Below the pieces are notes generated by a model. It made no database searches, was not told the origin of the DNA, and was given only the letters and a program-made list of their open reading frames with translations. A stretch of 64,000 nucleotides of DNA. Source: Rhodobacter sp. SGA-6-6. GTDB taxonomy: Bacteria > Pseudomonadota > Alphaproteobacteria > Rhodobacterales > Rhodobacteraceae. Every line of letters starts with the position of its first letter. The first letter of the stretch is position 1. Position numbers and translations under genes: made by a program. Below, piece by piece: positions 1-64,000 of the stretch. The DNA lies in assembly GCF_011043545.1 (NCBI RefSeq), contig NZ_JAAKGP010000004.1, positions 1 to 64,000 on the forward strand, written 5' to 3'.

Positions 1-23
1 CCTCCAAGCTGTAAGCAAAAGCA

Positions 24-60
24 GGCCGAAAGGCCCGGAACGGGCGCCCTTCGGGCGCCC
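24..60 (-). terminator. Candidate terminator hairpins after the DUF6473 gene
   Basis: Two hairpins lie just beyond the stop of the minus-strand gene: GGCC-GAAA-GGCC (24-35) and GGGCGCCC-TTC-GGGCGCCC (42-60). The stems are strong, but a T-rich stretch (TGCTTTTGCTT on the minus strand) appears only after both stems, so intrinsic termination is plausible rather than certain. Bases 1-23 show nothing else I recognise. Confidence 0.45.
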
Positions 61-69
61 GTTGCCGTT

Positions 70-867
70 TCAGAGCAGCGCCTCGATCACCGGCAGCAGC
101 GCCTCTGCCGCCTCCCGATGCGCCGCGGCGCCCGGCAGGTCGCGCGCCGCCGCCTCGTCCGCCGGGCAGAACCGCATCGCCCGCACCCCCTCGGCCCGCG
201 CCGCCGGGCTGGCCACCACCTCCACGCAGGCCGAGGCCAGCGGCTTCAGCGCTTCCACCATGCCGCGGTCGACCAGACCGGGACCGGCCTCCGATCCGCC
301 GCCCATCCACAGCAGCACCCGCCGCCGCGGCAGCCGCTGCAGCAGTGCCTGCATCCGCTGCAGCCACAGCGCCTTCATCTCTGCGGCAATCGGAGCGAAA
401 CGCTCCTCCCCCTTGCCGGCCAGCACGGCGATCAGGTGGCGGGTGAAGTGGATCTCGGTGAAATCCACCTCGCGGTAGAGCGAACGCAAGAGCGGCGTCG
501 CGGCGATGAAACGGTCGTTCCGCCGCGGATGCACCGTGTAATAGCGGTTGGTCAGGTTCTGCGCCCCGGTGACCTGCACCACCGCCAGATGCGCCGCCGC
601 CGCCACCTCCAGCGCGGCGCGGTCGGCCAGATAGACATCCGGCCCGGCGTTCTGGCAGCCGAGGTTGGCGACCGGAATCCCCAAAGCCTCTTCCACCAGC
701 GCCGGGAAGGGCGCGATGACGAAGCGGCCATAGGTCTCGGACCCGCCCAGCATGGCGATGTATTCGCCGGTCAGGTCCCGCCTCGGACCGCGGAACGCCA
801 GCCGCGACGCCCCGTAATGACATGGAAAATAGTCGAGCGCCCCGTCGCCCGGTTGCACGAAAGCCAT
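70..867 (-). CDS. DUF6473 family protein
   Basis: A 265-residue protein of a family (DUF6473) of unknown function seen mainly in Rhodobacterales. The ATG at 867 is chosen because family similarity begins at the GDGALDYFPCHYG segment near residue 7; the frame is open about 49 codons further upstream, but that extension has no family resemblance. I see no signal peptide or membrane segment. A GGSETYG stretch near residue 40, an N-x-G-containing stretch after it and a GAQNLTN segment resemble in order the blocks of SGNH hydrolases. That is my inference from short motifs, not an established assignment. It is transcribed away from the 3-hydroxybutyryl-CoA dehydrogenase gene, so 868-1028 must hold two divergent promoters; I cannot identify either confidently. 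Confidence 0.75.
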   Translation of the reverse strand: MAFVQPGDGALDYFPCHYGASRLAFRGPRRDLTGEYIAMLGGSETYGRFVIAPFPALVEEALGIPVANLGCQNAGPDVYLADRAALEVAAAAHLAVVQVTGAQNLTNRYYTVHPRRNDRFIAATPLLRSLYREVDFTEIHFTRHLIAVLAGKGEERFAPIAAEMKALWLQRMQALLQRLPRRRVLLWMGGGSEAGPGLVDRGMVEALKPLASACVEVVASPAARAEGVRAMRFCPADEAAARDLPGAAAHREAAEALLPVIEALL

Positions 868-1028
868 CACAGCCACCCATTCCGTCTCACACCCGCCTCC
901 AGACTGCGGGACAAGGCTTTCCAAAGGACTAAACCGCGGCCTTTCCCGACAAGTCGAAGCAGATTCCCCGGCCTTGCCCTGCCCCTGCCGCTTCCTTAAG
1001 GTCTGGCCCGACACATCAGGGGGCAGGC

Positions 1029-1904
1029 ATGGACATTCGGACGGTCGGGATCGTCGGGGCGGGGCAGATGGGCAACGGCATCGCCCATGTCTTCGCGCTT
1101 GCGGGCTATGACGTGCTGCTGAACGACATCAGCGACGAAGGTCTGAAGAAGGCCATGGCCACCATCGAGAAGAACCTCGACCGCCAGGTCGGCCGCGGCA
1201 AGATCACCGCCGAGGAGAAGGCCGCCGCCCTGGGGCGCATCCGCACCACGATGAAGCTTGCCGACCTCGGCCCGACCGACCTGATCATCGAGGCCGCAAC
1301 CGAGCGCGAGACGGTGAAGCAGGCGATCTTCGACGACCTGCTGCCGCATCTGAAGCCGACGACGATCCTGACCTCGAACACCTCCTCGATCTCGATCACC
1401 CGGCTGGCCTCGCGCACCGACCGCCCGGAAAAGTTCATGGGCTTCCACTTCATGAACCCGGTGCCGGTGATGCAGCTGGTGGAACTGATCCGCGGCATCG
1501 CCACCGACAACGAGACCTGGGACAGCCTGCACGAGGTGGTGCGTCGGCTCGGCAAGACCGCCGCCAGCGCCGAGGATTTCCCCGCCTTCATCGTCAACCG
1601 CATCCTGATGCCGATGATCAACGAGGCGGTCTATACGCTTTACGAGGGCGTGGGGTCGGTCAAGAGCATCGACGAATCGCTGAAGCTGGGGGCCAACCAT
1701 CCGATGGGGCCGCTGGAACTGGCGGATTTCATCGGGCTGGACACCTGCCTCGCCATCATGAACGTGCTGCACGAAGGACTGGCGGATACCAAATACCGGC
1801 CCTGCCCGCTCTTGACGAAATATGTCGAGGCCGGCTGGCTGGGCCGCAAGACCCAGCGGGGCTTCTACGACTACCGCGGCGAAACCCCGGTTCCCACCCG
1901 CTGA
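1029..1904 (+). CDS. hbd: 3-hydroxybutyryl-CoA dehydrogenase
   Basis: NAD(P)-dependent oxidoreductase of 291 residues that interconverts acetoacetyl-CoA and 3-hydroxybutyryl-CoA, a cytoplasmic step in butyrate/fatty-acid metabolism and feeding the ethylmalonyl-CoA route. The N-terminal Rossmann fold shows GAGQMGNGIAHVFA at about residues 10-23. The catalytic-domain signature follows, with FHFMNPVPVMQLVE (histidine near 139) and an FIVNRILMPMINEA helix near 184. The C-terminal domain contains the expected LGANHPMGPLELADFIG stretch and ends with GRKTQRGFYDY. Length is normal for stand-alone members (about 280-300). The ATG at 1029 immediately precedes the conserved fold. It is monocistronic: a hairpin pair follows directly and the next gene is convergent. 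Confidence 0.93.
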   Translation: MDIRTVGIVGAGQMGNGIAHVFALAGYDVLLNDISDEGLKKAMATIEKNLDRQVGRGKITAEEKAAALGRIRTTMKLADLGPTDLIIEAATERETVKQAIFDDLLPHLKPTTILTSNTSSISITRLASRTDRPEKFMGFHFMNPVPVMQLVELIRGIATDNETWDSLHEVVRRLGKTAASAEDFPAFIVNRILMPMINEAVYTLYEGVGSVKSIDESLKLGANHPMGPLELADFIGLDTCLAIMNVLHEGLADTKYRPCPLLTKYVEAGWLGRKTQRGFYDYRGETPVPTR

Positions 1905-1954
1905 CGATCCTTCGCCGAAGGATCGTGTTTTTACGATTTTTCGGCGAAAAATCG
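1905..1954. terminator. Tandem near-palindromes (R3 copy 1), bidirectional terminator
   Basis: Two adjacent near-perfect palindromes lie between convergent genes: CGATCCTTCG-C-CGAAGGATCG (1905-1925) and CGATTTTTCG-G-CGAAAAATCG (1934-1954), separated by TGTTTTTA. On the plus strand the first stem is followed by a T-run, as in an intrinsic terminator for hbd. On the minus strand the A/T-rich second stem is met first, directly after the acyltransferase stop codon. The same two-stem layout recurs at 32287-32333. Confidence 0.75.
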
Positions 1955-1959
1955 GGCCG

Positions 1960-2892
1960 CTAGCGCCCCAGCGACAACGTATGGTCCCGCAACCAGGCCA
2001 GGAACCCGCGCGGGTTGCCGTCCCATTTCTTCAACTCCTCCGCCGGGATCGGCTGGCCGATCACCGGGCGCTGCGGCTTGAACAGCGACCGCTTGATCTC
2101 GTAGAGCAGCAGGCCCTGCCGCAGGGTGTCCGAAATCCGGTTGGCGATCTGGAAGGCGCGGCTGTTCTGGCCGGGGAAGAAGATCGGCAGGATCGTCGCG
2201 CCCGAGGATTTGACGATCTTGTGCGTGAAGACGTTCCATTCCGCCTCCACCGCCGGGCCGAACCAGGTTTCGCTCATCGCCACCTTGCCGGCCGGGAAGA
2301 CGATGATCGCCCCGCCCGCCTTCAGGTGCTTCATCGTCTCGTCCCGCATCTTCAGGCCAAGCTCGCGGGCATTCTCCTCATGCGGGAAGGGCACCGGGAT
2401 CATGAATTCCTCGACCTCGGGGATGCCGGTCAGCAGGCTGCGGGTCAGGATCTTGAAGTCGGACCGGACGCGGTTGACCATCTCGGCCATCACCATGCCG
2501 TCCACCAGGCCCGAAGGGTGGTTGGCCACCACCACCAGCGCGCCGGTCTTCGGGATGCGGGCGATTTCCTCGGCCGGCGTGTCGATGCGGATGCCCATGT
2601 GGCGGATCGCCTTGGGCCAGAACGGCGCGCCGAAGGGGGCGCCGGACTTCTCGAAGCTGCGGATCAGCCGCAGCAGCTGCACCTTGGCGGTCAGCCATTC
2701 GATGGCGCGGATGGTGCCGGCCTTGAACGGATTCGTGAAGGTGCCGGCATAGGACAGCCGCCGCATGTCGTATTGCCGCTCGGGCCGCGCGGGAGGCAGC
2801 TCTGCCGCCTCGGGGGCGATCTGGCTCTGGTCGGTCACGCGGCGGTGGTCCCTGGCGTCAGGCCCGGCGGGGCGCGGGGCTTCTCCGCTCAA
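1960..2892 (-). CDS. Lysophospholipid acyltransferase family protein (PlsC/hemolysin-like)
   Basis: A 310-residue acyltransferase-fold protein expected to transfer an acyl group to a lysolipid at the inner membrane. The signature block is NHPSGLVDG near residue 130, where His and Asp are five residues apart rather than four, as in the putative hemolysin/OlsA-like subgroup. It is followed by the FPAGKVA block near 203 and ILPIFFPGQNS near 240. I use the TTG at 2892. It overlaps the HPr stop as TTGA and is preceded by a GGAG seven bases upstream; a GTG at 2838 is the alternative. The substrate cannot be told from sequence. It is the last gene of the chvI-chvG-hprK-rapZ-EIIA-HPr run, which suggests a link between this regulatory PTS and envelope lipids; that link is inference. 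Confidence 0.8.
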   Translation of the reverse strand: MSGEAPRPAGPDARDHRRVTDQSQIAPEAAELPPARPERQYDMRRLSYAGTFTNPFKAGTIRAIEWLTAKVQLLRLIRSFEKSGAPFGAPFWPKAIRHMGIRIDTPAEEIARIPKTGALVVVANHPSGLVDGMVMAEMVNRVRSDFKILTRSLLTGIPEVEEFMIPVPFPHEENARELGLKMRDETMKHLKAGGAIIVFPAGKVAMSETWFGPAVEAEWNVFTHKIVKSSGATILPIFFPGQNSRAFQIANRISDTLRQGLLLYEIKRSLFKPQRPVIGQPIPAEELKKWDGNPRGFLAWLRDHTLSLGR

Positions 2893-3158
2893 TAATCCTC
2901 TCCGAAGCGGGCCGCAACAAGGGCCTCCAGCGCATCGGCGAGTTTCTCCGCTTCCGGGCCGCTGGTGACGACATCGACCGAGGTCCCGCGCGAGGCGCCC
3001 AGCATCAGGAGGCCCATGATCGAATCACCCGAGACCTCCATCCCGTCCTTCGCCACCATGGCGCGGGCGTCATGCGCCTCCACCACCTCGACGAAGCGGG
3101 CCGAGGCCCGGGCGTGCAGGCCCTTCTCGTTGACGATGCGCAAGCTGCGGCTGGTCAT
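2889..3158 (-). CDS. ptsH: HPr phosphocarrier protein
   Basis: An 89-residue HPr. The phosphorylatable histidine is H15 in GLHARAS, and the HprK target serine is S46 in GDSIMGLLMLGA, so both regulatory sites are intact. In alphaproteobacteria this HPr serves a regulatory rather than sugar-transporting PTS, receiving phosphate from an EI-type enzyme (not in this window) and passing it to the EIIA encoded next to it. The ATG at 3158 has a GAGGGG Shine-Dalgarno five bases upstream. It starts nine bases after the EIIA stop codon and overlaps the following acyltransferase by four bases, so translational coupling is likely. Confidence 0.95.
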   Translation of the reverse strand: MTSRSLRIVNEKGLHARASARFVEVVEAHDARAMVAKDGMEVSGDSIMGLLMLGASRGTSVDVVTSGPEAEKLADALEALVAARFGEDY

Positions 3159-3167
3159 CGCGCCCCC

Positions 3168-3563
3168 TCAGGCCCCGCCGCCCAGATCGAGGCTGTTGAT
3201 ATACTTGCGCCCGGCGTCCAGCGCGGCCGAGACCGCATCCGGCACCGCCATGTCGCGCGACTTCGCCAGCTTGATCAGCATCGGCAGGTTGGCGCCGTAG
3301 AGGATTCGCCGGCCCGAGGCGGCGCAGGCCGGCAAGGACAGGTTCGACGGGCTGCCGCCGAACATGTCGGTGACCACCACCACGCCCTGGCCCTGGTCGA
3401 CCGAGGCGGCGGCGGCCATGATCTCGGCCTGCTTGGCGGCGCGGTCGTGGTCGTCCTCGATGGCGATGGCGCGCACCCCGTCCTGCTTGCCGACGACATG
3501 TTCGACCGCGGAAAGATATTCCCGCGCCAGGCCACCATGGGCGACGATGACGATCCCGATCAA
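3168..3563 (-). CDS. PTS EIIA component, mannose type
   Basis: A 131-residue EIIA of the mannose/fructose (ManX) family with active-site His at residue 9 in IVIVAHGG and the typical [10 protein letters not shown] segment near residues 66-75. There is no EIIB, EIIC or EIID nearby, so it probably works as a phosphorylation-state sensor in the regulatory PTS, with HPr as donor. The start is a TTG at 3563 overlapping the rapZ stop (TTGA). It is supported because family similarity begins with the very first residues, [11 protein letters not shown], and no ATG or GTG is available there. The C-terminus ([14 protein letters not shown]) is normal for the short single-domain alphaproteobacterial form. 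Confidence 0.93.
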
Positions 3564-4495
3564 ACCGCAGACACCTTGTCAGCTGGAGGGTGTGCCACCC
3601 CCTTGCGTTCCAGTTCCCGATGCCGTTTTGACACCGGCCAGCCCGCTTCCGCAAGGGCTGCCCCCAGCATTTCCGCTACGGCAACCGATCGGTGTTGCCC
3701 TCCGGTGCAGCCGAAGCCGATCGAGAGATGCGCCTTGCCCTCCTCCAGATGCGCGGGAAGCAGCATCAAGAGCAGGTCGCGCAACCTGCGGAAGAATTCG
3801 TCGAATCGCGGGTCGGCGCGGACGAAGGCCGCCACCGCCGGGTCGCGGCCGTCCAGCGGGCGCAAGGTAGGGTCCCAATGCGGGTTGGACAGGAAGCGGC
3901 AGTCGAAGATCATGTCGACGCCGCGCGGGACCCCGCGCTTGTAGCTGAAACTCTGCACCGAGACCGCCAGCCGCCCATCGGTATGGGCATCGAACCAGCG
4001 GGCGATTTCCGCCTTCAGGTCGTGCGGCGACAGGTCGGTGGTGTCGATCAGGTGGTCCGCCCTGACCCGGATCGGCGCCAGCAGGTCGATCTCGCGACCG
4101 ATGCCTTCGGTCGGGGTTTCGGCCGGGGCCAGCGGATGGCGGCGGCGGGTTTCCGAGAAGCGGCGGATCAGTTCGCCCGGCGCGCAGTCCAGATACAGCA
4201 CCTCCAGCGCCACCCGCGGATCGCGGGTCAAGCTGTCGATCAGCTCGATCAGCGCCGTCGCATTGAAATCCCGGTTGCGGGCGTCCAGCCCCAGGGCGAT
4301 GGGGCGGCCGAGCGGCGGCCCCTCCAGCAGCCGCGGCACCAGGCTCAGCGGGATGTTGTCGATGCCCTCGTAGCCCAAGTCCTCCAGCACATGGATCGCC
4401 GTCGACCGCCCGGCGCCGGAGGGGCCGGTGATCAGCACCAGTCGGTGCTCCTGCATCGGGTCGGGGATCGGGCCTTTCATCGGGTCGGGGATCAT
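3560..4495 (-). CDS. rapZ: RNase adapter protein RapZ
   Basis: A RapZ/YvcJ-family nucleotide-binding protein of 311 residues. The Walker A motif GPSGAGRST (residues 24-32) has Arg where many members have Lys, as is common in alphaproteobacteria. The C-terminal domain carries the family signature [12 protein letters not shown]. In E. coli RapZ guides RNase E to the GlmZ sRNA; the role in Rhodobacterales is less clear, but the gene sits regularly with hprK and PTS genes. I choose the ATG at 4495, eight bases after the hprK stop. ATGs at 4480 and 4456 also fit, and the N-terminus has an IPDPM repeat that may explain start ambiguity. It overlaps the EIIA gene by four bases. Confidence 0.93.
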
Positions 4496-4502
4496 CTGCG
4501 CG

Positions 4503-4952
4503 TCAGTCCTGCCTGTCCCCCTGAAGATAGAGGAACAGGGCGGCAGGGAAATGGTCATTCTGCACCCGCAGCACAAGCGGCAGGCGGCATCCCAGTATCG
4601 TAATGCCGCGGCGGGGGGGCAAGCGCTGATCCTCCTCCTGTGCCAGATCTGCCACCAGCGCCACCCGGGCCCGATCCACCGGATCGGCCCGCAGGAGGCC
4701 CACGCCCCGCGCCTCGATCAGCCCGCGGATCGCCGGCGAGGGGCAGCGGGCCGCCAGCCCCTCCGCCTCCGCCACCACTTCGGTGCGGTCGTCCGATACC
4801 AGCCTTGCGCCAAGCGCCATCAGTTGCAGCGCCAGCGCCGACTTGCCGGCGCCGGAAGGGCCGGTGATCAGCAGCCCGCGGCCGTTCAAAGCCACGCAGC
4901 TGGCGTGCAGGATCAGGCTTTCGCCGGGGCCAGCCGCGGCCGGCCCGTTCAA
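4503..4952 (-). CDS. hprK: HPr kinase/phosphatase, short alphaproteobacterial form
   Basis: A 149-residue protein equal to the C-terminal catalytic domain of HprK; Gram-positive HprK is about 310 residues with an extra N-terminal domain. It shows Walker A GPSGAGKS (residues 31-38), the LVSDDRTEV segment that carries catalytic acidic residues, and the family signature [13 protein letters not shown]. It should phosphorylate or dephosphorylate Ser46 of the HPr encoded three genes downstream. The start is TTG at 4952, overlapping the chvG stop as TTGA. No ATG exists before the conserved [11 protein letters not shown] segment, so this start is well supported. Confidence 0.93.
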
Positions 4953-6646
4953 ATCGGCAAGCCCACCACGAAGCGGGCGCCCAGCGGTTCGCTGGTCACG
5001 TCGGCCGCGGTGGGGCGGATGTTCTCGGCCCAGATCACCCCGCCATGCGCCTCGACGATCTGCTTCGAGATCGACAGGCCCAGGCCGGAGTTGTTGCCGA
5101 AATGGGTGGGCGGGCGGTCGGAGTAGAAGCGCTTGAACACCTTGGTCAGCGCCTGTTCCGGGATGCCGGGGCCGGTGTCTTCCACCACCACCAGCACCCG
5201 GTTGTCGCGCCGCCGGGCCCAGACCCGCACCGCGTCGCCCTCTTCGCAGAAGGAGATCGCATTGGTGATCAGGTTGACGAAGACCTGGGCCAGCCGCGCC
5301 TCCAGCCCGCGGATCAGGATCGGCTCGGCCGGCAGGTCGGTGATGAAGTCCACCCCCTTCTCCGCCGCCTGGTTGCCCAGGTGCTGGCCCAGGGTGGAGA
5401 GGGTCTTGATGAGGTTGAATTCCTCTTCCTCTTCCTTGACCAGTTCGCTGTCCAGCCGCGAGGCGTTGGAGATGTCGCTGACCAGCCGGTCCAGCCGCCG
5501 CACGTCATGCTCGATCACGTCCAGGAGCTTCTCGCGGTGCTCCTCCTTCTTGACGAAGCGCAGCGAGCCGACCGCCGAGCGCAGGCTGGCCAGCGGGTTC
5601 TTGATCTCATGCGCCACATCGGCCGCGAACTGTTCGTTGGCGTCGATGCGGTCGTAAAGCGCCGCCACCATGCCGCGCATGGCGACCGACAGCCGGCCGA
5701 TCTCGTCCGGCCGCGCCGCCAGGTCGGGGATGCGGACGCGACCGGGGTTCACCTTGCGCGCGTCGCGGTCGCGGCCGATCTCGGCCGCCGTCGCCAGGTC
5801 CGACAGCGGATTGGCGATGGTCGAGGCCAGCACCAGCGAAAGCCCGATCGACACCAGCAGCGCCACCACGAACATCTGCAGGATCTGCTCGCGCTCGTAG
5901 CGCACCAGCCGGTCGATCTCGCCCTCGGCCGAGGTCAGGGCGACCACGCCCATCACCTCGCCGGCCGACCACACCGGGGTGCCGACGGCGAACAGGGTGC
6001 CGCCGTCCTGCCCCTGGCCGGTATGCGACCCGGTGGCGCCGGCACGGGCGCCGGGGAAGACCTCGCGCGCCAGCGCCATGCCGTCGATCTCTTGGGCGGG
6101 CTGCGCGCCGAAGGACAGCACGCCGGAGACGGTGTTCCAGACCGCGTTCAGGAAATCGGTGATGACGGTGGAGCGCACGCCGCCGGGCGTCTCGCCGGGG
6201 GTCGGCTCGGGGCCGGTGCGGCTGGCCAGCAGCCCGCCGTTCGGGTCGAAGACATAGACCTCCACCCCGGCGCCGAGCTTCACCTCCTGCAACGCCGCGG
6301 CATAGTCGAAGCCGGGCGCGGCCGGATGCAGCTGCACCTCGAACACCTCGGCGATCAGCTCCGCCTCTCGGATCAGCCCGGCCTCTCGCTGCAGGACCAG
6401 GCTGTCGCGGAACGGGTTCAGGAACAGCACCCCGGCGACCAGGATCACCAGCGCCATCAAGTTGAAGATGATGATCTTGCGCGCCAGCGGACTGCGGTTC
6501 AGCGCGACGAGGCCGGATTTCGACCGCGTCTCGCGCAACTCCTCGGCCGTGCTGTCGGGCGAGACCCAGTCCTCGCCCAGAAGCACCTCGCCGGTCTTCC
6601 TGGGGCGCGTGTCATCCATCATGATGCGCGGCGCTACTATTGCCAT
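4949..6646 (-). CDS. chvG: Sensor histidine kinase ChvG (ExoS/BvrS family)
   Basis: Membrane-bound histidine kinase of 565 residues. Order: cytoplasmic N-terminus, TM1 at about 58-78, periplasmic sensor region 80-256, TM2 at about 257-278, HAMP to about 333, HisKA with phospho-acceptor His346 in VAHEIKNPLASL, then HATPase_c with N box (FVNLITNA, 456-463), G1 DTGPG (491-495) and G2 GLGLS (521-525). In Agrobacterium, Sinorhizobium and Brucella the orthologues sense acid or envelope stress and control virulence, exopolysaccharide and carbon metabolism genes through ChvI. Here chvI lies 17 bases upstream and hprK overlaps downstream by four bases, so sensor and regulatory PTS appear co-transcribed. 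Confidence 0.95.
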   Translation of the reverse strand: MAIVAPRIMMDDTRPRKTGEVLLGEDWVSPDSTAEELRETRSKSGLVALNRSPLARKIIIFNLMALVILVAGVLFLNPFRDSLVLQREAGLIREAELIAEVFEVQLHPAAPGFDYAAALQEVKLGAGVEVYVFDPNGGLLASRTGPEPTPGETPGGVRSTVITDFLNAVWNTVSGVLSFGAQPAQEIDGMALAREVFPGARAGATGSHTGQGQDGGTLFAVGTPVWSAGEVMGVVALTSAEGEIDRLVRYEREQILQMFVVALLVSIGLSLVLASTIANPLSDLATAAEIGRDRDARKVNPGRVRIPDLAARPDEIGRLSVAMRGMVAALYDRIDANEQFAADVAHEIKNPLASLRSAVGSLRFVKKEEHREKLLDVIEHDVRRLDRLVSDISNASRLDSELVKEEEEEFNLIKTLSTLGQHLGNQAAEKGVDFITDLPAEPILIRGLEARLAQVFVNLITNAISFCEEGDAVRVWARRRDNRVLVVVEDTGPGIPEQALTKVFKRFYSDRPPTHFGNNSGLGLSISKQIVEAHGGVIWAENIRPTAADVTSEPLGARFVVGLPI

Positions 6647-6663
6647 TCAGGACACCCCGGCCG

Positions 6664-7365
6664 TCACTCTTCGTTGTAGCGATAGCCGATGCCATAAAGC
6701 GTCTCGATGGCGGCGAAATCGTCGTCGACCGAGCGCATCTTCTTGCGCAGCCGCTTGATGTGGCTGTCGATGGTGCGGTCGTCGACATAGACCTGATCGT
6801 CATAGGCCACGTCCATCAGCTGGTCCCGGGACTTCACGAAGCCCGGCCGCTGCGCCAGCGCCTGCAGCAGCAGGAATTCGGTGACGGTCAGCGAGACATC
6901 CTTGCCCTTCCAGCTGACCGAATGGCGCAGCGGGTCCATCCGCAGGCTGCCGCGCTCCATGATCTTGTTTTCCTCGGCCACCGGCACCTCTCCGGTGGCG
7001 ATCGCCTCCTGCCGGCGCAGCAGCGCGCGGATGCGTTCGACCAGCAGCCGCTGCGAGAAGGGCTTCTTCACATAGTCGTCGGCGCCCATGCGCAGGCCCA
7101 GGACCTCGTCGATCTCGTCGTCCTTCGAGGTCAGGAAGATCACCGGCATGGTGGTCTTCTGCCGCAGCCGCTGCAGCAGGTCCATCCCGTCCATCCGCGG
7201 CATCTTGATGTCCAGGACCGCCATGTCGGGCAGGCGGCGGTTGAAGGCATCGAGCGCGGATTGCCCGTCGTTGTAGGTTTCCACCTCGAAGCCCTCGGCT
7301 TCGAGCGTCATCGAGACGGACGTCAGGATGTTCCTGTCGTCGTCCACAAGGGCGATCCTCGACAT
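6664..7365 (-). CDS. chvI: Response regulator ChvI (OmpR family)
   Basis: A 233-residue OmpR/PhoB-type regulator. The receiver domain has the acidic pair in LVDDD (residues 7-10), the phospho-acceptor D52 in [10 protein letters not shown] and the conserved Lys in the VKKPF segment. The C-terminal winged helix ends in the typical [11 protein letters not shown] and [13 protein letters not shown] segments. The ATG at 7365 starts exactly at the receiver domain; the frame continues 47 codons upstream without similarity. It is the first gene of the operon, divergent from pckA across 346 bases. Orthologues in Rhizobiales control the neighbouring pckA, which makes this intergenic region a likely target. 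Confidence 0.95.
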
Positions 7366-7711
7366 GTCGTTATTTCCTGCTCTGGTTATGTTTTTTCGCC
7401 ATTCTCCGCATTTCGGGACCGGGAAGCAACATAAAAGCGAATCACCCCGGGGTCCGGCGCCTTCAGGAAAGCCGAAATTTCCGAAGCAATGGCTAATTTG
7501 TCTCACCTTTCCGGGAGGACCGCAATTGGTTGCGCTAACCTCTGCTTGGTTGCGCTAACTCTGCGATTGCCTCCTGTTCCCGAGGGATTTCCGCATGTTA
7601 TATCCCTGTGACGGACAGGCCCAACCGGCCGGTCCCGGCACCCATTGGCCCGGGTGTCCCTTCATCACGACGAAATCGCCGCCCCAGGCGCGGCACTCGG
7701 GAGCTTGCAGG
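7366..7711. promoter_or_regulatory. chvI/pckA divergent control region with two 14-bp direct repeats
   Basis: 346 bases without a gene, holding the promoters of chvI (minus) and pckA (plus). The clearest signal is the direct repeat TTGGTTGCGCTAAC at 7526-7539 and again at 7546-7559, a spacing of exactly 20 bp, which would put two bound proteins on the same helix face. Each unit contains GGTTGCGCTAACC-like dyad symmetry (the first copy reads on to a second C), a shape typical of LacI-family operators. Established background: the LacI-family regulator PckR controls pckA in rhizobia. Whether this is its site, or a ChvI site, is inference. I could not fix -35/-10 boxes. SD GGGAG (7699-7703) precedes the pckA ATG by eight bases. 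Confidence 0.55.
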
Positions 7712-9310
<1,599 letters not shown>

Positions 9311-9335
9311 CCTTTTCCCGCGGCGACCAGATCGA

Positions 9336-9400
9336 GCGCCCGGACGGCCAAGGCCGCCCGGGCGCAAGTCTTTCGTCTCGCCTCTGCGCCTTTCAGGCGC
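9336..9400 (+). terminator. pckA terminator hairpins
   Basis: After the pckA stop there is a strong stem GCGCCCGG (9336-9343) / CCGGGCGC (9358-9365) with an inner GGCC-AA-GGCC stem, followed by AAGTCTTTCGTCT. A second smaller stem, GCGCC-TTTCA-GGCGC, lies at 9386-9400. The first with its short T-rich tail is a reasonable intrinsic terminator. Confidence 0.6.
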
Positions 9401-9426
9401 AACCGGCTCGGACGTGCGCGCCGCGC

Positions 9427-9522
9427 GGGGATATTTAGGGGCAGGTGAAAGGGAAGAAGCGCTCTTCTTCAAATTCACCTGCCACAAATATCCTCAGGGG
9501 GTTTGGGGGCAGAATGCCCCCA
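9427..9522. repeat. R2 repeat copy 1 with long inverted repeat and terminator stem
   Basis: Between convergent pckA and the TSUP gene. It begins with a long imperfect hairpin built of three stems: GGATATTT/AAATATCC (9429-9436/9486-9493), GCAGGTGAA/TTCACCTGC (9441-9449/9474-9482) and GAAGAAG/CTTCTTC (9453-9459/9464-9470) around a CGCT loop. It continues into CAGGGGGTTT and the stem TGGGGGC-AGAAT-GCCCCCA (9504-9522). The right half (AAATATCC, GGGGGT, G/C stem) recurs at 47564-47597 and 58271-58308, again between convergent genes. Confidence 0.7.
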
Positions 9523-9602
9523 TCAGGCGACGCCAGCCGCGAGCGACTCCGCCAGCCAAAACGATAAGGAATGCGGCGGCAGCCGCGCAATTCGGCAGCC
9601 GG

Positions 9603-10370
9603 TCACATGAAGGCCTGCCGCAGCAGGTTCAGCCCGGTCAGCACCAGCAAGCCTTGCGTCCAGCGCCGGAACAGCGCCTGGTCCAGCCGGTCCTGCACCC
9701 GGTAGCCGAGCTGCATCCCGATCATCGCCGGCAGCACCAGCGCGGCCGAGAAGGCCAGCCGCTCGGGGCTGGCGATCCCGGTTCCCAGATGCGCCGCCAG
9801 CAGCGCCACCGCGCCGATCAGGAAGACCACGCCCTGCGCCCGCACCATCTCGGTCTTCGCCACCCCGGTCGACAGCAGGAAGACCAGCAGCGGCGGCCCC
9901 CAGATGCCCGAGACCCCACCGTAAAGCCCGCCGATCACCCCCAGCAGCCACTCCGCCCCGTTGCGGTGCCGCAGCGGCAGCGCCAGCGGCACCCCGGCCA
10001 GCTGCACCGCCGCAAAGGCAGTCACCGGCACCCCCAGCAGCAGCAGGTAGCCCACCCGCGGGATATCCGCGAAGACCTGCGCCGAGACCACGATGAACAC
10101 CGCCATGCCGATCAGGAAGCGGCGGTATTTCGCCACCGTCCGCAGCGCCTCGGCCCCGCCCTGCCGGAAGGACTGCGACAGGTTGGTGGCCAGACCCGGC
10201 AGCATCAGCCCGACCAGCGCCAGTTCGGGCGGCAGGAAAGCCGAGAAGGCCGAGATCAGGATCAGCGGCATGGCGAAGCCCACCGCGCCCTTGACGAAGC
10301 CCGCCAGCAGCGTCACCGCCATCGCCGTCCAGAAGGCGAGGGGCGTCAGCCCCGCCATCACCGCATCCAT
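9603..10370 (-). CDS. TSUP (TauE/SafE) family transporter
   Basis: Integral membrane protein of 255 residues with about eight predicted hydrophobic segments and the TSUP-family pattern of two repeated halves, each starting with a G-rich motif (GFVKGAVGFAMPL near residue 24; GGLYGGVSGIWGPPLLV near 139). Family members export sulfite, organosulfur acids or other small anions across the inner membrane; the substrate here cannot be deduced because no sulfur gene is adjacent. ATG at 10370. The gene stands alone, divergent from the DUF3859 pair and convergent with pckA. Confidence 0.85.
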   Translation of the reverse strand: MDAVMAGLTPLAFWTAMAVTLLAGFVKGAVGFAMPLILISAFSAFLPPELALVGLMLPGLATNLSQSFRQGGAEALRTVAKYRRFLIGMAVFIVVSAQVFADIPRVGYLLLLGVPVTAFAAVQLAGVPLALPLRHRNGAEWLLGVIGGLYGGVSGIWGPPLLVFLLSTGVAKTEMVRAQGVVFLIGAVALLAAHLGTGIASPERLAFSAALVLPAMIGMQLGYRVQDRLDQALFRRWTQGLLVLTGLNLLRQAFM

Positions 10371-10485
10371 CCCGGGCCCTCCCCCGCCGCCGTTCTGGCA
10401 GCCCGCCCGGAAAAGTGAAAGCCCCCGCGGTTGACGCCGCCCGCGCGCCGCGCTTTCATTCCGGCTCCCAGCCGGTCAGAGTGCC

Positions 10486-11004
10486 ATGTCCCCTATCCTC
10501 CGCCTCGCCCTCGCCTTCTGCCTCGCCGCCCCGGCGGCGCTGGCCGACCCGGCCGCCCCCGCACTGTCGCCGGGCATCCGGCTGGTCGATTACGGCATCT
10601 ATTGCGAGACCGAATCCGTCGGCACCACCCCGGCGCCGGAAACCTCGCTCGGCTATATCGACACCCTGCCCGGCGTGCCGCAGATGATCTACCGCCAGCA
10701 GACCATCCCGGCGCGGCTCGGCACCTCCTTCGGCGTGGTGATCGAGGCCGACCGCCCCATCCCCGGTGTGCGGATCGAGACCTGGAAGCCCGGCGCCGCC
10801 CGGGCCGAGACCTGGTATGACGACATCTTCGCCGACACCCCGCAGATGCGCGGCTTCGCCTTCGACTACCCCGAGGAGATCATCCTCGGCACCTGGCGGA
10901 TGGAGGCCTGGGAAGGCGACACCATGCTCTACAGCGTGGAATTCGAGGTCCAGCCGGCCGAGAAGCTGCCGGGCATCTCCTCCGACTGCAACCTGATGTC
11001 GTGA
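10486..11004 (+). CDS. Secreted DUF3859-like protein, copy 1
   Basis: A 172-residue protein with a clear signal peptide (hydrophobic segment from about residue 5, A-x-A cleavage near LADPAA at 20-24). The mature part is a single beta-rich domain containing DYGIYCE near residue 37 and ending in a GTWRMEAWEGDTMLYSVEFE segment, which I match to DUF3859, a family without known function. It should be periplasmic. The next gene encodes a second copy of the same domain and follows at once, so the two are probably one transcript and arose by duplication. The family assignment rests on memory of the motif pattern and is moderately certain. Confidence 0.65.
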   Translation: MSPILRLALAFCLAAPAALADPAAPALSPGIRLVDYGIYCETESVGTTPAPETSLGYIDTLPGVPQMIYRQQTIPARLGTSFGVVIEADRPIPGVRIETWKPGAARAETWYDDIFADTPQMRGFAFDYPEEIILGTWRMEAWEGDTMLYSVEFEVQPAEKLPGISSDCNLMS

Positions 11005-11012
11005 GGACCCCG

Positions 11013-11546
11013 ATGCGCCTTGCCCTGGCCCTGACGCTGCTGGCCTGTCCCGCCCTCGCCGCCCCCGTCTTCGCCGCCCCGGCCGAGCCGCAGGCCGCGG
11101 CCGAAGTGGCGCGGCTGGAGGTCGGCGTCTTCTGCGCCCTGCAGGCGATGGACCGGATGCCGGCGCCCGGCACCGCCTCGGGCTGGATTCATGTTCCCAC
11201 CACCGAGATCACCTTCCACTGGCCGGACCGCCAGGTGGTTCCGGCCGCGCTCGGCCTCGCCTTCGGTGTCCGCGCCACCGGCGCCCCCGGCTTCGCCACC
11301 ACCGACCGGGCCGAGGTCCGGGTCACCCGCCCCGGCGGGCTGGCGCCCGAGGTCTGGTCCAGCGGCATCAGCGACGCCGGCGCCGCGCTGTCCTTCTTCC
11401 GCTTCGACACCGCGGACGAGCTGGTCCCCGGCCTCTGGACCTTCGAGGCCTGGGACGGCGAGGCGCTGCTCTACCGCGTCGAATTCGAGGTCGTCCCCGC
11501 CGCGGCGGTGCCGGAGATCGTCGACGCCTGCGGCGCCACCTCCTGA
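11013..11546 (+). CDS. Secreted DUF3859-like protein, copy 2
   Basis: A 177-residue signal-peptide protein (cleavage near VFAAPAEP) paralogous to the preceding one: the LEVGVFCALQ stretch aligns with the DYGIYCE region of copy 1, and GLWTFEAWDGEALLYRVEFEV aligns with its C-terminal block. I choose the ATG at 11013 because GAGGA (11003-11007) lies five bases upstream and the signal peptide begins there; a GTG at 11001, overlapping the upstream stop as GTGA, is possible. Divergence between the copies is large outside these blocks, so the duplication is old. No function is known. It lies upstream of mcd but is separated from it by an inverted repeat. Confidence 0.62.
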   Translation: MRLALALTLLACPALAAPVFAAPAEPQAAAEVARLEVGVFCALQAMDRMPAPGTASGWIHVPTTEITFHWPDRQVVPAALGLAFGVRATGAPGFATTDRAEVRVTRPGGLAPEVWSSGISDAGAALSFFRFDTADELVPGLWTFEAWDGEALLYRVEFEVVPAAAVPEIVDACGATS

Positions 11547-11598
11547 CGGCCGGGACATTTTCGGTCCGATCCGGGATTGACGACGAAAGGATATTGCG

Positions 11599-11635
11599 CT
11601 GCGGTTGCGAAGGTCCTATTTCTTCGCAACCGCAG
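11599..11635. promoter_or_regulatory. Perfect 14-bp inverted repeat upstream of mcd
   Basis: CTGCGGTTGCGAAG (11599-11612) and CTTCGCAACCGCAG (11622-11635) form a perfect dyad with a nine-base spacer, ending 20 bases before the mcd ATG. Known background: ScfR-family regulators (PccR in Rhodobacter, RamB in Paracoccus) bind TTTGCAAA-like half-sites, and RamB controls ethylmalonyl-CoA pathway genes. The TTGCGAA/TTCGCAA cores here resemble such half-sites, so an operator is likely; the regulator assignment is inference. As RNA it could also fold into a leader hairpin. Confidence 0.55.
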
Positions 11636-11655
11636 AATCTTCCCGGAGCCAGACC

Positions 11656-13332
11656 ATGCCGCATGATGGCCAGCCGATGCCCGCCCCGCATGACGCAGCC
11701 CCGCTGCTTCCCGACCTGCGCGGCCTGACCGCCGCCGCCCTGCCGCAGGTGGAGGCTCTTTTCGCCAATGCCCGCAAGGTCCTGCGTGGCCGGGTTACCC
11801 GCGACGGCAAGGTCTCCAATGCGGCGATGGAGGCCCACCAGTCCGCCGCCCATGCCCTTTCGTGGCTGGCGACCTATGTCGAGGCGCTGCGGCAGCTGGA
11901 CGCCTGGGCCGGGCGGCTGGACGCGGCCGGTGCCTTCGGCGAGATGGAGGCGCTGATCCTGCAGATCGGGGTCAGTGAATACCTCGCCCAGATCGCCGGC
12001 GGCATCCCGATGAGCCAGGGCGAGATCGCCCGCCTCTCGGACCTCGGCACCGCCTGGACGCCCGAAGGCCCCGCCGTCACCCTGATCGCCGAAGGCAACG
12101 CCCCCGCCGCCCGCGCCCGCCTCGTCGCGCTGATGCGCGACAATCACGGCCGCGCCACCTTCGGCGCCACCGGGCTGGACGAGGAACTGGAGATGATCCG
12201 CGACCAGTTCCGCCGCTATGCGGACGAGAAGGTCATCCCCTTCGCCCATGACTGGCACCTGAAGGACGAGTTGATCCCGATGGAGGTCATCCGCGAACTG
12301 GCGGAAATGGGCGTCTTCGGCCTGACCATCCCCGAGGACTTCGGCGGCTTCGGCCTGTCGAAGGCCAGCATGGTGGTGGTCTCCGAGGAACTCAGCCGCG
12401 GCTATATCGGCGTCGGCTCCCTCGGCACCCGCTCCGAGATCGCCGCGGAATTGATCCTCTGCGGCGGCACGCCTGAGCAGAAGGCGCACTGGCTGCCGAA
12501 GCTCGCCTCCGGGGAAATCCTGCCGACCGCGGTCTTCACCGAGCCGAACACCGGGTCGGACCTCGGCTCCTTGCGCACCCGCGCGGTGCGGACCGAGGAG
12601 GGATGGGAGATCACCGGCAACAAGACCTGGATCACCCATGCCGCGCGCACCCACGTGATGACGCTTCTCGCCCGCACCGACCCAGACACCACCGACTGGC
12701 GCGGCCTCAGCATGTTCCTGGCCGAAAAGACCCCCGGCACCGATGCCGACCCCTTCCCCACCCCCGGCATGACCGGGGGAGAGATCGAGGTCCTCGGCTA
12801 CCGCGGCATGAAGGAATACGAACTGGCCTTCGACGGCTTCAAGGTGAAGGCGGAAAACCTGCTGGGCGGCATCCCCGGCCAGGGCTTCAAGCAGCTGATG
12901 CAGACCTTCGAGTCGGCCCGCATCCAGACCGGCGCCCGCGCCATCGGCGTGGCGCAGTCGGCACTGGAGACCGGGATGCAATATGCCGAAGACCGCAGGC
13001 AGTTCGGCAAGCCGCTGATCGACTTCCCCCGCATCGCCTGGAAACTCGCCATGATGGCGGTGGAGATCATGATCGCCCGCCAGTTGACCTATCACTCGGC
13101 CTGGCAGAAGGACCACGACAAGCGCTGCGACCTGGAGGCCGGGATGGCCAAGCTGCTTGGCGCCCGCGTCGCCTGGGCGGCGGCGGACAATGCGCTGCAG
13201 ATCCACGGCGGCAACGGCTTCGCGCTGGAATACCGCATCAGCCGCATCCTCTGCGACGCCCGCATCCTGAACATCTTCGAGGGCGCGGCGGAGATCCAGG
13301 CGCAGGTCATCGCCCGCCGCCTGCTGGATTGA
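11656..13332 (+). CDS. mcd: (2S)-methylsuccinyl-CoA dehydrogenase
   Basis: FAD-dependent acyl-CoA dehydrogenase of 558 residues that oxidises (2S)-methylsuccinyl-CoA to mesaconyl-CoA in the ethylmalonyl-CoA pathway for acetate assimilation. An N-terminal extension of about 165 residues before the usual ACAD fold is the hallmark of Mcd; ordinary acyl-CoA dehydrogenases are about 380-400 residues. The core shows PEDFGGFGLSKASM, FTEPNTGSDLGSLRTRA (FAD/substrate loop), ITGNKTWITHA, a YAEDRRQFGKPL helix and the ALQIHGGNGFALEYRISR C-terminal block. The ATG at 11656 has a GGAG eight bases upstream. No other pathway gene is adjacent, though hbd lies 10 kb away. Confidence 0.88.
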   Translation: MPHDGQPMPAPHDAAPLLPDLRGLTAAALPQVEALFANARKVLRGRVTRDGKVSNAAMEAHQSAAHALSWLATYVEALRQLDAWAGRLDAAGAFGEMEALILQIGVSEYLAQIAGGIPMSQGEIARLSDLGTAWTPEGPAVTLIAEGNAPAARARLVALMRDNHGRATFGATGLDEELEMIRDQFRRYADEKVIPFAHDWHLKDELIPMEVIRELAEMGVFGLTIPEDFGGFGLSKASMVVVSEELSRGYIGVGSLGTRSEIAAELILCGGTPEQKAHWLPKLASGEILPTAVFTEPNTGSDLGSLRTRAVRTEEGWEITGNKTWITHAARTHVMTLLARTDPDTTDWRGLSMFLAEKTPGTDADPFPTPGMTGGEIEVLGYRGMKEYELAFDGFKVKAENLLGGIPGQGFKQLMQTFESARIQTGARAIGVAQSALETGMQYAEDRRQFGKPLIDFPRIAWKLAMMAVEIMIARQLTYHSAWQKDHDKRCDLEAGMAKLLGARVAWAAADNALQIHGGNGFALEYRISRILCDARILNIFEGAAEIQAQVIARRLLD

Positions 13333-13380
13333 CGCGAAGGGCGCGGCGCGGCACCCTTCCGGCATATCCCGGAGGTCCCG

Positions 13381-13764
13381 ATGCGCCGCGCCCTTCTCGC
13401 CCTGCCCCTTGCCCTGCTGGCCTGTGTCCAGACGCCGGAGTTAAGGCCCTATCCCTGGAAGCTGGTCTCCATCGGCGGCAAGCCCTTCGCCGCCACCGCC
13501 ACCTTCGCGCTGGACGAAAGCGGCAAGCGCGTCTCGGGCCAGGCCCCGTGCAACACATGGTCGGGGCGGATCGTCACCACTCCCTCGCCCGAATGGGCCA
13601 TCCGCGACGTGGTCTCCACCGAGATGGCCTGCCCCGACCTCGCCGCCGAGCAGGAGTTCTACGCCGGCCTCGCCCGCGCCACCCATATGGCCGTGGGCAT
13701 CGGCTACCTGCGGCTGACGGACACCAAAGGCTTCACCATGGAATTCGTGCCGCTGGCGCCGTGA
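13381..13764 (+). CDS. META domain-containing putative lipoprotein (HslJ-like)
   Basis: A 127-residue protein with a lipoprotein-type signal: a short hydrophobic stretch and LLAC at residues 12-15, giving a predicted lipidated Cys15. The remainder fits the META/HslJ domain, with the PWKLVSIGGKPF start, the GQAPCNTWSG motif near residue 55 and EMACPDLAAEQEFYAGL near 82. Members are small envelope proteins without an enzyme activity assigned, some induced by heat or involved in resistance to inhibitors. It follows mcd by 48 bases and may share its transcript. An R1 repeat starts 32 bases after its stop. Confidence 0.75.
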   Translation: MRRALLALPLALLACVQTPELRPYPWKLVSIGGKPFAATATFALDESGKRVSGQAPCNTWSGRIVTTPSPEWAIRDVVSTEMACPDLAAEQEFYAGLARATHMAVGIGYLRLTDTKGFTMEFVPLAP

Positions 13765-13796
13765 GGCTGCGGCAGTATCGGCCGGGCTTATTGCCG

Positions 13797-14007
13797 CGGG
13801 CGGGAACAGGCGAGGCACTGCCTCGCCCCCGCCCGTGCGGGACATATCACCCGGAGACCTGTCAGCACGAAACAAGTGAGGCCAGCGCCCGACCCGGCGG
13901 GCGAGAAGCGCCTGGCCCAAGGGCGGGGCGGGCGCTGGCCGGGCCTTGAGGGTCCGGCCGGACAAGGGGAAGCGTTGCGCGGTGGCGAAGGCGATGGCCT
14001 TCGCCAA
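13797..14007 (+). repeat. R1 four-hairpin repeat, copy A
   Basis: Fills most of the 280 bases between two convergent genes. Hairpin 1 spans 13797-13835 (CGGGCGGG/CCCGCCCG enclosing GGCGAGGCA-C-TGCCTCGCC). Hairpin 2 has 12-bp perfect arms GGCCAGCGCCCG (13880-13891) and CGGGCGCTGGCC (13929-13940). Hairpin 3, overlapping it, is GGCCGGGCC/GGTCCGGCC (13937-13959, one G-T pair). Hairpin 4 is TGGCGAAGGC-GATG-GCCTTCGCCA (13983-14006). A conserved unpaired segment with ATCACCCGGAGAC lies between hairpins 1 and 2. Copies B (33181-33360) and C (38659-38868) have the same order and orientation. Confidence 0.85.
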
Positions 14008-14044
14008 TGGAAAGGCGCAACATCGCGGGAGCGCCGGTCCTGAC

Positions 14045-15283
14045 CTACCCCGTCTCAGCCAGCCCGCCGCGCGAGGGCCGCTGCACCCCCAGCCGCGGAT
14101 GCAGCCGGCCGGCGATGCCCCAAGCCAGCAGCAGCCCCAGCCCCGATGCGGCGAAGATCCCCTGCAACGGCACCACGAACAGCACCAGCCAGGCCGCCCC
14201 CGGCGTCAGGATGCCCGACACGTCGCGGAAGCTGGAATAGACCGCGCTCATCTCGGTCCGTTCCGACGGCTTCACGCTCATCAGGAACGGCAGGCCGCCC
14301 ACCACGTCCAGCGTGACCAGGAAGGCCGAGGAGCAGAACATCAGCACCACCGCCGCCCAAGGCAGGAAGGCCAGCAGCGAAGCGGCGACCATCAGCGCCG
14401 CGCAGCCGAGGAAGGCGAAGCGCACCGACCGCCGCACCCCGGCCCGCCGCGCCCAGCGGTTGATCGCCGGGGCCAGGAACAGGATCGCGTTCGACACCGC
14501 CAGCGCGGTGCTGCCCACCATGTCGCCCAGACCCGCCTCGATGCAGAAGATCGGCAGGTAGACGACATAGACCCACCAGCCGCAGGACCGCATGACGGCG
14601 AAGAACCAGCCTGCGATCAGCCGCGGCTGGCGGAAGAACCGGCCGAGGAAGCCCAGCGGATTCACCGCCGGCCCGCGCGCCCGCTGGATCTGCTTGCCGT
14701 TGCCCAGCCGCAGCACCCAGAAGCTCGCCAGCAGCACCAGCGCGAAGCCGCCGGAGATCACGAAGATCCCCGCTCCCACCTGGGTATAGACGAAGGGCCC
14801 CAGCAGCGGCCCCAGCGTCCAGGGCGCGGCGGCATAGGCCATCTGCACCGACTGGCTGCGGCCCAGGTTCTCGCGCGCCACATAGTCCAGCACATAGGCG
14901 TTGAAGCAGACGAAGACCGTCGCCGTCGCCATCATGCTGAACAGCAGCGCCAGATGCGCCCCCAGGTTCGACCCCAGCGCCGCCATCGCCGCCCCCAGCA
15001 CATAAAGCAGGCAGCCCGCGGTATAGGCCCATCGGCGTGGAACGAAGCGGGTCAGCCAGGGCACCATCAGCCCGGTGACCAGCGACAGCACCCCGCCGAA
15101 CAGATAGGCCACCGAGACCGCCTGCGCATCGCCCAGCATCTCGTAGAGGTAAAGCGGCCAGACCGCGATCAGGGTGCCGCGCACTGCGGCTTCCAGCCCG
15201 GCCAAGGTGGCCAGATGCTCGATCTTCGGCGTTGCGGCGTGCTTGAGGTCAAGCGGAAGGTAACGGACGGCCATGCCGCCCAT
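14045..15283 (-). CDS. MFS transporter
   Basis: A 412-residue major facilitator superfamily protein with about 12 hydrophobic segments in two halves and a charged central loop near residues 190-205 (GNGKQIQRAR). A GRSQSVQMAYAAAP segment and a WWVYVVYLPIF helix are visible. Substrate is unknown and there is no helpful neighbour; recO is next upstream on the same strand, 52 bases away. Two starts are close: ATG 15283 (MGGMAVRY) and ATG 15274 (MAVRY). I give the longer one. The C-terminus is rich in Arg and Gly and ends near the R1 repeat. Confidence 0.8.
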   Translation of the reverse strand: MGGMAVRYLPLDLKHAATPKIEHLATLAGLEAAVRGTLIAVWPLYLYEMLGDAQAVSVAYLFGGVLSLVTGLMVPWLTRFVPRRWAYTAGCLLYVLGAAMAALGSNLGAHLALLFSMMATATVFVCFNAYVLDYVARENLGRSQSVQMAYAAAPWTLGPLLGPFVYTQVGAGIFVISGGFALVLLASFWVLRLGNGKQIQRARGPAVNPLGFLGRFFRQPRLIAGWFFAVMRSCGWWVYVVYLPIFCIEAGLGDMVGSTALAVSNAILFLAPAINRWARRAGVRRSVRFAFLGCAALMVAASLLAFLPWAAVVLMFCSSAFLVTLDVVGGLPFLMSVKPSERTEMSAVYSSFRDVSGILTPGAAWLVLFVVPLQGIFAASGLGLLLAWGIAGRLHPRLGVQRPSRGGLAETG

Positions 15284-15335
15284 TCACCCCGGCCCGGCCC
15301 GCGCCGTCTGTCGCGCCACCGACATGCGGCGTCGT

Positions 15336-16061
15336 TCAGGGCGCTTCCGCCGCCCGCGCCAGCAGGTCCAGCAGGCGCCCGCGCGCCTCGGGCAGCGGGC
15401 GGCCATGGTGCTCCTCGGCCAGGTCGCGGGCGAGGAAATGGCTGGTGATGGCAAGGCCCTGAAGCAGCGCAGCGGGTGTCATCGGGCCGCCGGTCATGCC
15501 CTCGGGCAGCGGGAACAGCTTTCCGGCCCAATCCCCCGCCCCGACCCGGCTGACGGCGCGGCCGGTCTTCGGGCTGACATAGGCCAGCCCCTGCCGTGTG
15601 CCGGTCACCGCGCAGGCGGTGAGGTCGAGGCCGAAGCCCAGTTCCTCCAGCAGCAGCATCTCCCACCGCAGATACTCCGCCTGCCAGCCCGGCGCGCCCA
15701 GCCGGTCCAGTAAAGCGCCGGTCGCCAGCCACAGCGCCTCGTGCGGATCGCGCTCGGGCAGGGTCACAGACAGCAGCGCGCAGACCGAGGCCAGCCCGGC
15801 CAGCGCCAGCCGGTCGGCCAGCAGATGCGCCCGGCTGCGGACCGGCTCCACCGTGAAGGCGCCCAGATGCTCGGACAGCCGGGCCGACCAGGCGACGGCG
15901 ACCTGCGTTCCGGGCTGCAGATGCGGCACCATCCGGCGCGAGGCCCCGCCGCGCACCACCCCCGCATGGCGGCCGTGGCCGCGGGTGAACACCTCGATGA
16001 TGGCGGCGCTTTCGCCATGCGGCCGCATGGAGAGGACCGCGCCTTCGTCCCGCCAGTCCAT
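15336..16061 (-). CDS. recO: DNA repair protein RecO
   Basis: A 241-residue RecO, the single-strand annealing and RecA-loading factor of the RecFOR pathway. The N-terminal OB fold starts MDWRDEGAVLSMRPHGESAA with the VVRGGASRR turn. The C-terminal helical domain has LRWEMLLLEELGFGLDLTACAVTG; the zinc-binding cysteine cluster of some RecO proteins is reduced here to a single Cys in that segment. The ATG at 16061 begins exactly at the family N-terminus. In most alphaproteobacteria recO follows era (with DUF1491 between); here it is 13 kb from DUF1491, with plus-strand metabolic genes inserted between. Confidence 0.9.
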   Translation of the reverse strand: MDWRDEGAVLSMRPHGESAAIIEVFTRGHGRHAGVVRGGASRRMVPHLQPGTQVAVAWSARLSEHLGAFTVEPVRSRAHLLADRLALAGLASVCALLSVTLPERDPHEALWLATGALLDRLGAPGWQAEYLRWEMLLLEELGFGLDLTACAVTGTRQGLAYVSPKTGRAVSRVGAGDWAGKLFPLPEGMTGGPMTPAALLQGLAITSHFLARDLAEEHHGRPLPEARGRLLDLLARAAEAP

Positions 16062-16102
16062 CAGCCGATCCTTCCACCGCCGCGGCCGTCCCGCAAGGGC
16101 GG

Positions 16103-16966
16103 TCAGTAGAGCCCCAGGTCGCGCAGCACCGAGGGCCAGGTCGAGATCCGCCGCCGCGCCTTGTCGGGGTCGCAGCCCGCCACCGCATGGGTGACGAGGT
16201 TCAACAGAGTCGCCAACGGCCCGGTGCTTTCGAGGAAGGCGCCGACCTTGGTCGCGGCATGGAAGACGAAGGGCGTATGCGCCTGCGCCCAGGTGTTCAG
16301 CTCGTCGGTGATCACCACCACGCCGATCCCCAGCCGCCGCGCGGTGCGGACGATCACCTCGGCCTCGCGGGCATAGGGCACCATGTCGACCAGCACCAGC
16401 GCCCGCGCCTCGCCCGCCCGCCGCTGCGAGGGCACCCATTCCGCCAGCCCGGCGTCATGCGCCGAGATGTAGCGCACCGATCCCCGCACGATGCTCAGCC
16501 GCCGGGCGAAATCCTCGGCCAGGCCGCGGACGGTCTGGAAGCCGGTGACGAAGACCTCGTCCGCGGCGTCGATGGTGGCGATGGCCTCGGCCCATTCCGG
16601 CCGGGCGATCTGCGCGCCGAGGCCGAGGATGGCATCGGCGTCCCGTTTCAACAGCGTGCCCAGTTCCCCCTCCAGCAGCCGGATGTAGCGGTCGGTCGCA
16701 TGGATGTGCAGGGCGGCGGGCGAGCCGATCTCGGCCTTGAGCTCGGTCATGCCGCGGAACCCCAGCCGGCGCAGGAAGCGGCTGACGGTGATCTCGCTGA
16801 CCCCGGTCTTGGCGGCGATCGAGGCGCCGGTCTCCAGCGGCAGCCCGGCCTCGTTCAGCATCAGCCACTGGGCGATCATCGCCTCGGATTTGGTCAGCCC
16901 GCCCTCCACCGCGCGCAGGCGGGCGGCAAGCGGGGAATCCGGGGTCTGCGGCGCGGGTTTGCTCAT
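16103..16966 (-). CDS. MurR/RpiR family transcriptional regulator
   Basis: A 287-residue regulator with an N-terminal RpiR-type helix-turn-helix (about residues 15-90; GASIAAKTGVSEITVSRFLR is the recognition region) and a C-terminal SIS domain (about 125-260; VFVTGFQTVRGLAEDFARRL) of the kind that senses phosphosugars or other metabolites. The ATG at 16966 fits the domain start; codons upstream are not conserved. It is divergent from the polyamine-type ABC transporter genes beginning at 17091 and is their most likely local regulator. It is also the only minus-strand gene inside the block that separates recO from DUF1491. Confidence 0.87.
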   Translation of the reverse strand: MSKPAPQTPDSPLAARLRAVEGGLTKSEAMIAQWLMLNEAGLPLETGASIAAKTGVSEITVSRFLRRLGFRGMTELKAEIGSPAALHIHATDRYIRLLEGELGTLLKRDADAILGLGAQIARPEWAEAIATIDAADEVFVTGFQTVRGLAEDFARRLSIVRGSVRYISAHDAGLAEWVPSQRRAGEARALVLVDMVPYAREAEVIVRTARRLGIGVVVITDELNTWAQAHTPFVFHAATKVGAFLESTGPLATLLNLVTHAVAGCDPDKARRRISTWPSVLRDLGLY

Positions 16967-17090
16967 GACATGATTTACAGCAAAGGAAGTGAATGTTAGC
17001 CTTCTGTCATAAAACAACATGCCCGAGTCGCGGCCGCAAAGGCAAGCCCTGCGCGCGCCCGAACCCGAAGGCAGCAACCGGGAGAAGACG
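16967..17090. promoter_or_regulatory. Divergent promoter region of RpiR gene and ABC operon
   Basis: 124 bases between two divergent starts. The 16967-17020 part is visibly A/T-richer than its surroundings and contains AAGGAAGTGAATGTTAGCCTT (arms AAGG/CCTT only), a candidate but weak dyad for the RpiR protein. GGGAGAAG at 17080-17087 is the Shine-Dalgarno of the binding-protein gene. I could not fix promoter boxes. Confidence 0.35.
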
Positions 17091-18116
17091 ATGAAAACGC
17101 AAATGGCGGGCCTCGCCTTGGCCCTTTCGCTGACTGCGGGCGCGGCGGCGGCGCAGGAGACGCTCTCGCTCTACAACTGGGGCGACTACATCAACCCCGA
17201 GGTGCTGACGAAGTTCACCGAGGAAACCGGGATCGCGGTGACCCTGGACACCTATTCCTCGAACGAGGAGATGCTGGCCAAGATCCAGGCCGGCGCCACG
17301 GGATACGACATCGTCTTCCCCTCGGTCCACATGAACGACATCATGCTGAAGCTGGGGCTTCTGGAGAAGACCGGCATCAACGCCCATCCCGACTTCAAGA
17401 ACATCGACCCGGCCTTCCTGCGCGCCAAGGAAGACCCGGCGGGCGAATACTGCCTGCCCTATGCCTGGGGCACGGTGGGCATCTTCTACAACGAGGATGT
17501 GACCGGCCCGATCACCGGCTGGGCCGATTTCTTCGCCATCCCGGAAAAGACCGGGGCCAAGATCACCATCCTCGACGACATGCGCGAGGTGCTGGCCGTG
17601 GGCCTGATCATGACCGGCAAGTCGGTGAACAGCGCCGACCCGGCCGAGGTGCAGGCGGCGGCGGATTACATCCTGTCGCACAAGGCCGCGGTCACCGCCT
17701 TCACCTACGAGGTTCCGGCGATGCTGACCTCGGGCGACATCGCGGCGGGGCATTTCTTCGTCGGCGGCAACGTCTTCTTCACCGAGATGCCGAACATCAA
17801 ATACATCATCCCGGCCGAGGGCGGCACGATGTATCAGGAGAACATCTGCGTGCTGGCCTCGGCCCCGCACAAGGAGAACGCGCAGAAGTTCCTGGAATTC
17901 TACCTGCGCCCGGAAATCGCCGCGCTGAACGTGGCGCAGCAGTTCAACGGCACCCCGAACATCCCGGCGAACGAGCTGACGCCCGACTTCATCCGCTCGA
18001 ACCCGAACATCAACGTCGGGCCGGAGACGATGGCGCGGCTGCAGATCTTCGAGGACATCGGCGCCGCGCTGAAGATCTACGACCGCGCCTGGAACACCAT
18101 CCGCACGGCACAGTAA
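17091..18116 (+). CDS. ABC transporter substrate-binding protein, PotD/PotF type
   Basis: A 341-residue periplasmic binding protein with an N-terminal signal peptide (cleavage after the AAAAQE region, about residue 20). The mature start TLSLYNWGDYINPEVLTKF is the hallmark of the spermidine/putrescine-binding PotD/F family, followed by YSSNEEMLAKIQAG and GYDIVFPSVHMNDIM. The ATG at 17091 has a GGGAG SD; an upstream in-frame ATG at 17019 would place the signal peptide internally. It heads the operon with ATPase, two permeases and a P1 peptidase. Substrate may be a polyamine or another cationic amine or amide; the peptidase neighbour points to a conjugated compound (inference). Confidence 0.9.
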   Translation: MKTQMAGLALALSLTAGAAAAQETLSLYNWGDYINPEVLTKFTEETGIAVTLDTYSSNEEMLAKIQAGATGYDIVFPSVHMNDIMLKLGLLEKTGINAHPDFKNIDPAFLRAKEDPAGEYCLPYAWGTVGIFYNEDVTGPITGWADFFAIPEKTGAKITILDDMREVLAVGLIMTGKSVNSADPAEVQAAADYILSHKAAVTAFTYEVPAMLTSGDIAAGHFFVGGNVFFTEMPNIKYIIPAEGGTMYQENICVLASAPHKENAQKFLEFYLRPEIAALNVAQQFNGTPNIPANELTPDFIRSNPNINVGPETMARLQIFEDIGAALKIYDRAWNTIRTAQ

Positions 18117-18123
18117 CGCCGAG

Positions 18124-19191
18124 ATGGACTCCCTGCTGGAAATCCGCGGCGCGCGGAGGGAATTCGTCACCCCGGAGGGCGACCGCATCGCCGCCCTCGA
18201 CGGGGTGGACCTCGATGTCGGCGCGAAGGAATTCGTCACCCTGCTCGGCCCCTCGGGCTGCGGCAAGACCACGCTCCTGCGGGCGATCTCGGGCTTCGAG
18301 GCGCTGGACGGCGGCACCATCCGGCTGGGCGGCGCCGACCTGACCGCGCTGCCGCCCTTCCGCAGGCCGCTGAACACGGTGTTCCAGTCCTACGCCCTGT
18401 TCGGCCACATGACCGTGGCCCGCAATGTCGGCTACGCGCTGGAGGTGGCCGGCGTGCCGAAGCGCCGGCGCGAGGCCGAGGTGGCCGAGGCGCTGGACAA
18501 GGTGGGCCTGTCCGGCATGGGCGCGCGGCGGCCGGGGCAATTGTCGGGCGGCCAGCGGCAGCGGGTGGCGCTGGCCCGGGCCATCGTGGCGAAGCCGCGG
18601 CTCCTCTTGCTGGACGAGCCGCTGTCGGCGCTGGACCGCAACCTGCGCCAGCAGATGCAGATCGAGCTGAAGACCCTGCAGGACCGGCTGGGCATCGCCT
18701 TCGTCTTCGTCACCCACGACCAGGAAGAGGCGCTGACCATGTCCGACCGCATCGTGGTGATGCGCGCGGGACGGATCGAGCAGATCGGCGCCCCGCGCGA
18801 CATCTACCGCCGCCCGAGGAACCGCTTCGTCGCCGAGTTCATCGGCGAGACCAACCTCTTCCCCGTCACCGTGGACCGGGTGGAGGGCCCGACCGCCCTG
18901 GCCCGCACGGCCGAGGGGGTGGAGTTGCTGCTGCCCGCCGCCGGCCGCAAGCCGGGCGAGGCGATCACGGCGATCCTGCGGCCGACCGATTTCACCCTGG
19001 CCGACAAGGGCATCCCCGGCACCGTCCGCAGCGCGGTCTACCTCGGCTCCGACCTGCACCTTTTCGTGGCCCCCGCCGCGGGCGGCCCGGAAATCCGCGT
19101 CACCGCCCGCGACGGGCAGGCGGCCGAGACCGGCGCTGCGGTGCATTTGGCGCATGACCCGGCACGGGTGCATGTGCTGGAGGGCGGCTGA
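18124..19191 (+). CDS. ABC transporter ATP-binding protein, PotA type
   Basis: A 355-residue ATPase that powers the adjacent polyamine-type importer at the inner membrane. Walker A GPSGCGKTT at 42-50, Q-loop within FQSYALFGHMTVARNV, signature LSGGQRQRVALARA near 141, Walker B LLLLDEPLSALD near 160 and the switch His in FVTHDQEEA. The last roughly 110 residues form a TOBE domain (IRVTARDGQAAETGAAVHLA). The ATG is seven bases after the binding-protein stop codon. It overlaps the following permease gene by one base (TGATG). Confidence 0.93.
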   Translation: MDSLLEIRGARREFVTPEGDRIAALDGVDLDVGAKEFVTLLGPSGCGKTTLLRAISGFEALDGGTIRLGGADLTALPPFRRPLNTVFQSYALFGHMTVARNVGYALEVAGVPKRRREAEVAEALDKVGLSGMGARRPGQLSGGQRQRVALARAIVAKPRLLLLDEPLSALDRNLRQQMQIELKTLQDRLGIAFVFVTHDQEEALTMSDRIVVMRAGRIEQIGAPRDIYRRPRNRFVAEFIGETNLFPVTVDRVEGPTALARTAEGVELLLPAAGRKPGEAITAILRPTDFTLADKGIPGTVRSAVYLGSDLHLFVAPAAGGPEIRVTARDGQAAETGAAVHLAHDPARVHVLEGG

Positions 19192-20078
19192 TGGCGATCC
19201 GCCGCCAGTCGGCGATCCTCGGGCTGCTGCTGGCGCCGGCCACGCTGTTCCTCGGCGTGTTCTTCCTCTTGCCGCTGCTCATCATCGCCCTTTTCTCCTT
19301 CCTGACCCCCGGCCTTTACGGCGGGGTGGAGTGGAGCTTCTACCACTGGAACTACGGCCGCATCTTCGGCTGGGCCGACGGCATCATGGAGGTGTTCGAG
19401 CCGGTCTACCTGCGCATCCTCTGGCGCTCGCTGTCCTTCGCGGCGCTGACGGTGCTGGTGACGCTGCTGCTGTGCTATCCGGTCGCCTTCTGGGTCTCGC
19501 GCCTGCCGGAACGCAGCCGCCTGTTCTTCCTGTTCCTGATCACCCTGCCCTTCTTCTCCAGCCTGATCGTCCGCCTCTACGCCTGGCTCCTGATCCTGAA
19601 GCCGACCGGCTTCCTGAACAGCGCGCTTATGGGCCTCGGCCTGATCGCACAGCCGCTGGAGATCCTCTACACCCCCACCGCCGTTGTCCTCGGCATGGTC
19701 TATGTCATGGTGCCCTTCATGTTCCTGCCGCTCTATGCCGCGGTGGACAACCTCGACCGCGCGCAGGTGGAGGCCTCGATGGACCTCGGCGCCAACCGGG
19801 TGCAGACCTTTCTGAAGGTGGTGCTGCCGCAGACCCTGCCGGGCATCATGGGCGGCGCGGTGATCGTCTTCATCCCCTCGGTCGGCAACTTCATCGTGCC
19901 CGACATCCTGGGCGGCGCGAAGGGGCTGATGATCGGCAACCTGGTCGAGCAGCAGTTCCTGTCGGCCCGCAACTGGCCCTTCGGCTCGGCGCTGTCAATG
20001 GTGATCATGTCGGTGGTGCTGACCGTGCTGCTGGTCGCGGTGACGCGGGCCAGGAAGACGGGGGCCGGCCATGCGTAA
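19191..20078 (+). CDS. ABC transporter permease, PotB type
   Basis: A 295-residue inner-membrane permease with six main hydrophobic segments and the BPD_transp_1 EAA loop near residues 197-215 (VEASMDLGANRVQTFLKVVLP). It pairs with the next permease to form the channel of the importer. The first hydrophobic segment (LGVFFLLPLLIIALFSFLTP) and the long periplasmic loop after it are typical of PotB. The ATG overlaps the stop codon of the ATPase gene, and the 3' end overlaps the next permease by eight bases, so tight translational coupling is expected. Confidence 0.92.
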   Translation: MAIRRQSAILGLLLAPATLFLGVFFLLPLLIIALFSFLTPGLYGGVEWSFYHWNYGRIFGWADGIMEVFEPVYLRILWRSLSFAALTVLVTLLLCYPVAFWVSRLPERSRLFFLFLITLPFFSSLIVRLYAWLLILKPTGFLNSALMGLGLIAQPLEILYTPTAVVLGMVYVMVPFMFLPLYAAVDNLDRAQVEASMDLGANRVQTFLKVVLPQTLPGIMGGAVIVFIPSVGNFIVPDILGGAKGLMIGNLVEQQFLSARNWPFGSALSMVIMSVVLTVLLVAVTRARKTGAGHA

Positions 20079-20907
20079 CCCCTGGGGATGGGCCGCGCTG
20101 ACCGGCTTCTCGCTGCTCTTCTTCGTCTTCATCTACGCGCCCTTGTTCGTGATCGTCGGCTATTCCTTCAACTCCAACCCGGTCAACATGATGATCTGGG
20201 AGCGGTTCACGCTGGACTGGTATACCGGCCTCTTCGGCCTGACCGAGCGGGTGATGGACCCCAACAGCCGCGCCGCCTATATCGAAAGCACCGACCAGAT
20301 GATCGCGGCACTGAAGACTTCGCTGACGGTCGCGGCCTTCACCACCACCATCGCCACGGTCCTGGGCACCGCCACCGCCATCGCCTTGGCGCGCTACCGC
20401 TTCCGGCTGCGGGGGTTCTACAACGGCTTCCTGATGCTGCCGATGATGATGCCCGACATCGTGCTGGGAATCGGCCTCTTGATCTTCTTCGTCACGCTGG
20501 GGATGCAGCTGTCGATGCTGACCATCGTCATCGGCCACTGCACCTTCCTGACCTCCTATGTCTTCATCATCGTGCAGGCCCGCATCGCCGGCATCGACCC
20601 CGCGCTGGAGGAGGCATCGGCCGACCTCGGCGCCAGCGAATGGGTCACGCTGCGCAAGGTGCTGCTGCCGCAGCTGGCGCCCGGCATCCTTGGCGGGGCG
20701 CTGCTGGCCTTCGTCATCTCGATGGACGATCTGGTGATCACCTATTTCATCTCGGGCACCGGCGACACCACCCTGCCGGTCTTCATCTTCGGCATGATCC
20801 GCCGCGGCGTGAAGCCCGAGATCAACGCCATCGCCACCCTGATCATCCTCGCCTCGGTGGTGATCGCCGCGGCTGGCCTGTGGCTGCGCAGCAGAAAGAC
20901 CGACTGA
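20071..20907 (+). CDS. ABC transporter permease, PotC type
   Basis: A 278-residue permease, second half of the channel. It shows the PotC-like N-terminus (LFFVFIYAPLFVIVGYSFN), a six-segment core and an EAA motif LEEASADLGASEWVTLRKVL near residues 180-200, followed by ISMDDLVITYFISGTGDTTLP, which is highly typical of PotC/PotI. It overlaps PotB by eight bases and stops one base before the start of the P1 peptidase gene. Confidence 0.92.
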   Translation: MRNPWGWAALTGFSLLFFVFIYAPLFVIVGYSFNSNPVNMMIWERFTLDWYTGLFGLTERVMDPNSRAAYIESTDQMIAALKTSLTVAAFTTTIATVLGTATAIALARYRFRLRGFYNGFLMLPMMMPDIVLGIGLLIFFVTLGMQLSMLTIVIGHCTFLTSYVFIIVQARIAGIDPALEEASADLGASEWVTLRKVLLPQLAPGILGGALLAFVISMDDLVITYFISGTGDTTLPVFIFGMIRRGVKPEINAIATLIILASVVIAAAGLWLRSRKTD

Positions 20908-20908
20908 G

Positions 20909-21979
20909 ATGACCAAGCCGGCACAAAAGCCCCGGGCCCGCGACCTGGGCCTGCCCTTCCCCGGCACGCCCGGCCCCCTGAACGCCATCACCGACGTGCC
21001 GTGGGTGACGGTGGGCCTTTGCACCCTGACCGATCCGGCGCGGAAGATGCGGACCGGGGTGACCGCCATCCTGCCCCGCCCGGGGAACGAGCCGCGGCCG
21101 GTCTGGGCCGGCCATTTCGCGCTGAACGGCAACGGCGAGATGACGGGGACGCACTGGATCGACGATGCCGGCTATTTCATCGGGCCGGTGATGATCACCA
21201 ACACCCACGGGGTCGGCGCCGTCCATCTGGGCGCGACCCGCTGGATGATCGACCGCTACGCCGCCTTCTTCCGCGACCGGCACGCCTGGGCGATGCCGGT
21301 GGTGGCGGAGACCTACGACGGGGTGCTGAACGACATCAACGCGCTGCATGTCCAGCCCGAACATGCGCTGGCGGCGCTGGAGGCGCTGTCGGGCGGCCCG
21401 GTGGCCGAGGGCTCCACCGGCGGCGGCAACGGCATGATCGCCTACGAGTTCAAGGGCGGCACCGGCACCTCCTCGCGCCGGGTCGAGATCGGCGAGACCT
21501 ATACCGTGGCGGCGCTGGTGCAGGCCAACCACGGCATCCGGCCCTGGCTGACCGTGCTCGGCCGCCCGGTGGGGCAGCTGATGCCGGAGGGGGCGTTCTA
21601 TTCCGCCGAGACCGGCTCGATCATCGTGATCCTCGCTACCGATGCGCCGCTGTCGGCGCTGTCGCTGCGGCATCTGGCGAAGCGCGCCGCCATCGGCATC
21701 GGCCGCGGCGGCACCCCCGGCGGCAACAACTCGGGCGACATCTTCCTGGCCTTCTCCACCGCCAACGACGGGCCGATGCCGCAGGCCGCAGGCCCGGTCC
21801 TGTCGCGGCAGGAGCTGAACCCCGAGCGGATCGACCCGCTCTACCTCGCCGCGGTGGAGGCGGTGGAGGAGGCCGTCGTCAACGCGCTGGTGGCCGGAGA
21901 GGACGCGCCCACGGTAAAGCCCGAGGGCCTGACCTGCCGCGCCATCGACACCGCCCGGCTGGCCGCGCTGTTCCGCTAG
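20909..21979 (+). CDS. P1 family peptidase (DmpA/BapA type)
   Basis: A 356-residue member of peptidase family P1 (L-aminopeptidase/D-esterase, beta-peptidyl aminopeptidase). These are Ntn-type hydrolases that self-cleave before a nucleophilic serine; here the site is GGNNSGD, with Ser at about residue 275, giving predicted chains of about 274 and 82 residues. The N-terminal PFPGTPGPLNAITDVPWVTVG and the STGGGNGMIAYEFKGGTGTSSR block are typical. I see no signal peptide, so it should act in the cytoplasm on compounds imported by the preceding ABC transporter. Beta-peptides, peptide amides or amino-acid conjugates are candidates. It is the last gene of the operon. Confidence 0.9.
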   Translation: MTKPAQKPRARDLGLPFPGTPGPLNAITDVPWVTVGLCTLTDPARKMRTGVTAILPRPGNEPRPVWAGHFALNGNGEMTGTHWIDDAGYFIGPVMITNTHGVGAVHLGATRWMIDRYAAFFRDRHAWAMPVVAETYDGVLNDINALHVQPEHALAALEALSGGPVAEGSTGGGNGMIAYEFKGGTGTSSRRVEIGETYTVAALVQANHGIRPWLTVLGRPVGQLMPEGAFYSAETGSIIVILATDAPLSALSLRHLAKRAAIGIGRGGTPGGNNSGDIFLAFSTANDGPMPQAAGPVLSRQELNPERIDPLYLAAVEAVEEAVVNALVAGEDAPTVKPEGLTCRAIDTARLAALFR

Positions 21980-22008
21980 GGGCCGGTCCGCCGCCGGAAG
22001 GCGGTGCC

Positions 22009-22053
22009 TTGCAGGTTCCGGCACAGTTATGTAATGTTATATCATTACATAAC
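22009..22053 (+). promoter_or_regulatory. Zur-type operator overlapping a promoter
   Basis: A perfect dyad with 11-bp arms, GTTATGTAATG (22026-22036) and CATTACATAAC (22043-22053) around TTATAT, closely resembles alphaproteobacterial Zur boxes, which contain AATGTTATA cores. TTGCAG at 22009-22014 is a fair -35, putting the -10 region inside the dyad, so bound repressor would block transcription. The gene 12 bases downstream encodes a COG0523 GTPase, a family repeatedly under Zur control, which supports the assignment. No zur gene lies in the window. Confidence 0.75.
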
Positions 22054-22064
22054 CTGAGGACGCC

Positions 22065-23288
22065 ATGCCCCCCAGCCAGCCCCACCGCGACAAGCGCCTG
22101 CCCGTCACCGTCCTTTCCGGCTTCCTCGGCGCCGGGAAGACCACGCTTTTGAACCACATCCTGAACAACCGCGAGGGCCGCCGCGTCGCGGTGATCGTCA
22201 ACGACATGTCCGAGGTGAACATCGACGCCGACCTGATCCGCGGCGGCACGGAACTGTCGCGGGCGGAAGAGAAGCTGGTCGAGATGACCAACGGCTGCAT
22301 CTGCTGCACCCTGCGCGACGACCTGCTGGTCGAGGTGCGGCGGCTGGCGGCGGAGGGCCGCTTCGACCACCTGCTGATCGAATCCACCGGCATCGCCGAG
22401 CCGCTGCCGGTGGCCGCCACCTTCGACTTCCGCAATGCCGATGGCGACAGCCTGTCAGACGTGGCGCGGCTGGACACCATGGTCACGGTGGTCGATGCGG
22501 TGAACCTGACCCGCGACTTCTCCAGCCACGACTTCATCGCCGACCGCGGCGAATCCCTGGGCGAAGAGGACCACCGCACGCTGGTCGACCTGCTGACCGA
22601 CCAGATGGAATTCGCCGATGTCATCGTGCTGAACAAGGCGACGGAGGCCGGGCCGCTGCGGCTGGACCAGGCCCGCAAGATCGTGCGGGCGCTGAATCCC
22701 GATGCGCGGTTGGTCGAGACCGATTTCGGCCGGGTGGCGCCGGAGGCGATCTTCGACACCGGCCTCTTCGACTTCGACAAGGCCCATCTGCACCCGATGT
22801 GGGCGAAAGAGCTTTACGGTTTCGCCGACCACGTGCCGGAGACCGAGGAATACGGCATCTCCTCCTTCGTCTACCGCGCCCGCCGGCCGTTCCACCCGCA
22901 GAAGGTTCACGACCTGCTGAACGGCGACCTGCCCGGGGTGATCCGCGCCAAGGGCCATTTCTGGATCGCCTCGCGCCCCGACTGGGCGGTGGAGTTCAGC
23001 CTCGCCGGGGCGATGTCCTCGGTCACGCCGCTCGGCAATTGGTGGGCGGCGATCCCGCGCGAGCGCTGGCCCGCCCACCCGGAGGCGCTGGCCGAGATGC
23101 GGAAGCATTGGGTGGAACCTTGGGGGGACCGGCGGCAGGAGCTGGTCTTCATCGGCGCAGGGATGGACAGGGCGGCGCTGACCGCCCGGCTGGACGCGGC
23201 GCTGGTCGCGGCCGGGACCTTCGCCCCGCAGGACTGGACCCGGCTGCCCGATCCCTTCCCGGAATGGGGCCGGCGGCAAGTGGCCTGA
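22065..23288 (+). CDS. COG0523 (CobW C-terminal domain) GTPase, likely zinc metallochaperone
   Basis: A 407-residue G3E-family GTPase. Walker [10 protein letters not shown] at residues 19-27, the metal-binding CxCC motif NGCICC with Cys at 78, 80 and 81, an [11 protein letters not shown] segment, base-recognition NKAT near 188, and the CobW C-terminal domain from about residue 265 ([20 protein letters not shown]). Zinc-responsive relatives (ZigA, ZagA, ZNG1) deliver zinc to client proteins when the metal is scarce. The Zur-type operator just upstream argues for that role rather than cobalamin synthesis. The SD GAGGA lies four bases before the ATG. A DUF6525 gene follows after one base. Confidence 0.9.
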
Positions 23289-23289
23289 G

Positions 23290-23556
23290 ATGGGCAATCT
23301 CGCCACCTCGCTGAAGCGCCGCAGCCGGGGGCGGGCGATGGACCGCTACGACCGGCTGCCGCCCGAGCTGCGCCGCTGGCTGGTCGGCGCCGCGCTGCCC
23401 TGGAGCCCCGGCTCGGCGCTGCGGCTGTGGCGCCGGCTGCGGCAGGACTGCGCCGGCGATGCCGAGGCTCTCTTCCGCCGGATGGACCTGGCCGAGGCGC
23501 GGATGCTGGCCCGCGACGCGCCGAAGATCTGGGGCCGCCCCGATCAGGGTCATTGA
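23290..23556 (+). CDS. DUF6525 family small protein
   Basis: An 88-residue basic, Arg-rich protein that I match to DUF6525, a small Rhodobacterales family of unknown function (NLATSLKRRSRGRAMDRYDR at the start, LPPELRRWLVGAALPWSP in the middle). No membrane segment, signal peptide or metal-binding cysteine cluster is present (one Cys). The start is one base after the stop of the COG0523 gene, so the two are probably co-transcribed and zinc-regulated; that functional link is inference. Its stop codon overlaps the candidate -35 box of the following operon. Confidence 0.75.
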   Translation: MGNLATSLKRRSRGRAMDRYDRLPPELRRWLVGAALPWSPGSALRLWRRLRQDCAGDAEALFRRMDLAEARMLARDAPKIWGRPDQGH

Positions 23557-23603
23557 CGGCCCTCGGGCGGCCGGTCTAGAAAGTTGTAGGAACAATACTA
23601 CAA
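23553..23603 (+). promoter_or_regulatory. Promoter and GntR-type operator of the amino-acid ABC operon
   Basis: TTGACG (23553-23558) and CTAGAA (23576-23581), 17 bases apart, form a plausible -35/-10 pair. Directly downstream, where transcription would start, lies the dyad TTGTAG (23584-23589) / CTACAA (23598-23603) with an eight-base spacer. TTGTA-type dyads are typical of HutC-subfamily GntR regulators, and such a regulator is encoded in the operon at 26146. Autorepression is therefore likely. The operator ends 14 bases before the first ATG. Confidence 0.6.
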
Positions 23604-23617
23604 GCTGATCGGACCGG

Positions 23618-24466
23618 ATGACCAGCACGCCCCCCGTCCCCGCCCTGCCGCCGCCCGACCTGCCGGTGCGGCGGCTGCGCCATCCGGGCCGCTGGATCGC
23701 CGGGGCGCTGGTGGTCCTGGTGCTGGGGCTCCTGCTCTGGGCCTTCGCCGTGGGCAAGATCCGCTGGCCCATCGTCGGCGAATTCCTGACCGCCCCGGTG
23801 ATCCTGAAGGGCTTCGGCTGGACGCTGCTGATCACGCTCTGCGCGCTGGTGCTGGGGATCGTGCTCGGCTTCGCCTTCGGCATGATGCGGCTCTCGGCCA
23901 ACCCGGTGCTGCGCTTCGCCTCCTGGCTTTACGTCTGGGTCTTCCGCGGCACGCCGGTGCTGCTGCAGCTGCTGATCTGGTTCAACATCGCCCTGATCTT
24001 CCCCCGACTCTACATCCCCGGCCTGGTCGACATGAAGATGGTCGAGGCGGTGACGCCCTTCGTCGCCGCCGTGCTGGGGCTGGGTGTCAACGAGGGCTCC
24101 TACCTGACCGAGGTGGTGCGCGGCGGCATCGGCTCGGTCGACCGCGGGCAGGTCGAGGCGGCGAACACCCTGGGCATGACGCCGGGCCAGACCATGCGCC
24201 GGATCGTGCTGCCGCAGACCATGCGGCTGATCCTGCCGGTCCTGGGCAACAGCGCGGTGGGGATGCTGAAGTTCTCCTCCCTCGCCGCCACCATCGCCAT
24301 GACCGAGATGCTGAACGCCGCGCAGCGGATCTATTTCATCAACGGCGCGGTGATCGAGCTGCTGTTCGTCTGCGCCATCTGGTATCTGGCCGGCACCACG
24401 GTGCTGTCGATCGGCCAGTATTACCTGGAGCGCCATTTCGGCCGCAGCGCCGGGGGCCGCGCATGA
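23618..24466 (+). CDS. Amino acid ABC transporter permease (HisM/GlnP type)
   Basis: A 282-residue inner-membrane permease of the polar-amino-acid family. After a hydrophilic N-terminus of about 25 residues come TM segments, with the family block RGTPVLLQLLIWFN near 112-125 and the EAA-like loop SVDRGQVEAANTLGMTPGQT near 170-190. The ATG lies 14 bases after the GntR-type dyad. It overlaps the ATPase gene by four bases. It is the first gene of a seven-gene operon that runs to 29078. A single permease implies a homodimeric channel. Confidence 0.9.
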   Translation: MTSTPPVPALPPPDLPVRRLRHPGRWIAGALVVLVLGLLLWAFAVGKIRWPIVGEFLTAPVILKGFGWTLLITLCALVLGIVLGFAFGMMRLSANPVLRFASWLYVWVFRGTPVLLQLLIWFNIALIFPRLYIPGLVDMKMVEAVTPFVAAVLGLGVNEGSYLTEVVRGGIGSVDRGQVEAANTLGMTPGQTMRRIVLPQTMRLILPVLGNSAVGMLKFSSLAATIAMTEMLNAAQRIYFINGAVIELLFVCAIWYLAGTTVLSIGQYYLERHFGRSAGGRA

Positions 24467-25269
24467 CCGTCGCCGTCCGCACCGTCGGCATCCGCAAGCG
24501 CTTCGGCGACCACGAGGTGCTGAAGGGCATCGACCTGGAGGTCAGCCATGGCGAGGTGCTTTGCATCCTCGGCCCCTCGGGCAGCGGCAAGTCCACGCTC
24601 CTGCGCTGCATCAACCACCTGGAGGTGCCGGACGGCGGCTATGCCTGGGTCGACGGGCAGATCATCGGCTACGACCTGCAGGGCGACCGGCTGCACGAAC
24701 TGCCCGTCCGCCGGCTGCGGGCGCAGCAAAGCCAGCTGGGCATGGTGTTCCAGCACTTCAACCTCTTCGCCCACCGCACCGTCCTCGGCAACGTGATCGA
24801 GGGCCCGATGGTGGTGCGCCGGCTGCCGCGCGAGGCGGCGGTGAAGCGGGCGATGGAGCTGCTGGACATGGTGGGCATGGCCGAAAAGGCCGGGGCCTGG
24901 CCCTCGCAGCTGTCGGGCGGGCAGAAGCAGCGCGTCGCCATCGCCCGGGCGCTGGCGATGGAGCCGCGGGTGATGCTGTTCGACGAGCCCACCAGCGCGC
25001 TGGACCCCGAACTGGTGGGCGAGGTGCTGGAGGTGATGCGCCGCCTCGCCGCCAGCGGCACCACCATGATCGTCGTCACCCACGAGATCGGCTTCGCCCG
25101 CGAGGTGGCCGACCGCGTGGTGGTGATGATCGACGGCGAAATCCGCGAATCCGGCCCTGCCGCGCAGGTGCTGGCCGATCCCGCCGACCCGCGCGTGCGC
25201 AGCTTCCTGGGCCGCGTGCTGGCGCGCCCATCTGAAAATACCACCGAAAACACACAACAGAGAGGATGA
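24463..25269 (+). CDS. Amino acid ABC transporter ATP-binding protein (GlnQ/HisP type)
   Basis: A 268-residue ATPase with Walker A GPSGSGKST at 37-45, Q-loop QLGMVFQHFNLF near 90, signature LSGGQKQRVAIARAL near 147, Walker B VMLFDEPTSALDPELV near 168 and the switch histidine in VVTHEIGFA. It matches the polar-amino-acid importer ATPase subfamily in length and sequence. It overlaps the permease gene by four bases, and the binding-protein gene follows after four bases. Confidence 0.93.
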   Translation: MTVAVRTVGIRKRFGDHEVLKGIDLEVSHGEVLCILGPSGSGKSTLLRCINHLEVPDGGYAWVDGQIIGYDLQGDRLHELPVRRLRAQQSQLGMVFQHFNLFAHRTVLGNVIEGPMVVRRLPREAAVKRAMELLDMVGMAEKAGAWPSQLSGGQKQRVAIARALAMEPRVMLFDEPTSALDPELVGEVLEVMRRLAASGTTMIVVTHEIGFAREVADRVVVMIDGEIRESGPAAQVLADPADPRVRSFLGRVLARPSENTTENTQQRG

Positions 25270-25273
25270 AGAG

Positions 25274-26131
25274 ATGACCCCGACCCGGCTGAAGCGGCCC
25301 CTCCTTGCCGCCCTGATGAGCGCCGCGCTGGCCCTGCCCGCCCTGGCCGGGGTGGACACCGCCGCCCAGGCCCTGCTGCCCGAGGCCAACCGCGACTCGG
25401 GCAAGCTGCTGGTCGTGGTCTCGCTGGCCTATCCGCCGATGGAATACACCGACGCCGGCTCCGAGGAGCTGAAGGGCTTCGACATCGACCTGGCGCGCGA
25501 GATCGCCGCCCGGCTGGGGCTGGAGCCGGAATTCGCCAATGTCGAGTTCCCGCAGCTGATTCCGCAGGTGGTGACCGGCCGGTCCGAGATGATCATCAGC
25601 GCCTTCTCCGACAAGGTGGAGCGGCAGGCGCAGCTGGACTTCATCGACTACTTCAACACCGGCAACGTGTTCTACTCGACCGCCGAGCACAGGGACGAGA
25701 TCAAGGACGAGAAGGACCTTTGCGGCAAGACCATTGCCGTGGCCACCGGCACCAGCTGGGTGACCTGGGCCGAGGAGGTGGGCAAGGCCAACTGCCCGGC
25801 CGACAACCTCTACAACGTGATCCAGATCCCCACCCAGGCCGAGCATATCATGCAGATCAACCAGGGCCGGGCGCAGGCTTCGGTGATCGGCGTGGAAGGA
25901 CTGGCGGATCTGGAGATCAACGAGCCGGGCGCCTTCTACCAGATCGGCGCGGCGGGCGATCCGAACCCCTACGGCATGGCCTTCGAGAAATCGAACACCG
26001 CCCTGCGCGATGCGGTGCTGGCGGCGCTGAACGGCATGATGGCCGACGGCACCTACAAGGAAATCGTCGACCGCTACCATCTGGGTGTTGGCGCGGTGGA
26101 CGAATTCGTGATCAACGGCGCCACGGAATAG
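25274..26131 (+). CDS. Amino-acid-type ABC transporter substrate-binding protein
   Basis: A 285-residue periplasmic binding protein (SBP_bac_3 family) with a signal peptide (hydrophobic residues about 10-24, cleavage near ALAGVD). The mature chain shows the typical LLVVVSLAYPPMEYTDAG strand, the KGFDIDLAREIAARLGLEPEF loop and a VTGRSEMIISAFSDKVERQ segment. These proteins bind polar amino acids, opines and related small charged compounds. Because the operon encodes a sugar-type kinase and no amino-acid catabolic enzyme, the true ligand may be an unusual compound. SD AGAGGA precedes the ATG. Confidence 0.88.
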   Translation: MTPTRLKRPLLAALMSAALALPALAGVDTAAQALLPEANRDSGKLLVVVSLAYPPMEYTDAGSEELKGFDIDLAREIAARLGLEPEFANVEFPQLIPQVVTGRSEMIISAFSDKVERQAQLDFIDYFNTGNVFYSTAEHRDEIKDEKDLCGKTIAVATGTSWVTWAEEVGKANCPADNLYNVIQIPTQAEHIMQINQGRAQASVIGVEGLADLEINEPGAFYQIGAAGDPNPYGMAFEKSNTALRDAVLAALNGMMADGTYKEIVDRYHLGVGAVDEFVINGATE

Positions 26132-26145
26132 GCGGGGGCCGGGAC

Positions 26146-26934
26146 ATGACGGGATCGGGCGAAAACGGCACGCAGGCGGGCGGCGACCCGCTGTCGGGCA
26201 TGACGCTCGATTCCTATTCCGGCGAGCAGCTCTACCGCCAGCTCTACCGCGGCCTGCGCAGCGCCATCCTCTCCGGCGCCTGGGGCGAGGGCGAGATCAT
26301 CCCCTCCGAGAACGAGATGCGCGACCGCTTCGCCATCGCGCGGACCACCGTGCGCCACGCCATGGCGCTGCTGGTGCGCGAGGGGCTGGTGGCGCAGGTG
26401 CGCGGCAAGGGCACCATGGTCTCGCACCGGCCGGTCAGCCACAGCGTCTGGAACTTCGGCAGCTTCACCGACCTCGCCCGCGCCAACGGCAAGCGCCCGG
26501 TGACGCGGGTTCTGGAGCATCGGGTCGAGGACGGCGTGCTGCTGCTGGTGCGCGCCCGCGGCCTGGGCGGGGCCGGCGGGGTGGAGTGGCTGAACCTCGA
26601 CACCTCCTGGCTGCCGCTGGCGCAATATCCGGGGATCGAGCGCTACGACTTCGCGGCGCAGTCGCTTTACGCCGTGCTGCGCCGCGACTACGGCCGCACC
26701 CCGGCCCGGTCCGAGATCCTGCTGTCGGTGGTGCCGCCGAGCCCGCAGCTGATCGAGGTCTTCGGCGCCGAGCCCGCAGTGCCGGGCTATCTCTGCGCCA
26801 CCGCGGACGTGCTGGACGCCGGGGGCGAGAGGGTCGAGCGCACCTCGATCATCTATTCGCCGCGGGTCGAGATGAAGTTCGCAACCCGCTGGGGCCATGG
26901 CGCCGGCCCCGCCCCGCAGACGGAGGAGAATTGA
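26146..26934 (+). CDS. GntR family regulator with UTRA domain (HutC subfamily)
   Basis: A 262-residue regulator. The N-terminal winged helix-turn-helix spans about residues 22-95, with IIPSENEMRDRFAIARTTVR as the recognition helix region and VRGKGTMV at the wing. The C-terminal part (about 100-250) fits a UTRA effector domain ending with RTSIIYSPRVEMKF. The ATG at 26146 is chosen from the domain start; the frame is open far upstream inside the binding-protein gene, which is not meaningful. The TTGTAG-CTACAA dyad at the operon promoter (23584-23603) is its likely operator. Confidence 0.88.
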   Translation: MTGSGENGTQAGGDPLSGMTLDSYSGEQLYRQLYRGLRSAILSGAWGEGEIIPSENEMRDRFAIARTTVRHAMALLVREGLVAQVRGKGTMVSHRPVSHSVWNFGSFTDLARANGKRPVTRVLEHRVEDGVLLLVRARGLGGAGGVEWLNLDTSWLPLAQYPGIERYDFAAQSLYAVLRRDYGRTPARSEILLSVVPPSPQLIEVFGAEPAVPGYLCATADVLDAGGERVERTSIIYSPRVEMKFATRWGHGAGPAPQTEEN

Positions 26935-26935
26935 G

Positions 26936-27679
26936 ATGACCGCGCTCGGCGGCACCTTCGCGGTGCCGAAACCCATCCTCGGGATGCTGCACCTCGGCGG
27001 CGACACCCCCGCCGACCGGCTGGCGCAGGCGCTGGAAGAGGCGCGGATCATGGCGGGCGAGGGCATCGACGGGCTGGTGGTCGAGAACTACTTCGGCGAT
27101 GCCGGGGATGTGGAACGGGTGCTGGAGCGCCTGCTGGCGCTGGACCTCGGTCCCCGGATCGGCATCAACGTGCTGCACGACGACGCCCGCGCCTTCGCGC
27201 TGGCCCGGCGCTATCCGGTGGCCTTCCTGCAGATCGATTCCATCTGCGGCCACCTGCCGCCCGACCGGGACGCCGCCTTCGCCGAGACGCTGGCCGCCGA
27301 CCGCGCCGGCACGGGCGCGCTGCTGTTCGGCGGGGTGCGCTTCAAGTATCAGCCGGTGCTGTCCGGCCGGTCCGAGGCCGAGGACCTGCGTCTCGGCGCC
27401 GCCCGCTGCGATGCGCTGGTGGTGACCTCCGACGCCACCGGGCAGGAGACCGATCCCGCCAAGATCCGCCGCTTCCGCGCCGCGACCGGCGGGCGGCTGC
27501 CGCTTCTGGTCGGGGCGGGCATGACCGAGGCCAATGCCGCCGCACAGCTGGCGCTGGCCGACGGCGCCATCGTCGGCAGCTGGCTGAAGGAAGGCCATGT
27601 CGACAAGGGCCGCGTGGCGCCGGCGCATGTCGCGCGCTTCATGGCCGCGGTGCGCCGGGCGCGGGCGGAGGCGGCATGA
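26936..27679 (+). CDS. BtpA/SgcQ family TIM-barrel protein
   Basis: A 247-residue protein of the BtpA/SgcQ family, predicted to adopt a phosphate-binding TIM barrel. Visible features are PKPILGMLHLGG at 10-21, VVENYFGDAGD near 45, a QIDSICGHL segment, GVRFKYQPVLSG near 130 and the C-terminal LPLLVGAGMTEANA and GAIVGSWLK, which resembles a phosphate-binding loop. BtpA was linked to photosystem I assembly in cyanobacteria, and SgcQ lies in an uncharacterised enterobacterial sugar operon; the reaction is not established to my knowledge. GGAGGA precedes the ATG at 26936. It overlaps the following gene by four bases. Confidence 0.85.
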   Translation: MTALGGTFAVPKPILGMLHLGGDTPADRLAQALEEARIMAGEGIDGLVVENYFGDAGDVERVLERLLALDLGPRIGINVLHDDARAFALARRYPVAFLQIDSICGHLPPDRDAAFAETLAADRAGTGALLFGGVRFKYQPVLSGRSEAEDLRLGAARCDALVVTSDATGQETDPAKIRRFRAATGGRLPLLVGAGMTEANAAAQLALADGAIVGSWLKEGHVDKGRVAPAHVARFMAAVRRARAEAA

Positions 27680-28158
27680 TCCTGCGCGCCCTGCCCCTGA
27701 CCGCCGAGGCCTTCGCCCCCTTCGGCCGCGTCTTCGACCTGACCGGCGCGCCCGGCGATGGGGTGCGGCCGATGTCCGGCGACGGCTGGACCGACAGCTA
27801 CACCCTGGCCCCGCTGATCGACGGGCCGGGCCACCTGGGCCTGACCCAGGGCCCCGCCGCCCCCTGGGACTGCCGCCTGATGGAGCGCCATCCCCGCACC
27901 GAGGAGGCGCTGTTCTGCGCCGGCGCGCCCATCGTGCTGGCCGTCGCCCCCGGCAGCGCGGCGCCCGCACCGCTGGCGGAAACGCTGCGCGCCTTCGTCA
28001 TCCGGCCCGGGCAGGTGGCGGTGATGGAGCGCGGGGTCTGGCACGACGCCTGCCGCGGGCTGGACGGCCCCACGCCCTATCACTGGATGGCGACCTGCGG
28101 TCTCGGCCCCGACCCCTGGGTCGAGGTGGCCGGCGGCCCGGTCCGGGTGTCGGCATGA
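27676..28158 (+). CDS. Ureidoglycolate lyase (AllA) family protein
   Basis: A 160-residue cupin-fold protein of the AllA family, whose type member splits ureidoglycolate into glyoxylate and urea. The family N-terminus LTAEAFAPFGRVFDL and the ERHPRTEEALFCAG block are present; C-terminally VMERGVWHDACRGL carries the usual WH motif. No other allantoin- or urate-degrading gene is nearby, so a different but chemically related substrate is likely. It overlaps the BtpA-like gene by four bases and the kinase gene by four bases, implying the three proteins act in one pathway. Confidence 0.82.
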   Translation: MILRALPLTAEAFAPFGRVFDLTGAPGDGVRPMSGDGWTDSYTLAPLIDGPGHLGLTQGPAAPWDCRLMERHPRTEEALFCAGAPIVLAVAPGSAAPAPLAETLRAFVIRPGQVAVMERGVWHDACRGLDGPTPYHWMATCGLGPDPWVEVAGGPVRVSA

Positions 28159-29078
28159 CCGCCTTCTTCATCGGCGACGTGGCGCTGGACGAATATTTCA
28201 CCGCCGAGCGCTGGCCGGGCCTCGCCGACAAGGATTTCGTCGACGAGCTGCCGGCGGAATGCGGCGGCTCCATCGCCAATGCGGCGGTGGTCCATGCCGC
28301 GCTCGGCGGCGGGACCGAGTTCATCTCGCTGCTGAACGACAGCGCGCTTTCCGACCGGCTGGTCGCCGATCTTCAGGCCAACGGCGTCTCGACCCGCCAC
28401 ATGTTGCGCCAGCCCGGCATCCCGGAGTCGCGCAACCTGATCTTCCTGGTCGGCGGCGAGCATGTGGTGCTGACCCTGCGGATGGGGCAGCAGCCGATGC
28501 CGCTGCCGCCCGCAACCATGGCGGCGCTGCGCCGGCCCGGCTTTCTCTACACCACGCTCTACCGCGCCCGCCGGCTGCAGGAGGCCGGGGGGACGCTGGC
28601 CCGGGCCGCCCTGCTGACGGACCTGCGCCGCCATGGCCGCCGCACCGTCTTCGACCTCGACGTCGGCGGCGCGGCGGAAGCGGACGCGGCCTATCTGCAC
28701 GGGGCCGAGGTGGTGATCTTCAACCAGGTCGGCTTCCGCGCCACCTTCGGCCATGACGACCTGGCCAGGGCCGAGGACTGGCGCCGCGCCCATGGCATCG
28801 CCCGGCTGGTCCGCACCATGGCCGAGGACGGCGCCGAGGCGCTGGACCGCGGCCGGACGCTGCGGGTGCCGGGCCACCGCGTGAATGTGGTGGATGTCAC
28901 CGGCGCCGGCGACACCTTCGGCGCGGCGCTGACCTGGGGCCTCGGCCAGGGCCATGGCTTCGGCGCGGCGCTGGACTTCGCGGTCGCCGCGGCCTCGCGC
29001 TCGGTCACCCGGCACGGCCCGCGCGGCGGCAAGGCCGGAGTCGATCAGGTGCGGGCCTGGCTGGCGGCGCGCGGCTGA
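28155..29078 (+). CDS. PfkB family carbohydrate/nucleoside kinase
   Basis: A 307-residue ribokinase-fold kinase. It shows the N-terminal GDVALDEYF strand, the substrate-side PAECGGSIANAAVV segment near residue 35 (PfkB signature 1 region) and the C-terminal signature DVTGAGDTFGAALTWGLGQG near 255 with catalytic Asp in GAGD. It phosphorylates a sugar, nucleoside or similar alcohol; the specific substrate is not evident. The ATG overlaps the upstream stop codon (ATGA). Its TGA stop abuts the TCA of the convergent DUF1491 gene with no gap, forming the 14-bp palindrome CGGCTGATCAGCCG at 29072-29085. Confidence 0.87.
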   Translation: MTAFFIGDVALDEYFTAERWPGLADKDFVDELPAECGGSIANAAVVHAALGGGTEFISLLNDSALSDRLVADLQANGVSTRHMLRQPGIPESRNLIFLVGGEHVVLTLRMGQQPMPLPPATMAALRRPGFLYTTLYRARRLQEAGGTLARAALLTDLRRHGRRTVFDLDVGGAAEADAAYLHGAEVVIFNQVGFRATFGHDDLARAEDWRRAHGIARLVRTMAEDGAEALDRGRTLRVPGHRVNVVDVTGAGDTFGAALTWGLGQGHGFGAALDFAVAAASRSVTRHGPRGGKAGVDQVRAWLAARG

Positions 29079-29417
29079 TCAGCCGTCCAGCCCGTCCTCC
29101 TCCAGCAGGGTCCGGCCTTGCCGGTCCTCGACCTCGATCACCCAGAGGTCGGGGTCCCGCCCGCCCTCGCGCGCCAGCGCCGCATCCACCTGAGTTTCCG
29201 CCCCTTCGGCCAGCACCTGCCAGCGGCGGGTGTCGCTGGCGAAGTCCCATCGCCGCACGAAGGCCCGGGCCTGCCCGTCCATCGTCGCCAGCTTGACGAT
29301 CACCGCGCCCGAGGTCTCGTCGCCGCGCCGCGCCAGATAGGCCGGGATCGCCGCCAGCCGCAGCCGCGCCAGATAGGCCGCGACCCAGAGGCCGGAGGCC
29401 AGCCGCGGCTCAGCCAT
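29079..29417 (-). CDS. DUF1491 family protein
   Basis: A 112-residue alphaproteobacterial protein of unknown function that normally lies between era and recO. It starts with RLASGLWVAAYLARLRLAAI, has GAVIVKLATMDGQA in the middle and ends in WVIEVEDRQGRTLLEEDG. No signal or membrane segment. It overlaps era by eight bases, so it is translated from the era transcript. recO, its usual downstream neighbour, is missing from this position; convergent pfkB follows immediately. Confidence 0.88.
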   Translation of the reverse strand: MAEPRLASGLWVAAYLARLRLAAIPAYLARRGDETSGAVIVKLATMDGQARAFVRRWDFASDTRRWQVLAEGAETQVDAALAREGGRDPDLWVIEVEDRQGRTLLEEDGLDG

Positions 29418-30333
29418 CGCCGTCCTTGAAGTCGAGGCCCATCTCGGTATAGCGCTCGGCCTCGTCCAGCCAGTTCGGCCGCACCTTCACCGTCAGGAAC
29501 AGATGCGCCGGCCGGCCGAGGAATTCCGAGATCTCCGCCCGCGCCGCCGCACCGATGGCCTTGATCGTCTCGCCCTTGTGGCCAAGGACGATCCCCTTGT
29601 GCCCCTCGCGCGCGACATAGACCACCTGGTCGATCCGGGCCGAGCCGTCGGCGCGCTCCTCCCATTTCTCGGTCTCGACGGTCAGCTGGTAGGGCAGTTC
29701 CTCGTGCAGCCGCAGGGTCAGCTTCTCGCGCGTCATCTCGGCGGCGATCATCCGCACCGGCAGGTCGGCCAGCTGGTCCTCGGGGTAATACCACGGGCCC
29801 TCGGGCAATTCGCCCGCCAGCCAGTCCTTCAGGTCCTCGACCCCGTGGCCGCGCTCGGCGCTGATCATGAAGGTCTTGGCGAAGGGGAAGGCCTCGTTCA
29901 TCTTCTGCGCCAGCGCCAGCAGGACCTCGGCCTTCACCCGGTCGATCTTGTTGATCGCCAGCGCCACCGGCTTGCCCCTGGGCATCTCGTCGCGCAGGCG
30001 GTCGATGATGGCCTGCGTGCCCTCGGTCAGCCCGCGATGCGCCTCGATCAGCAGCACCACAATGTCGGCATCGGCCGCGCCGCCCCAGGCCGCCTTGACC
30101 ATGGAACGGTCCAGCCGCCGCCGCGGCCGGAAGATGCCCGGCGTGTCGACGAAGACGATCTGGCTCTGCCCCGCCATGCAGACGCCGCGAATGCGCGCCC
30201 GGGTGGTCTGCACCTTGTGGGTGACGATCGACACCTTCGCGCCCACCATGCGGTTCAGCAGCGTGGACTTGCCGGCGTTCGGCTCTCCGATCAGGGCGAC
30301 GAAGCCCGCGCGGGTGGGTTCCGTTTCAGCCAT
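29410..30333 (-). CDS. era: GTPase Era
   Basis: A 307-residue Era, the essential GTPase that binds the 3' end of 16S rRNA during 30S maturation. G1 GEPNAGKS (16-23), the G2 region with TTRARIRG, G3 DTPG near 65 and G4 NKID near 128. The C-terminal KH domain carries [20 protein letters not shown]. The ATG at 30333 starts at the family N-terminus and overlaps the rnc stop by eight bases. Gene order lepB-rnc-era-DUF1491 is the conserved alphaproteobacterial arrangement. Confidence 0.96.
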
Positions 30334-31015
30334 CCCCGGCCTCCATTCGTTCGAGCAGCGCCCTTGCCGCCGCCTGTTCCGCCGCGCGTTTCGACCCCGC
30401 AGCGGCCTCGGCCGCCTCTCCGCTCGCCAGCGAGACCAGCACGGTGAAGACCGGCTGGTGGTCCGGGCCCTTGCGGCCGGTCTCGGCATAGGCGGGGGGC
30501 GGCATCCCGCGGGCCTGCGCCCATTCCTGCAGCGCGGTCTTCGGGTCGCGGGCATCGGCCTCCACCGTGCCGATCCGCGCGCCCCAGAGCCGCAGCACCA
30601 GCGCCCGCGCCGCCTCGAAGCCGGCATCCAGATGGACGGCGGCGATCACCGCCTCCATCGCGTCGCCCAGAAGCGCCTCTTTCCGGCGACCGCCGGACAG
30701 CATCTCGGACCGGCCCAGCTTCAGCACATCGCCCAAGGCCACCTCGCGCGCCACCTCGGCGCAGGTCTCCTTGCGCACCAGCGCGTTGAAGCGCGGTGCC
30801 AGCTGGCCTTCGGTCGCGGCCTTGTCGGCGGCCAGCAGTGCCTCGGCCATGGTCAGGCCGAGCACGCGGTCGCCCAGGAATTCCAGCCGCTGGTTGTCGG
30901 GCCGGGTGGCCGAGCCGATGGAGGCATGGGTGACGGCGCGCAAAAGCAGTTCGGGACGGCGGAACTCGTGCCCGATGCGGGCCTGGAAGGCCAGGAGGTC
31001 CGCCGAGAGCCGCAC
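30326..31015 (-). CDS. rnc: Ribonuclease III
   Basis: A 229-residue double-strand-specific endoribonuclease that processes rRNA precursors and sRNA targets. The catalytic signature [11 protein letters not shown] lies at 41-51, with the second acidic cluster in [11 protein letters not shown] near 115. The C-terminal dsRNA-binding domain covers about 155-225 and ends [18 protein letters not shown]. The start is GTG at 31015, which begins directly after the lepB TAG stop with no intervening base, so termination-reinitiation is probable. Confidence 0.95.
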
Positions 31016-31801
31016 CTATTCCACCGGCACGAAGTAGCGGTCCGACCGCCAGGTCCAGAAATACAGGATGCGGCGGCCGGCGGAGGAGAAGATGATCCGG
31101 TCGGCGCGGCCGATCAGGTTCTCGGCCGGGACGAAGCCCACGCCGCCCACCTTCTGGTCGAAGCGGCTGTCGGCGGAATCGTCGCGGTTGTCGCCCATCA
31201 CGAAGTAATGCCCCGCGGGCACGGTGAAGATGCCGGTGTTGTCGCCGGCGCCGCGGGCGTCGATGTTCAGCACGTCATGGCTGCGACCGCCCGGAAGCGT
31301 CTCGGTGAAGCGCGATTTCTTGCAGACCGCGCCGTCGCCAACCGGCGCATTCTCGCAGCGCGGGCGGTTGGCCATCGGGCCCTGCGGCTCCATCACTTCC
31401 TCGAAGATGCCGGCGGGCTCCTGCGGCACCATCTCGCCGTTCAGGTAGAGGACGCCCTCCTTCATCTGCACGGTGTCGCCGGGCAGGCCGACCACCCGCT
31501 TGATCAGGTCGTCGCCCTTGACCGGATGGCGGAACACCACCACGTCGCCGCGTTCGGGATCGGAGCCGAACAGTCGGCCCGAGAAGGGGCACATGGCGAA
31601 GGGGCAGGAATACTTGGAATAGCCGTAGGCCATCTTGTTGACGAAGAGGAAGTCGCCGACCAGCAGCGTGTCCTTCATCGAGGACGACGGAATCCAGAAC
31701 GGCTGGAAGAACAGCGTGCGGAAGACGCCCGCGATGATCAGCGCCCAGAACACGGTCTTCACCAGTTCCCACACGCCCTCTTCGGATTTCGCCTTCGCCA
31801 T
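31016..31801 (-). CDS. lepB: Signal peptidase I
   Basis: A 261-residue type I signal peptidase. One N-terminal membrane anchor (about residues 12-30) is followed by the catalytic Ser41 in IPSSSMKDTL and the general-base Lys101 in GDDLIKRVVGLPGD. The GDNRDDSADSR box (domain E) lies in the C-terminal third. An insertion with several cysteines near 65-75 and 145-160 is typical of the group. I prefer ATG 31801, which has a GAGG six bases upstream, over ATG 31813, four codons longer. Confidence 0.95.
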   Translation of the reverse strand: MAKAKSEEGVWELVKTVFWALIIAGVFRTLFFQPFWIPSSSMKDTLLVGDFLFVNKMAYGYSKYSCPFAMCPFSGRLFGSDPERGDVVVFRHPVKGDDLIKRVVGLPGDTVQMKEGVLYLNGEMVPQEPAGIFEEVMEPQGPMANRPRCENAPVGDGAVCKKSRFTETLPGGRSHDVLNIDARGAGDNTGIFTVPAGHYFVMGDNRDDSADSRFDQKVGGVGFVPAENLIGRADRIIFSSAGRRILYFWTWRSDRYFVPVE

Positions 31802-31853
31802 CTGCTGCCTCATCTGCCTGTCGGGCCGCTTCTTGCGCGGCGGGGGTGGGGAG

Positions 31854-32279
31854 TCAAGTCGCGGGGCCTGCGACCGGCCGCGCCTCGATCACCACGAAGG
31901 CCTGCGCCCAGGGGTGGTCGTCGGTCAAGGTGACATGGATCACGGCCTCGTGGCCGGCGGGCGTCATCTGCGCCAGCCGCTCGGCCGCCCAGCCGGTGAC
32001 ATGCATCACCGGCTGGCCCGAGCGCAGGTTGGTCACCGCCATGTCCTTCCAGCCGATCCCCATCCGCAGCCCGGTGCCGAGCGCCTTGGAACAGGCCTCC
32101 TTCGCCGCCCAGCGTTTGGCATAGGTCGCGGCCACCTCGCGGCGGCTTTCCGCTTTCCGCTGCTCGGCTTCGGTGAAGACGCGATTGCGGAAACGGTCGC
32201 CGAACCGGGCCAGCGTGGCCTCGATCCGGTCGATGTTGGCAAGGTCGGTGCCGATGCCGAGGATCACCGCCCGCCCCAT
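31854..32279 (-). CDS. acpS: Holo-[acyl-carrier-protein] synthase
   Basis: A 141-residue AcpS that attaches 4'-phosphopantetheine from CoA to acyl carrier protein. The family N-terminus [14 protein letters not shown] carries the metal-ligand Asp, and [16 protein letters not shown] near 55-70 carries the second acidic residue and CoA-binding Lys. Length is typical. The ATG at 32279 has no good SD; a GTG four codons in (position 32267) is a possible alternative that matches shorter homologues. It lies between pdxJ, from which the R3 hairpins separate it, and lepB. Confidence 0.93.
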
Positions 32280-32286
32280 GCGCGAC

Positions 32287-32333
32287 GCAAATTCCTTAGA
32301 AGGAATTTGCCAAAATTCTTCAAAGAATTTTGG
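32287..32333. repeat. Tandem near-palindromes (R3 copy 2) between pdxJ and acpS
   Basis: Two back-to-back near-perfect palindromes: GCAAATTCCTT-AG-AAGGAATTTGC (32287-32310) and CCAAAATTCTT-CA-AAGAATTTTGG (32310-32333), sharing one base. The A/T content is far above the surroundings. In the minus-strand pdxJ-acpS direction they come right after the pdxJ stop and before the acpS start, so they could attenuate or stabilise the operon transcript. Copy 1, same architecture, is at 1905-1954. Confidence 0.7.
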
Positions 32334-32337
32334 CGGC

Positions 32338-33090
32338 TCATCGGATGCCCCGCGCTTCGTCCATCCGCCGGCGCATCTCCTCGATCGCCGGGCCGAGGCC
32401 GCGGTAGATCGCCTCGCCGATCAGGAAATGGCCGATGTTCAACTCCATCACCTCGGGAAAGGCGGCGACCGGGGCTACGTTGTCGTAGGTCAGGCCATGG
32501 CCGGCATGGACCTCCAGCCCCAGCGACTGCGCCAGCGCCGCACCCTTGCGCAGCGCGGCCAGTTCCGCCTCGGCCTCGTCCTGGCGGCCCTCGGCGTGGA
32601 GGTCGGAGTAATGGCCGGTGTGCAGTTCCACCACCGCCGCGCCGATGCGGGCGCTGGCCTCGATCTGCGCGGGCGCGTGGCCGATGAACATCGAGACGCG
32701 GATGCCCGCCTCGCGCAGCGGCGCGATATAGGCGGCCAGCCGGGATTCATCCCCCGCCACGTCGAGGCCGCCCTCGGTGGTGCGTTCCTCGCGCCGTTCG
32801 GGGACGAGGCAGGCGGCATGGGGTTTCAGCCGCAGCAGGATCGCCTGCATCTCCTCGGTGGCGGCGCATTCGAAGTTCAGCGGGATGCCGATGCCGGCGG
32901 CCAGCGCCTCCATGTCGGCGTCGCGGATATGGCGGCGGTCCTCGCGCAGATGGGCGGTGATGCCGTCTGCCCCCGCAGTCTCGGCCAGGATCGCCGCGCG
33001 CAGCGGGTCGGGCCAGGCCGAGCCGCGGGCATTCCGCACCGTCGCCACATGGTCGATGTTGACCCCCAGTCTCAGCCGCCCGCCCGCCAT
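32338..33090 (-). CDS. pdxJ: Pyridoxine 5'-phosphate synthase
   Basis: A 250-residue PdxJ, the TIM-barrel enzyme that condenses 3-amino-1-hydroxyacetone phosphate with deoxyxylulose 5-phosphate to pyridoxine 5'-phosphate. The N-terminus [19 protein letters not shown], the [16 protein letters not shown] block near 40 and ELHTGHYSD and [11 protein letters not shown] near the end are diagnostic. The ATG at 33090 is the family start; the frame runs open upstream through the R1 repeat, giving a spurious long ORF. It is in the conserved rsh-DUF2062-pdxJ-acpS-lepB order, interrupted upstream only by R1 copy B. Confidence 0.95.
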
Positions 33091-33180
33091 GACGCCGCTC
33101 CGTTTCCCTGTTCCCCAGTCGGGCCGCAGACTAGGGCGGATCGCCAGCCCCCGCAACCGCGGGCGGTGGGACGCATGGGC

Positions 33181-33360
33181 CGGGCGAGAACAGGCGAGGA
33201 CTGCCTCGCCCCCGCCCGCGCGCAGCGGTTCAGCCGGAGACGGTGCGGCACATAATCCCGGGAGGCCAGCGCCCGACCCGGCGGGCGCTGGCCGGGACCT
33301 ATGGCCCGGCCGGGACAAGGTGAGCCGTTGCGCGGTGGCGAAGGCGATAGGCTTCGCCAA
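33181..33360 (+). repeat. R1 four-hairpin repeat, copy B (internally shortened)
   Basis: Lies between two minus-strand genes. Hairpin 1 is GGCGAGG-ACTG-CCTCGCC (33193-33210), flanked by CGGGCGAG and CCCGCCCG. Hairpin 2 keeps both 12-base arms, GGCCAGCGCCCG (33264-33275) and CGGGCGCTGGCC (33282-33293), but its loop is only six bases because about 31 bases present in copies A and C are missing. Hairpin 3 follows with GGCCGGG/CCCGGCC (33290-33312). Hairpin 4 is TGGCGAAG/CTTCGCCA (33336-33359). Preserving the stem while deleting the loop suggests the fold is what is selected or what the element needs. Confidence 0.85.
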
Positions 33361-33381
33361 GGCCGACGGAGACGGCAGCAG

Positions 33382-34095
33382 CTACGGCGCCCCCGGGCCG
33401 TCGTCGCCTTCGCCTTCCCCGGCCTCGCCGTTCTCGCCGCGGTGCTTCAGCCGCTGCGCGGCCTTGGCCACCGCCTCCTTCAGCCGGCTGCGCCGCTCCT
33501 TCCGCTCGCTCGCCTTGGCGGCGCGGGCCTTCTGGTAGGCCTCGACCAGCGGGATGGTGATGTAATAGGCGATCACCGACAGCACGATGCCGGGGCCGAG
33601 CGCGCCGATGAAATAGGGCCAGTAGATCTCGTGCCAGAACCGGATCAGCCCGTCCCACCGCGCCACGTCGTGGGTGAAGATCGACTTGATGTTGAACCAC
33701 AGGTCGCTGCCCGCGATCTCGGTCGCGGTGCGGATGTAGTCCCAGCTGAGCGGCTTCTCGATCCCCAGGATCCAGTGGCCCAGGGTCATCGCCAGCACGG
33801 CGAAGAAGGGCGTCGTCACCGGATTGGTGTTGAAGGTCGCCAGCAGCGCCGCCAGCAGGTTGCCGCGGATCGCCCGGCTGGCGGCCCAGGCGGCGATGAA
33901 CTGCAGCCCCGGCAGCGGCAGGAAACCGATCAGCGACCCGGCGAAGACCCCGCGGGCGATGCGGTGCGGCTGGTCCGGCAGCCGGCGCATCCGGTAGATC
34001 ACATAGCGCGTGGCGCGCTTGAAGCCGGAACGGGGGTAGACCTGCTCGCGCAGCCAGGCGCCCCAGCCCATCGGATCCCTTCGCTTGAAGACCAA
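33382..34095 (-). CDS. DUF2062 domain-containing membrane protein
   Basis: A 237-residue inner-membrane protein with DUF2062: RIARGVFAGSLIGFLPLPGLQ near 45-65, NTNPVTTPFFAVLAMTLGHWI near 88-108, and a later hydrophobic segment near 165-185 (IGALGPGIVLSVIAYYITIPL). The last 40 residues are highly charged and Gly/Glu rich. Function unknown. The TTG at 34095 is supported by the conserved VFKRRD start and a GGAAGGA about ten bases upstream; an ATG at 34071 would drop eight conserved residues. It is downstream of rsh in the usual alphaproteobacterial order. Confidence 0.82.
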   Translation of the reverse strand: MVFKRRDPMGWGAWLREQVYPRSGFKRATRYVIYRMRRLPDQPHRIARGVFAGSLIGFLPLPGLQFIAAWAASRAIRGNLLAALLATFNTNPVTTPFFAVLAMTLGHWILGIEKPLSWDYIRTATEIAGSDLWFNIKSIFTHDVARWDGLIRFWHEIYWPYFIGALGPGIVLSVIAYYITIPLVEAYQKARAAKASERKERRSRLKEAVAKAAQRLKHRGENGEAGEGEGDDGPGAP

Positions 34096-34149
34096 ACCTA
34101 GCTTCCTTCCATTCCGGGCCAGCGCGGCCCGGCCTTCCCGCAGCCCCGG

Positions 34150-36267
34150 TCAGGGCTTGCGCGACAGATCCCGGTGGCGACTGATCTGGGCCACGTCCGT
34201 CTCGGCTTCAAGCGCGGTCATGACCTTGTGCAGATGTTCGACATCGCGCAGGTCCACGTCAACGATCAGCCGGTAAAAATCCGGTTTGCGGTCCGTGAAC
34301 CGCAGGTCCGAGATATTGGCCTTCTGCTCTCCGATCAACGTGCAAATCCGCCCCAGCACGCCGGCGTCGTTCGAGATGGTCAGGTCGAAGGACACCGTAT
34401 GCACCGCGGGATGGCGGCCGGTCTTCCAGTGCAGGTCGACCCAGCGGCCGGTCTGGCTTTCGAACTCCTCCAGCGCCGGGCAGTCGATGGCATGGGCCAC
34501 CACGCCCTTGCCGCGATAGGTGATGCCGACGATCCGCTCGCCCGGCAGCGGCTGGCAGCAGGGCGCGCGGATCAGCGACTGGTCGGCGGCCAGGCCGAGG
34601 ACCGGGCGCTTGCCGTCCACCTCCTCGGCCTGGGCCATCGACAGTTCGGGGTAGAGCAGCTCCACCACCTTGCGCGCGGCGATCTCGGCGCTGCCGAGGC
34701 GGGCCAGCAGGTCCTCCTCGCCGGCAAGCCCCATCATCTTGGCCGCGGTGCGCAGCGCCTTGTCGGTGGCCTTCTTGCCGACATGGTCGAAGGCGGCGCG
34801 GGCCAGTTCGTGCCCCAGCCGGACGAAGCGGCCGCGGTCCTCGGCCCGCAGGCTGCGGCGGATCGCCGCCTTGGCGCGGCCGGTGGCGACGATGTCGATC
34901 CAGCTGGGCTGCGGGCGCTGGCCCTCGGCGGTGATGATCTCGACCGACTGGCCGTTCTTCAGCCGGGTCCACAAGGGCACCCGGATGCCGTCCACCTTGG
35001 CGGAAACGGTGGAATTTCCGATCCGCGTATGGATGGCATAGGCGAAATCCAGCGGCGTCGCCCCGCGCGGCAGCTGGATCACGTCCCCCTTCGGCGAGAA
35101 GCAGAAGACCTGGTCGGAATACATCTCCAGCTTGACGTTTTCCAGGAATTCGTCGTGATCCTCCTCGTCCAGCCTTTCGGTCAGGCTGGCGATCCACTTG
35201 GCCGGATCGACCGCGAAGGGATTCTGCGCCCGCACGCCCTCGCGATAGGACCAATGCGCGGCGACCCCGGCTTCGGCCACCTCGTGCATCTCGCGGGTGC
35301 GGATCTGCACCTCCACCCGCTTGCCGTCGCGTCCCGAGACGGTGGTGTGGATCGAACGGTAGCCGTTCGACTTCGGCTGGCTGATGTAGTCCTTGAACCG
35401 CCCCGGCACCGCCCGCCAGCGCTGGTGGATCACGCCGAGGATGCGGTAGCAGTCCTGCACCGAGCCGCAGATGACCCGGAACCCGTAGATGTCGGACAGG
35501 CGCGAGAAGGCCAGGTCCTTTTCCTGCATCTTGCGCCAGATCGAATAGGGCTTCTTGGCGCGGCCGTAGACATCGGCCTCGATCCCGGCCTTCTCCAGCT
35601 CGTGCCTGATGTCGCCGGTGATCTTGTGGACCACATCGCCCGATTCCTTCTGCAGCACCAGGTAGCGGCGGAGGATCGAGTTGCGGGCCTCGGGGTTCAG
35701 CACCTTGAAGGCGAGGTCTTCCAACTCCTCGCGCATCCACTGCATCCCCATCCGGCCGGCGAGGGGGGCGAAGATCTCCATCGTCTCGCGGGCCTTCTGG
35801 GCCTGCTTCTCCGGCTTCATCGACCGGATGGTGCGCATGTTGTGCAGCCGGTCGCCCAGCTTGACCAGAATCACCCGCAAGTCCTTGGACATCGCCATGA
35901 ACAGCTTGCGGAAGTTCTCGGCCTGCTGGCTGCCGGCGTTGGACAGTTGCAGGTTGGTCAGCTTGGTCACGCCGTCGACCAGCTCGGCCACGTCCTCGCC
36001 GAACAGCTCGGCGATCTCGCCGTAGGTGGAGCGGGTGTCCTCGATGGTGTCGTGCAGAAGAGCGGTGACGATGGTGGCGTCGTCCAGCCGCTGCTCGGTC
36101 AGGATGGCGGCGACGGCGACGGGATGGCTGAAATAGGGCTCGCCCGACTTGCGGAACTGGCCCTCGTGCATCTTCAGCCCGTAGGCATAGGCCTTGCGGA
36201 TCAGCTCGGCATTGCAGCGCGGGTTGTAGTTGCGGACCAGGGCGATGAGGTCTTCGACGTCGATCAT
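34150..36267 (-). CDS. rsh: Bifunctional (p)ppGpp synthetase/hydrolase (RelA/SpoT homologue)
   Basis: A 705-residue long RSH enzyme, the single stringent-response protein of most alphaproteobacteria. The hydrolase HD domain has HDTIEDT at 72-78; the synthetase domain follows (about 230-350) with SDIYGFRVI and KSNGYRSIHT; TGS (about 380-445), the helical region and a C-terminal ACT domain (about 630-700) complete it. Both catalytic halves look intact. The ATG at 36267 (MIDVEDLIALVRNYNP) matches homologues; a GTG two codons upstream is less likely. rpoZ precedes it by 42 bases, the pairing found across proteobacteria. Confidence 0.96.
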   Translation of the reverse strand: MIDVEDLIALVRNYNPRCNAELIRKAYAYGLKMHEGQFRKSGEPYFSHPVAVAAILTEQRLDDATIVTALLHDTIEDTRSTYGEIAELFGEDVAELVDGVTKLTNLQLSNAGSQQAENFRKLFMAMSKDLRVILVKLGDRLHNMRTIRSMKPEKQAQKARETMEIFAPLAGRMGMQWMREELEDLAFKVLNPEARNSILRRYLVLQKESGDVVHKITGDIRHELEKAGIEADVYGRAKKPYSIWRKMQEKDLAFSRLSDIYGFRVICGSVQDCYRILGVIHQRWRAVPGRFKDYISQPKSNGYRSIHTTVSGRDGKRVEVQIRTREMHEVAEAGVAAHWSYREGVRAQNPFAVDPAKWIASLTERLDEEDHDEFLENVKLEMYSDQVFCFSPKGDVIQLPRGATPLDFAYAIHTRIGNSTVSAKVDGIRVPLWTRLKNGQSVEIITAEGQRPQPSWIDIVATGRAKAAIRRSLRAEDRGRFVRLGHELARAAFDHVGKKATDKALRTAAKMMGLAGEEDLLARLGSAEIAARKVVELLYPELSMAQAEEVDGKRPVLGLAADQSLIRAPCCQPLPGERIVGITYRGKGVVAHAIDCPALEEFESQTGRWVDLHWKTGRHPAVHTVSFDLTISNDAGVLGRICTLIGEQKANISDLRFTDRKPDFYRLIVDVDLRDVEHLHKVMTALEAETDVAQISRHRDLSRKP

Positions 36268-36309
36268 CGCCACCCTGCCCGCGGGGCGTCAGCCCCGCCA
36301 GTCCTTGCC

Positions 36310-36663
36310 TTAATGCTCGCCCTGGGCTTCCATCAGCGCGCGGAGGAGCTTCTCCTCGGACATGTCGTCCACCACCGGGCGGTCGATCTCGCCGGTCATC
36401 AGAAGGGCCATCTGGTCCTCTTCCGGCTCGTCCACCTCGATCTGGGTCTGGTGCGATTCGATCATCCGCTCGCGCAGGACATCGGCCGACTGGGTCTCGT
36501 CGGCGATCTCGCGCAGGGCGACGACGGGGTTCTTGTCGTTGTCGCGGTCGATGGTGATCGGCGAGCCCGAGGCGATCTCGCGCGCACGATGGGCCGAAAG
36601 CAGAACCAGCTCGAAGCGGTTCGGAACCTTGTCAACGCAATCTTCGACCGTCACGCGGGCCAT
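36310..36663 (-). CDS. rpoZ: RNA polymerase subunit omega
   Basis: A 117-residue omega subunit, which assists assembly and stability of RNA polymerase and forms part of the ppGpp binding site in E. coli. It begins with the diagnostic [20 protein letters not shown], then [13 protein letters not shown] and [12 protein letters not shown]. The acidic C-terminal extension ([13 protein letters not shown] onward) is normal for alphaproteobacteria. It lies directly upstream of rsh and downstream of a good promoter (36697-36725). Confidence 0.96.
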
Positions 36664-36696
36664 GGGTCACCTCTGTCGCCTGGGCGGGGAGTGGCC

Positions 36697-36725
36697 TATC
36701 TATGCCGGAAGATGCCGCTTGACAA
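36697..36725 (-). promoter_or_regulatory. rpoZ-rsh promoter
   Basis: On the minus strand TTGTCA (36725-36720) and TAGATA (36702-36697) are separated by exactly 17 bases, a good housekeeping-sigma promoter. Transcription would start near 36690, giving a leader of about 25-30 bases before the rpoZ ATG at 36663. Confidence 0.6.
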
Positions 36726-36777
36726 GCGAAGATCGCACAAAATGCCGTGTGCCGGCGGGGGATCCTCCCGCGCCTCC

Positions 36778-36818
36778 GGCTCGTCGTCGCGAGGAGCGGC
36801 GAAGCCAGGCGACGAGCC
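36778..36818 (-). terminator. Hairpin after folK
   Basis: Nine-base perfect arms GGCTCGTCG (36778-36786) and CGACGAGCC (36810-36818) with further partial pairing inside lie six bases beyond the folK stop on the minus strand. No T-run follows, so if it terminates folk transcription it is of the atypical GC-rich kind. The rpoZ promoter just downstream fits a transcript boundary here. Confidence 0.4.
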
Positions 36819-36823
36819 GCCCG

Positions 36824-37393
36824 TCAGAAAGGCACCACCTCGTCCCGCGCCGTCTGCGGCAGGGCCTCCAGCATCTGCCGCACCGTCAGCCCCAGCCGCG
36901 GATGCCGCCAGTCCGGCGCGACCTCGGCCAGCGGCACCAGCACGAAGGCGCGGTCCTGCAGCCGCGGATGCGGCAGGATCAGCCGGTCCGGCGCCTGCCG
37001 CGCCTGCTCCGCAGCCGGCAGGTTGCGCCACCTGTCCTGCGTCTCCGCATCCGGCCGCACCGAATCGCCTATCGCCAGCAGGTCGATGTCCAGCGTCCGC
37101 CCGCCCCAGCGTTCCAGCCGCTCGCGGCCGAAGCGCGCCTCCACCCGGTGCAGCGCGGCAAGGGTTTCCGTCGGGTTCGCCAGCACCGGCCCGGTCACCG
37201 CCGCCGCCGCATTGGCGTAATCCGGCCCGGCGCCGGCGGGAAAGCAGGGCGTCCGCCAGATCCGGCTAAGCCTGCCGATATGCAGCCCTTCCTCCGCCAG
37301 CGCCTCAGCCGCCGCCGCCAGGGTCTCCCGCGGGCTGCGGCCGGCGAACGGCAGGTTCGCGCCGAAGGCGAGCAGGGCCTCTACAGACATCAT
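36824..37393 (-). CDS. folK: 2-amino-4-hydroxy-6-hydroxymethyldihydropteridine diphosphokinase
   Basis: HPPK of 189 residues, transferring pyrophosphate from ATP to the pterin precursor of folate. It shows the N-terminal LAFGANLPF, the SRIWRTPCFPAGAGPDYANAA substrate segment, RWGGRTLDIDLLAIGD with the catalytic Asp pair near 105, and LILPHPRLQDRAFVLVPL near 140. I choose ATG 37393 (MMSVEALL); ATG 37390 is equivalent, and an upstream TTG at 37402 is less likely. folP is not adjacent. It is divergent from the NYN-domain gene. Confidence 0.93.
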   Translation of the reverse strand: MMSVEALLAFGANLPFAGRSPRETLAAAAEALAEEGLHIGRLSRIWRTPCFPAGAGPDYANAAAAVTGPVLANPTETLAALHRVEARFGRERLERWGGRTLDIDLLAIGDSVRPDAETQDRWRNLPAAEQARQAPDRLILPHPRLQDRAFVLVPLAEVAPDWRHPRLGLTVRQMLEALPQTARDEVVPF

Positions 37394-37547
37394 GTCGCGC
37401 AAGCTTGACCTGTTCTATTGTTGACTTGCCGTGCCGCCGTGCCGACGCTATCCACGGCAGGTTCCCCGATGGATTTCACTAGTCCACATTGACCACTCGC
37501 GGAAGTCCGTTTGGCGGAGCATTGTATTTGTCGAGGGGAAAGTACCA

Positions 37548-38120
37548 ATGTTCTACAAGGACGAACGGCTCGCGCTGTTCATCGACGGGTCGAATCTCTA
37601 CGCCGCCGCAAAGGCGCTTGGCTTCGACATCGACTACAAGCTTCTGCGGATGGAATTCATGCGCCGGGGCAAGCTGTTGCGCGCCTTCTACTATACCGCG
37701 CTGCTGGAGAACGAGGAGTATTCGCCGATCCGCCCGCTGGTGGACTGGCTGCATTACAACGGCTTCACCATGCGCACCAAGCCGGCCAAGGAATACACCG
37801 ACAGCCAGGGCCGCCGGAAGGTGAAGGGCAACATGGACATCGAGCTGACGGTCGATGCCATGGAGCTGGCGCCCCGGGTGGACCATGTGGTCCTGTTCTC
37901 CGGCGACGGCGACTTCCGGCCGCTGGTGGAAAGCCTGCAACGGCAGGGGGTGCGGGTCTCGGTGGTCTCGACCATCCGCAGCCAGCCGCCGATGATCGCC
38001 GACGAGCTGCGCCGCCAGGCCGACAACTTCATCGAGCTGGACGAGCTGCGCGACGTGATCGGCCGCCCGCCGCGCGAGCCGCGGCCCGCGACGGAAGAGG
38101 CCGCGGTCGGCGCCAAGTGA
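37548..38120 (+). CDS. NYN domain-containing protein (LabA/DUF88 family)
   Basis: A 190-residue protein of the PIN-like NYN fold. The acidic residues expected for metal-dependent ribonucleases of this type are visible: LFIDGSNLY near residue 11, KGNMDIELTVDAM near 96 and VLFSGDGDFRPLV near 118. The family includes cyanobacterial LabA; bacterial members are thought to act on RNA, but the substrate is not known. GAGGGGAAAG (37533-37542) is a strong SD before the ATG at 37548. The 154 bases shared with divergent folK contain several TTGAC motifs but no clear promoter pair. Confidence 0.88.
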   Translation: MFYKDERLALFIDGSNLYAAAKALGFDIDYKLLRMEFMRRGKLLRAFYYTALLENEEYSPIRPLVDWLHYNGFTMRTKPAKEYTDSQGRRKVKGNMDIELTVDAMELAPRVDHVVLFSGDGDFRPLVESLQRQGVRVSVVSTIRSQPPMIADELRRQADNFIELDELRDVIGRPPREPRPATEEAAVGAK

Positions 38121-38172
38121 TCTGGCCGCGGGCGGTTTCCGCCCCCGGCCGGGCCGCACCTCCTGGGGAGAG

Positions 38173-38619
38173 GTGGCGGCCGTCCCGGGCGCCGGCGTGA
38201 CCGGCCTCGCCGGGCTGTTCCTGGCGGCCTTCCTTGCCGCCACGCCCGTTCCCGTTCCATCGGAACCCGTGTTCCTTGGCCTTATGGCCACGGGCCGGGC
38301 ACTGCTGCCGCTGGTGCTGGTGGCCTCGGTGGGCAACATCCTCGGCTCCTGCGTGACCTATGTCATCGGGCGGGCGGCGGAGCGCCTGAAGCACCGGCGC
38401 TGGTTTCCGCTGCCGCCCGCCGCGCTGGAGCGTGCGCAGCGCTGGTGGGCCCGCTGGGGCCTGTGGTCGCTGCTTCTGTCCTGGGCGCCCGGCGGCGACG
38501 CGCTGGTGGCGCTGGCCGGGCTGATGCGGGTGCCGCTCTGGCGCTTCCTGCTGCTGGTGGCGCTGGCGAAGACCGGCCGCTACGCCGTGCTGGCGCTGGC
38601 GGGGGCGGCGGTGATCTGA
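38173..38619 (+). CDS. YqaA family (SNARE-associated/DedA-like) membrane protein
   Basis: A 148-residue membrane protein with four hydrophobic segments resembling the short YqaA subgroup of the DedA/VTT superfamily: LFLAAFLAATPVPVPSEPVF near 17-36, VLVASVGNILGSCVTYVIG near 52-70, and a glycine-containing LLSWAPGGDALVALAGLMR near 99-117. DedA-type proteins support membrane homeostasis and lipid-carrier transport; the YqaA role is unknown. The start is a GTG at 38173; GGGGAGAGGT immediately upstream is a plausible SD. R1 copy C begins 39 bases after the stop. Confidence 0.75.
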   Translation: MAAVPGAGVTGLAGLFLAAFLAATPVPVPSEPVFLGLMATGRALLPLVLVASVGNILGSCVTYVIGRAAERLKHRRWFPLPPAALERAQRWWARWGLWSLLLSWAPGGDALVALAGLMRVPLWRFLLLVALAKTGRYAVLALAGAAVI

Positions 38620-38976
38620 GGCACCGCCTCGGCACTGAAGGACGATCTCCGGTCCGGCCGGGCGGGATCAGGCGAGGCACTGCCTCGCCCCGCCCGTGCG
38701 CGACCTATCACCCGGAGACGGAGGCAGCACGAGACCCGGAGAGGCCAGCGCCCGACCCGGCGGGCGAGAAGCGCCCGCCGAGGGCGGGGCGGGCGCTGGC
38801 CGGGCCTTTGGGGCCCGGCCGGACAGGGGGCACCGTTGCGCTGTGGCGAAGGCGATGGCCTTCGCCAAGGACACCGAACGGGCAGCACGGCAACCGGCCC
38901 GCGCCGATCTCGGCCGCCGCACTGGACGCCGCCGCGCTTTGCCCCTACCTCTGGCACCAGCCCCGAAGGACCCTCC
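38620..38976 (+). repeat. 357-base gap holding R1 four-hairpin repeat, copy C (38659-38868)
   Basis: Between the YqaA-like gene and ispH. Hairpin 1: CGGGCGGG ... CCGCCCG enclosing GGCGAGGCA-C-TGCCTCGCC (38659-38696). Hairpin 2: GGCCAGCGCCCG (38743-38754) / CGGGCGCTGGCC (38790-38801). Hairpin 3: GGCCGGGCC / GGCCCGGCC (38798-38806 / 38812-38820), perfect here where copy A has a G-T pair. Hairpin 4: TGGCGAAGGC / GCCTTCGCCA (38844-38853 / 38858-38867). Orientation matches copies A and B. Of the remaining sequence, AAGGA at 38966-38970 is the ispH SD; I see no clear promoter. Confidence 0.85.
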
Positions 38977-39930
38977 ATGCCCAGCCGCCCGCCCCTCACC
39001 CTCTACCTCGCCGCCCCGCGCGGCTTCTGCGCGGGCGTGGACCGGGCGATCAAGATCGTCGAGATGGCGATCGAGAAATGGGGCGCCCCGGTCTATGTCC
39101 GGCACGAGATCGTCCACAACCGCTTCGTGGTCGAGGGCCTGCGCGCCAAGGGCGCCGTCTTCGTCGAGGAGCTGGCGGAATGCCCCGACGACCGGCCCGT
39201 GGTCTTTTCCGCCCATGGCGTGCCGAAGTCCGTCCCGGCCGAGGCCGCCAATCGCCGGATGATCGCGGTGGACGCCACCTGCCCGCTGGTCACCAAGGTC
39301 CACAACGAGGCCGCCCGCCACCATGAGGCCGGCACCCAGCTGATCTACATCGGCCACGAGGGTCACCCCGAGACCATCGGCACCATGGGCCAGCTGCCGC
39401 CGGGCGAGGTGCTGCTGGTCGAGACGGTGGAGGATGTCGCCCGCCTGCAGGTCCGCGACCCCGAGCGGCTGGCGCTGATCACCCAGACCACTCTCTCGGT
39501 GGACGACACCGCCGCGGTGGCCGCCGCGCTGAAGGCGCGCTTCCCGGCGATCCGGGTGCCCGCGCATGACGACATCTGCTACGCCACCACCAACCGGCAG
39601 GCGGCGGTGAAGGCGATGGCGCCGAAGATCGCCGCGCTTCTGGTGATCGGGGCGCCGAACAGCTCCAACTCCCGGCGGCTGGTCGAGGTGGGACGTGCGG
39701 CGGGTTGCGCCTATTCCATGCTGGTCCAGCGCGCCACCGACATCGACTGGCGCGCGCTGGAGGGCGCCCGCGCCATCGGCATCACCGCCGGCGCCTCTGC
39801 CCCCGAGGTGCTGGTGAACGAGGTGATCGACGCCTTCCGCGCCCGCTACGACGTCACGCTGGAACGGGTGGAGACCGCGGTCGAGGACATCGAGTTCAAG
39901 GTTCCCCGCATCCTGCGGGAGCCCGCCTGA
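38977..39930 (+). CDS. ispH: 4-hydroxy-3-methylbut-2-enyl diphosphate reductase
   Basis: A 317-residue [4Fe-4S] enzyme, last step of the MEP isoprenoid pathway, giving IPP and DMAPP. The three cluster cysteines are in [14 protein letters not shown] (Cys18), [11 protein letters not shown] (near 102) and [13 protein letters not shown] (near 203). [10 protein letters not shown] and the [11 protein letters not shown] block near 228 are also typical, and TAGASAPE lies near 270. The ATG at 38977 is seven bases after AAGGA. Its stop overlaps the start of the next gene (TGATG). Confidence 0.95.
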
Positions 39931-40400
39931 TGCGCCGGCTGGTCCTGGCCCTGGCCCTTTCCGCCGCGCCTTTGCCCGCGCTGGCGCAGGAGATGCTGGC
40001 GGAATATCGGGCCCATTCCGGCAGCCTGCCGCCGCAATACGCCTGGAGCGTGACGGCGACCATCGCCGCCGACGGCGCGGTCGCGCTGACGCATTGCACG
40101 GGCTACGAGACCGAAGGCCCGGCCTGCACGACGCGCCGCGGCAAGGCCGCCGCAGCCGGGCTGCAGGCGATCCGCGAGGCCGCCGTCGCCAGCGGGTTGA
40201 TCGAGACACCTGCCCCCGAGAGCGACGAGATCATGGTCGGCGGCGGCTCGGTCCGGGGCCGGGTCCGGATCGACGGCGCGGGAATCGCCCTGCCCGCGCA
40301 GCCCGCCCCCGAGGATGCCGCCCGCGTCGCCGTGGTCCTGTCCGCCATCCGCAGCGCCATCCCCGCCGGGCTGGCCGCGGGCTTCCTCGAAGGCGACTGA
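39930..40400 (+). CDS. Predicted secreted protein of unknown function
   Basis: A 156-residue protein with a clear signal peptide (hydrophobic residues 4-18, cleavage after ALAQ at about 19). The mature part has two cysteines, in LTHCTGYETEGPACTTRRG, that could form a periplasmic disulfide, and a glycine-rich GGGSVRGRVRIDG strand. I recognise no family. The start is fixed by the TGATG overlap with ispH and by the signal peptide; the frame extends upstream inside ispH without meaning. Confidence 0.75.
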   Translation: MRRLVLALALSAAPLPALAQEMLAEYRAHSGSLPPQYAWSVTATIAADGAVALTHCTGYETEGPACTTRRGKAAAAGLQAIREAAVASGLIETPAPESDEIMVGGGSVRGRVRIDGAGIALPAQPAPEDAARVAVVLSAIRSAIPAGLAAGFLEGD

Positions 40401-40469
40401 CCGCCCTTCCCGGGCTTGCGCCCCGCCCCGGCCCGGCCTATCCCCGGGGCCCAAGCCGCAAGGACGCCC

Positions 40470-40934
40470 ATGCCCGACCTCTTCGCCTATACCGACGGAG
40501 CCTGCTCCGGCAATCCCGGCCCCGGCGGCTGGGGCGTGCTGCTGATCGCCCGCGAGGGCGCGCAGGTGATCAAGGAGCGGGAACTCAGCGGCGGCGAGGC
40601 GGAGACCACCAACAACCGCATGGAGCTGATGGCGGCGATCTCGGCGCTGGAGGGGCTGACCCGGCCCTCCATCATCACCATCGTCACCGACAGCGCCTAT
40701 GTGAAGAACGGCGTCACCGAATGGATCCACGGCTGGAAGCGCAAGGGCTGGCGCACCGCCGGCGGGCCGCCGGTGAAGAACGCCGATCTCTGGCAGCGGC
40801 TGGACGCGGCGCAGGCCCGGCATCAGGTGACCTGGCGCTGGATCAAGGGCCACGCCGGCCATGCCGAGAACGAACGCGCCGACGCGCTGGCCCGGGCCGG
40901 GATGGCGCCCTACAAGAAGGCCCCCGCGCCGTGA
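40470..40934 (+). CDS. rnhA: Ribonuclease HI
   Basis: A 154-residue RNase HI that cleaves RNA in RNA-DNA hybrids. Catalytic residues are recognisable: Asp9 in [16 protein letters not shown], Glu in [10 protein letters not shown] near 52, Asp in [11 protein letters not shown] near 74 and the His/Asp of [16 protein letters not shown] near 125-138. The handle region [15 protein letters not shown] is intact. ATG 40470 is preceded by AAGGA. It overlaps the next gene by four bases as GTGA. Confidence 0.96.
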
Positions 40935-41581
40935 CGCCCGCGACCCTGCTGCAGATGCTGGACTACGCCTCGGTCGCCGTCTTCGCGGTGACGGGAGCGC
41001 TGGCGGCCTCGCGCAGCCAGCTGGACATCGTCGGCTTCATCTTCATCGCCTGCCTGACCGCGACCGGCGGCGGCACCACCCGCGACGTGATCCTGGACCG
41101 CACCGTGTTCTGGGTCGCCGACCCGGTGATCCTGGCGGTGGCCACGGCAGCCGCGGTGGCGGTCTTCCTGGCCGCGCATCTGCTGGAAAGCCGCTACCGC
41201 GCGCTTCTGTGGATCGACGCCTTCGCGCTGGCCGTCGCCGTGCCCGCCGGCGTCGCCGCCGCCACCGGAACCGGGCAGGCCTGGCCGATCGTGCTGGTGA
41301 TGGGCACGATCACCGGCTGCCTAGGCGGTCTCCTGCGCGACGTGGTCTGCAACGAGGTGCCGCTGGTGCTGAAACAGGGCGAGCTTTACGTCACCTGCGC
41401 CTTCGCCGGCGCCCTTGCCGCCGTGCTGGCCGCCCGCGCCGGGCTAGGGCCGCTGCCGGTGCTGGCGCTCTGCGCCGCGGTGACGCTGACGCTGCGGGCC
41501 GGAAGCCTGGCCTTCGGCTGGCGGCTGCCGGTCTACCGCGCCCGCCCGCCCCGCCCGGAAAGCCCCAAGCGCGGGCCTTGA
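40931..41581 (+). CDS. Trimeric intracellular cation channel family protein (YadS/UPF0126)
   Basis: A 216-residue inner-membrane protein with seven hydrophobic segments, built from two repeats of the UPF0126 (TRIC-like) unit. The paired motifs are [20 protein letters not shown] with [13 protein letters not shown] near 44, and [20 protein letters not shown] near 133. Prokaryotic TRIC proteins conduct monovalent cations. The start is GTG at 40931, overlapping the rnhA TGA. The proline- and arginine-rich C-terminal tail is probably cytoplasmic. Confidence 0.88.
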
Positions 41582-41612
41582 GGCGGGCCGGGCGCCCGGC
41601 TACAGTCGCCGC

Positions 41613-42110
41613 ATGGCCCGCCCGAGAACCCTTCCCGACAGCGCCGTCCTTGGCTCCGTGCGGCAGTTGCTGGCGGCGGGCGGCGACAAGGCCGTCAGCT
41701 TCGGCACCGTCGGCCGGGCCACCGGGCTTGCCCCCTCCACGCTCGCGCAGCGCTACGGCAGCGTCGCGGCCATGCGCGCGGCGGCGATGCAGGACGGCTG
41801 GCAGGTCCTGTCCGAGGCCACTGCCGCCACCATCGACGCTGCCGCCGGCAAGGGGCCGCAGGGCCTGTTGAAGGCGCTGGATGCGGTGGCGGGCGAGGCG
41901 GGGCTGCTGCTGGCCGGCTCCACCGGCGAGGCCGCCCGTGCGCGTGCCGCCGACTGGCGGCGGATGGTGGAGACGGCGCTGGCCCTGCGGCGCGGCAGCG
42001 GCGAGAAGGCGCGCGAGGGGGCGGCGATCCTTTTCGCCGCCTGGCAGGGGCAGGCGCTGTGGGGCGGCGACGGTTTCCGGCTGAAGGATGCGGCGAAACG
42101 GCTGGGCTAG
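41613..42110 (+). CDS. TetR-like transcriptional regulator
   Basis: A 165-residue protein whose first 60 residues fit a TetR-type helix-turn-helix (AVSFGTVGRATGLAPSTLAQ followed by RYGSVAAMRAAAM), with a short helical remainder. At 165 residues it is shorter than most TetR proteins (about 190-220), and the HTH is divergent, so the assignment is moderate. No divergent target is next to it; it follows the channel gene by 31 bases in the same direction. Confidence 0.65.
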   Translation: MARPRTLPDSAVLGSVRQLLAAGGDKAVSFGTVGRATGLAPSTLAQRYGSVAAMRAAAMQDGWQVLSEATAATIDAAAGKGPQGLLKALDAVAGEAGLLLAGSTGEAARARAADWRRMVETALALRRGSGEKAREGAAILFAAWQGQALWGGDGFRLKDAAKRLG

Positions 42111-42114
42111 GCGG

Positions 42115-42348
42115 TCAGCGCATGTAGCGCTGCCACAACCAGACCAGCAGCAGCGCGCCGAGGAAGGCGCCGACGAACCCCGCCGCCGCGCCGAGCGACA
42201 GGAGCAGCACCCGCAGCACCACCCCGCCGATCAGCGCCCCGAAGACGCCGAGGGCGATGGTCGAGGGCACGTCCGTGTTCACCCGCATCACCCGCGTGGC
42301 GAGGAAACCCGCGGCGGCGCCCACGATCATCAACATCACGAAGGGCAT
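42115..42348 (-). CDS. GlsB/YeaQ/YmgE-like small membrane protein
   Basis: A 77-residue protein with three hydrophobic segments rich in glycine and alanine, matching the transglycosylase-associated (GlsB/YeaQ/YmgE) family of stress-related membrane proteins: VMLMIVGAAAGFLATRVMR, VPSTIALGVFGALIGGVVLR and a last hydrophobic stretch. I choose ATG 42348 because AAGGAG lies eight bases upstream; ATG 42354 is only two bases from that SD. Convergent with the TetR-like gene, four bases apart. Confidence 0.75.
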   Translation of the reverse strand: MPFVMLMIVGAAAGFLATRVMRVNTDVPSTIALGVFGALIGGVVLRVLLLSLGAAAGFVGAFLGALLLVWLWQRYMR

Positions 42349-42753
42349 CGGCATCTCTCCTTGGTCCTGCGATGGATATGGGGGCCGTGGAGAGGGCGCG
42401 GAAGAGAGGAGTGGATGAAATCGGCGGTCATCGGGGGCCGGGCACGAACGCTGATGAGCCCATAGCCGCCATCGGGATGGGGCACCTTCGCGCCACCTAT
42501 CCGATGAAGCTCCGGCCGGGTTAACAGGCGCGGAACCCGCCCCCGGCCAGCGCCCGACCGCCCCCCGGGCGGGCGCTTCTGCGCCGTCATTTGCCGCTCC
42601 AGCCGGGGGAGAAGCCGCACCATAAAGCGCTGCCCGCGCACCGTTGGCAGCGCCCACCCGCGGTCGGGCGCCGGCCTCCGTTGCGCACGGATGACCGCAA
42701 TGTCCGGCAGCCACCTGCGCGGCACTTCCCGAAACCGTCGTTCCGCGGAGCCC
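42349..42753. other. 405-base region without a gene; R1 hairpin remnant
   Basis: Upstream of the GlsB-like gene and downstream of fmt. The AAGGAG SD of the former is at its edge. At 42545-42559 the 15 bases GGCCAGCGCCCGACC equal the start of R1 hairpin 2, and GCGCCCG/CGGGCGC (42550-42556/42570-42576) still pair, but the other R1 parts are absent, so this is at most a fragment. Weak frames on both strands have no family resemblance. I see no other feature. Confidence 0.5.
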
Positions 42754-43647
42754 TCACCCCAGCCGATCCGGCAACTTCAGCCCCTTCAGCACCTCCGCCG
42801 CCGGCATCGGGCGCTTGCCCTCGCGCTGCGCCTCCAGCACCTCCACCGCGCCGGTGCCGCAGGCGATGGTGAAGCCGTGCAGCACCTGCCCCGGTTCCCC
42901 CTGCCCCTCGGCCAGGCGAGAGCGCAGCAGTTTCACCCGCTCGCCGCCCACCTCCACCCAGGCGCCGGGGAAGGGCGAGAGGCCGCGGATCAGCCGGTCG
43001 ACCTCGGCCGCCGGCCGGGAGAAATCCACCCGCGCCTCGGCCTTGTCGATCTTGGCGGCGTAGGTCACGCCCTCGGCGGGCTGAGGAATGGCCGGCAAGG
43101 GCAGGCGGTCCAGAACCTGCAGGATCAGCCCGGCGCCAAGCACGGACAGCCGGTCGTGCAATTCCGCCGCGGTCTCCTCGGCGCCGATCTCCAGCGCCTG
43201 CCGCAGCAGCACCGGGCCGGTGTCCAGCCCGGCCTCCATCCGCATGATGCAGACCCCGGTCTCCCGGTCGCCTGCCATGATCGCCCGCTGGATCGGCGCC
43301 GCCCCGCGCCAGCGCGGCAGGAGGGAGGCATGGATGTTCAGGCACCCCAGCCGCGGCGCGTCCAGCACCGGCTGCGGCAGGATCAGCCCATAGGCCACCA
43401 CCACCGCCACATCGGCCTTCAGCGCCGCGAATGCCTCCTGCTCCGCCGCCCCTTTCAGCGACACGGGATGCCGCACGGGCAGACCGAGGTCCTCGGCCGC
43501 AACCTGCACCGCCGACTTCCGCTCCGCCTTGCCGCGGCCCGCCGGACGCGGCGGCTGCGCATAGACGCAAGCCACCTCGTGCCGCGCCGCCAGCGCCCGC
43601 AGGACGGGCACCGAGAACTCCGGCGTCCCCATGAAGATCACCCGCAT
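42754..43647 (-). CDS. fmt: Methionyl-tRNA formyltransferase
   Basis: A 297-residue Fmt that formylates initiator Met-tRNA. The N-terminal Rossmann-like domain starts [19 protein letters not shown], with the folate-site block [20 protein letters not shown] near 107-126 (catalytic Asn/His pair) and DTGPVLL near 142. The C-terminal OB domain covers about 205-297. Length is slightly below the usual 305-315. The peptide deformylase genes upstream on the same strand complete the N-terminal processing cluster; the nearest ends 21 bases before the fmt start. Confidence 0.95.
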
Positions 43648-43668
43648 GAAACCTCCGTAGGGCGGGGT

Positions 43669-44166
43669 TCACCCCGCCATCTTCTTCGCCTTGCGCAACA
43701 GCATGTCCCGCTTCAACCGGCTCAGCCGGTCGAAATACATCCGCCCCGCCAGATGGTCGATCTGGTGCTGGACGCTGGTCGCCCAGAGATCGACGAAATC
43801 CCGCTCCTCCACCTCGTCGGCGGCATTCAGGAACCGCACCGTCACCGCCCGCGGCCGGCTGACCACGGCGGAGACGCCGGGCAGGTTGGGCGAAGCCTCC
43901 TCGTGCTCGCGCAGCTTGACGGAAGCGTGCAGCACCTCGGGGTTGGCCATCAGCACCGCCTGCCCGCGCGCGGTGGAGCAATCCACCACCGCCAGCCGCA
44001 GCGGCACCCCGATCTGCACCGCGGCGAGGCCGTAACCGGGCATCGCCTCCATCGTGTCCACCATGTCGCGCCAGATCGCCCGCACCTCGTCGGTGATCGC
44101 AGCCACATCGGCGGCCGGGGTCCGCAGCAGCGGATGCGGCCAGGGCAGGCAGGGGCGGGCGGTCAT
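43669..44166 (-). CDS. Peptide deformylase-like protein with altered active site
   Basis: A 165-residue deformylase paralogue. Motif 1 is kept as GYGLAAVQIG, but motif 2, normally EGCLS with the metal-ligand Cys, reads EEASPNLPGV with no Cys, and motif 3, normally HEXXDH, reads HQIDH with Gln for the catalytic Glu. The fold is evidently preserved (LMANPEVL, FVDLWATSVQHQIDHLAGRM), so the protein is intact, but ordinary deformylase chemistry is unlikely. It might regulate or assist the active enzymes or bind another ligand. It overlaps the adjacent deformylase gene by four bases (ATGA) and precedes fmt. Confidence 0.85.
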   Translation of the reverse strand: MTARPCLPWPHPLLRTPAADVAAITDEVRAIWRDMVDTMEAMPGYGLAAVQIGVPLRLAVVDCSTARGQAVLMANPEVLHASVKLREHEEASPNLPGVSAVVSRPRAVTVRFLNAADEVEERDFVDLWATSVQHQIDHLAGRMYFDRLSRLKRDMLLRKAKKMAG

Positions 44167-44651
44167 GCGACCACCTCGGCTTCGGCCTGCGCGCGAGCCT
44201 CGGGCGACAGCCGGTCCAGCGTCAGCACGCCGTCGAGATGGTCGTATTCATGCTGCGCGCAGACCGCCGCCATGCCGGTCAGCAGGTCCTCCTGCACCTG
44301 CCCGTCGAGGTCGATCCAGCGCAGCCGCACCGCCTCGGCCCGCTCCACCAGCGTGGTGGGGCCGGGGATCGACAGGCAGCCCTCCGGCCCGACCAGCCGG
44401 GTGTCGGAGGACCACAGGATCTGCGGGTTCACCGCCACCACCGGGGTCGGGGTGCCCTCCTTCCAGCCCACGTCCATCACGAACAGCCGGACCATCGCCC
44501 CGACCTGCGGCGCCGCCAGCCCGCGGCCCGGGGCGGCATACATCGTCTCCAGCATGTCCGCCGCCAGCACCCGCAGGTCCCCTGACAGCACGGCGGGCGC
44601 GCAGGCGGAGGACAGCCGCGGATCGGGCCAGCGCAGGATGGGCAGGATCAT
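44163..44651 (-). CDS. def: Peptide deformylase, second paralogue
   Basis: A 162-residue deformylase with all three motifs: GRGLAAPQVG, EGCLSIPG (metal-ligand Cys) and QHEYDHLDG (two His ligands and catalytic Glu). It is therefore predicted to remove the formyl group from nascent chains. It differs from the canonical copy at 45125 in lacking the C-terminal Lys/Arg-rich helix, ending in SPEARAQAEAEVVA. ATG at 44651. Overlaps the degenerate paralogue by four bases. Divergent from a secreted-protein gene that separates it from the third copy. Confidence 0.9.
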   Translation of the reverse strand: MILPILRWPDPRLSSACAPAVLSGDLRVLAADMLETMYAAPGRGLAAPQVGAMVRLFVMDVGWKEGTPTPVVAVNPQILWSSDTRLVGPEGCLSIPGPTTLVERAEAVRLRWIDLDGQVQEDLLTGMAAVCAQHEYDHLDGVLTLDRLSPEARAQAEAEVVA

Positions 44652-44720
44652 GCGGGATTCCTTTCGTGCATGGCGGCCGGATTAGCGCTATCTCTGGGCG
44701 AAGTCACGCCCGAGGTCCTC

Positions 44721-45110
44721 ATGCGCCGCATCCTGCCCGCCCTCTGCCTTGCCGCCCTGACCCTCCCCGCCCAGGCCGACGGCGGCGTCACCGTCAAGCT
44801 GCCCGACCCCGGCCAGATCGCCGCCGCCGCCAGCCCCGATTTCCTGATGGCGCTGGTGATGGCGAACGTCGCCGGGATGAACTGCCCCGGCTATGCGCTG
44901 TCCGACGGCGAATGGGCGCTGGTCACCGGCACCGCCGACCGGGTGGCGGGGGCGCTGCAGATCGGCACCTCGGCCTATGACGAGGATTACTACGGCCCGG
45001 CCTTCGCCGCGCTGGACCAGCCCGGCACCTGCGACCGCGAAGGCCCGAAGATCGCCCCGCTGATCCAGCGGCTGAAAAGCATGGGCGGCGGCACCGACCC
45101 GATCGGCTGA
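44721..45110 (+). CDS. Predicted secreted protein of unknown function
   Basis: A 129-residue protein with a signal peptide (RILPALCLAALTLPAQADGG, cleavage after AQA at about 19). Two mature cysteines lie in GMNCPGYALSDG and PGTCDREG and could form a disulfide. No family is recognised. An upstream in-frame ATG at 44670 exists but would bury the signal peptide; ATG 44721 is preferred. It is the only plus-strand gene inside the fmt-deformylase cluster, sitting between two deformylase paralogues and ending 14 bases from the convergent third. Confidence 0.72.
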   Translation: MRRILPALCLAALTLPAQADGGVTVKLPDPGQIAAAASPDFLMALVMANVAGMNCPGYALSDGEWALVTGTADRVAGALQIGTSAYDEDYYGPAFAALDQPGTCDREGPKIAPLIQRLKSMGGGTDPIG

Positions 45111-45124
45111 CGCCGGACGCCCGT

Positions 45125-45640
45125 TCAGGCCAGCCGCGCGCGCTCGCGCTTCAGCTTTTCCATCTTGCGGGTGATCATCTGCCGCTTCAGCGGACCGAGA
45201 TAGTCGATGAACAGCTTGCCATCCAGATGGTCCATCTCGTGCTGGACGCAGGTCGCCCACAGCCCCTCGAAGGTCCGCTCCTGCCCGGCCCCGTCCAGAT
45301 CCGTCCAGCGCACCGTCACCGCGGCGGGGCGGCGCACCTCGGCATATTGCTCGGGGATCGACAGGCAGCCCTCCTCATAGGCCGAGACATCCTCCGACGC
45401 CCAGACCGTCATCGGGTTGATCAGCACCATCGGCTCGGGCGGACCATCCTTGATGCAGTCCATCACCAGCAGCCGCTTCGTCACCCCCACCTGCGGCGCG
45501 GCCAGCCCGATGCCGGGCGCGTCATACATCGTCTCCAGCATGTCGGCGGCCAGCCGCCTCACCTCGTCGGTGATCTCGGCAATCGGCTCGCAAGCCTTCT
45601 TGAGACGCGGATCGGGATGGATCAGGATGGGGCGGATCAT
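45125..45640 (-). CDS. def: Peptide deformylase, canonical
   Basis: A 171-residue metalloenzyme that removes the formyl group from nascent proteins. All catalytic motifs are present: GIGLAAPQVGV near 43-53, EGCLSIPEQYAEV near 89-101 and CVQHEMDHLDG near 131-141. The C-terminal basic helix (KRQMITRKMEKLKRERARLA), which contacts the ribosome in E. coli, is present, marking this as the main enzyme. ATG 45640 starts exactly at the family N-terminus MIRPILIHPDPRLKK; an ATG 12 codons upstream is not conserved. Confidence 0.95.
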   Translation of the reverse strand: MIRPILIHPDPRLKKACEPIAEITDEVRRLAADMLETMYDAPGIGLAAPQVGVTKRLLVMDCIKDGPPEPMVLINPMTVWASEDVSAYEEGCLSIPEQYAEVRRPAAVTVRWTDLDGAGQERTFEGLWATCVQHEMDHLDGKLFIDYLGPLKRQMITRKMEKLKRERARLA

Positions 45641-45689
45641 GGCCCGGATGTAAGGGATGCACCTGCCCTGGCGCAAGGGCGGGACTCAA

Positions 45690-45750
45690 ACAGGATGATA
45701 TTCTGATATATTCCGACTTATCGGATCATAATTCCATATTATAACATTGA
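45690..45750 (+). promoter_or_regulatory. A/T-rich upstream region with dyad before the MalY-type gene
   Basis: A markedly A/T-rich stretch in an otherwise GC-rich window. TATAAC (45740-45745) is a fair -10; the -35 position at 17 bases (CTTATC, 45717-45722) is poor and overlaps the small dyad TCCGA-CTTA-TCGGA (45712-45725), which may be an activator or repressor site. The ATG lies about 55 bases downstream. Confidence 0.4.
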
Positions 45751-45800
45751 TCCGGCACATCTTCCCTTGTATCACCCAAGAACAGGAACATCCCTCCAGC

Positions 45801-46982
45801 ATGAGCGACCCGATGAGCTTTGACGCCCCCGTGAACCGTCTCGGAACCCATTGCGTGAAATGGGACATGATGCAGCCGCTTTACGGCATCGCGCCGCAGG
45901 ACGGGCTGGCGATGTGGGTCGCCGACATGGAATTCCGCCCCCCCGCCGCGGTGCAGGAGGCGCTGGAGAAGATGACCGCGCACGGCATCTACGGCTATTT
46001 CGGCGACGACCGCGCCTATCTGGACGCCATCCGCTGGTGGATGGAGATCCGCCACGGCTGGACCGTCGACCCGTCGCATGTCTTCACCACCCACGGGCTG
46101 GTCAACGGCACCGGCCTCTGCGTCGACGCCTTCACCGTCCCCGGCGATGGCGTGGTGCTGATGACCCCGGTCTACCACGCCTTCGCCCGGGTGGTCCGCG
46201 CCGCCGGGCGCGCGGTGGTGGAATGCCCGCTGGCCCTGCGCGACGGCCGCTACGAGATGGACATCAAAGCCTGGGACGCGCAGATGACCGGGCGCGAGAA
46301 GATGCTGATCCTCTGCTCGCCGCACAACCCCGGCGGCCGGGTCTGGACGCGGGACGAGTTGCAGGCCACCGCCGACTTCTGCCGCCGCCACGACCTGATC
46401 CTGGTCTCGGACGAGATCCACCACGACCTGCTCTACCCCGGCCGGAAGCATCATGTGATGACCAAGATCGCGGGGATCGAGGACCGGCTGGTGATGATGA
46501 CCGCCGCCACCAAGACCTTCAACATCGCCGGGTCCCACACCGGCAACGTGATCATCGCCGACCCCGCCCTGCGCAAGCGCTTTGCCGAGCGGATGGGCGC
46601 GCTCGGCCTCTCGCCCAATTCCTTCGGCCTGCACATGGTGACCGCGGCCTATTCGACCGAAGGCGCGGCGTGGGTGGATGCGCTGATGGCCTATCTCGAC
46701 GGCAACCGGCGGCTGTTCGACGCAGGCATCGCCGCCATCCCGGGGCTGAAGTCGATGCCGCTGGAGGCGACCTACCTGGCTTGGGTGGATTTCTCCGGCA
46801 TCGGCATGGCTCCGGCGGAGTTCATCGCACGGGTGGAGAAGGGCGCGCGGATCGCCGCCAACCACGGCGACAGCTTCGGCAAGGGCGGCGAGAACTTCCT
46901 GCGCTTCAACATCGCCGCGCCGCGATCACAAGTCGCTGAGGCGGTGGCCCGGCTGCAAGATACCTTCGCCGACCTGCAATAG
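45801..46982 (+). CDS. MalY/PatB family PLP-dependent C-S lyase
   Basis: A 393-residue fold-type I PLP enzyme of the MalY/PatB group, usually acting as cystathionine beta-lyase. It shows the WVADMEFRPPAAVQEAL start near 42, the GIYGYFGDD segment, LCSPHNPGGRVW near 172 (PLP-contact Asn), VSDEIHHDLLYPG near 205 and the PLP lysine in ATKTFNIAGSHTGN near 240. The ATG at 45801 is taken; one four codons later (45813) is close. There is no sulfur-assimilation gene next to it, so methionine synthesis and aminotransferase-like roles both remain open. Confidence 0.9.
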   Translation: MSDPMSFDAPVNRLGTHCVKWDMMQPLYGIAPQDGLAMWVADMEFRPPAAVQEALEKMTAHGIYGYFGDDRAYLDAIRWWMEIRHGWTVDPSHVFTTHGLVNGTGLCVDAFTVPGDGVVLMTPVYHAFARVVRAAGRAVVECPLALRDGRYEMDIKAWDAQMTGREKMLILCSPHNPGGRVWTRDELQATADFCRRHDLILVSDEIHHDLLYPGRKHHVMTKIAGIEDRLVMMTAATKTFNIAGSHTGNVIIADPALRKRFAERMGALGLSPNSFGLHMVTAAYSTEGAAWVDALMAYLDGNRRLFDAGIAAIPGLKSMPLEATYLAWVDFSGIGMAPAEFIARVEKGARIAANHGDSFGKGGENFLRFNIAAPRSQVAEAVARLQDTFADLQ

Positions 46983-47000
46983 CCGCGCTAGAACCGGGCG

Positions 47001-47537
47001 ATGCGCGTTCTTGCCCGCCTGTTCTCCGCCCTGACCCTCGCCGCCCTGATCGCCGGGGCGGCGATGCTCTGGCTGCGCCCGCCGGCGCCGCCGCCCGGCC
47101 CCGAGATCGCGCTCTCCGGCCCGCTCGACCGCATCCTGATCGAGAAATCCGCCCGCCGGATCACGCTTTTCCAGAGCGGCCAGCCGGTCCGCATCTGGCC
47201 CATCGCGCTCGGCTTCGCGCCCGAAGGCGACAAGCAGCGCGAGGGCGACGGCCGCACCCCCGAGGGCAGCTTCACCATCGACCGCCGCAACGCCGGCTCC
47301 GCCTATCACCTGTCGCTCGGCCTCGACTACCCGCAGCCGGACCACATCGCCCGCGCCCGCGCCGCCGGGCAGTCCCCGGGAGGCGACATCATGCTCCACG
47401 GCCAGCCCAATGCGGTGCCCGAGCCGATCATGGTCCCCGGCGACTGGACCGCCGGCTGCATCGCCCTGACCAATGCGCAGATGCGGGAAATCTGGGACCA
47501 CGCCCCTATCGGCACGAAAGTCGAAATCCGCCCCTGA
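47001..47537 (+). CDS. L,D-transpeptidase family protein
   Basis: A 178-residue YkuD-domain protein with an N-terminal membrane anchor or uncleaved signal (about residues 5-26, followed by a proline-rich stretch). The catalytic region reads MLHGQP then PGDWTAGCIALTN, in which His in HG and the nucleophile Cys in AGC correspond to the family motif HG-x(14-17)-S/T-x-GC. It should form 3-3 peptidoglycan crosslinks or attach envelope proteins in the periplasm. The gene starts 18 bases after the MalY-type gene. Confidence 0.88.
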   Translation: MRVLARLFSALTLAALIAGAAMLWLRPPAPPPGPEIALSGPLDRILIEKSARRITLFQSGQPVRIWPIALGFAPEGDKQREGDGRTPEGSFTIDRRNAGSAYHLSLGLDYPQPDHIARARAAGQSPGGDIMLHGQPNAVPEPIMVPGDWTAGCIALTNAQMREIWDHAPIGTKVEIRP

Positions 47538-47563
47538 AGGCGGACCCGCATTTCATCTTGGCT

Positions 47564-47597
47564 CAAATACTCCGGGGGTCCGGGGGCTGGCCCCCGG
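47564..47597. terminator. R2 repeat copy 2, bidirectional terminator
   Basis: AAATACTCCGGGGGT (47565-47579) followed by the stem CCGGGGG-CTGG-CCCCCGG (47580-47597), between the convergent L,D-transpeptidase and PilZ-like genes. Same motif order as the R2 elements at 9486-9522 and 58271-58308. Confidence 0.65.
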
Positions 47598-47612
47598 CGG
47601 TTTCCCCAGGCG

Positions 47613-47966
47613 TCACGCCCGCGGCAGATATCCCGCCGGCGCATTCTCGCCGCGCCAGAAGTCCAGCGGCGCGGTCTCCGACACCGGCGAGGCGCGCTTG
47701 AAGTCGCAGACCAGTTCGCCGTTCTCGGCGGTAGAGGCGACGATCAGGCATTGCAGCACATGCCGCGGCCCGTCGTAAAGGTCGACCAGCCCGCGCAGCC
47801 GGCCCGGCGCAAGGTCGCCGTCCAGCGCGAAGCCGTCCTGCCAGAAGCGCAGCACCGGATAGACCGCGCCGCCCACCTGCACATGCAGCCGCGACCGCCG
47901 GCGCTGGTCGCGCTTGCGCGCCGCCTCCAGCCCCTCGCGCACTTCCTTCGGCAGAAATTCCAGCAT
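47613..47966 (-). CDS. PilZ-like conserved hypothetical protein
   Basis: A 117-residue basic protein. The RKRDQRRRSRLHVQVGG start followed by FALDGDLAPGRLRGLVDLYDG resembles a short PilZ domain, where an RxxxR motif precedes a D/NxSxxG motif; here the second motif is degenerate. Similar short proteins occur in Rhodobacterales. c-di-GMP binding is therefore uncertain. It ends FKRASPVSETAPLDF. ATG 47966; no operon partner; the divergent cobD start is 200 bases away. Confidence 0.6.
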   Translation of the reverse strand: MLEFLPKEVREGLEAARKRDQRRRSRLHVQVGGAVYPVLRFWQDGFALDGDLAPGRLRGLVDLYDGPRHVLQCLIVASTAENGELVCDFKRASPVSETAPLDFWRGENAPAGYLPRA

Positions 47967-48165
47967 CGCCGCATCCTCTCCTTGGGTTCCATCCTCGGCC
48001 CGAACCCGCCAAAATCAAGACAAGCCCTTGATGCGCCTCGGCTGTTGCGAAAATGTGAAGCCGGCGTGACTGTTTTGCCGCAGCGCCCCACACCCGCCGG
48101 CTGAACACCGCCGCGCAGCGAAGATGCTTGCACTCCTACGCTCCGGCGGCGAACCAGTTCCCGCC

Positions 48166-49098
48166 ATGACCTCCCCGATTCTCGCCCTCGCCTTGATTCT
48201 CGACGCCCTCTTCGGCGAGCCGGACTGGCTCTGGCGCCGCCTGCCGCATCCCGCGGTGCTGATCGGCCGGCTGATCGCGGCGCTGGACCGCCGCTTCAAC
48301 CGCCCGCCCGGTGCCCGGCTGGCGGGCACGGTGATGGCCGCGGGCCTTGCGGTCTTCGCCGCCATGCTGGGCTGGCTGATCCACCTGATCCCGGATTACG
48401 GCATCCTCGAATGCCTGACCGTCGCCGTCCTGCTGGCGCAGCGCAGCCTGGTCGATCACGTCCGCGCCGTCGCCGCCGGCCTGCGCCGCGGGCTCGACGA
48501 CGGCAAGCGCGCCGTCGCCCTGATCGTCGGCCGCGACACCGCGCCGATGCGGGAACCCGACGTCGCCCGCGCCGCCATCGAATCCGCCGCCGAGAACCTG
48601 TCCGACGGCGTGATCGCCCCGGCCTTCTGGTATCTGGTCGGCGGCCTTCCCGGCCTGCTGGTCTACAAATTCGCCAATACCGCCGACAGCATGGTCGGCC
48701 ACATGACCCCCCGCCACCGCGACTTCGGCTGGGCCTCGGCCCGCTGGGACGACCTCTTGAACCTGATCCCGGCCCGCCTGACCGCGCTGCTGATCGCGCT
48801 GACCCATGGCTGGATCGACCCGCGCCCCGTCCTGCGCGACGCGCCGAAGCACCGCAGCCCCAACGCCGGCTGGCCGGAATCCGCCCTGGCGCCGGTGCTG
48901 AACATCTCGCTGGCCGGGCCGCGCAGCTATGGCGGCCGGATGCAGGATTTCCCCTGGGTCTGGCCCGAGGGCCGCCGCGACCCCGGCCCCGCCGAGATCG
49001 ACGCCGCCTGCCGCGCACTCTGGCGGGCCTGGGGCGGGATGCTTGCCCTCACGCTGCTTCTGGCCCTAACCTGCCCGACATGCGCGCCGCTCTTCTGA
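48166..49098 (+). CDS. cobD: Adenosylcobinamide-phosphate synthase CobD/CbiB
   Basis: A 310-residue inner-membrane enzyme that attaches aminopropanol (phosphate) to adenosylcobyric acid in B12 synthesis. Diagnostic stretches are LILDALFGEPDWLWRRLPHP near 7-26, VGRDTAPMREPDVARAAIES near 120-139, AENLSDGVIAPAFWYLVGG and FANTADSMVGHM near 177. ATG 48166 begins at the family N-terminus. No other cobalamin gene lies in the window and no B12 riboswitch is evident upstream. The 3' end overlaps the lytic transglycosylase gene by 19 bases. Confidence 0.92.
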   Translation: MTSPILALALILDALFGEPDWLWRRLPHPAVLIGRLIAALDRRFNRPPGARLAGTVMAAGLAVFAAMLGWLIHLIPDYGILECLTVAVLLAQRSLVDHVRAVAAGLRRGLDDGKRAVALIVGRDTAPMREPDVARAAIESAAENLSDGVIAPAFWYLVGGLPGLLVYKFANTADSMVGHMTPRHRDFGWASARWDDLLNLIPARLTALLIALTHGWIDPRPVLRDAPKHRSPNAGWPESALAPVLNISLAGPRSYGGRMQDFPWVWPEGRRDPGPAEIDAACRALWRAWGGMLALTLLLALTCPTCAPLF

Positions 49099-50240
49099 CC
49101 CTCGCCCTTGCCGCGACGCCGGCCGCTGCCGCCCCCTGCGGCGGCGATTTCGCGGCCTTCCTCGACGCGATGGCGGCCGAGGCCTTGGCGCAGGGCCTGC
49201 CGCCCGATGCCGTGAAAACCTTTTTCACCGACGCAAGGCAGGACCAGCGGGTGCTGCGTTCCGACCGCGCGCAAGGGGTGTTCCGCAAGACCTTCCTCGA
49301 TTTCTCGCGCGCGCTGATCTCGCAGAACCGCCTTGCCACCGCCAAGGCGAAATCCGCCGAGCTGGATGGCATCCTCGCCCGGGCCGAGGCCGAATACGGC
49401 ATCCCGCGCGGCATCCTGCTGGCCTTCTGGGCCTTCGAGACCGATTTCGGCCAATTCCAAGGCGACTTCAACACTCGCAACGCGTTGTTGACCCTGGCCC
49501 ATGACTGCCGCCGGCCGGAGCTGTTCCAGCCGCAGGTCCTGGCCGCCATCGCCCTGCACGCCGCGGGCGATTTCCCGCTGGACACCACCGGGGCCTGGGC
49601 GGGCGAGATCGGCATGGTGCAGATGCTGCCGAGGGACATCCTCGACCGCGGGGTGGATGGCGACGGCGACGGCCATGTCCGGCTGAAATCCTCCGCCGCC
49701 GATGCGCTGCTCTCCGGCGCCGCGCTCTTGCGCCATCACGGCTGGCGGGCGGAGGAGCCCTGGCTGACCGAGGTCGCCGTGCCCGAGGGTTTCGACTGGT
49801 CGCTGTCCGGCCTGCACACCGAACAGCCGGTGGAATCCTGGGCCGCGCTCGGCGTCGCGCCGCGCAGCGGCACCTTGCCCGCGGGCCTGCCCGCCACGCT
49901 GATCGCGCCGCAGGGCCGCAAGGGGCCGGTCTTCCTGGCCTATCCGAACTTCCGCGTGCTGTTCGAGTGGAACCAGAGCTTCACCTATGTCCTGACCACC
50001 GCCTATTTCGCCACCCGGATCGAGGGCGCCGCCGCCTATGCCGCCGGCAACCCCGATCCCGCGCTGTCGCCCGAGCAGATGGAGGAACTGCAGCGCAAGC
50101 TGCAGGCGCTCGGCCATGACGTCGGCAAGATCGACGGCATCCTCGGCGCCGGCACCCGCGACGCGGTGCAGAAGGAGCAGCGCCGGCTCGGCCTGCCCGC
50201 CGACGCCTGGCCCACGGCCGAGCTGCTGGACGCGCTCTGA
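49080..50240 (+). CDS. MltB-type lytic murein transglycosylase with peptidoglycan-binding domain
   Basis: A 386-residue periplasmic enzyme that cleaves peptidoglycan glycan strands to 1,6-anhydro products. Signal peptide (cleavage after AAAA at about 19), then the SLT_2 domain with the catalytic Glu in LAFWAFETDFGQF near 120 and the GEIGMVQMLPRDI segment near 178. The C-terminal PG_binding_1 domain runs from about 325 (LQRKLQALGHDVGKIDGILG). The ATG at 49080 lies inside the cobD 3' end; the signal peptide fixes it. The stop overlaps the glycosyltransferase start (TGATG). Confidence 0.9.
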   Translation: MRAALLTLALAATPAAAAPCGGDFAAFLDAMAAEALAQGLPPDAVKTFFTDARQDQRVLRSDRAQGVFRKTFLDFSRALISQNRLATAKAKSAELDGILARAEAEYGIPRGILLAFWAFETDFGQFQGDFNTRNALLTLAHDCRRPELFQPQVLAAIALHAAGDFPLDTTGAWAGEIGMVQMLPRDILDRGVDGDGDGHVRLKSSAADALLSGAALLRHHGWRAEEPWLTEVAVPEGFDWSLSGLHTEQPVESWAALGVAPRSGTLPAGLPATLIAPQGRKGPVFLAYPNFRVLFEWNQSFTYVLTTAYFATRIEGAAAYAAGNPDPALSPEQMEELQRKLQALGHDVGKIDGILGAGTRDAVQKEQRRLGLPADAWPTAELLDAL

Positions 50241-51157
50241 TGGCGGCGGCGCTGCCGGACTGGGGGCTGGTCGCCACGGTCAGGGCCGCGCCCGAGAAGG
50301 TGGCGGCCTTCGTCGCGCATCACCTGTCGCTCGGCGCCGCGCGGATCTGGCTTTACTTCGACGATCCCGCCGACCCGGCGGTGGAGCCGCTGTCGCGCAT
50401 CCCGCAGGTCACCGCCACCCGCTGCGACGACGTGCATTGGGAGCGCCTGCGCGGCCGCCCCGACCGCCACCAGAACCGCCAGTCGAAGAACGCCCGCGCC
50501 GCCTACAAGGCCTGCCTGCTGCCTTGGCTGGGTCATATCGACGTCGACGAATTCCTCTGGCCTTCTCGCACCGTCGCCGAAATCCTCGCCTCGCTGCCGC
50601 CCGGTCAGCCCACCCTGCGGATGGAGCCGTTCGAGGCGATGCACGACCCCGCGCTGCCCGACGACATCTTCACCGCCCGGGCTTTCCGCGGCCCGCTGAA
50701 GCAACGCTTCGCCCATCTGCGCCCCGCTGTGCTCGGCAGCTATGCCGGGATCCTGCCCGAGGGCCACCTGTCGCACACCAACGGCAAGAGCTTCTTCCGC
50801 ACCGGCATTCCCGACCTGTCGCCCCGGCTGCACGGCGCCTTCCTGAAGGGCGAACGCCTGCCCGGCCCGCCCTTCGACCGCCGCCTGCCGCTGCTGCATT
50901 TCCACGCGCAGGACCGCGAGGACTGGCTGAAGGCGCTGCCCTTCCGGCTGACCCGCGGCGCCTACCAGTATCATGCCGGGATGCAGGCCCATCTTTCGGC
51001 AGCCGGGCCGGAGGAGATCGGCTTCTTCTACGACCGCACCCAATGCCTGTCCCCCGACCTCGCCGCCCTGCTGCGCGAGGAGGGCCGGCTGATCGAGGCC
51101 GACCTGCACCTGCGGGAAAAGGTGGCGCAACTGGTCCGGGGGGCTGCGGGAGAATAG
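50240..51157 (+). CDS. Glycosyltransferase family 2-like protein
   Basis: A 305-residue protein resembling the Glyco_tranf_2_4 group. The N-terminus GLVATVRAAPEKVAAFVAHH, a strand with IWLYFDDPAD, and the metal/nucleotide-sugar motif HIDVDEFLWP near residue 95 are typical. A basic PDRHQNRQSKNARAAYK segment precedes it. No membrane anchor, so it acts in the cytoplasm, probably on a surface polysaccharide or lipid-linked sugar. Donor and acceptor are unknown. The ATG overlaps the preceding stop, and convergent smc ends ten bases after its stop. Confidence 0.82.
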   Translation: MAAALPDWGLVATVRAAPEKVAAFVAHHLSLGAARIWLYFDDPADPAVEPLSRIPQVTATRCDDVHWERLRGRPDRHQNRQSKNARAAYKACLLPWLGHIDVDEFLWPSRTVAEILASLPPGQPTLRMEPFEAMHDPALPDDIFTARAFRGPLKQRFAHLRPAVLGSYAGILPEGHLSHTNGKSFFRTGIPDLSPRLHGAFLKGERLPGPPFDRRLPLLHFHAQDREDWLKALPFRLTRGAYQYHAGMQAHLSAAGPEEIGFFYDRTQCLSPDLAALLREEGRLIEADLHLREKVAQLVRGAAGE

Positions 51158-51166
51158 ACAGGGTCC

Positions 51167-54100
51167 TCAGGCCACCAGCGCCTCGGCCTTCTTCAGGTCC
51201 ACGCTGACCAGTTGGCTGACCCCCTGCTCGGCCATGGTCACCCCGAACAGCCGGTCCATCCGCGCCATGGTCACCGCATGGTGGGTGATCACCAGGAACC
51301 GCGTCTCGGTGCGCCGGGTCATCTCGTCCATCATGTCGCAGAAGCGGGTCACGTTGGCGTCGTCCAGGGGCGCGTCCACCTCGTCCAGCACGCAGATCGG
51401 CGCCGGGTTGGCCAGGAATACCCCGAAGATCAGCGCCAGCGCGGTCAGGGTCTGCTCGCCGCCCGACAGCAGCGACAGGGTGGCCAGCCGCTTGCCCGGC
51501 GGCTGGCACATGATCTCCAGCCCCGCTTCCAAGGGATCGTCGGATTCCACCAGCACCAGCCGGGCCTCGCCACCGCCGAACAGATGGGTGAACAGCTGGC
51601 CGAAGTTGGCGTTCACCTGCTCGAAGGCGGTCAGCAGCCGCTCGCGGCCCTCCTTGTTCAGGCCCGCAATCCCGGCGCGCAGCTTCTTCACCGCCTCTTC
51701 CAGGTCGGATTTTTCGGACGCCAGGGCGGTATACTCTGCATCCACCGCCCTGGCGTCCTCTTCGGCGCGCAGGTTCACGGCGCCGAGCGCCTCGCGCTGC
51801 CGCTTCAACCTCTGCACGTCGCTGTCCAGCGCCTCCGAGCCCGGCATCCGGTCCGGGTCCACCTTCAGGGAGGCCAGCAATTCCTGCGGCGTCCGGTCGC
51901 CATCCTCGGCGATCCGCTCCGCCGCCGCCGCCACCGCCTCGCGCGCCGCATCGACCCGCGCCTCGGCCCGGGCCTTGTCTTCGCGGGTCTCCCCGGCCAG
52001 CCGCTCCGCCTCACGCTCGGCCATCGCCGCCTCGCGTGAAGTGGCCTCCGCCACCGCAAGGGCCTCGGCAGCAGCCGAACGCCGCGCCTCCGCCGCCTCG
52101 ATGGCCTCTACCAGGTCCTCGCGCCGGGCGGCGATCTCCTCCGGCGCCTCGCGCGCCTCGGCCAGCTCCTCCTCGGCCTCGGCCCGTCGCTCCGCCAGTT
52201 CGGCCGAGCGCCGCTCCGCCGTCTCCAGCCGGTGCTTCCAGCCCGACAGCTCCTTCATCGCCTCCTGCCGCCGCCGCACCCGGGCCTCGCCCTCGCGCCG
52301 CACCTCGTCATGGCCCGACCGGCGGGTCAGCATCGCGATCCGCGCCGCCTCGACCGCCACCTTCGCCGCCTCCACCCGGTCGCGCGCCACATCCAGGTCC
52401 GGCAGGTCCTTCGCCGCCGCCTCGGCCTCGCGCAGCCGGCCCCGGGCCGCCATCGCCTCGTCCTCGAAGCGCGCCACCGCCAGCCGCGCCGCCTCCAGCT
52501 TGCCCCCGGCAAGGGAGCGGTCGGCCTCGGCCCGCGCCGCCGCCCGGTCGGCCTCGGCCAGCCGCTGGTCGGCCGCGCGCCGCGCCTCGCGCGCCTGCTG
52601 GTCGGCCCGGGCCAGATCGGCCAGTCGCGCCTGCAGGCTTTCATGCGCCTGCCGCGCCCCGTCCGCCGTCGCCGCCACCTCCTCCAGGTCGCGCTTCAGC
52701 TGCACAAGCCGGTTCAATTGCTGCAACCGCAGCGCCGCGGCAGAGGGCGCATCCTCCGCCCCCGCACGGAACCCGTCCCACCGCCAGAGATCGCCCTCCG
52801 GACTGACCAGCCGCTGCCCCGGCTGCAGCTCCGGCTGCAACTGAAAACCTTTTTCACGGCTGACGAGGCCGATCTGCGACAGCCGCCGCGCCAGCACCGC
52901 CGGGGCCTCGACATGCGCCGCCAAGGGCCCCGCCCCCGCGGGCAGAGGCTGCGGCGCGGCATAGGGCTCCAGCACCCCCCAGCCCGAGCGCACCCCGGCC
53001 GCCACCTCCGGCGCCCGCAGGTCGTCGGCCAGCGCCGCGCCGAGCGCCTTCTCGTAGCCCGGCGCCACCACCAGCCGGTCCAAGAGCTGATGCCCCGCCT
53101 GCGCCTCGCGCTCCACCAGCCGGGCCAGCGCCTGCACCTCGGCCCGCAGGGCGCTCGCCTCGCCCTCGGCCTCGGACCGCACCGCCCGCGCCTCGGCCTC
53201 GCGCAGCTGCGCCTCGGCCCGGGCCTCCTCGGCGCTTGCCAGCGCCTCCTCGGTGCGTTCCACCAGTTCTGCCGCCGCTTCCCGCGCCTCGCCCGCCGCC
53301 TCGAAGCCCTCCTCGGCCGCGCGCAGGGCATCCTCCGCCGCCTCCACCGCGCCCCGGGCCCGCTCGGCCTCGCCCTCGGCGCGCTCCAGCGTCACCGCGG
53401 TGTCCTGCACCATCCGCGCCGCCGACTGGTGCCGCGCCGCCAGCCGTGCGGCATCCTCGGTCGCCTCGCTGAGCAGGGTCTCGCGGTCCGACAGGATCGC
53501 CCCCGCCTCGCGCGCCGCCTCCGCCGCCTCGGCCAGCCGCTCCTCATGGCCCTCATGGGCACGGGCGACCTGCTCGATCTCCCATTCCAGCCGGCCGATC
53601 ACCTCGCCCGCGTCGCGGTTCAGCCCGGCCTCGCGCTCGATGTCCGCGCCCAGCTGGGCGATCCGCGCCACCAGCGCCTCGATCCGCTGCGCCGCCCGCG
53701 TCGCCTCGTCGCCAAGCGCGTCGCGCTGCAACACCAGCCGTTGCAGCACCGCCGCCGCAATCGCCTCTTCCTCGCGCCGCGACGGCAGCACCGCCTCCGC
53801 CGCCTCCCGCGCCTTTCCGGCGGTCCGCGCCGCGCCCTCGGCCTGCGCCGCCGCCAGCAGCCGCTCGCGCAAGCTGGCTTCGGCGACACCGCGCGCCTCG
53901 TCCGCCTCGCGCCAGCGGCGATAGAGCAGCATCCCCTCGGCCAGTCGCAGTTCCTCGCCGATCTCGCGGTAGCGCGCCGCCTGCTTGGCCTGCCGGTTCA
54001 ACACCGACAGCTGCTGCGCCAGCTGTTCCAGCACGTCGTCCACTCGCAGCAGGTTCTGCTCCGTCCCCGCCAGCTTCAGCTCCGCCTCGTGCCGCCGGGC

Positions 54101-54622
54101 ATAAAGCCCGCTGATCCCCGCCGCCTCTTCCAGCACCCGCCGGCGCGCCTTCGGCTTGGCGTTGATCAGTTCGGAAATCTGCCCCTGCCGCACCAGCGCC
54201 GGGCTGTGCGCCCCGGTCGAGGCATCGGCGAACAGCATCTGCACGTCGCGCGCCCGCACGTCCTTGGAGTTCGCCTTGTAGGCCGACCCCGCATCCCGGG
54301 TGATCCGCCGCACGATCTCGATCTGGTCGGCGTCGTTGAACCCGGAAGGCGCCAGCCGGTCCTGGTTGTCGATCACCAGCGAGACTTCGGCAAAGTTCCG
54401 CGCCGTCCTCGTGGCAGCGCCGTTGAAGATCACGTCCTCCATGCCGCCGCCGCGCATCGCCGTGGGGCGGTTCTCGCCCATCACCCAGCGCAGCGCCTCC
54501 AGCAGGTTGGACTTGCCGCAGCCGTTCGGGCCGACGACACCCGTCAGCCCGTCATGGATCACCAGATCCGTCGGGTCCACGAAGGATTTGAACCCGTTCA
54601 GCCTCAGCCGGGTGAACCGCAC
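51167..54622 (-). CDS. smc: Chromosome segregation protein SMC
   Basis: A 1151-residue SMC ATPase, the core of the condensin complex that compacts and separates chromosomes. The N-terminal head starts RFTRLRLNGFKSFVDPTDLV with Walker A GPNGCGKSN near 32-40. Two long coiled coils, very rich in Ala, Arg and Glu (about 170-490 and 640-990), flank a hinge near 500-640. The C-terminal head has LSLLSGGEQTLTALALIFGV and Walker B CVLDEVDAPLDDANV. The start is GTG at 54622 with GAGG six bases upstream. Its skewed composition yields very long antisense frames, which are not genes. Confidence 0.96.
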   Translation of the reverse strand: MRFTRLRLNGFKSFVDPTDLVIHDGLTGVVGPNGCGKSNLLEALRWVMGENRPTAMRGGGMEDVIFNGAATRTARNFAEVSLVIDNQDRLAPSGFNDADQIEIVRRITRDAGSAYKANSKDVRARDVQMLFADASTGAHSPALVRQGQISELINAKPKARRRVLEEAAGISGLYARRHEAELKLAGTEQNLLRVDDVLEQLAQQLSVLNRQAKQAARYREIGEELRLAEGMLLYRRWREADEARGVAEASLRERLLAAAQAEGAARTAGKAREAAEAVLPSRREEEAIAAAVLQRLVLQRDALGDEATRAAQRIEALVARIAQLGADIEREAGLNRDAGEVIGRLEWEIEQVARAHEGHEERLAEAAEAAREAGAILSDRETLLSEATEDAARLAARHQSAARMVQDTAVTLERAEGEAERARGAVEAAEDALRAAEEGFEAAGEAREAAAELVERTEEALASAEEARAEAQLREAEARAVRSEAEGEASALRAEVQALARLVEREAQAGHQLLDRLVVAPGYEKALGAALADDLRAPEVAAGVRSGWGVLEPYAAPQPLPAGAGPLAAHVEAPAVLARRLSQIGLVSREKGFQLQPELQPGQRLVSPEGDLWRWDGFRAGAEDAPSAAALRLQQLNRLVQLKRDLEEVAATADGARQAHESLQARLADLARADQQAREARRAADQRLAEADRAAARAEADRSLAGGKLEAARLAVARFEDEAMAARGRLREAEAAAKDLPDLDVARDRVEAAKVAVEAARIAMLTRRSGHDEVRREGEARVRRRQEAMKELSGWKHRLETAERRSAELAERRAEAEEELAEAREAPEEIAARREDLVEAIEAAEARRSAAAEALAVAEATSREAAMAEREAERLAGETREDKARAEARVDAAREAVAAAAERIAEDGDRTPQELLASLKVDPDRMPGSEALDSDVQRLKRQREALGAVNLRAEEDARAVDAEYTALASEKSDLEEAVKKLRAGIAGLNKEGRERLLTAFEQVNANFGQLFTHLFGGGEARLVLVESDDPLEAGLEIMCQPPGKRLATLSLLSGGEQTLTALALIFGVFLANPAPICVLDEVDAPLDDANVTRFCDMMDEMTRRTETRFLVITHHAVTMARMDRLFGVTMAEQGVSQLVSVDLKKAEALVA

Positions 54623-54912
54623 CTGCCCCTCACGACTCGCAATCGCCCAATCGTCCCGCTTTCGCCCCCCGAGTCAACCGGCCCACCCCAACCCATGGCG
54701 AATCTTCGCAGCTTATCCCCAACATCTTGCGGGCAGCCTCTTTCCCGATTCGCACCGCACCTCGGGCGCGGCTTCCCCCGGCGCGGCCCCGCCCTGCCGA
54801 ATGTCCCGCCGTTTCAACCTGTTGCCGCGGCCCGAACCGCCGCCGGTTGCAAGCGGAGAGAATCCGCCGTCCGATGCTCTTCGGTTCCCCCTGTCGCAAA
54901 GGCCTGCCTTGC

Positions 54913-55272
54913 ATGATCCAAGCCCTTCCGATCCTCCTCGGCTTCCAGCTGGCCGGCGAAATCCTCGTCCGCGCGCTGGCGCTGCCCGTTCCCGGCCCCG
55001 TCCTCGGCATGATCGGGCTGGCCGTCGCCGTTGCCGCCTCGCCCCGGCTGATGGCGCTGATGCGCCCGCTGGCCGAAGGGGTGCTGGCGCATCTGTCGCT
55101 GCTGTTCGTGCCCGCCGGAGTGGGCGTCATCGGCCATCTCCACGCGCTTGGCGCCATGGGGCCGGGGCTGGCGCTGGCGATCCTGATCTCCACCGCCGCC
55201 GCCATCGCCGTGGGGGCGCTGATCTTCGTCGCAGTCGCCAAGGCCGTGGGATCGGAGCCCGCCGATGACTGA
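54913..55272 (+). CDS. CidA/LrgA family protein
   Basis: A 119-residue membrane protein with four hydrophobic segments of the CidA/LrgA holin-like family: LPILLGFQLAGEILVRALAL near 5-24, PVPGPVLGMIGL near 25-36 and LLFVPAGVGVIGH near 63-75. In Gram-positives these pair with LrgB-type proteins in murein hydrolase control or pyruvate transport; LrgB is encoded next. The ATG at 54913 starts at the family N-terminus; an ATG at 54873 with a GGAGAGA upstream would add 13 residues. The 290 bases between this gene and divergent smc contain nothing else I can support. Confidence 0.85.
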   Translation: MIQALPILLGFQLAGEILVRALALPVPGPVLGMIGLAVAVAASPRLMALMRPLAEGVLAHLSLLFVPAGVGVIGHLHALGAMGPGLALAILISTAAAIAVGALIFVAVAKAVGSEPADD

Positions 55273-55978
55273 CTTCATCGACATCTGGAGCTACCTGAGC
55301 CGCGAGCCGCTGTTGTGGCTGACCGCCACCCTGGCCGCCTATGCCATCGGCGACGCCTGTTTCCGCGCCGCCAACCGGATGCCGCTGGTCAATCCGGTGC
55401 TGATCGCCGTCACGCTGCTCGGCACCCTGCTCTGGGCGACCGGCACCCCCTATGCGGACTATTTCGAGGGGGCGCAGTTCGTCCACTTCCTGCTCGGTCC
55501 CGCCACCGTGGCGCTGGCGGTGCCGCTGGCGCTGAACCTGCCGCGGCTGAAAAGCGCGCTCTTGCCGGTGATCGCGGCGCTGCTGGCCGGGTCGCTGACG
55601 GCCATCGTCACCGCGCTGGCCATCGCCCGGGCTTTCGGAGCGGACCAGGTCCTGCTGGCGACGCTGGCGCCGAAGTCCACCACCGCCCCGGTCGCCATCG
55701 GCATCTCCGACTCGCTCGGCGGCTCGCCGACGCTGACCGCGGTGCTGGTGATCCTGACCGGCATCACCGGCGCCGTCATCGCCACGCCGCTCTTGAACCT
55801 GCTGCGGCTGACCGACTGGCGCGCCCGCGGCTTCGCCACCGGCACCGCCAGCCACGGCATCGGCACCGCAAGGGCCTTCCAGGTCCACCCGGTCGCCGGG
55901 GCCTTCGCCGGCCTCGGCATGGCGCTGAACGCCATCCTGACCGCGCTGATCGCCCCCTGGATACTCAGCCTTTTCTAG
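55265..55978 (+). CDS. LrgB family protein
   Basis: A 237-residue integral membrane protein of the LrgB/CidB family, with six to eight hydrophobic segments. Typical blocks are LVNPVLIAVTLLG near 41, FVHFLLGPATVALAVPLALN near 76-95, LAPKSTTAPVAIGISDSLGG near 136-155 and a C-terminal TASHGIGTARAF near 197. It overlaps the CidA-type gene by eight bases and probably forms a complex with it. Its 3' end overlaps the convergent ThDP-enzyme gene tail to tail by 14 bases. Confidence 0.9.
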   Translation: MTDFIDIWSYLSREPLLWLTATLAAYAIGDACFRAANRMPLVNPVLIAVTLLGTLLWATGTPYADYFEGAQFVHFLLGPATVALAVPLALNLPRLKSALLPVIAALLAGSLTAIVTALAIARAFGADQVLLATLAPKSTTAPVAIGISDSLGGSPTLTAVLVILTGITGAVIATPLLNLLRLTDWRARGFATGTASHGIGTARAFQVHPVAGAFAGLGMALNAILTALIAPWILSLF

Positions 55979-57623
55979 CCTGCCCGGCCGCCCGCATCTG
56001 TTCCACCGTCATGCTGGTAGACAGCATCGCCGGGTCCAGCCGCAGCTCGATCACCGCCAGCCGGCCTGCCGCCTGCGCCCGGGCGAAGGCGGCCGGAAAG
56101 TCCTCCTGCCGCTCGACCGTCTCGCCGTGCCCGCCATAGGCCCGCGCCAGCGCGGCGTAATCCGGGTTGGCCAGATCGGTGCCGGAGACGCGGCCGGGAT
56201 ATTCCCGCTCCTGGTGCATCCGGATCGTGCCGTAGCGGCCGTTGTTCGCCACGATGACGATCACCGCCGCGCCGTGCTGCATGGCGGTGGACATCTCGTT
56301 CAGCGTCATCTGGAAGCAGCCGTCGCCCGCCATGCAGACCACCACCTGTTCCGGCCGCGCCAGCTTGGCCGCGATGGCGGCCGGGAAGCCGTAGCCCATC
56401 GAGCCGGAAGTCGGCGCCAGCTGCGTCCCGTGCCGGCGGAAACGGTAATAGCGGTGCAGGAAGGCGGCGTAGTTCCCCGCGCCATTGGTCAGGATCGCGT
56501 CCTCGGGCAGGTTGGCCGCCAGCCAGCCGACCACCTCCTCCATCCGCACCGCGCCCGGGGTGGCGACCGGCTTCTGCCAGCCCTCATACTCCGCCCGCGC
56601 CTCCGCCGCCCATTGGTCCCATGCCTTCGCATTCGGCGGCGTCAGCCCGGCCAGCGCCTTCACCATCGCCGGTGCGGTGGCACAGACTGCGACCTCGGGG
56701 CGGAACACCCGGCCGAGTTCCCCGGCATCGGCATGGACATGCACGATCCGCGGCGGGCTTGCCGGGTCCAGGATCTCATATCCCCCGGTGGCGATGTCGC
56801 CGAGGCGCGACCCCAGCACCACCAGCAGGTCCGCCGCCTTCAGCCGCGCCGCCAGCTTCGGGTTCATCCCCACCCCCAGGTCGCCGGCATAGGCGCGCGA
56901 GACATTGTCCAGCCGGTCCTGCCGCCGGAATGTCACCGCCACCGGCAGGCCCCAGCCTTCGGCAAAAGCCTCCAGTTCCTCGGCGGCCTCGGCCGACCAA
57001 TGCGGCCCGCCGACCACCAGCAGCGGCTTCTCCGCCCCCCGGATCGCCGCGGCCATCGCCGTCACCTGCGCCTCGGTCACGCCGCCCACCGGGGCGGCAG
57101 GGGGCGGCAGGTCCGGGACATCGGCCTCCGACGACAGCATGTCCTCCGGCAGCGCCAGCACCACCGGGCCGGGGCGGCCCGACATCGCCACGTGGAAGGC
57201 GCGGGAGATGTATTCCGGCAGCCGCTCCACCTGGTCCACCTCGGCCGCCCATTTGGCGATGGGGCCGAAGGTGGCGCGGTAATCCACCTCCTGGAACGCC
57301 TCGCGGTCGCGATGCGCCCGGGCGATCTGGCCGACGAACAGGATCATCGGCGTCGAATCCTGCTTCGCCACATGCACGCCCGCCGCGGCATTGGTCGCCC
57401 CCGGCCCGCGGGTGACGAAGGCGATCCCCGGCCGGCCGGTCAGCTTGCCGGTCGCCTCGGCCATCATCGCCGCCCCGCCCTCGTGCCGGCAGACGATGTT
57501 CGGGATGCCGCGTTCATACAGCCCGTCCAGCGCCGCCAGGAAACTCTCGCCGGGGACCGAGAACACCCGTTCCACCCCGTAAGCCGCCAGATGATCCGCC
57601 AGGATCCGCCCGCCATGCCGCAT
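55965..57623 (-). CDS. Thiamine diphosphate-dependent enzyme, acetolactate synthase-like
   Basis: A 552-residue ThDP enzyme of the acetolactate synthase/sulfoacetaldehyde acetyltransferase/IPDC group. The N-terminal pyrimidine-binding domain has the catalytic Glu in RHEGGAAMMAEATGK near 45-60 and RGPGATNAAAGVH. The central domain follows, and the C-terminal domain has the ThDP motif MAGDGCFQMTLNEMSTAM ending in IVANNGRYGTI near 445-475. No small subunit gene is adjacent, so it is not the usual IlvB. The specific 2-oxo acid substrate is unknown. ATG 57623 is the family start. Confidence 0.85.
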   Translation of the reverse strand: MRHGGRILADHLAAYGVERVFSVPGESFLAALDGLYERGIPNIVCRHEGGAAMMAEATGKLTGRPGIAFVTRGPGATNAAAGVHVAKQDSTPMILFVGQIARAHRDREAFQEVDYRATFGPIAKWAAEVDQVERLPEYISRAFHVAMSGRPGPVVLALPEDMLSSEADVPDLPPPAAPVGGVTEAQVTAMAAAIRGAEKPLLVVGGPHWSAEAAEELEAFAEGWGLPVAVTFRRQDRLDNVSRAYAGDLGVGMNPKLAARLKAADLLVVLGSRLGDIATGGYEILDPASPPRIVHVHADAGELGRVFRPEVAVCATAPAMVKALAGLTPPNAKAWDQWAAEARAEYEGWQKPVATPGAVRMEEVVGWLAANLPEDAILTNGAGNYAAFLHRYYRFRRHGTQLAPTSGSMGYGFPAAIAAKLARPEQVVVCMAGDGCFQMTLNEMSTAMQHGAAVIVIVANNGRYGTIRMHQEREYPGRVSGTDLANPDYAALARAYGGHGETVERQEDFPAAFARAQAAGRLAVIELRLDPAMLSTSMTVEQMRAAGQARKG

Positions 57624-57716
57624 CGTCACCTCCCTCGCCGCGCGGCGACCCTGCCCCCGGATCGCCGCTTGCACAAGCCCCGGCAGACGCTAGCCTGCGG
57701 GCAAACGGAGGTTCCC

Positions 57717-58256
57717 ATGCCCATCCTTCTCGGCATCCCCGGCGCCTTGCGCGCCGGTTCGACCAACCGCCTGCTGCTGGCGCAGGCCCGGCTCTCCTTC
57801 GGCGAGGCCCGCCAGGACGAGGCCGACCTGCGCCTGCCGCTCTACGACGGCGACCTGGAGGAGGCCGAGGGCATCCCGGCAGGGGTGCAGCGGCTGGTCG
57901 ACCAGATCGCGGCGGCGGATGCGGTGGTGATCGCCTGCCCGGAATACAACAAGGCCCCGCCCGGCGTGGTGAAGAACGCGCTGGACTGGGTGAGCCGGGT
58001 CAAGGGCAACCCGTGGAAGGACAAGCCGGTCGCCATCGTCTCCGCCGCCGGAGGCCGCGGCGGCGGAGACCGTTCGCAATTTGCCCTGCGGCTGATGCTG
58101 ACACCCTTCCGCCCCCGCCTGCTGACCGGGCCCGAGGTGCTGGTGGCCGACAGTTCCAACGCCTTCGACGAAGCGGGCCGCCTGAAGGACGCCCGCTACC
58201 AGAAGGCGTTGGACGATCTGATGGGCCAGCTTCGCCAGGAAGCCGAACGCCCCTGA
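57717..58256 (+). CDS. NADPH-dependent FMN reductase family protein
   Basis: A 179-residue flavodoxin-like reductase. The phosphate-binding start LGIPGALRAGSTNRLLL (GS-x-R/N type) and the flavin-contact CPEYNKAPPGVVKNALDWVS near 79-98 are diagnostic; AAGGRGGGDRSQF lies near 121. It should reduce FMN, quinones or chromate-like acceptors with NADPH in the cytoplasm. ATG 57717, preceded by CGGAGG. The frame is open far upstream, antisense to the ThDP-enzyme gene, without meaning. Divergent from that gene over 93 bases. Confidence 0.88.
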   Translation: MPILLGIPGALRAGSTNRLLLAQARLSFGEARQDEADLRLPLYDGDLEEAEGIPAGVQRLVDQIAAADAVVIACPEYNKAPPGVVKNALDWVSRVKGNPWKDKPVAIVSAAGGRGGGDRSQFALRLMLTPFRPRLLTGPEVLVADSSNAFDEAGRLKDARYQKALDDLMGQLRQEAERP

Positions 58257-58270
58257 TCATTTTCTGTCTG

Positions 58271-58308
58271 AAAGTATCCCACGGGGGTCCGGGGGTGTGA
58301 ACCCCCGG
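58271..58308. terminator. R2 repeat copy 3, bidirectional terminator
   Basis: AAAGTATCCC followed by GGGGGT and the stem CCGGGGGT-GTGA-ACCCCCGG (58289-58308), between convergent FMN reductase and dehydrogenase genes. Same motif order as R2 at 9486-9522 and 47564-47597. A TTTTCT stretch just before it would serve as T-run for minus-strand transcripts. Confidence 0.65.
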
Positions 58309-58310
58309 TC

Positions 58311-60752
58311 CTACGCCTTCACCCGCGCGCCTTTCGGATCGTAGAGCGGCTCCAGATGCAGCTCCGCCGGCACCCGCTCCGAGGCCACTTCCAGCTCGTA
58401 GACGCCCTCGCGCAGGAACCCTTCCGTCACCCCTTCGGGATGCCGCACATAGCCCAGGCCGATGGCGCGGCCCACCGTATGCCCGAACCCGCCCGAGGAC
58501 AGCCAGCCCACCCGCTGCCCGTCGCGGTAGATCGTCTCCCGCCCCAGCAGCACCACCTCCGGCGCCGCGGTGAAGGTGGCCAGCCGCTTCTTCACCCCGC
58601 CGGACAATTGCGCCTCCACCGCCGCCCGGCCGATGAAATCCGCGTTGGATCTCATCTTGCAGGCCCAGGCCAGCCCGGCCTCCACCGGCGTATGGTCCGG
58701 CCCGATGTCGGCGCCCCAGGCGCGGTAGCCCTTTTCCAGCCGCAGCGTCTCGATGGCGCGATAACCGGCGTTCACCAGCCCCAGCGGGGCGCCCGCGGCC
58801 ATCAAGGCCTCGTAGACCGTCACCGCCACCTCGACCGGCATGTGCAGTTCCCACCCCAGCTCGCCGACATAGGTCACCCGCAGCGCCAGCACCGGGCAGT
58901 GCGCCACCGAGATCCAGCGCGCGGTGCCGAAGCGGAAGCCCTCGTTCGACAGGTCGTCCGGCGACACGGCGCTCAGGATCGTCCGCGCCTGCGGCCCCAT
59001 CAGCGACAGCACGGCGTAGCCCGAGGTCACGTCCGACAGTTGGCAATCGCCGGTCAGGTTGCGGGAAATCCAGTCGAAGTCATGGGTGGCGAAGCCGGTG
59101 CCGGTGACGATGTGGAACTCGTCCTCCGCCAGCCGGGCCACGGTCAGGTCGCATTCGATGCCGCCCTTGCGGTTCAGCATCTGGGTATAGACCAGCGCCC
59201 CCGCCGGCCGGTCGACATTGCCCGCGGCGATCCGGTCCAGGTCGCGCAGCGCCCCCGGCCCCTTCAGCCGGAACTTGGCGAAGGAGGTCTGGTCGATCAG
59301 CACCGCCGCCTCTCGCGCCGCCTTGTGCTCTCGCCCAACCGCCGCGAACCAGCCCGGGCGGCCGTAGGAATAGCGGTCCACCGGCTGCTCCCCCGCCGCC
59401 AGGTCGGCGAACCAGTTCGGCCGCTCCCACCCCAGCTTTTCGCCGAAGCAGGCCCCCGCCGCCTGCAGATGCGCATAGAGCGGCGAGCGGCGGGTGGGGC
59501 GGCAGGACTTCATCTCATCGGCCGGCCAGGCGATGGTGTAGTGCTTGCCATAGGCTTCCATCGTCCGCTGCCGCACCCAGCCGGTGTCGCGGTGGACGCG
59601 GCCGAAGCGGCGGATGTCGACGGGCCAGAGGTCGAAGGGCGGCTCCCCCTTCGCCACCCATTCCGCCAGCGCCATCCCCGCCCCGCCGCCCGAAGCGATG
59701 CCGAAGGCGTTGAACCCGGCGCCGACGTAGAAATTCCGCAACTCCGGCGCCTCGCCGAGGATGAAGTTGCCGTCGGGAGTAAAGCTCTCCGGCCCGTTCA
59801 GCAGCTGCTTCACCCCCGCCGTCGCCAGCGCCGGCACCCGCGCGATGGCGTTCTCCATGAACTGCTCGTAGTGCTCCCAATCGGGGGTCAGGGTCTCGAA
59901 ATGGAAGCCCTCGGGGATGCCCTCCACCGCCCAGGGCTTCGGGTTGGGCTCGTAGCCGCCCCAGACCAGCCCGCCGACCTCTTCCTTCCAATAGGTCAGC
60001 CGGTCCGGGTCGCGCAAAGTCGGCAGGCCGGAAGTGACGCCCTCGATCCTCTCGGTGATCATGTATTGGTGCTCGACGCTGACGAGGGGCACGTTCACCC
60101 CCACCGTCCCGGCCAGCACCCGGGTCCATTGCCCGGCGCAGCACACCACCTTCTCGCATTCGATGGTGCCGAAGGGCGTCTCCACCCCGCGGATACGGCC
60201 GTCCTCGACGATCACCCGCGTCACCGGCGTGTCCTCGAAGATCCTCACCCCCGCCATCCGGGCGCCCTTCGCCAGCGACTGGGTGATGTCGGACGGGTTG
60301 GCCTGCCCATCGGTCGGCAGATAGGCCGCGCCGACCAGATCGTCGATGGTCATCAGCGGCCACAGCTCCTGCGCCTCCTTCGGCGTCAGCAGATGCATCT
60401 CCAGCCCGAAGGAATGCGCCGTGGTCGCCTGCCGTTTCACCTCGGTCCACCGCTCGGCGTTGCAGGCCAGCCGCAGCCCGCCGTTCATCTTCCACCCGGT
60501 CTGCAGCCCGGTCTCCTGCTCCAGCGTCCGATACAAGGCTACCGAATGGCCCAGAAGCTGGGTGATGTTGGCGCTGGTCCGCAGCTGCCCCACCAGCCCC
60601 GCCGCATGGAAGGTGGTGCCCGAGGTCAGCTTCTTCCGCTCCAGCAGCACGGTATCGGTCCAGCCGAGTTTTCCCAGGTGATAGGCCACCGAGCAGCCGA
60701 CGATGCCGCCGCCGATAATGACCGCCTTCGCGGTGGTGGGAAGCTCAGCCAT
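58311..60752 (-). CDS. Dimethylglycine/sarcosine dehydrogenase-type FAD/folate enzyme
   Basis: An 813-residue two-part enzyme. The N-terminal DAO domain (about 1-370) has the dinucleotide-binding GGGIVGCSVAYHLG near 14-27 and SGTTFHAAGLVGQLR near 44-58, with the His that can carry covalent FAD. An FAO_M bridge follows (about 370-425), then a GCV_T aminomethyltransferase-like folate domain with its C-terminal barrel (about 430-810). Such enzymes oxidatively N-demethylate dimethylglycine, sarcosine or related amines and pass the one-carbon unit to tetrahydrofolate. Neighbours, a betaine-type ABC transporter and a kinase, fit catabolism of imported methylated amines. It overlaps the kinase gene by eight bases. 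Confidence 0.9.
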   Translation of the reverse strand: MAELPTTAKAVIIGGGIVGCSVAYHLGKLGWTDTVLLERKKLTSGTTFHAAGLVGQLRTSANITQLLGHSVALYRTLEQETGLQTGWKMNGGLRLACNAERWTEVKRQATTAHSFGLEMHLLTPKEAQELWPLMTIDDLVGAAYLPTDGQANPSDITQSLAKGARMAGVRIFEDTPVTRVIVEDGRIRGVETPFGTIECEKVVCCAGQWTRVLAGTVGVNVPLVSVEHQYMITERIEGVTSGLPTLRDPDRLTYWKEEVGGLVWGGYEPNPKPWAVEGIPEGFHFETLTPDWEHYEQFMENAIARVPALATAGVKQLLNGPESFTPDGNFILGEAPELRNFYVGAGFNAFGIASGGGAGMALAEWVAKGEPPFDLWPVDIRRFGRVHRDTGWVRQRTMEAYGKHYTIAWPADEMKSCRPTRRSPLYAHLQAAGACFGEKLGWERPNWFADLAAGEQPVDRYSYGRPGWFAAVGREHKAAREAAVLIDQTSFAKFRLKGPGALRDLDRIAAGNVDRPAGALVYTQMLNRKGGIECDLTVARLAEDEFHIVTGTGFATHDFDWISRNLTGDCQLSDVTSGYAVLSLMGPQARTILSAVSPDDLSNEGFRFGTARWISVAHCPVLALRVTYVGELGWELHMPVEVAVTVYEALMAAGAPLGLVNAGYRAIETLRLEKGYRAWGADIGPDHTPVEAGLAWACKMRSNADFIGRAAVEAQLSGGVKKRLATFTAAPEVVLLGRETIYRDGQRVGWLSSGGFGHTVGRAIGLGYVRHPEGVTEGFLREGVYELEVASERVPAELHLEPLYDPKGARVKA

Positions 60753-61623
60753 GACGGTCCTCGAAGGCGGCCAGCGCCGCGCGGTAGGTTTCCAGATTGG
60801 TGGCCGTATAGGCCGCGAAGTCGAAGTCGAGGTCGGAATGCAGTTCCGAGACCATCGACCACATCGTCTCCCGCAGGGCCGCCGCCGCCTTCATCGCCCG
60901 GTAGCCGCGCCACAGCGCCGGGTCGGGGTCGCGGCCGTGGTAATGGGCAAGCATCCAGCCCTCGTCCTCCGGCGTCAGCCCGTTGTTGGCGGCAAGGCCC
61001 CCAAGGTCGAAGAGCGGCGAATTGAAGCCGGCATAGTCCCAGTCGACCAGCCAGAGCCTTTTGCCATCATGCAGGAAGTTCGCCGGCAGCAGGTCGTTGT
61101 GGCCGAAGACCAGTTCGACGGGGCCGACCGCCGTTTCCAGCCGCGCGGCATCGGCCAGAAGGCCGGGGAGAAGCGGCAGGTGGCGGCTGCGGCCCTCGGC
61201 CAGCGTGGCGGCATAGTCGCGGCAGATGTGGAAGACCCAGAAGGCCAGCACCGGCCCGCGCAGGTGGCGCGGGATCTCCCGATGCGCCCGGGCGACCAGC
61301 GCCAGCGCCTGCTCCAGCATCGGCCGCTGGCGCAGGTCCTCGGCGGCCAGCGTCCGGCCGTCGATGAAGCCGATCACCAGCGCGCCGGCTTCGTGGTGCA
61401 GCACGGGCGGCGAGACCCCGGCGGCATGGGCGGCCTTCGAGGCCGCAAGCTCGTTGAAGCGCAGGATCTGATGCACCGGAATGTCGTCGCCGATCCGCAC
61501 CACCGCCCGGCGGGCGCCGTCCTGCACCACGAAGTTGCGGTTGGTGATGCCGCCGCCCAGGGGCTCCACCGAGACCGGCCCGGTCCAGCAGGCCAGTGCC
61601 CGCACCCTGTCCTCCGGCGTCAT
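60745..61623 (-). CDS. Choline/aminoglycoside kinase-type phosphotransferase
   Basis: A 292-residue protein of the APH/choline kinase fold. N-terminal GGGITNRNFVVQD corresponds to the nucleotide loop, GHNDLLPANFL near 176-186 is Brenner's catalytic motif (Asp as base), and LVDWDYAGFNSPLFDLG near 195-211 carries the metal-binding Asp. It phosphorylates a small hydroxylated molecule, plausibly choline, ethanolamine or a related amino alcohol. It is translated between the permease and the dehydrogenase (four- and eight-base overlaps), implying that phosphorylation belongs to the same uptake and breakdown route. Confidence 0.85.
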   Translation of the reverse strand: MTPEDRVRALACWTGPVSVEPLGGGITNRNFVVQDGARRAVVRIGDDIPVHQILRFNELAASKAAHAAGVSPPVLHHEAGALVIGFIDGRTLAAEDLRQRPMLEQALALVARAHREIPRHLRGPVLAFWVFHICRDYAATLAEGRSRHLPLLPGLLADAARLETAVGPVELVFGHNDLLPANFLHDGKRLWLVDWDYAGFNSPLFDLGGLAANNGLTPEDEGWMLAHYHGRDPDPALWRGYRAMKAAAALRETMWSMVSELHSDLDFDFAAYTATNLETYRAALAAFEDRHG

Positions 61624-63575
61624 CCCGCGCCCTCCAGCCTTTCCCGTGCCCCCTTCGCCGCCGCGCCGATCAGCCGGTCCGCCAGGATGGCGATGGCGGC
61701 GATGGACAGCCCCGCCACCAGCCCGCGGCCGACATCGGCCTTGGTCAGCGCGATATAGACCTCCTGCCCCAGGTCGCGGGTGCCGACCAGCGCGGTGATC
61801 ACCAGCATCGACAGCGCCAGCAGGATGGTCTGGTTCAGCCCCAGCAGGATCATCGGCACCGCCATCGGCAGCCGTATCTTGCGCAGGATCTGCCCGCGGG
61901 TCGCGCCGGAGACCACGCCCGCCTCGATCAGCTCGGCCGGCACGGACCGCAGCCCGTGCGCGGTGTATTTCACCGCCGGCACCAGCGCGAACAGCACCAC
62001 CGCCACCATGGCGCTGAAGTCGCCGACCCGGAACAGCATCACCACCGGGATCAGGTAGACGAAGCTCGGCAGCGTCTGCAGCGTGTCCACCACCCCGCCG
62101 ATCCCCCGCCCCGCCGAGGGGCTGGAGGCCGCCCAGATCCCCAGCGGCACCCCGATCGCCATCGCGACCAGCACCGAGATGCCGCAGAGGTAAAGCGTCA
62201 TCATCGCCTGCTCCCACAGCCCGGTGACGGCGACGAAGAGGCACAGCGCCGCGGCCAGCGCCGAGAGCCGCCAGCCGCCCAACCTCCACCCGGCCAGCGC
62301 CAGCACGGCCAGCACGAAGGGCCAGGGCAGGGCGAAGAAGAAGCGCTTCACCGGCAGCATCAGGTGCTCCAGCATCCAGACCCGGAAGGTCTCCAGCTGG
62401 TCGAAGTAATTGACGTTGATCCATTCCATCAGGCCCGACCAGAAGCCCTTGGTGGTGACGGTCCAGCCCTTGGGCCAGTCCTGCACCGCCGGAAGGACAA
62501 GGCCGAGGAGCCCCGTCGCCAGCGCCACCGCCAGCACCAGCACCAGCCGCGGATGCCGCCTCCACCACGGGCCCTGCAGCGCCTGCCGCCCCCCGGCCCG
62601 TTCGGCCAGCGCCTGCCCCAACCGGTCCAGCACCACCGCCAGCGCGGTGATCGCCAGCCCGGCCTCGATCCCGCCGCCGATGTTCAGGCGCCGCAAGGAC
62701 TCCAGCACATCGGCGCCGAGGCCGCCGGCACCGATCATCGAGGCGATGATGACCATGTTGAGCGACAGCATGATCACCTGGTTCACCCCCACCATCAGGT
62801 CGGGCAGCGCCACCGGCAGCATCACCTTGCGCATCCGCTGCCCGGGGGTGCAGCCGGCCATGGCGGCGAAATCCATGATCTCCGCCGGCACCGCCCGCAG
62901 CGCCACCAGCGTCACCCGAACCATCGGCGGCATGGCATAGATCACCGTCGCCAGCAGCGCCGCCACCGGGCCGAAGCCGAACAGCACCAGCACCGGCACC
63001 AGATAGGCGAAGGTCGGAATGGTCTGCATCAGGTCGAGAAGCGGCATCAGCACCCGCTCCACCGGCTTCCAGCGCCAGCCGGCGATGCCGAGCGCCAGCC
63101 CGCCCGCCACCCCCATCGGCACCGCGATGACGATGGAGGCCAGCGTGACCATGGCGCTTTCCCACTGGCCGAACACCGCCAGATAGATCATCAGCGCCCC
63201 GGCCAGCAGGCCCAGCATCAGGTCGCGGGCATAGTGCCCCAAAGCGACGGCCGCCACCGTCACCGCCACCCAGCTGAGCGGCGGCACGATGGTCGCCGCG
63301 CGGCGGCCCTTGCCCTCGGTGATGCCGTCGACCAGCAGCACCCGCGCCGCCTCGTAGGGCGCCTCGACCACGGCGGCGAAGCCGCGGGTCAGGTCCTTGA
63401 AGCTGACCGGGCCGATGGCGGCGCTGTCGGTTAGCCACTTCATCCCGGCGCTGATCCAGCGCGCCATCGGCAGCTGCATCTCCTTCGCCGGCCACATCCA
63501 GCCTTCCGGCAGCAGCACCGCCAACACCAGCGCCGCAACCGCCAGCAGCGCCCATATGCCGCGCCAGAGCATCAT
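61620..63575 (-). CDS. Glycine betaine/proline-type ABC transporter permease, duplicated
   Basis: A 651-residue permease made of two BPD_transp_1 halves in one chain (about 90-300 and 410-640), as seen in some ProW-like proteins of alphaproteobacteria. Each half has an EAA-type loop, first [20 protein letters not shown] near 245-264 and second [20 protein letters not shown] near 555-574, and the repeated pattern [20 protein letters not shown] / [20 protein letters not shown]. One gene can therefore supply both channel halves. It overlaps the ATPase gene (ATGA) and the kinase gene by four bases each. Confidence 0.92.
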
Positions 63576-64000
63576 CCGCCCCGCCCTACCAGCACGGCGA
63601 TCACCGCAGCGGGCGTGACATGGCCTACCGCCTGCCCGTCGCGCTCCACCGCGAAGGGAGCATTCGCGGCCACCACCTGCTCGGCCACGTCCTCCACCCG
63701 TGCGGCGGCGGGCAGGGTTCCGGCGATCCCCTCCGGCACCCCGGCCGCGGCGATCCGGCCCAAGGTCACCACCTTGGCCCGGGCGACATGGGCGGTGAAG
63801 GCGCGGACGTAATCGTCGGCGGGGGCCAGCACCAGATCCTCGGGCGAGGCCACCTGCACCAGCGCGCCGTCCTTCATGATGGCGATGCGGTCGGCCAGCC
63901 TTATCGCCTCGTCGAAGTCATGGGTGATGAAGACGATGGTCTTCTTCAGCTGGCGCTGGATGCGCAGGAACTCGTCCTGCATCTCGCGCCGGATCAGCGG
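63572..64000 (-). CDS. Glycine betaine/proline-type ABC transporter ATPase, C-terminal part (cut by window edge)
   Basis: The last 142 residues of a ProV-type ATPase; the 5' part lies beyond base 64000. Visible are the switch histidine in [20 protein letters not shown], the post-catalytic [14 protein letters not shown] stretch, and a C-terminal pair of short CBS-like segments ([21 protein letters not shown]), which in OpuA-type transporters respond to ionic strength. Walker A and B are outside the window. It is upstream of the permease with a four-base overlap and probably is the first or second gene of the betaine-type operon. Confidence 0.9.

Follow-up and report, generated by a model that had tools for sequence, protein, structure and literature searches.

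A dispersed repeat of four ordered hairpins with replication-polarised orientation in Rhodobacter sp. SGA-6-6

Introduction

PATE-type elements are non-autonomous derivatives of the IS200/IS605 family, and gyrase-binding BIMEs, beside KOPS, offer a parallel for polar sites that organise the chromosome. Insertion into the lagging-strand template is documented for IS608 and ISDra2, of the IS200/IS605 family (PMC6006769). In REPINs the palindromes are conserved and the spacers less so (PMC3116915), and PMC3049150 presents BOX and RUP of Streptococcus pneumoniae as interspersed repeats of small size with a poorly understood role.

The element described here resembles REP, BIME and REPIN sequences in being high-copy, intergenic and palindromic, with conserved arms and variable spacers, in forming arrays in some genomes and in its lineage-specific abundance, but it comprises four different hairpins in fixed order within one oriented unit of ~210-235 bp and shows strong replication polarity in its own genome. 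There is no GTAG/CGTC tag at its aligned ends and the Y1_Tnp profile (PF01797) finds no Y1/RAYT transposase in its genome, so that strict membership of the REP family fails. With non-autonomous IS200/IS605 derivatives it shares a hairpin-based build in which no terminal repeats were seen and a replication-biased orientation in its own genome; it differs in having more hairpins, no identified target motif and no cognate transposase found in the genome. Like KOPS (GGGNAGGG) and other polar motifs, it is genome-wide and replichore-polarised in its own genome, but it is a 210 bp multi-hairpin unit, lies on the opposite strand, is patchy between species and is unpolarised in the other carriers tested. 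The likeness to BOX and RUP is one of description only, and their host belongs to a different phylum. The statement in a preliminary description of this DNA that no named family fits has held against Rfam 15 and the literature searched.

Results

The window, by which we mean the whole stretch of 64,000 nucleotides analysed, contains the following features.

13797..14007, plus strand: copy A, a long-form element with all four hairpins (sequence, alignment, profile match)
33181..33360, plus strand: copy B, short form without the inner hairpin of hairpin 2 (alignment, profile match)
38659..38868, plus strand: copy C, likewise a long-form element with all four hairpins (sequence, alignment, profile match)
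38659..38696, plus strand: hairpin 1 of copy C, outer stem CGGGCGG...CCGCCCG, inner stem GGCGAGGCA/TGCCTCGCC (sequence; covariation)
38743..38801, plus strand: hairpin 2 of copy C, GGCCAGCGCCCG/CGGGCGCTGGCC enclosing an inner hairpin, the nearly invariant core of the family
38802..38816, plus strand: hairpin 3 of copy C, core GGGCC/GGCCC, covarying among copies and species
38844..38867, plus strand: hairpin 4 of copy C, TGGCGAAGGC-GATG-GCCTTCGCCA
42545..42576, plus strand: solitary hairpin 2-like fragment (15 exact bases)

The preliminary description was accurate on the positions and plus-strand orientation of the three copies and on their common hairpin order and linkers, which sequence and alignment reproduce, and on the hairpin 2 fragment at 42545. 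The open reading frames likewise place all three between genes, in one convergent and two co-directional gaps. Copy A separates ORF 13381-13764 (+) from ORF 14045-15283 (-), which we take from their protein sequences to be META-domain-like and MFS proteins, respectively; copy B lies between two minus-strand genes, ORF 33382-34095 and, on the opposite side, a gene whose product is presumably PdxJ (pdxJ); and copy C lies between two plus-strand genes, ORF 38173-38619 and another, assumed from their protein sequences to be DedA-like and ispH. Copy B is indeed shortened in hairpin 2, its inner hairpin being absent, a loss found in 3 of the 164 full-length copies identified in 1.48 Mb of the genome, copy B included; three further short copies among these carry deletions that differ from that of copy B.

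The hairpin 2 core had 196 matches with at most 1 mismatch in the 4.29 Mb genome and the reversed-pattern control had 0, which excludes chance and establishes a genome-wide family. We estimate ~200 copies, with the four hairpins in fixed order, each ~210 bp long or ~235 bp if weakly conserved ends are counted. The family was analysed with a profile HMM and alignment covariation, and in 1.48 Mb of the genome 164 of 177 profile matches were full length. These stretches were picked around exact hairpin 2 cores, so that element fractions and stem conservation favour hairpin 2; hairpins 1, 3 and 4 are nonetheless conserved where an exact core is missing, the 25 such copies among the 164 having identities to the consensus of 0.96, 0.89 and 0.97, respectively. 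Copies diverge by ~4% in stems and ~32% in linkers. Stem constraint was flat across linker divergence, a pattern also expected from selection for function at each copy, which we count against reading the element as mobile. Pairwise identity reached at most 0.949, with no pair above 95%; there are thus no recent copies and no sign of current movement. No terminal inverted repeats or target duplication were visible in the flanks and in the ends as defined by the alignment.

High copy number is patchy across an order sample of 244 genomes: more than 3 core matches occurred in only 3 and at most 3 in the remaining 241. Among 12 other genomes of the genus, 8 were without a match and 4 had 1 to 10, mostly partial; carriers elsewhere included Rhodobacter MAGs (225, 113 and 157), Frigidibacter (32 and 32), Paracoccus lichenicola (25) and Pseudorhodobacter (30), and the MAGs JADCDI, JADCEF and JADCEL are among the carriers. 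At the site of copy B, the corresponding gaps of five congeners are shorter and free of the element, as measured between the same alignment ends in the relative and in the present genome: 79 versus 348 bp (G010), 125 versus 362 bp (G007), 117 versus 376 bp (G005), 67 versus 292 bp (G003) and 155 versus 374 bp (G006); in a further genome, G008, the gap taken from match places was 174 bp. High copy number, mostly full-length copies, element-free gaps at one site and patchiness make a non-autonomous mobile or REP/BIME-like element, as had been proposed, the best-supported option, with the REP assignment failing in its strict sense. In phage, viral and plasmid searches the only outside match was to two Leisingera plasmids, which carry a short stretch resembling hairpin 2; a phage origin was dropped, there being no phage match and the exact hairpin 2 pattern being absent from viral contigs.

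None of the 164 full-length copies overlaps a called gene by more than 60 bp. They occupy 63 convergent, 87 co-directional and 14 divergent gaps, compared with 90, 374 and 203 among the gaps that lack the element and measure 50 bp or more, so that convergent gaps are enriched and divergent gaps depleted. Copies lie a median of 31 nt from gene 3' ends (n=213), compared with 121 nt from 5' ends (n=115); in co-directional gaps the medians are 28 and 135 nt. A terminator role is possible on this placement. More broadly, the hairpins might form a bidirectional module that, on either strand, stops transcription or protects mRNA 3' ends and insulates neighbours; the strongly kept stems and a faint likeness, short of significance, between hairpin 3 and part of the SorX sRNA (E 0.91) point the same way, but orientation tracks replication and not the flanking genes (of the copies in co-directional gaps, 55 are antisense and 32 sense), the sequence shows no T-tract behind hairpin 3 or hairpin 4, and the element is absent or sparse in the 12 congeners. 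We consider this explanation unlikely. Of the 164 copies, 51 have separate GTAG-tagged palindromes (at most 3 mismatches to the pattern) no more than 200 bp away.

Orientation is opposite to that of the KOPS-like GGGNAGGG in 139 of 164 copies (85% polarity), and 140 of 164 lie on the C-rich strand, which carries the majority in 16 of 17 contigs, with one tie. The bias is the same in each of the four gene contexts; genes themselves are nearly unbiased (788 of 1493 co-KOPS, 52.8%), and REP-like palindromes gave 53/108 in the same comparison. A polar chromosome-organising site, in which a hairpin- or sequence-binding protein would read the ~200 oriented copies for segregation, fork control or supercoiling, is suggested by a polarity about as strong as that of GGGNAGGG itself (420 versus 117), by its similar strength whether copies are conserved or diverged (62/72, 44/51 and 33/41 by rising stem difference) and by the constraint on stems. 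It is quite improbable, however, given the scarcity of the element in congeners and the order sample and the behaviour of other carriers: anti-KOPS copies numbered 18/38 in F. albus and 11/17 in Frigidibacter sp. C8, where by local skew the copies lean the opposite way (9/38 and 4/17 on the C-rich strand), and 17/35 at Rhodobacter MAG loci. Polarity therefore does not characterise the family as a whole, and its generality across species was dropped.

The stems covary between species, as a check proposed in the preliminary description brought out: 13 of 44 pairs have changed on both sides, 98.1% of cells are paired, and covariation is 0.225 versus 0.097 when shuffled. This pairing, together with an excess of G-T over A-C departures in hairpin 2 (39 versus 6 cells), speaks for a structured non-coding RNA family expressed from many loci, but perfect short-loop palindromes serve DNA equally, and over all hairpins the numbers of distinct G-T and A-C states hardly differ (22 versus 17); the RNA-strand test based on these departures had a mixed outcome. 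Consensus folding indicated long-range pairing of linker 1 with linker 3, but this helix was rejected because native pairs (-20.63 kcal/mol) were no better than swapped ones (-20.71 kcal/mol); linkers 1 and 3 do not coevolve, and no overall fold was found. Rfam covariance models gave no gathering hits in the window, and two sub-threshold matches to copy C (E 0.023 and 0.91) were far below gathering scores. Of the structured RNA suggested earlier, the covarying stems stand, whereas position and orientation track gene 3' ends and replication, not transcription; we regard an RNA family as highly unlikely.

Discussion

No Y1 (IS200/RAYT) transposase that might act as the putative mobilising enzyme was detected in the assembly, and a RAYT/IS200 partner was dropped for this genome; in 8 other carriers PF01797 gave 1 marginal match. 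A group II intron or other reverse transcriptase-mobilised element was also dropped, the sole PF00078 reverse transcriptase found being a Drt2-like defence enzyme. By eye, the stretches read show no apparent partner gene between close copies, only ordinary-looking chromosomal genes. The lack of a candidate enzyme, the lack of recent copies and the missing polarity in other carriers tested were all counted against the mobile reading.

We nevertheless give a probability of about 0.5 to a non-autonomous, dispersed, hairpin-recognised mobile repeat, REPIN/BIME-like in behaviour and amplified by a replication-coupled process. A trans-acting enzyme would recognise the hairpins in their folded form, probably in DNA that becomes single-stranded at the replication fork, which would yield replication polarity, and would copy the element into new intergenic sites; insertions in genes and promoters would be removed by selection, and after such a burst the stems would have been kept and the linkers would have drifted. 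A more speculative proposal, to which we attach little weight, is a new class of replication-polarised, multi-hairpin chromosomal element served by a dedicated hairpin-recognising protein; such an element would have multiplied through single-strand copying coupled to the fork, with no Y1 transposase involved, and would now be maintained as a genome-wide directional signal at gene 3' ends.

With ~200 ordered four-hairpin copies, 85% polarity and the known mover of such palindromes not found in the genome, the family points to one of two things not described before, a mobilising enzyme or a polar signal of the chromosome. It offers a clean system in which to ask, as has long been asked of palindromic repeats in high copy, whether they are parasites or chromosomal components.

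Structure, copy number and covariation

The three copies of a four-hairpin array proposed from the window sequence lie at the coordinates claimed for them, are identical in orientation and hairpin order, and each occupies an intergenic gap (three gaps).

13797-14007, + strand: copy A
33181-33360, + strand: copy B, the 180-bp short form
38659-38868, + strand: copy C

Copy B, said in the preliminary description to lack about 31 bases of the hairpin 2 loop, is without the inner hairpin of hairpin 2, which is also missing in 2 others among the 164 full-length copies read; 3 further short copies in that set carry deletions that differ from that of copy B.

Consensus anatomy of the element
Hairpin 1: outer stem CGGGCGG / CCGCCCG, enclosing GGCGAGGC / GCCTCGCC
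Hairpin 2: after a linker; GGCCAGCGCCCG / CGGGCGCTGGCC, with inner hairpin GGCGGGCG-AGAAG-CGCCCGCC
Hairpin 3: between hairpin 2 and the second linker
Hairpin 4: after a linker; TGGCGAAGGC-GATG-GCCTTCGCCA

Weak conservation reaches approximately 12 nt further to the left and 9 nt to the right, for a total of about 235 bp, and the consensus is G-rich (91 G, 73 C). A 231-bp query recovered itself and at least 39 near-full-length matches in this genome at 87 to 91% identity, with 40 of 461 candidates scored, and the hairpin 2 core, GAGGCCAGCGCCCGACC, was matched 196 times at no more than one mismatch (145 exact, 73 + 72; reversed control, 0). Reading covered the window and 106 stretches around exact core copies, together 1.48 Mb of the 4.29-Mb genome; there a profile hidden Markov model gave 177 matches, 164 of them full length. 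Because the core guided the choice of stretches, the count of partial copies without it is too low.

Within this genome, copies diverge from one another on average by 1 to 6% in the hairpins and 30 to 36% in the linkers. Stem divergence remains at about 3.5% regardless of linker divergence, with only the 8 closest pairs lower (2.0%); nearest-neighbor linker divergence has a median of 0.149 and a minimum of 0.043, and pairwise identity peaks at 0.949. Decay of dead copies would not give such a pattern, which would be produced by constraint on each copy or by repeated selection of copying-competent hairpins.

Covariation, the suggested test of the four stems, is present. Among 58 near-full-length sequences picked from the collected loci, 98.1% of cells pair and both sides change in 13 of 44 pairs, with a covariation score of 0.225 versus 0.097 for shuffles and no more than 0.076 when the structure is slid, although kinship among sequences inflates such counts. 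Hairpin 1 stems vary between species in compensating pairs (GGCGAGGCA/TGCCTCGCC versus GGAAACGCA/TGCGTTTCC and GGAAATGCA/TGCATTTCC), and the hairpin 4 arm GGCGAAGGC is replaced by GGCAGGGGC, GGCAAAGGC or GGCGGCGAC, every variant with its own complement. Because linkers 1 and 3 show no coevolution within this genome (156 copies), we read the element as four independent hairpins and not as a single fold.

Genomic context and replication polarity

None of the 164 full copies overlaps a gene called by our own gene caller by more than 60 bp. They lie in 63 convergent, 87 co-directional (55 antisense, 32 sense) and 14 divergent contexts. In the same stretches, the gaps of 50 bp or more without an element number 90 in convergent, 374 in co-directional and 203 in divergent arrangement. 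The median distance of the copies is 31 nt from gene 3' ends and 121 nt from 5' ends. In all four contexts the left flank is G-rich and the right flank C-rich.

By contig skew, the C-rich strand carries 140 of the 164 copies (132 to 135 with windows of 40 to 150 kb; 55 of 63 in convergent gaps alone), and the tally is weaker, 107 against 57 on the G-rich side, when each stretch's own intergenic skew is used; of the genes, 53.6% are on the G-rich strand. Copies sharing a contig are not independent, and by contig 16 of 17 have a C-rich-strand majority, with one tie (C44 stands at 8 versus 7). Neighboring copies agree in orientation in 117 of 147 pairs, versus 73.6 in shuffles (maximum of 10,000, 97). 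Within contigs C44 and C65, both the orientation of the element and the local GC skew switch, which may mark a replication terminus, an origin or a rearrangement.

The KOPS-like motif GGGNAGGG, taken as an independent marker, runs opposite to the element strand (420 versus 117), and with elements masked, the 8-mer most skewed relative to element direction is CCCTGCCC, the complement of GGGCAGGG. KOPS of E. coli run from origin to terminus (PMC2680272). In this genome the KOPS-like motif presumably does so too. Scored one at a time, 139 of the 164 elements are anti-KOPS; genes are co-KOPS in 788 of 1,493 cases, and a distinct REP-like palindrome shows no bias (53 of 108). The polarity is not compositional matching, since a G-rich consensus sits on the C-rich strand. 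It is seen in this genome, and counts elsewhere speak against its generality: in Frigidibacter albus 18 of 38 copies are anti-KOPS and the locally C-rich strand carries 9 of 38, the corresponding figures in Frigidibacter sp. C8 are 11 of 17 and 4 of 17 (40 of 80 chosen stretches, from the two genomes), and 17 of 35 are anti-KOPS at loci of Rhodobacter metagenome-assembled genomes (MAGs), whose short contigs give weak power.

Distribution and shorter gaps in congeners

When genome contigs were scanned for the exact pattern, at least 73 loci were found, belonging to Rhodobacter MAGs, Frigidibacter, Paracoccus, Pseudorhodobacter, Fuscovulum, Kandeliimicrobium and a Rhodobacteraceae MAG.

Hairpin 2 core counts at no more than one mismatch (reversed control in parentheses)
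Rhodobacter MAGs: 225, 113, 157 (0)
F. albus: 32; Frigidibacter sp. C8: 32 (0)
Pseudorhodobacter: 30; Rhodobacteraceae MAG50: 25 (0)
P. lichenicola: 25; P. shandongensis: 8 (0)
F. blasticum: 3; Kandeliimicrobium: 3 (1 each)

In a sample of the order (244 genomes, 101 genera), only 3 genomes exceed three core matches, namely, this one, one with the counts and places of F. albus (32) and one with the counts of the JADCDI MAG (225); the other 241 have 0 to 3, the level of reversed controls. The 231-bp query matches 5 of 13 genomes of the genus, with 10, 1, 2 and 1 matches in the four besides this one, and one match in congener G001 covers query positions 11 to 218 of 231 bp. The genus probably includes Fuscovulum blasticum, because a G001 locus (L031) and one of F. 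blasticum DSM 2131 (L134) have the same sequence.

At MAG loci, copies stand head to tail with start-to-start spacings of 236 to 243 bp in 19 of 42 cases, 88 to 210 bp in 21, and 248 and 264 bp in 2, partial matches not being set apart. Examples of such arrays are L074, L102 and L129, among further loci of the Rhodobacter MAGs. Inspection by eye shows that some arrays have an additional hairpin separating the units, and that MAG matches often fall at contig ends, so that MAG copy numbers may be under-counted.

A look for empty sites in close relatives had been suggested, and the gap holding copy B is shorter in five congeners between identical alignment ends: 79 bp versus 348 bp in this genome for G010 (87% identity), 125 versus 362 bp for G007, 117 versus 376 bp for G005, 67 versus 292 bp for G003 and 155 versus 374 bp for G006. 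The flank matches are 174 bp apart in G008 and 1,989 bp apart in G001, and in the other five congeners the left flank alone was matched. The extra DNA in this genome is longer than copy B (180 bp), and gap lengths do not fix the insertion ends.

Candidate partners and relationship to known repeats

A search for the Y1 transposase domain PF01797 found none in this genome, matched 5 of 14 control genomes and gave a marginal match in 1 of 8 other carriers. A reverse transcriptase was rejected as a partner, the sole one found in this genome being Drt2-like; this Drt2-type defense enzyme is encoded in L252 (contig C13, 6694-7290), close to an open reading frame that we take to resemble a single-strand-binding protein gene. 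The element had no match among phage records, nor the exact hairpin 2 pattern in viral contigs; a hairpin 2-like stretch is present in two Leisingera plasmids.

Other repeats were encountered. The REP-like palindrome GTAGGGCGGGG-TTCA-CCCCGCC lies between genes (for example, L148:3238-3330), often 8 to 17 nt from element ends and, by a loose pattern, within 200 bp of 51 of the 164 copies, and it recurs although no Y1 transposase was found in this genome. Window positions 42655-42700 hold, on the - strand, a palindrome that resembles hairpin 2 but belongs to a different sequence type (GGAGGCCGGCGCCCGACCGCGGGTGGGCGC); L018 has a similar one. Intergenic 15-mers recur in the 1.48 Mb read, those of the AAATATCCCCGCCGG type with 21 counts and those of the GGGGCAGAATGCCCC type with 17 to 19.

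The multi-hairpin family is not described in the literature searched: titles and abstract openings of open-access papers yielded no description, and the main text of a survey of GTAG/CGTC REPs (PMC3733652) does not mention Rhodobacter or Paracoccus. The element behaves like a REPIN or BIME and by definition is not a REP; its replication polarity in this genome is unusual, and its mobility is likely but old.
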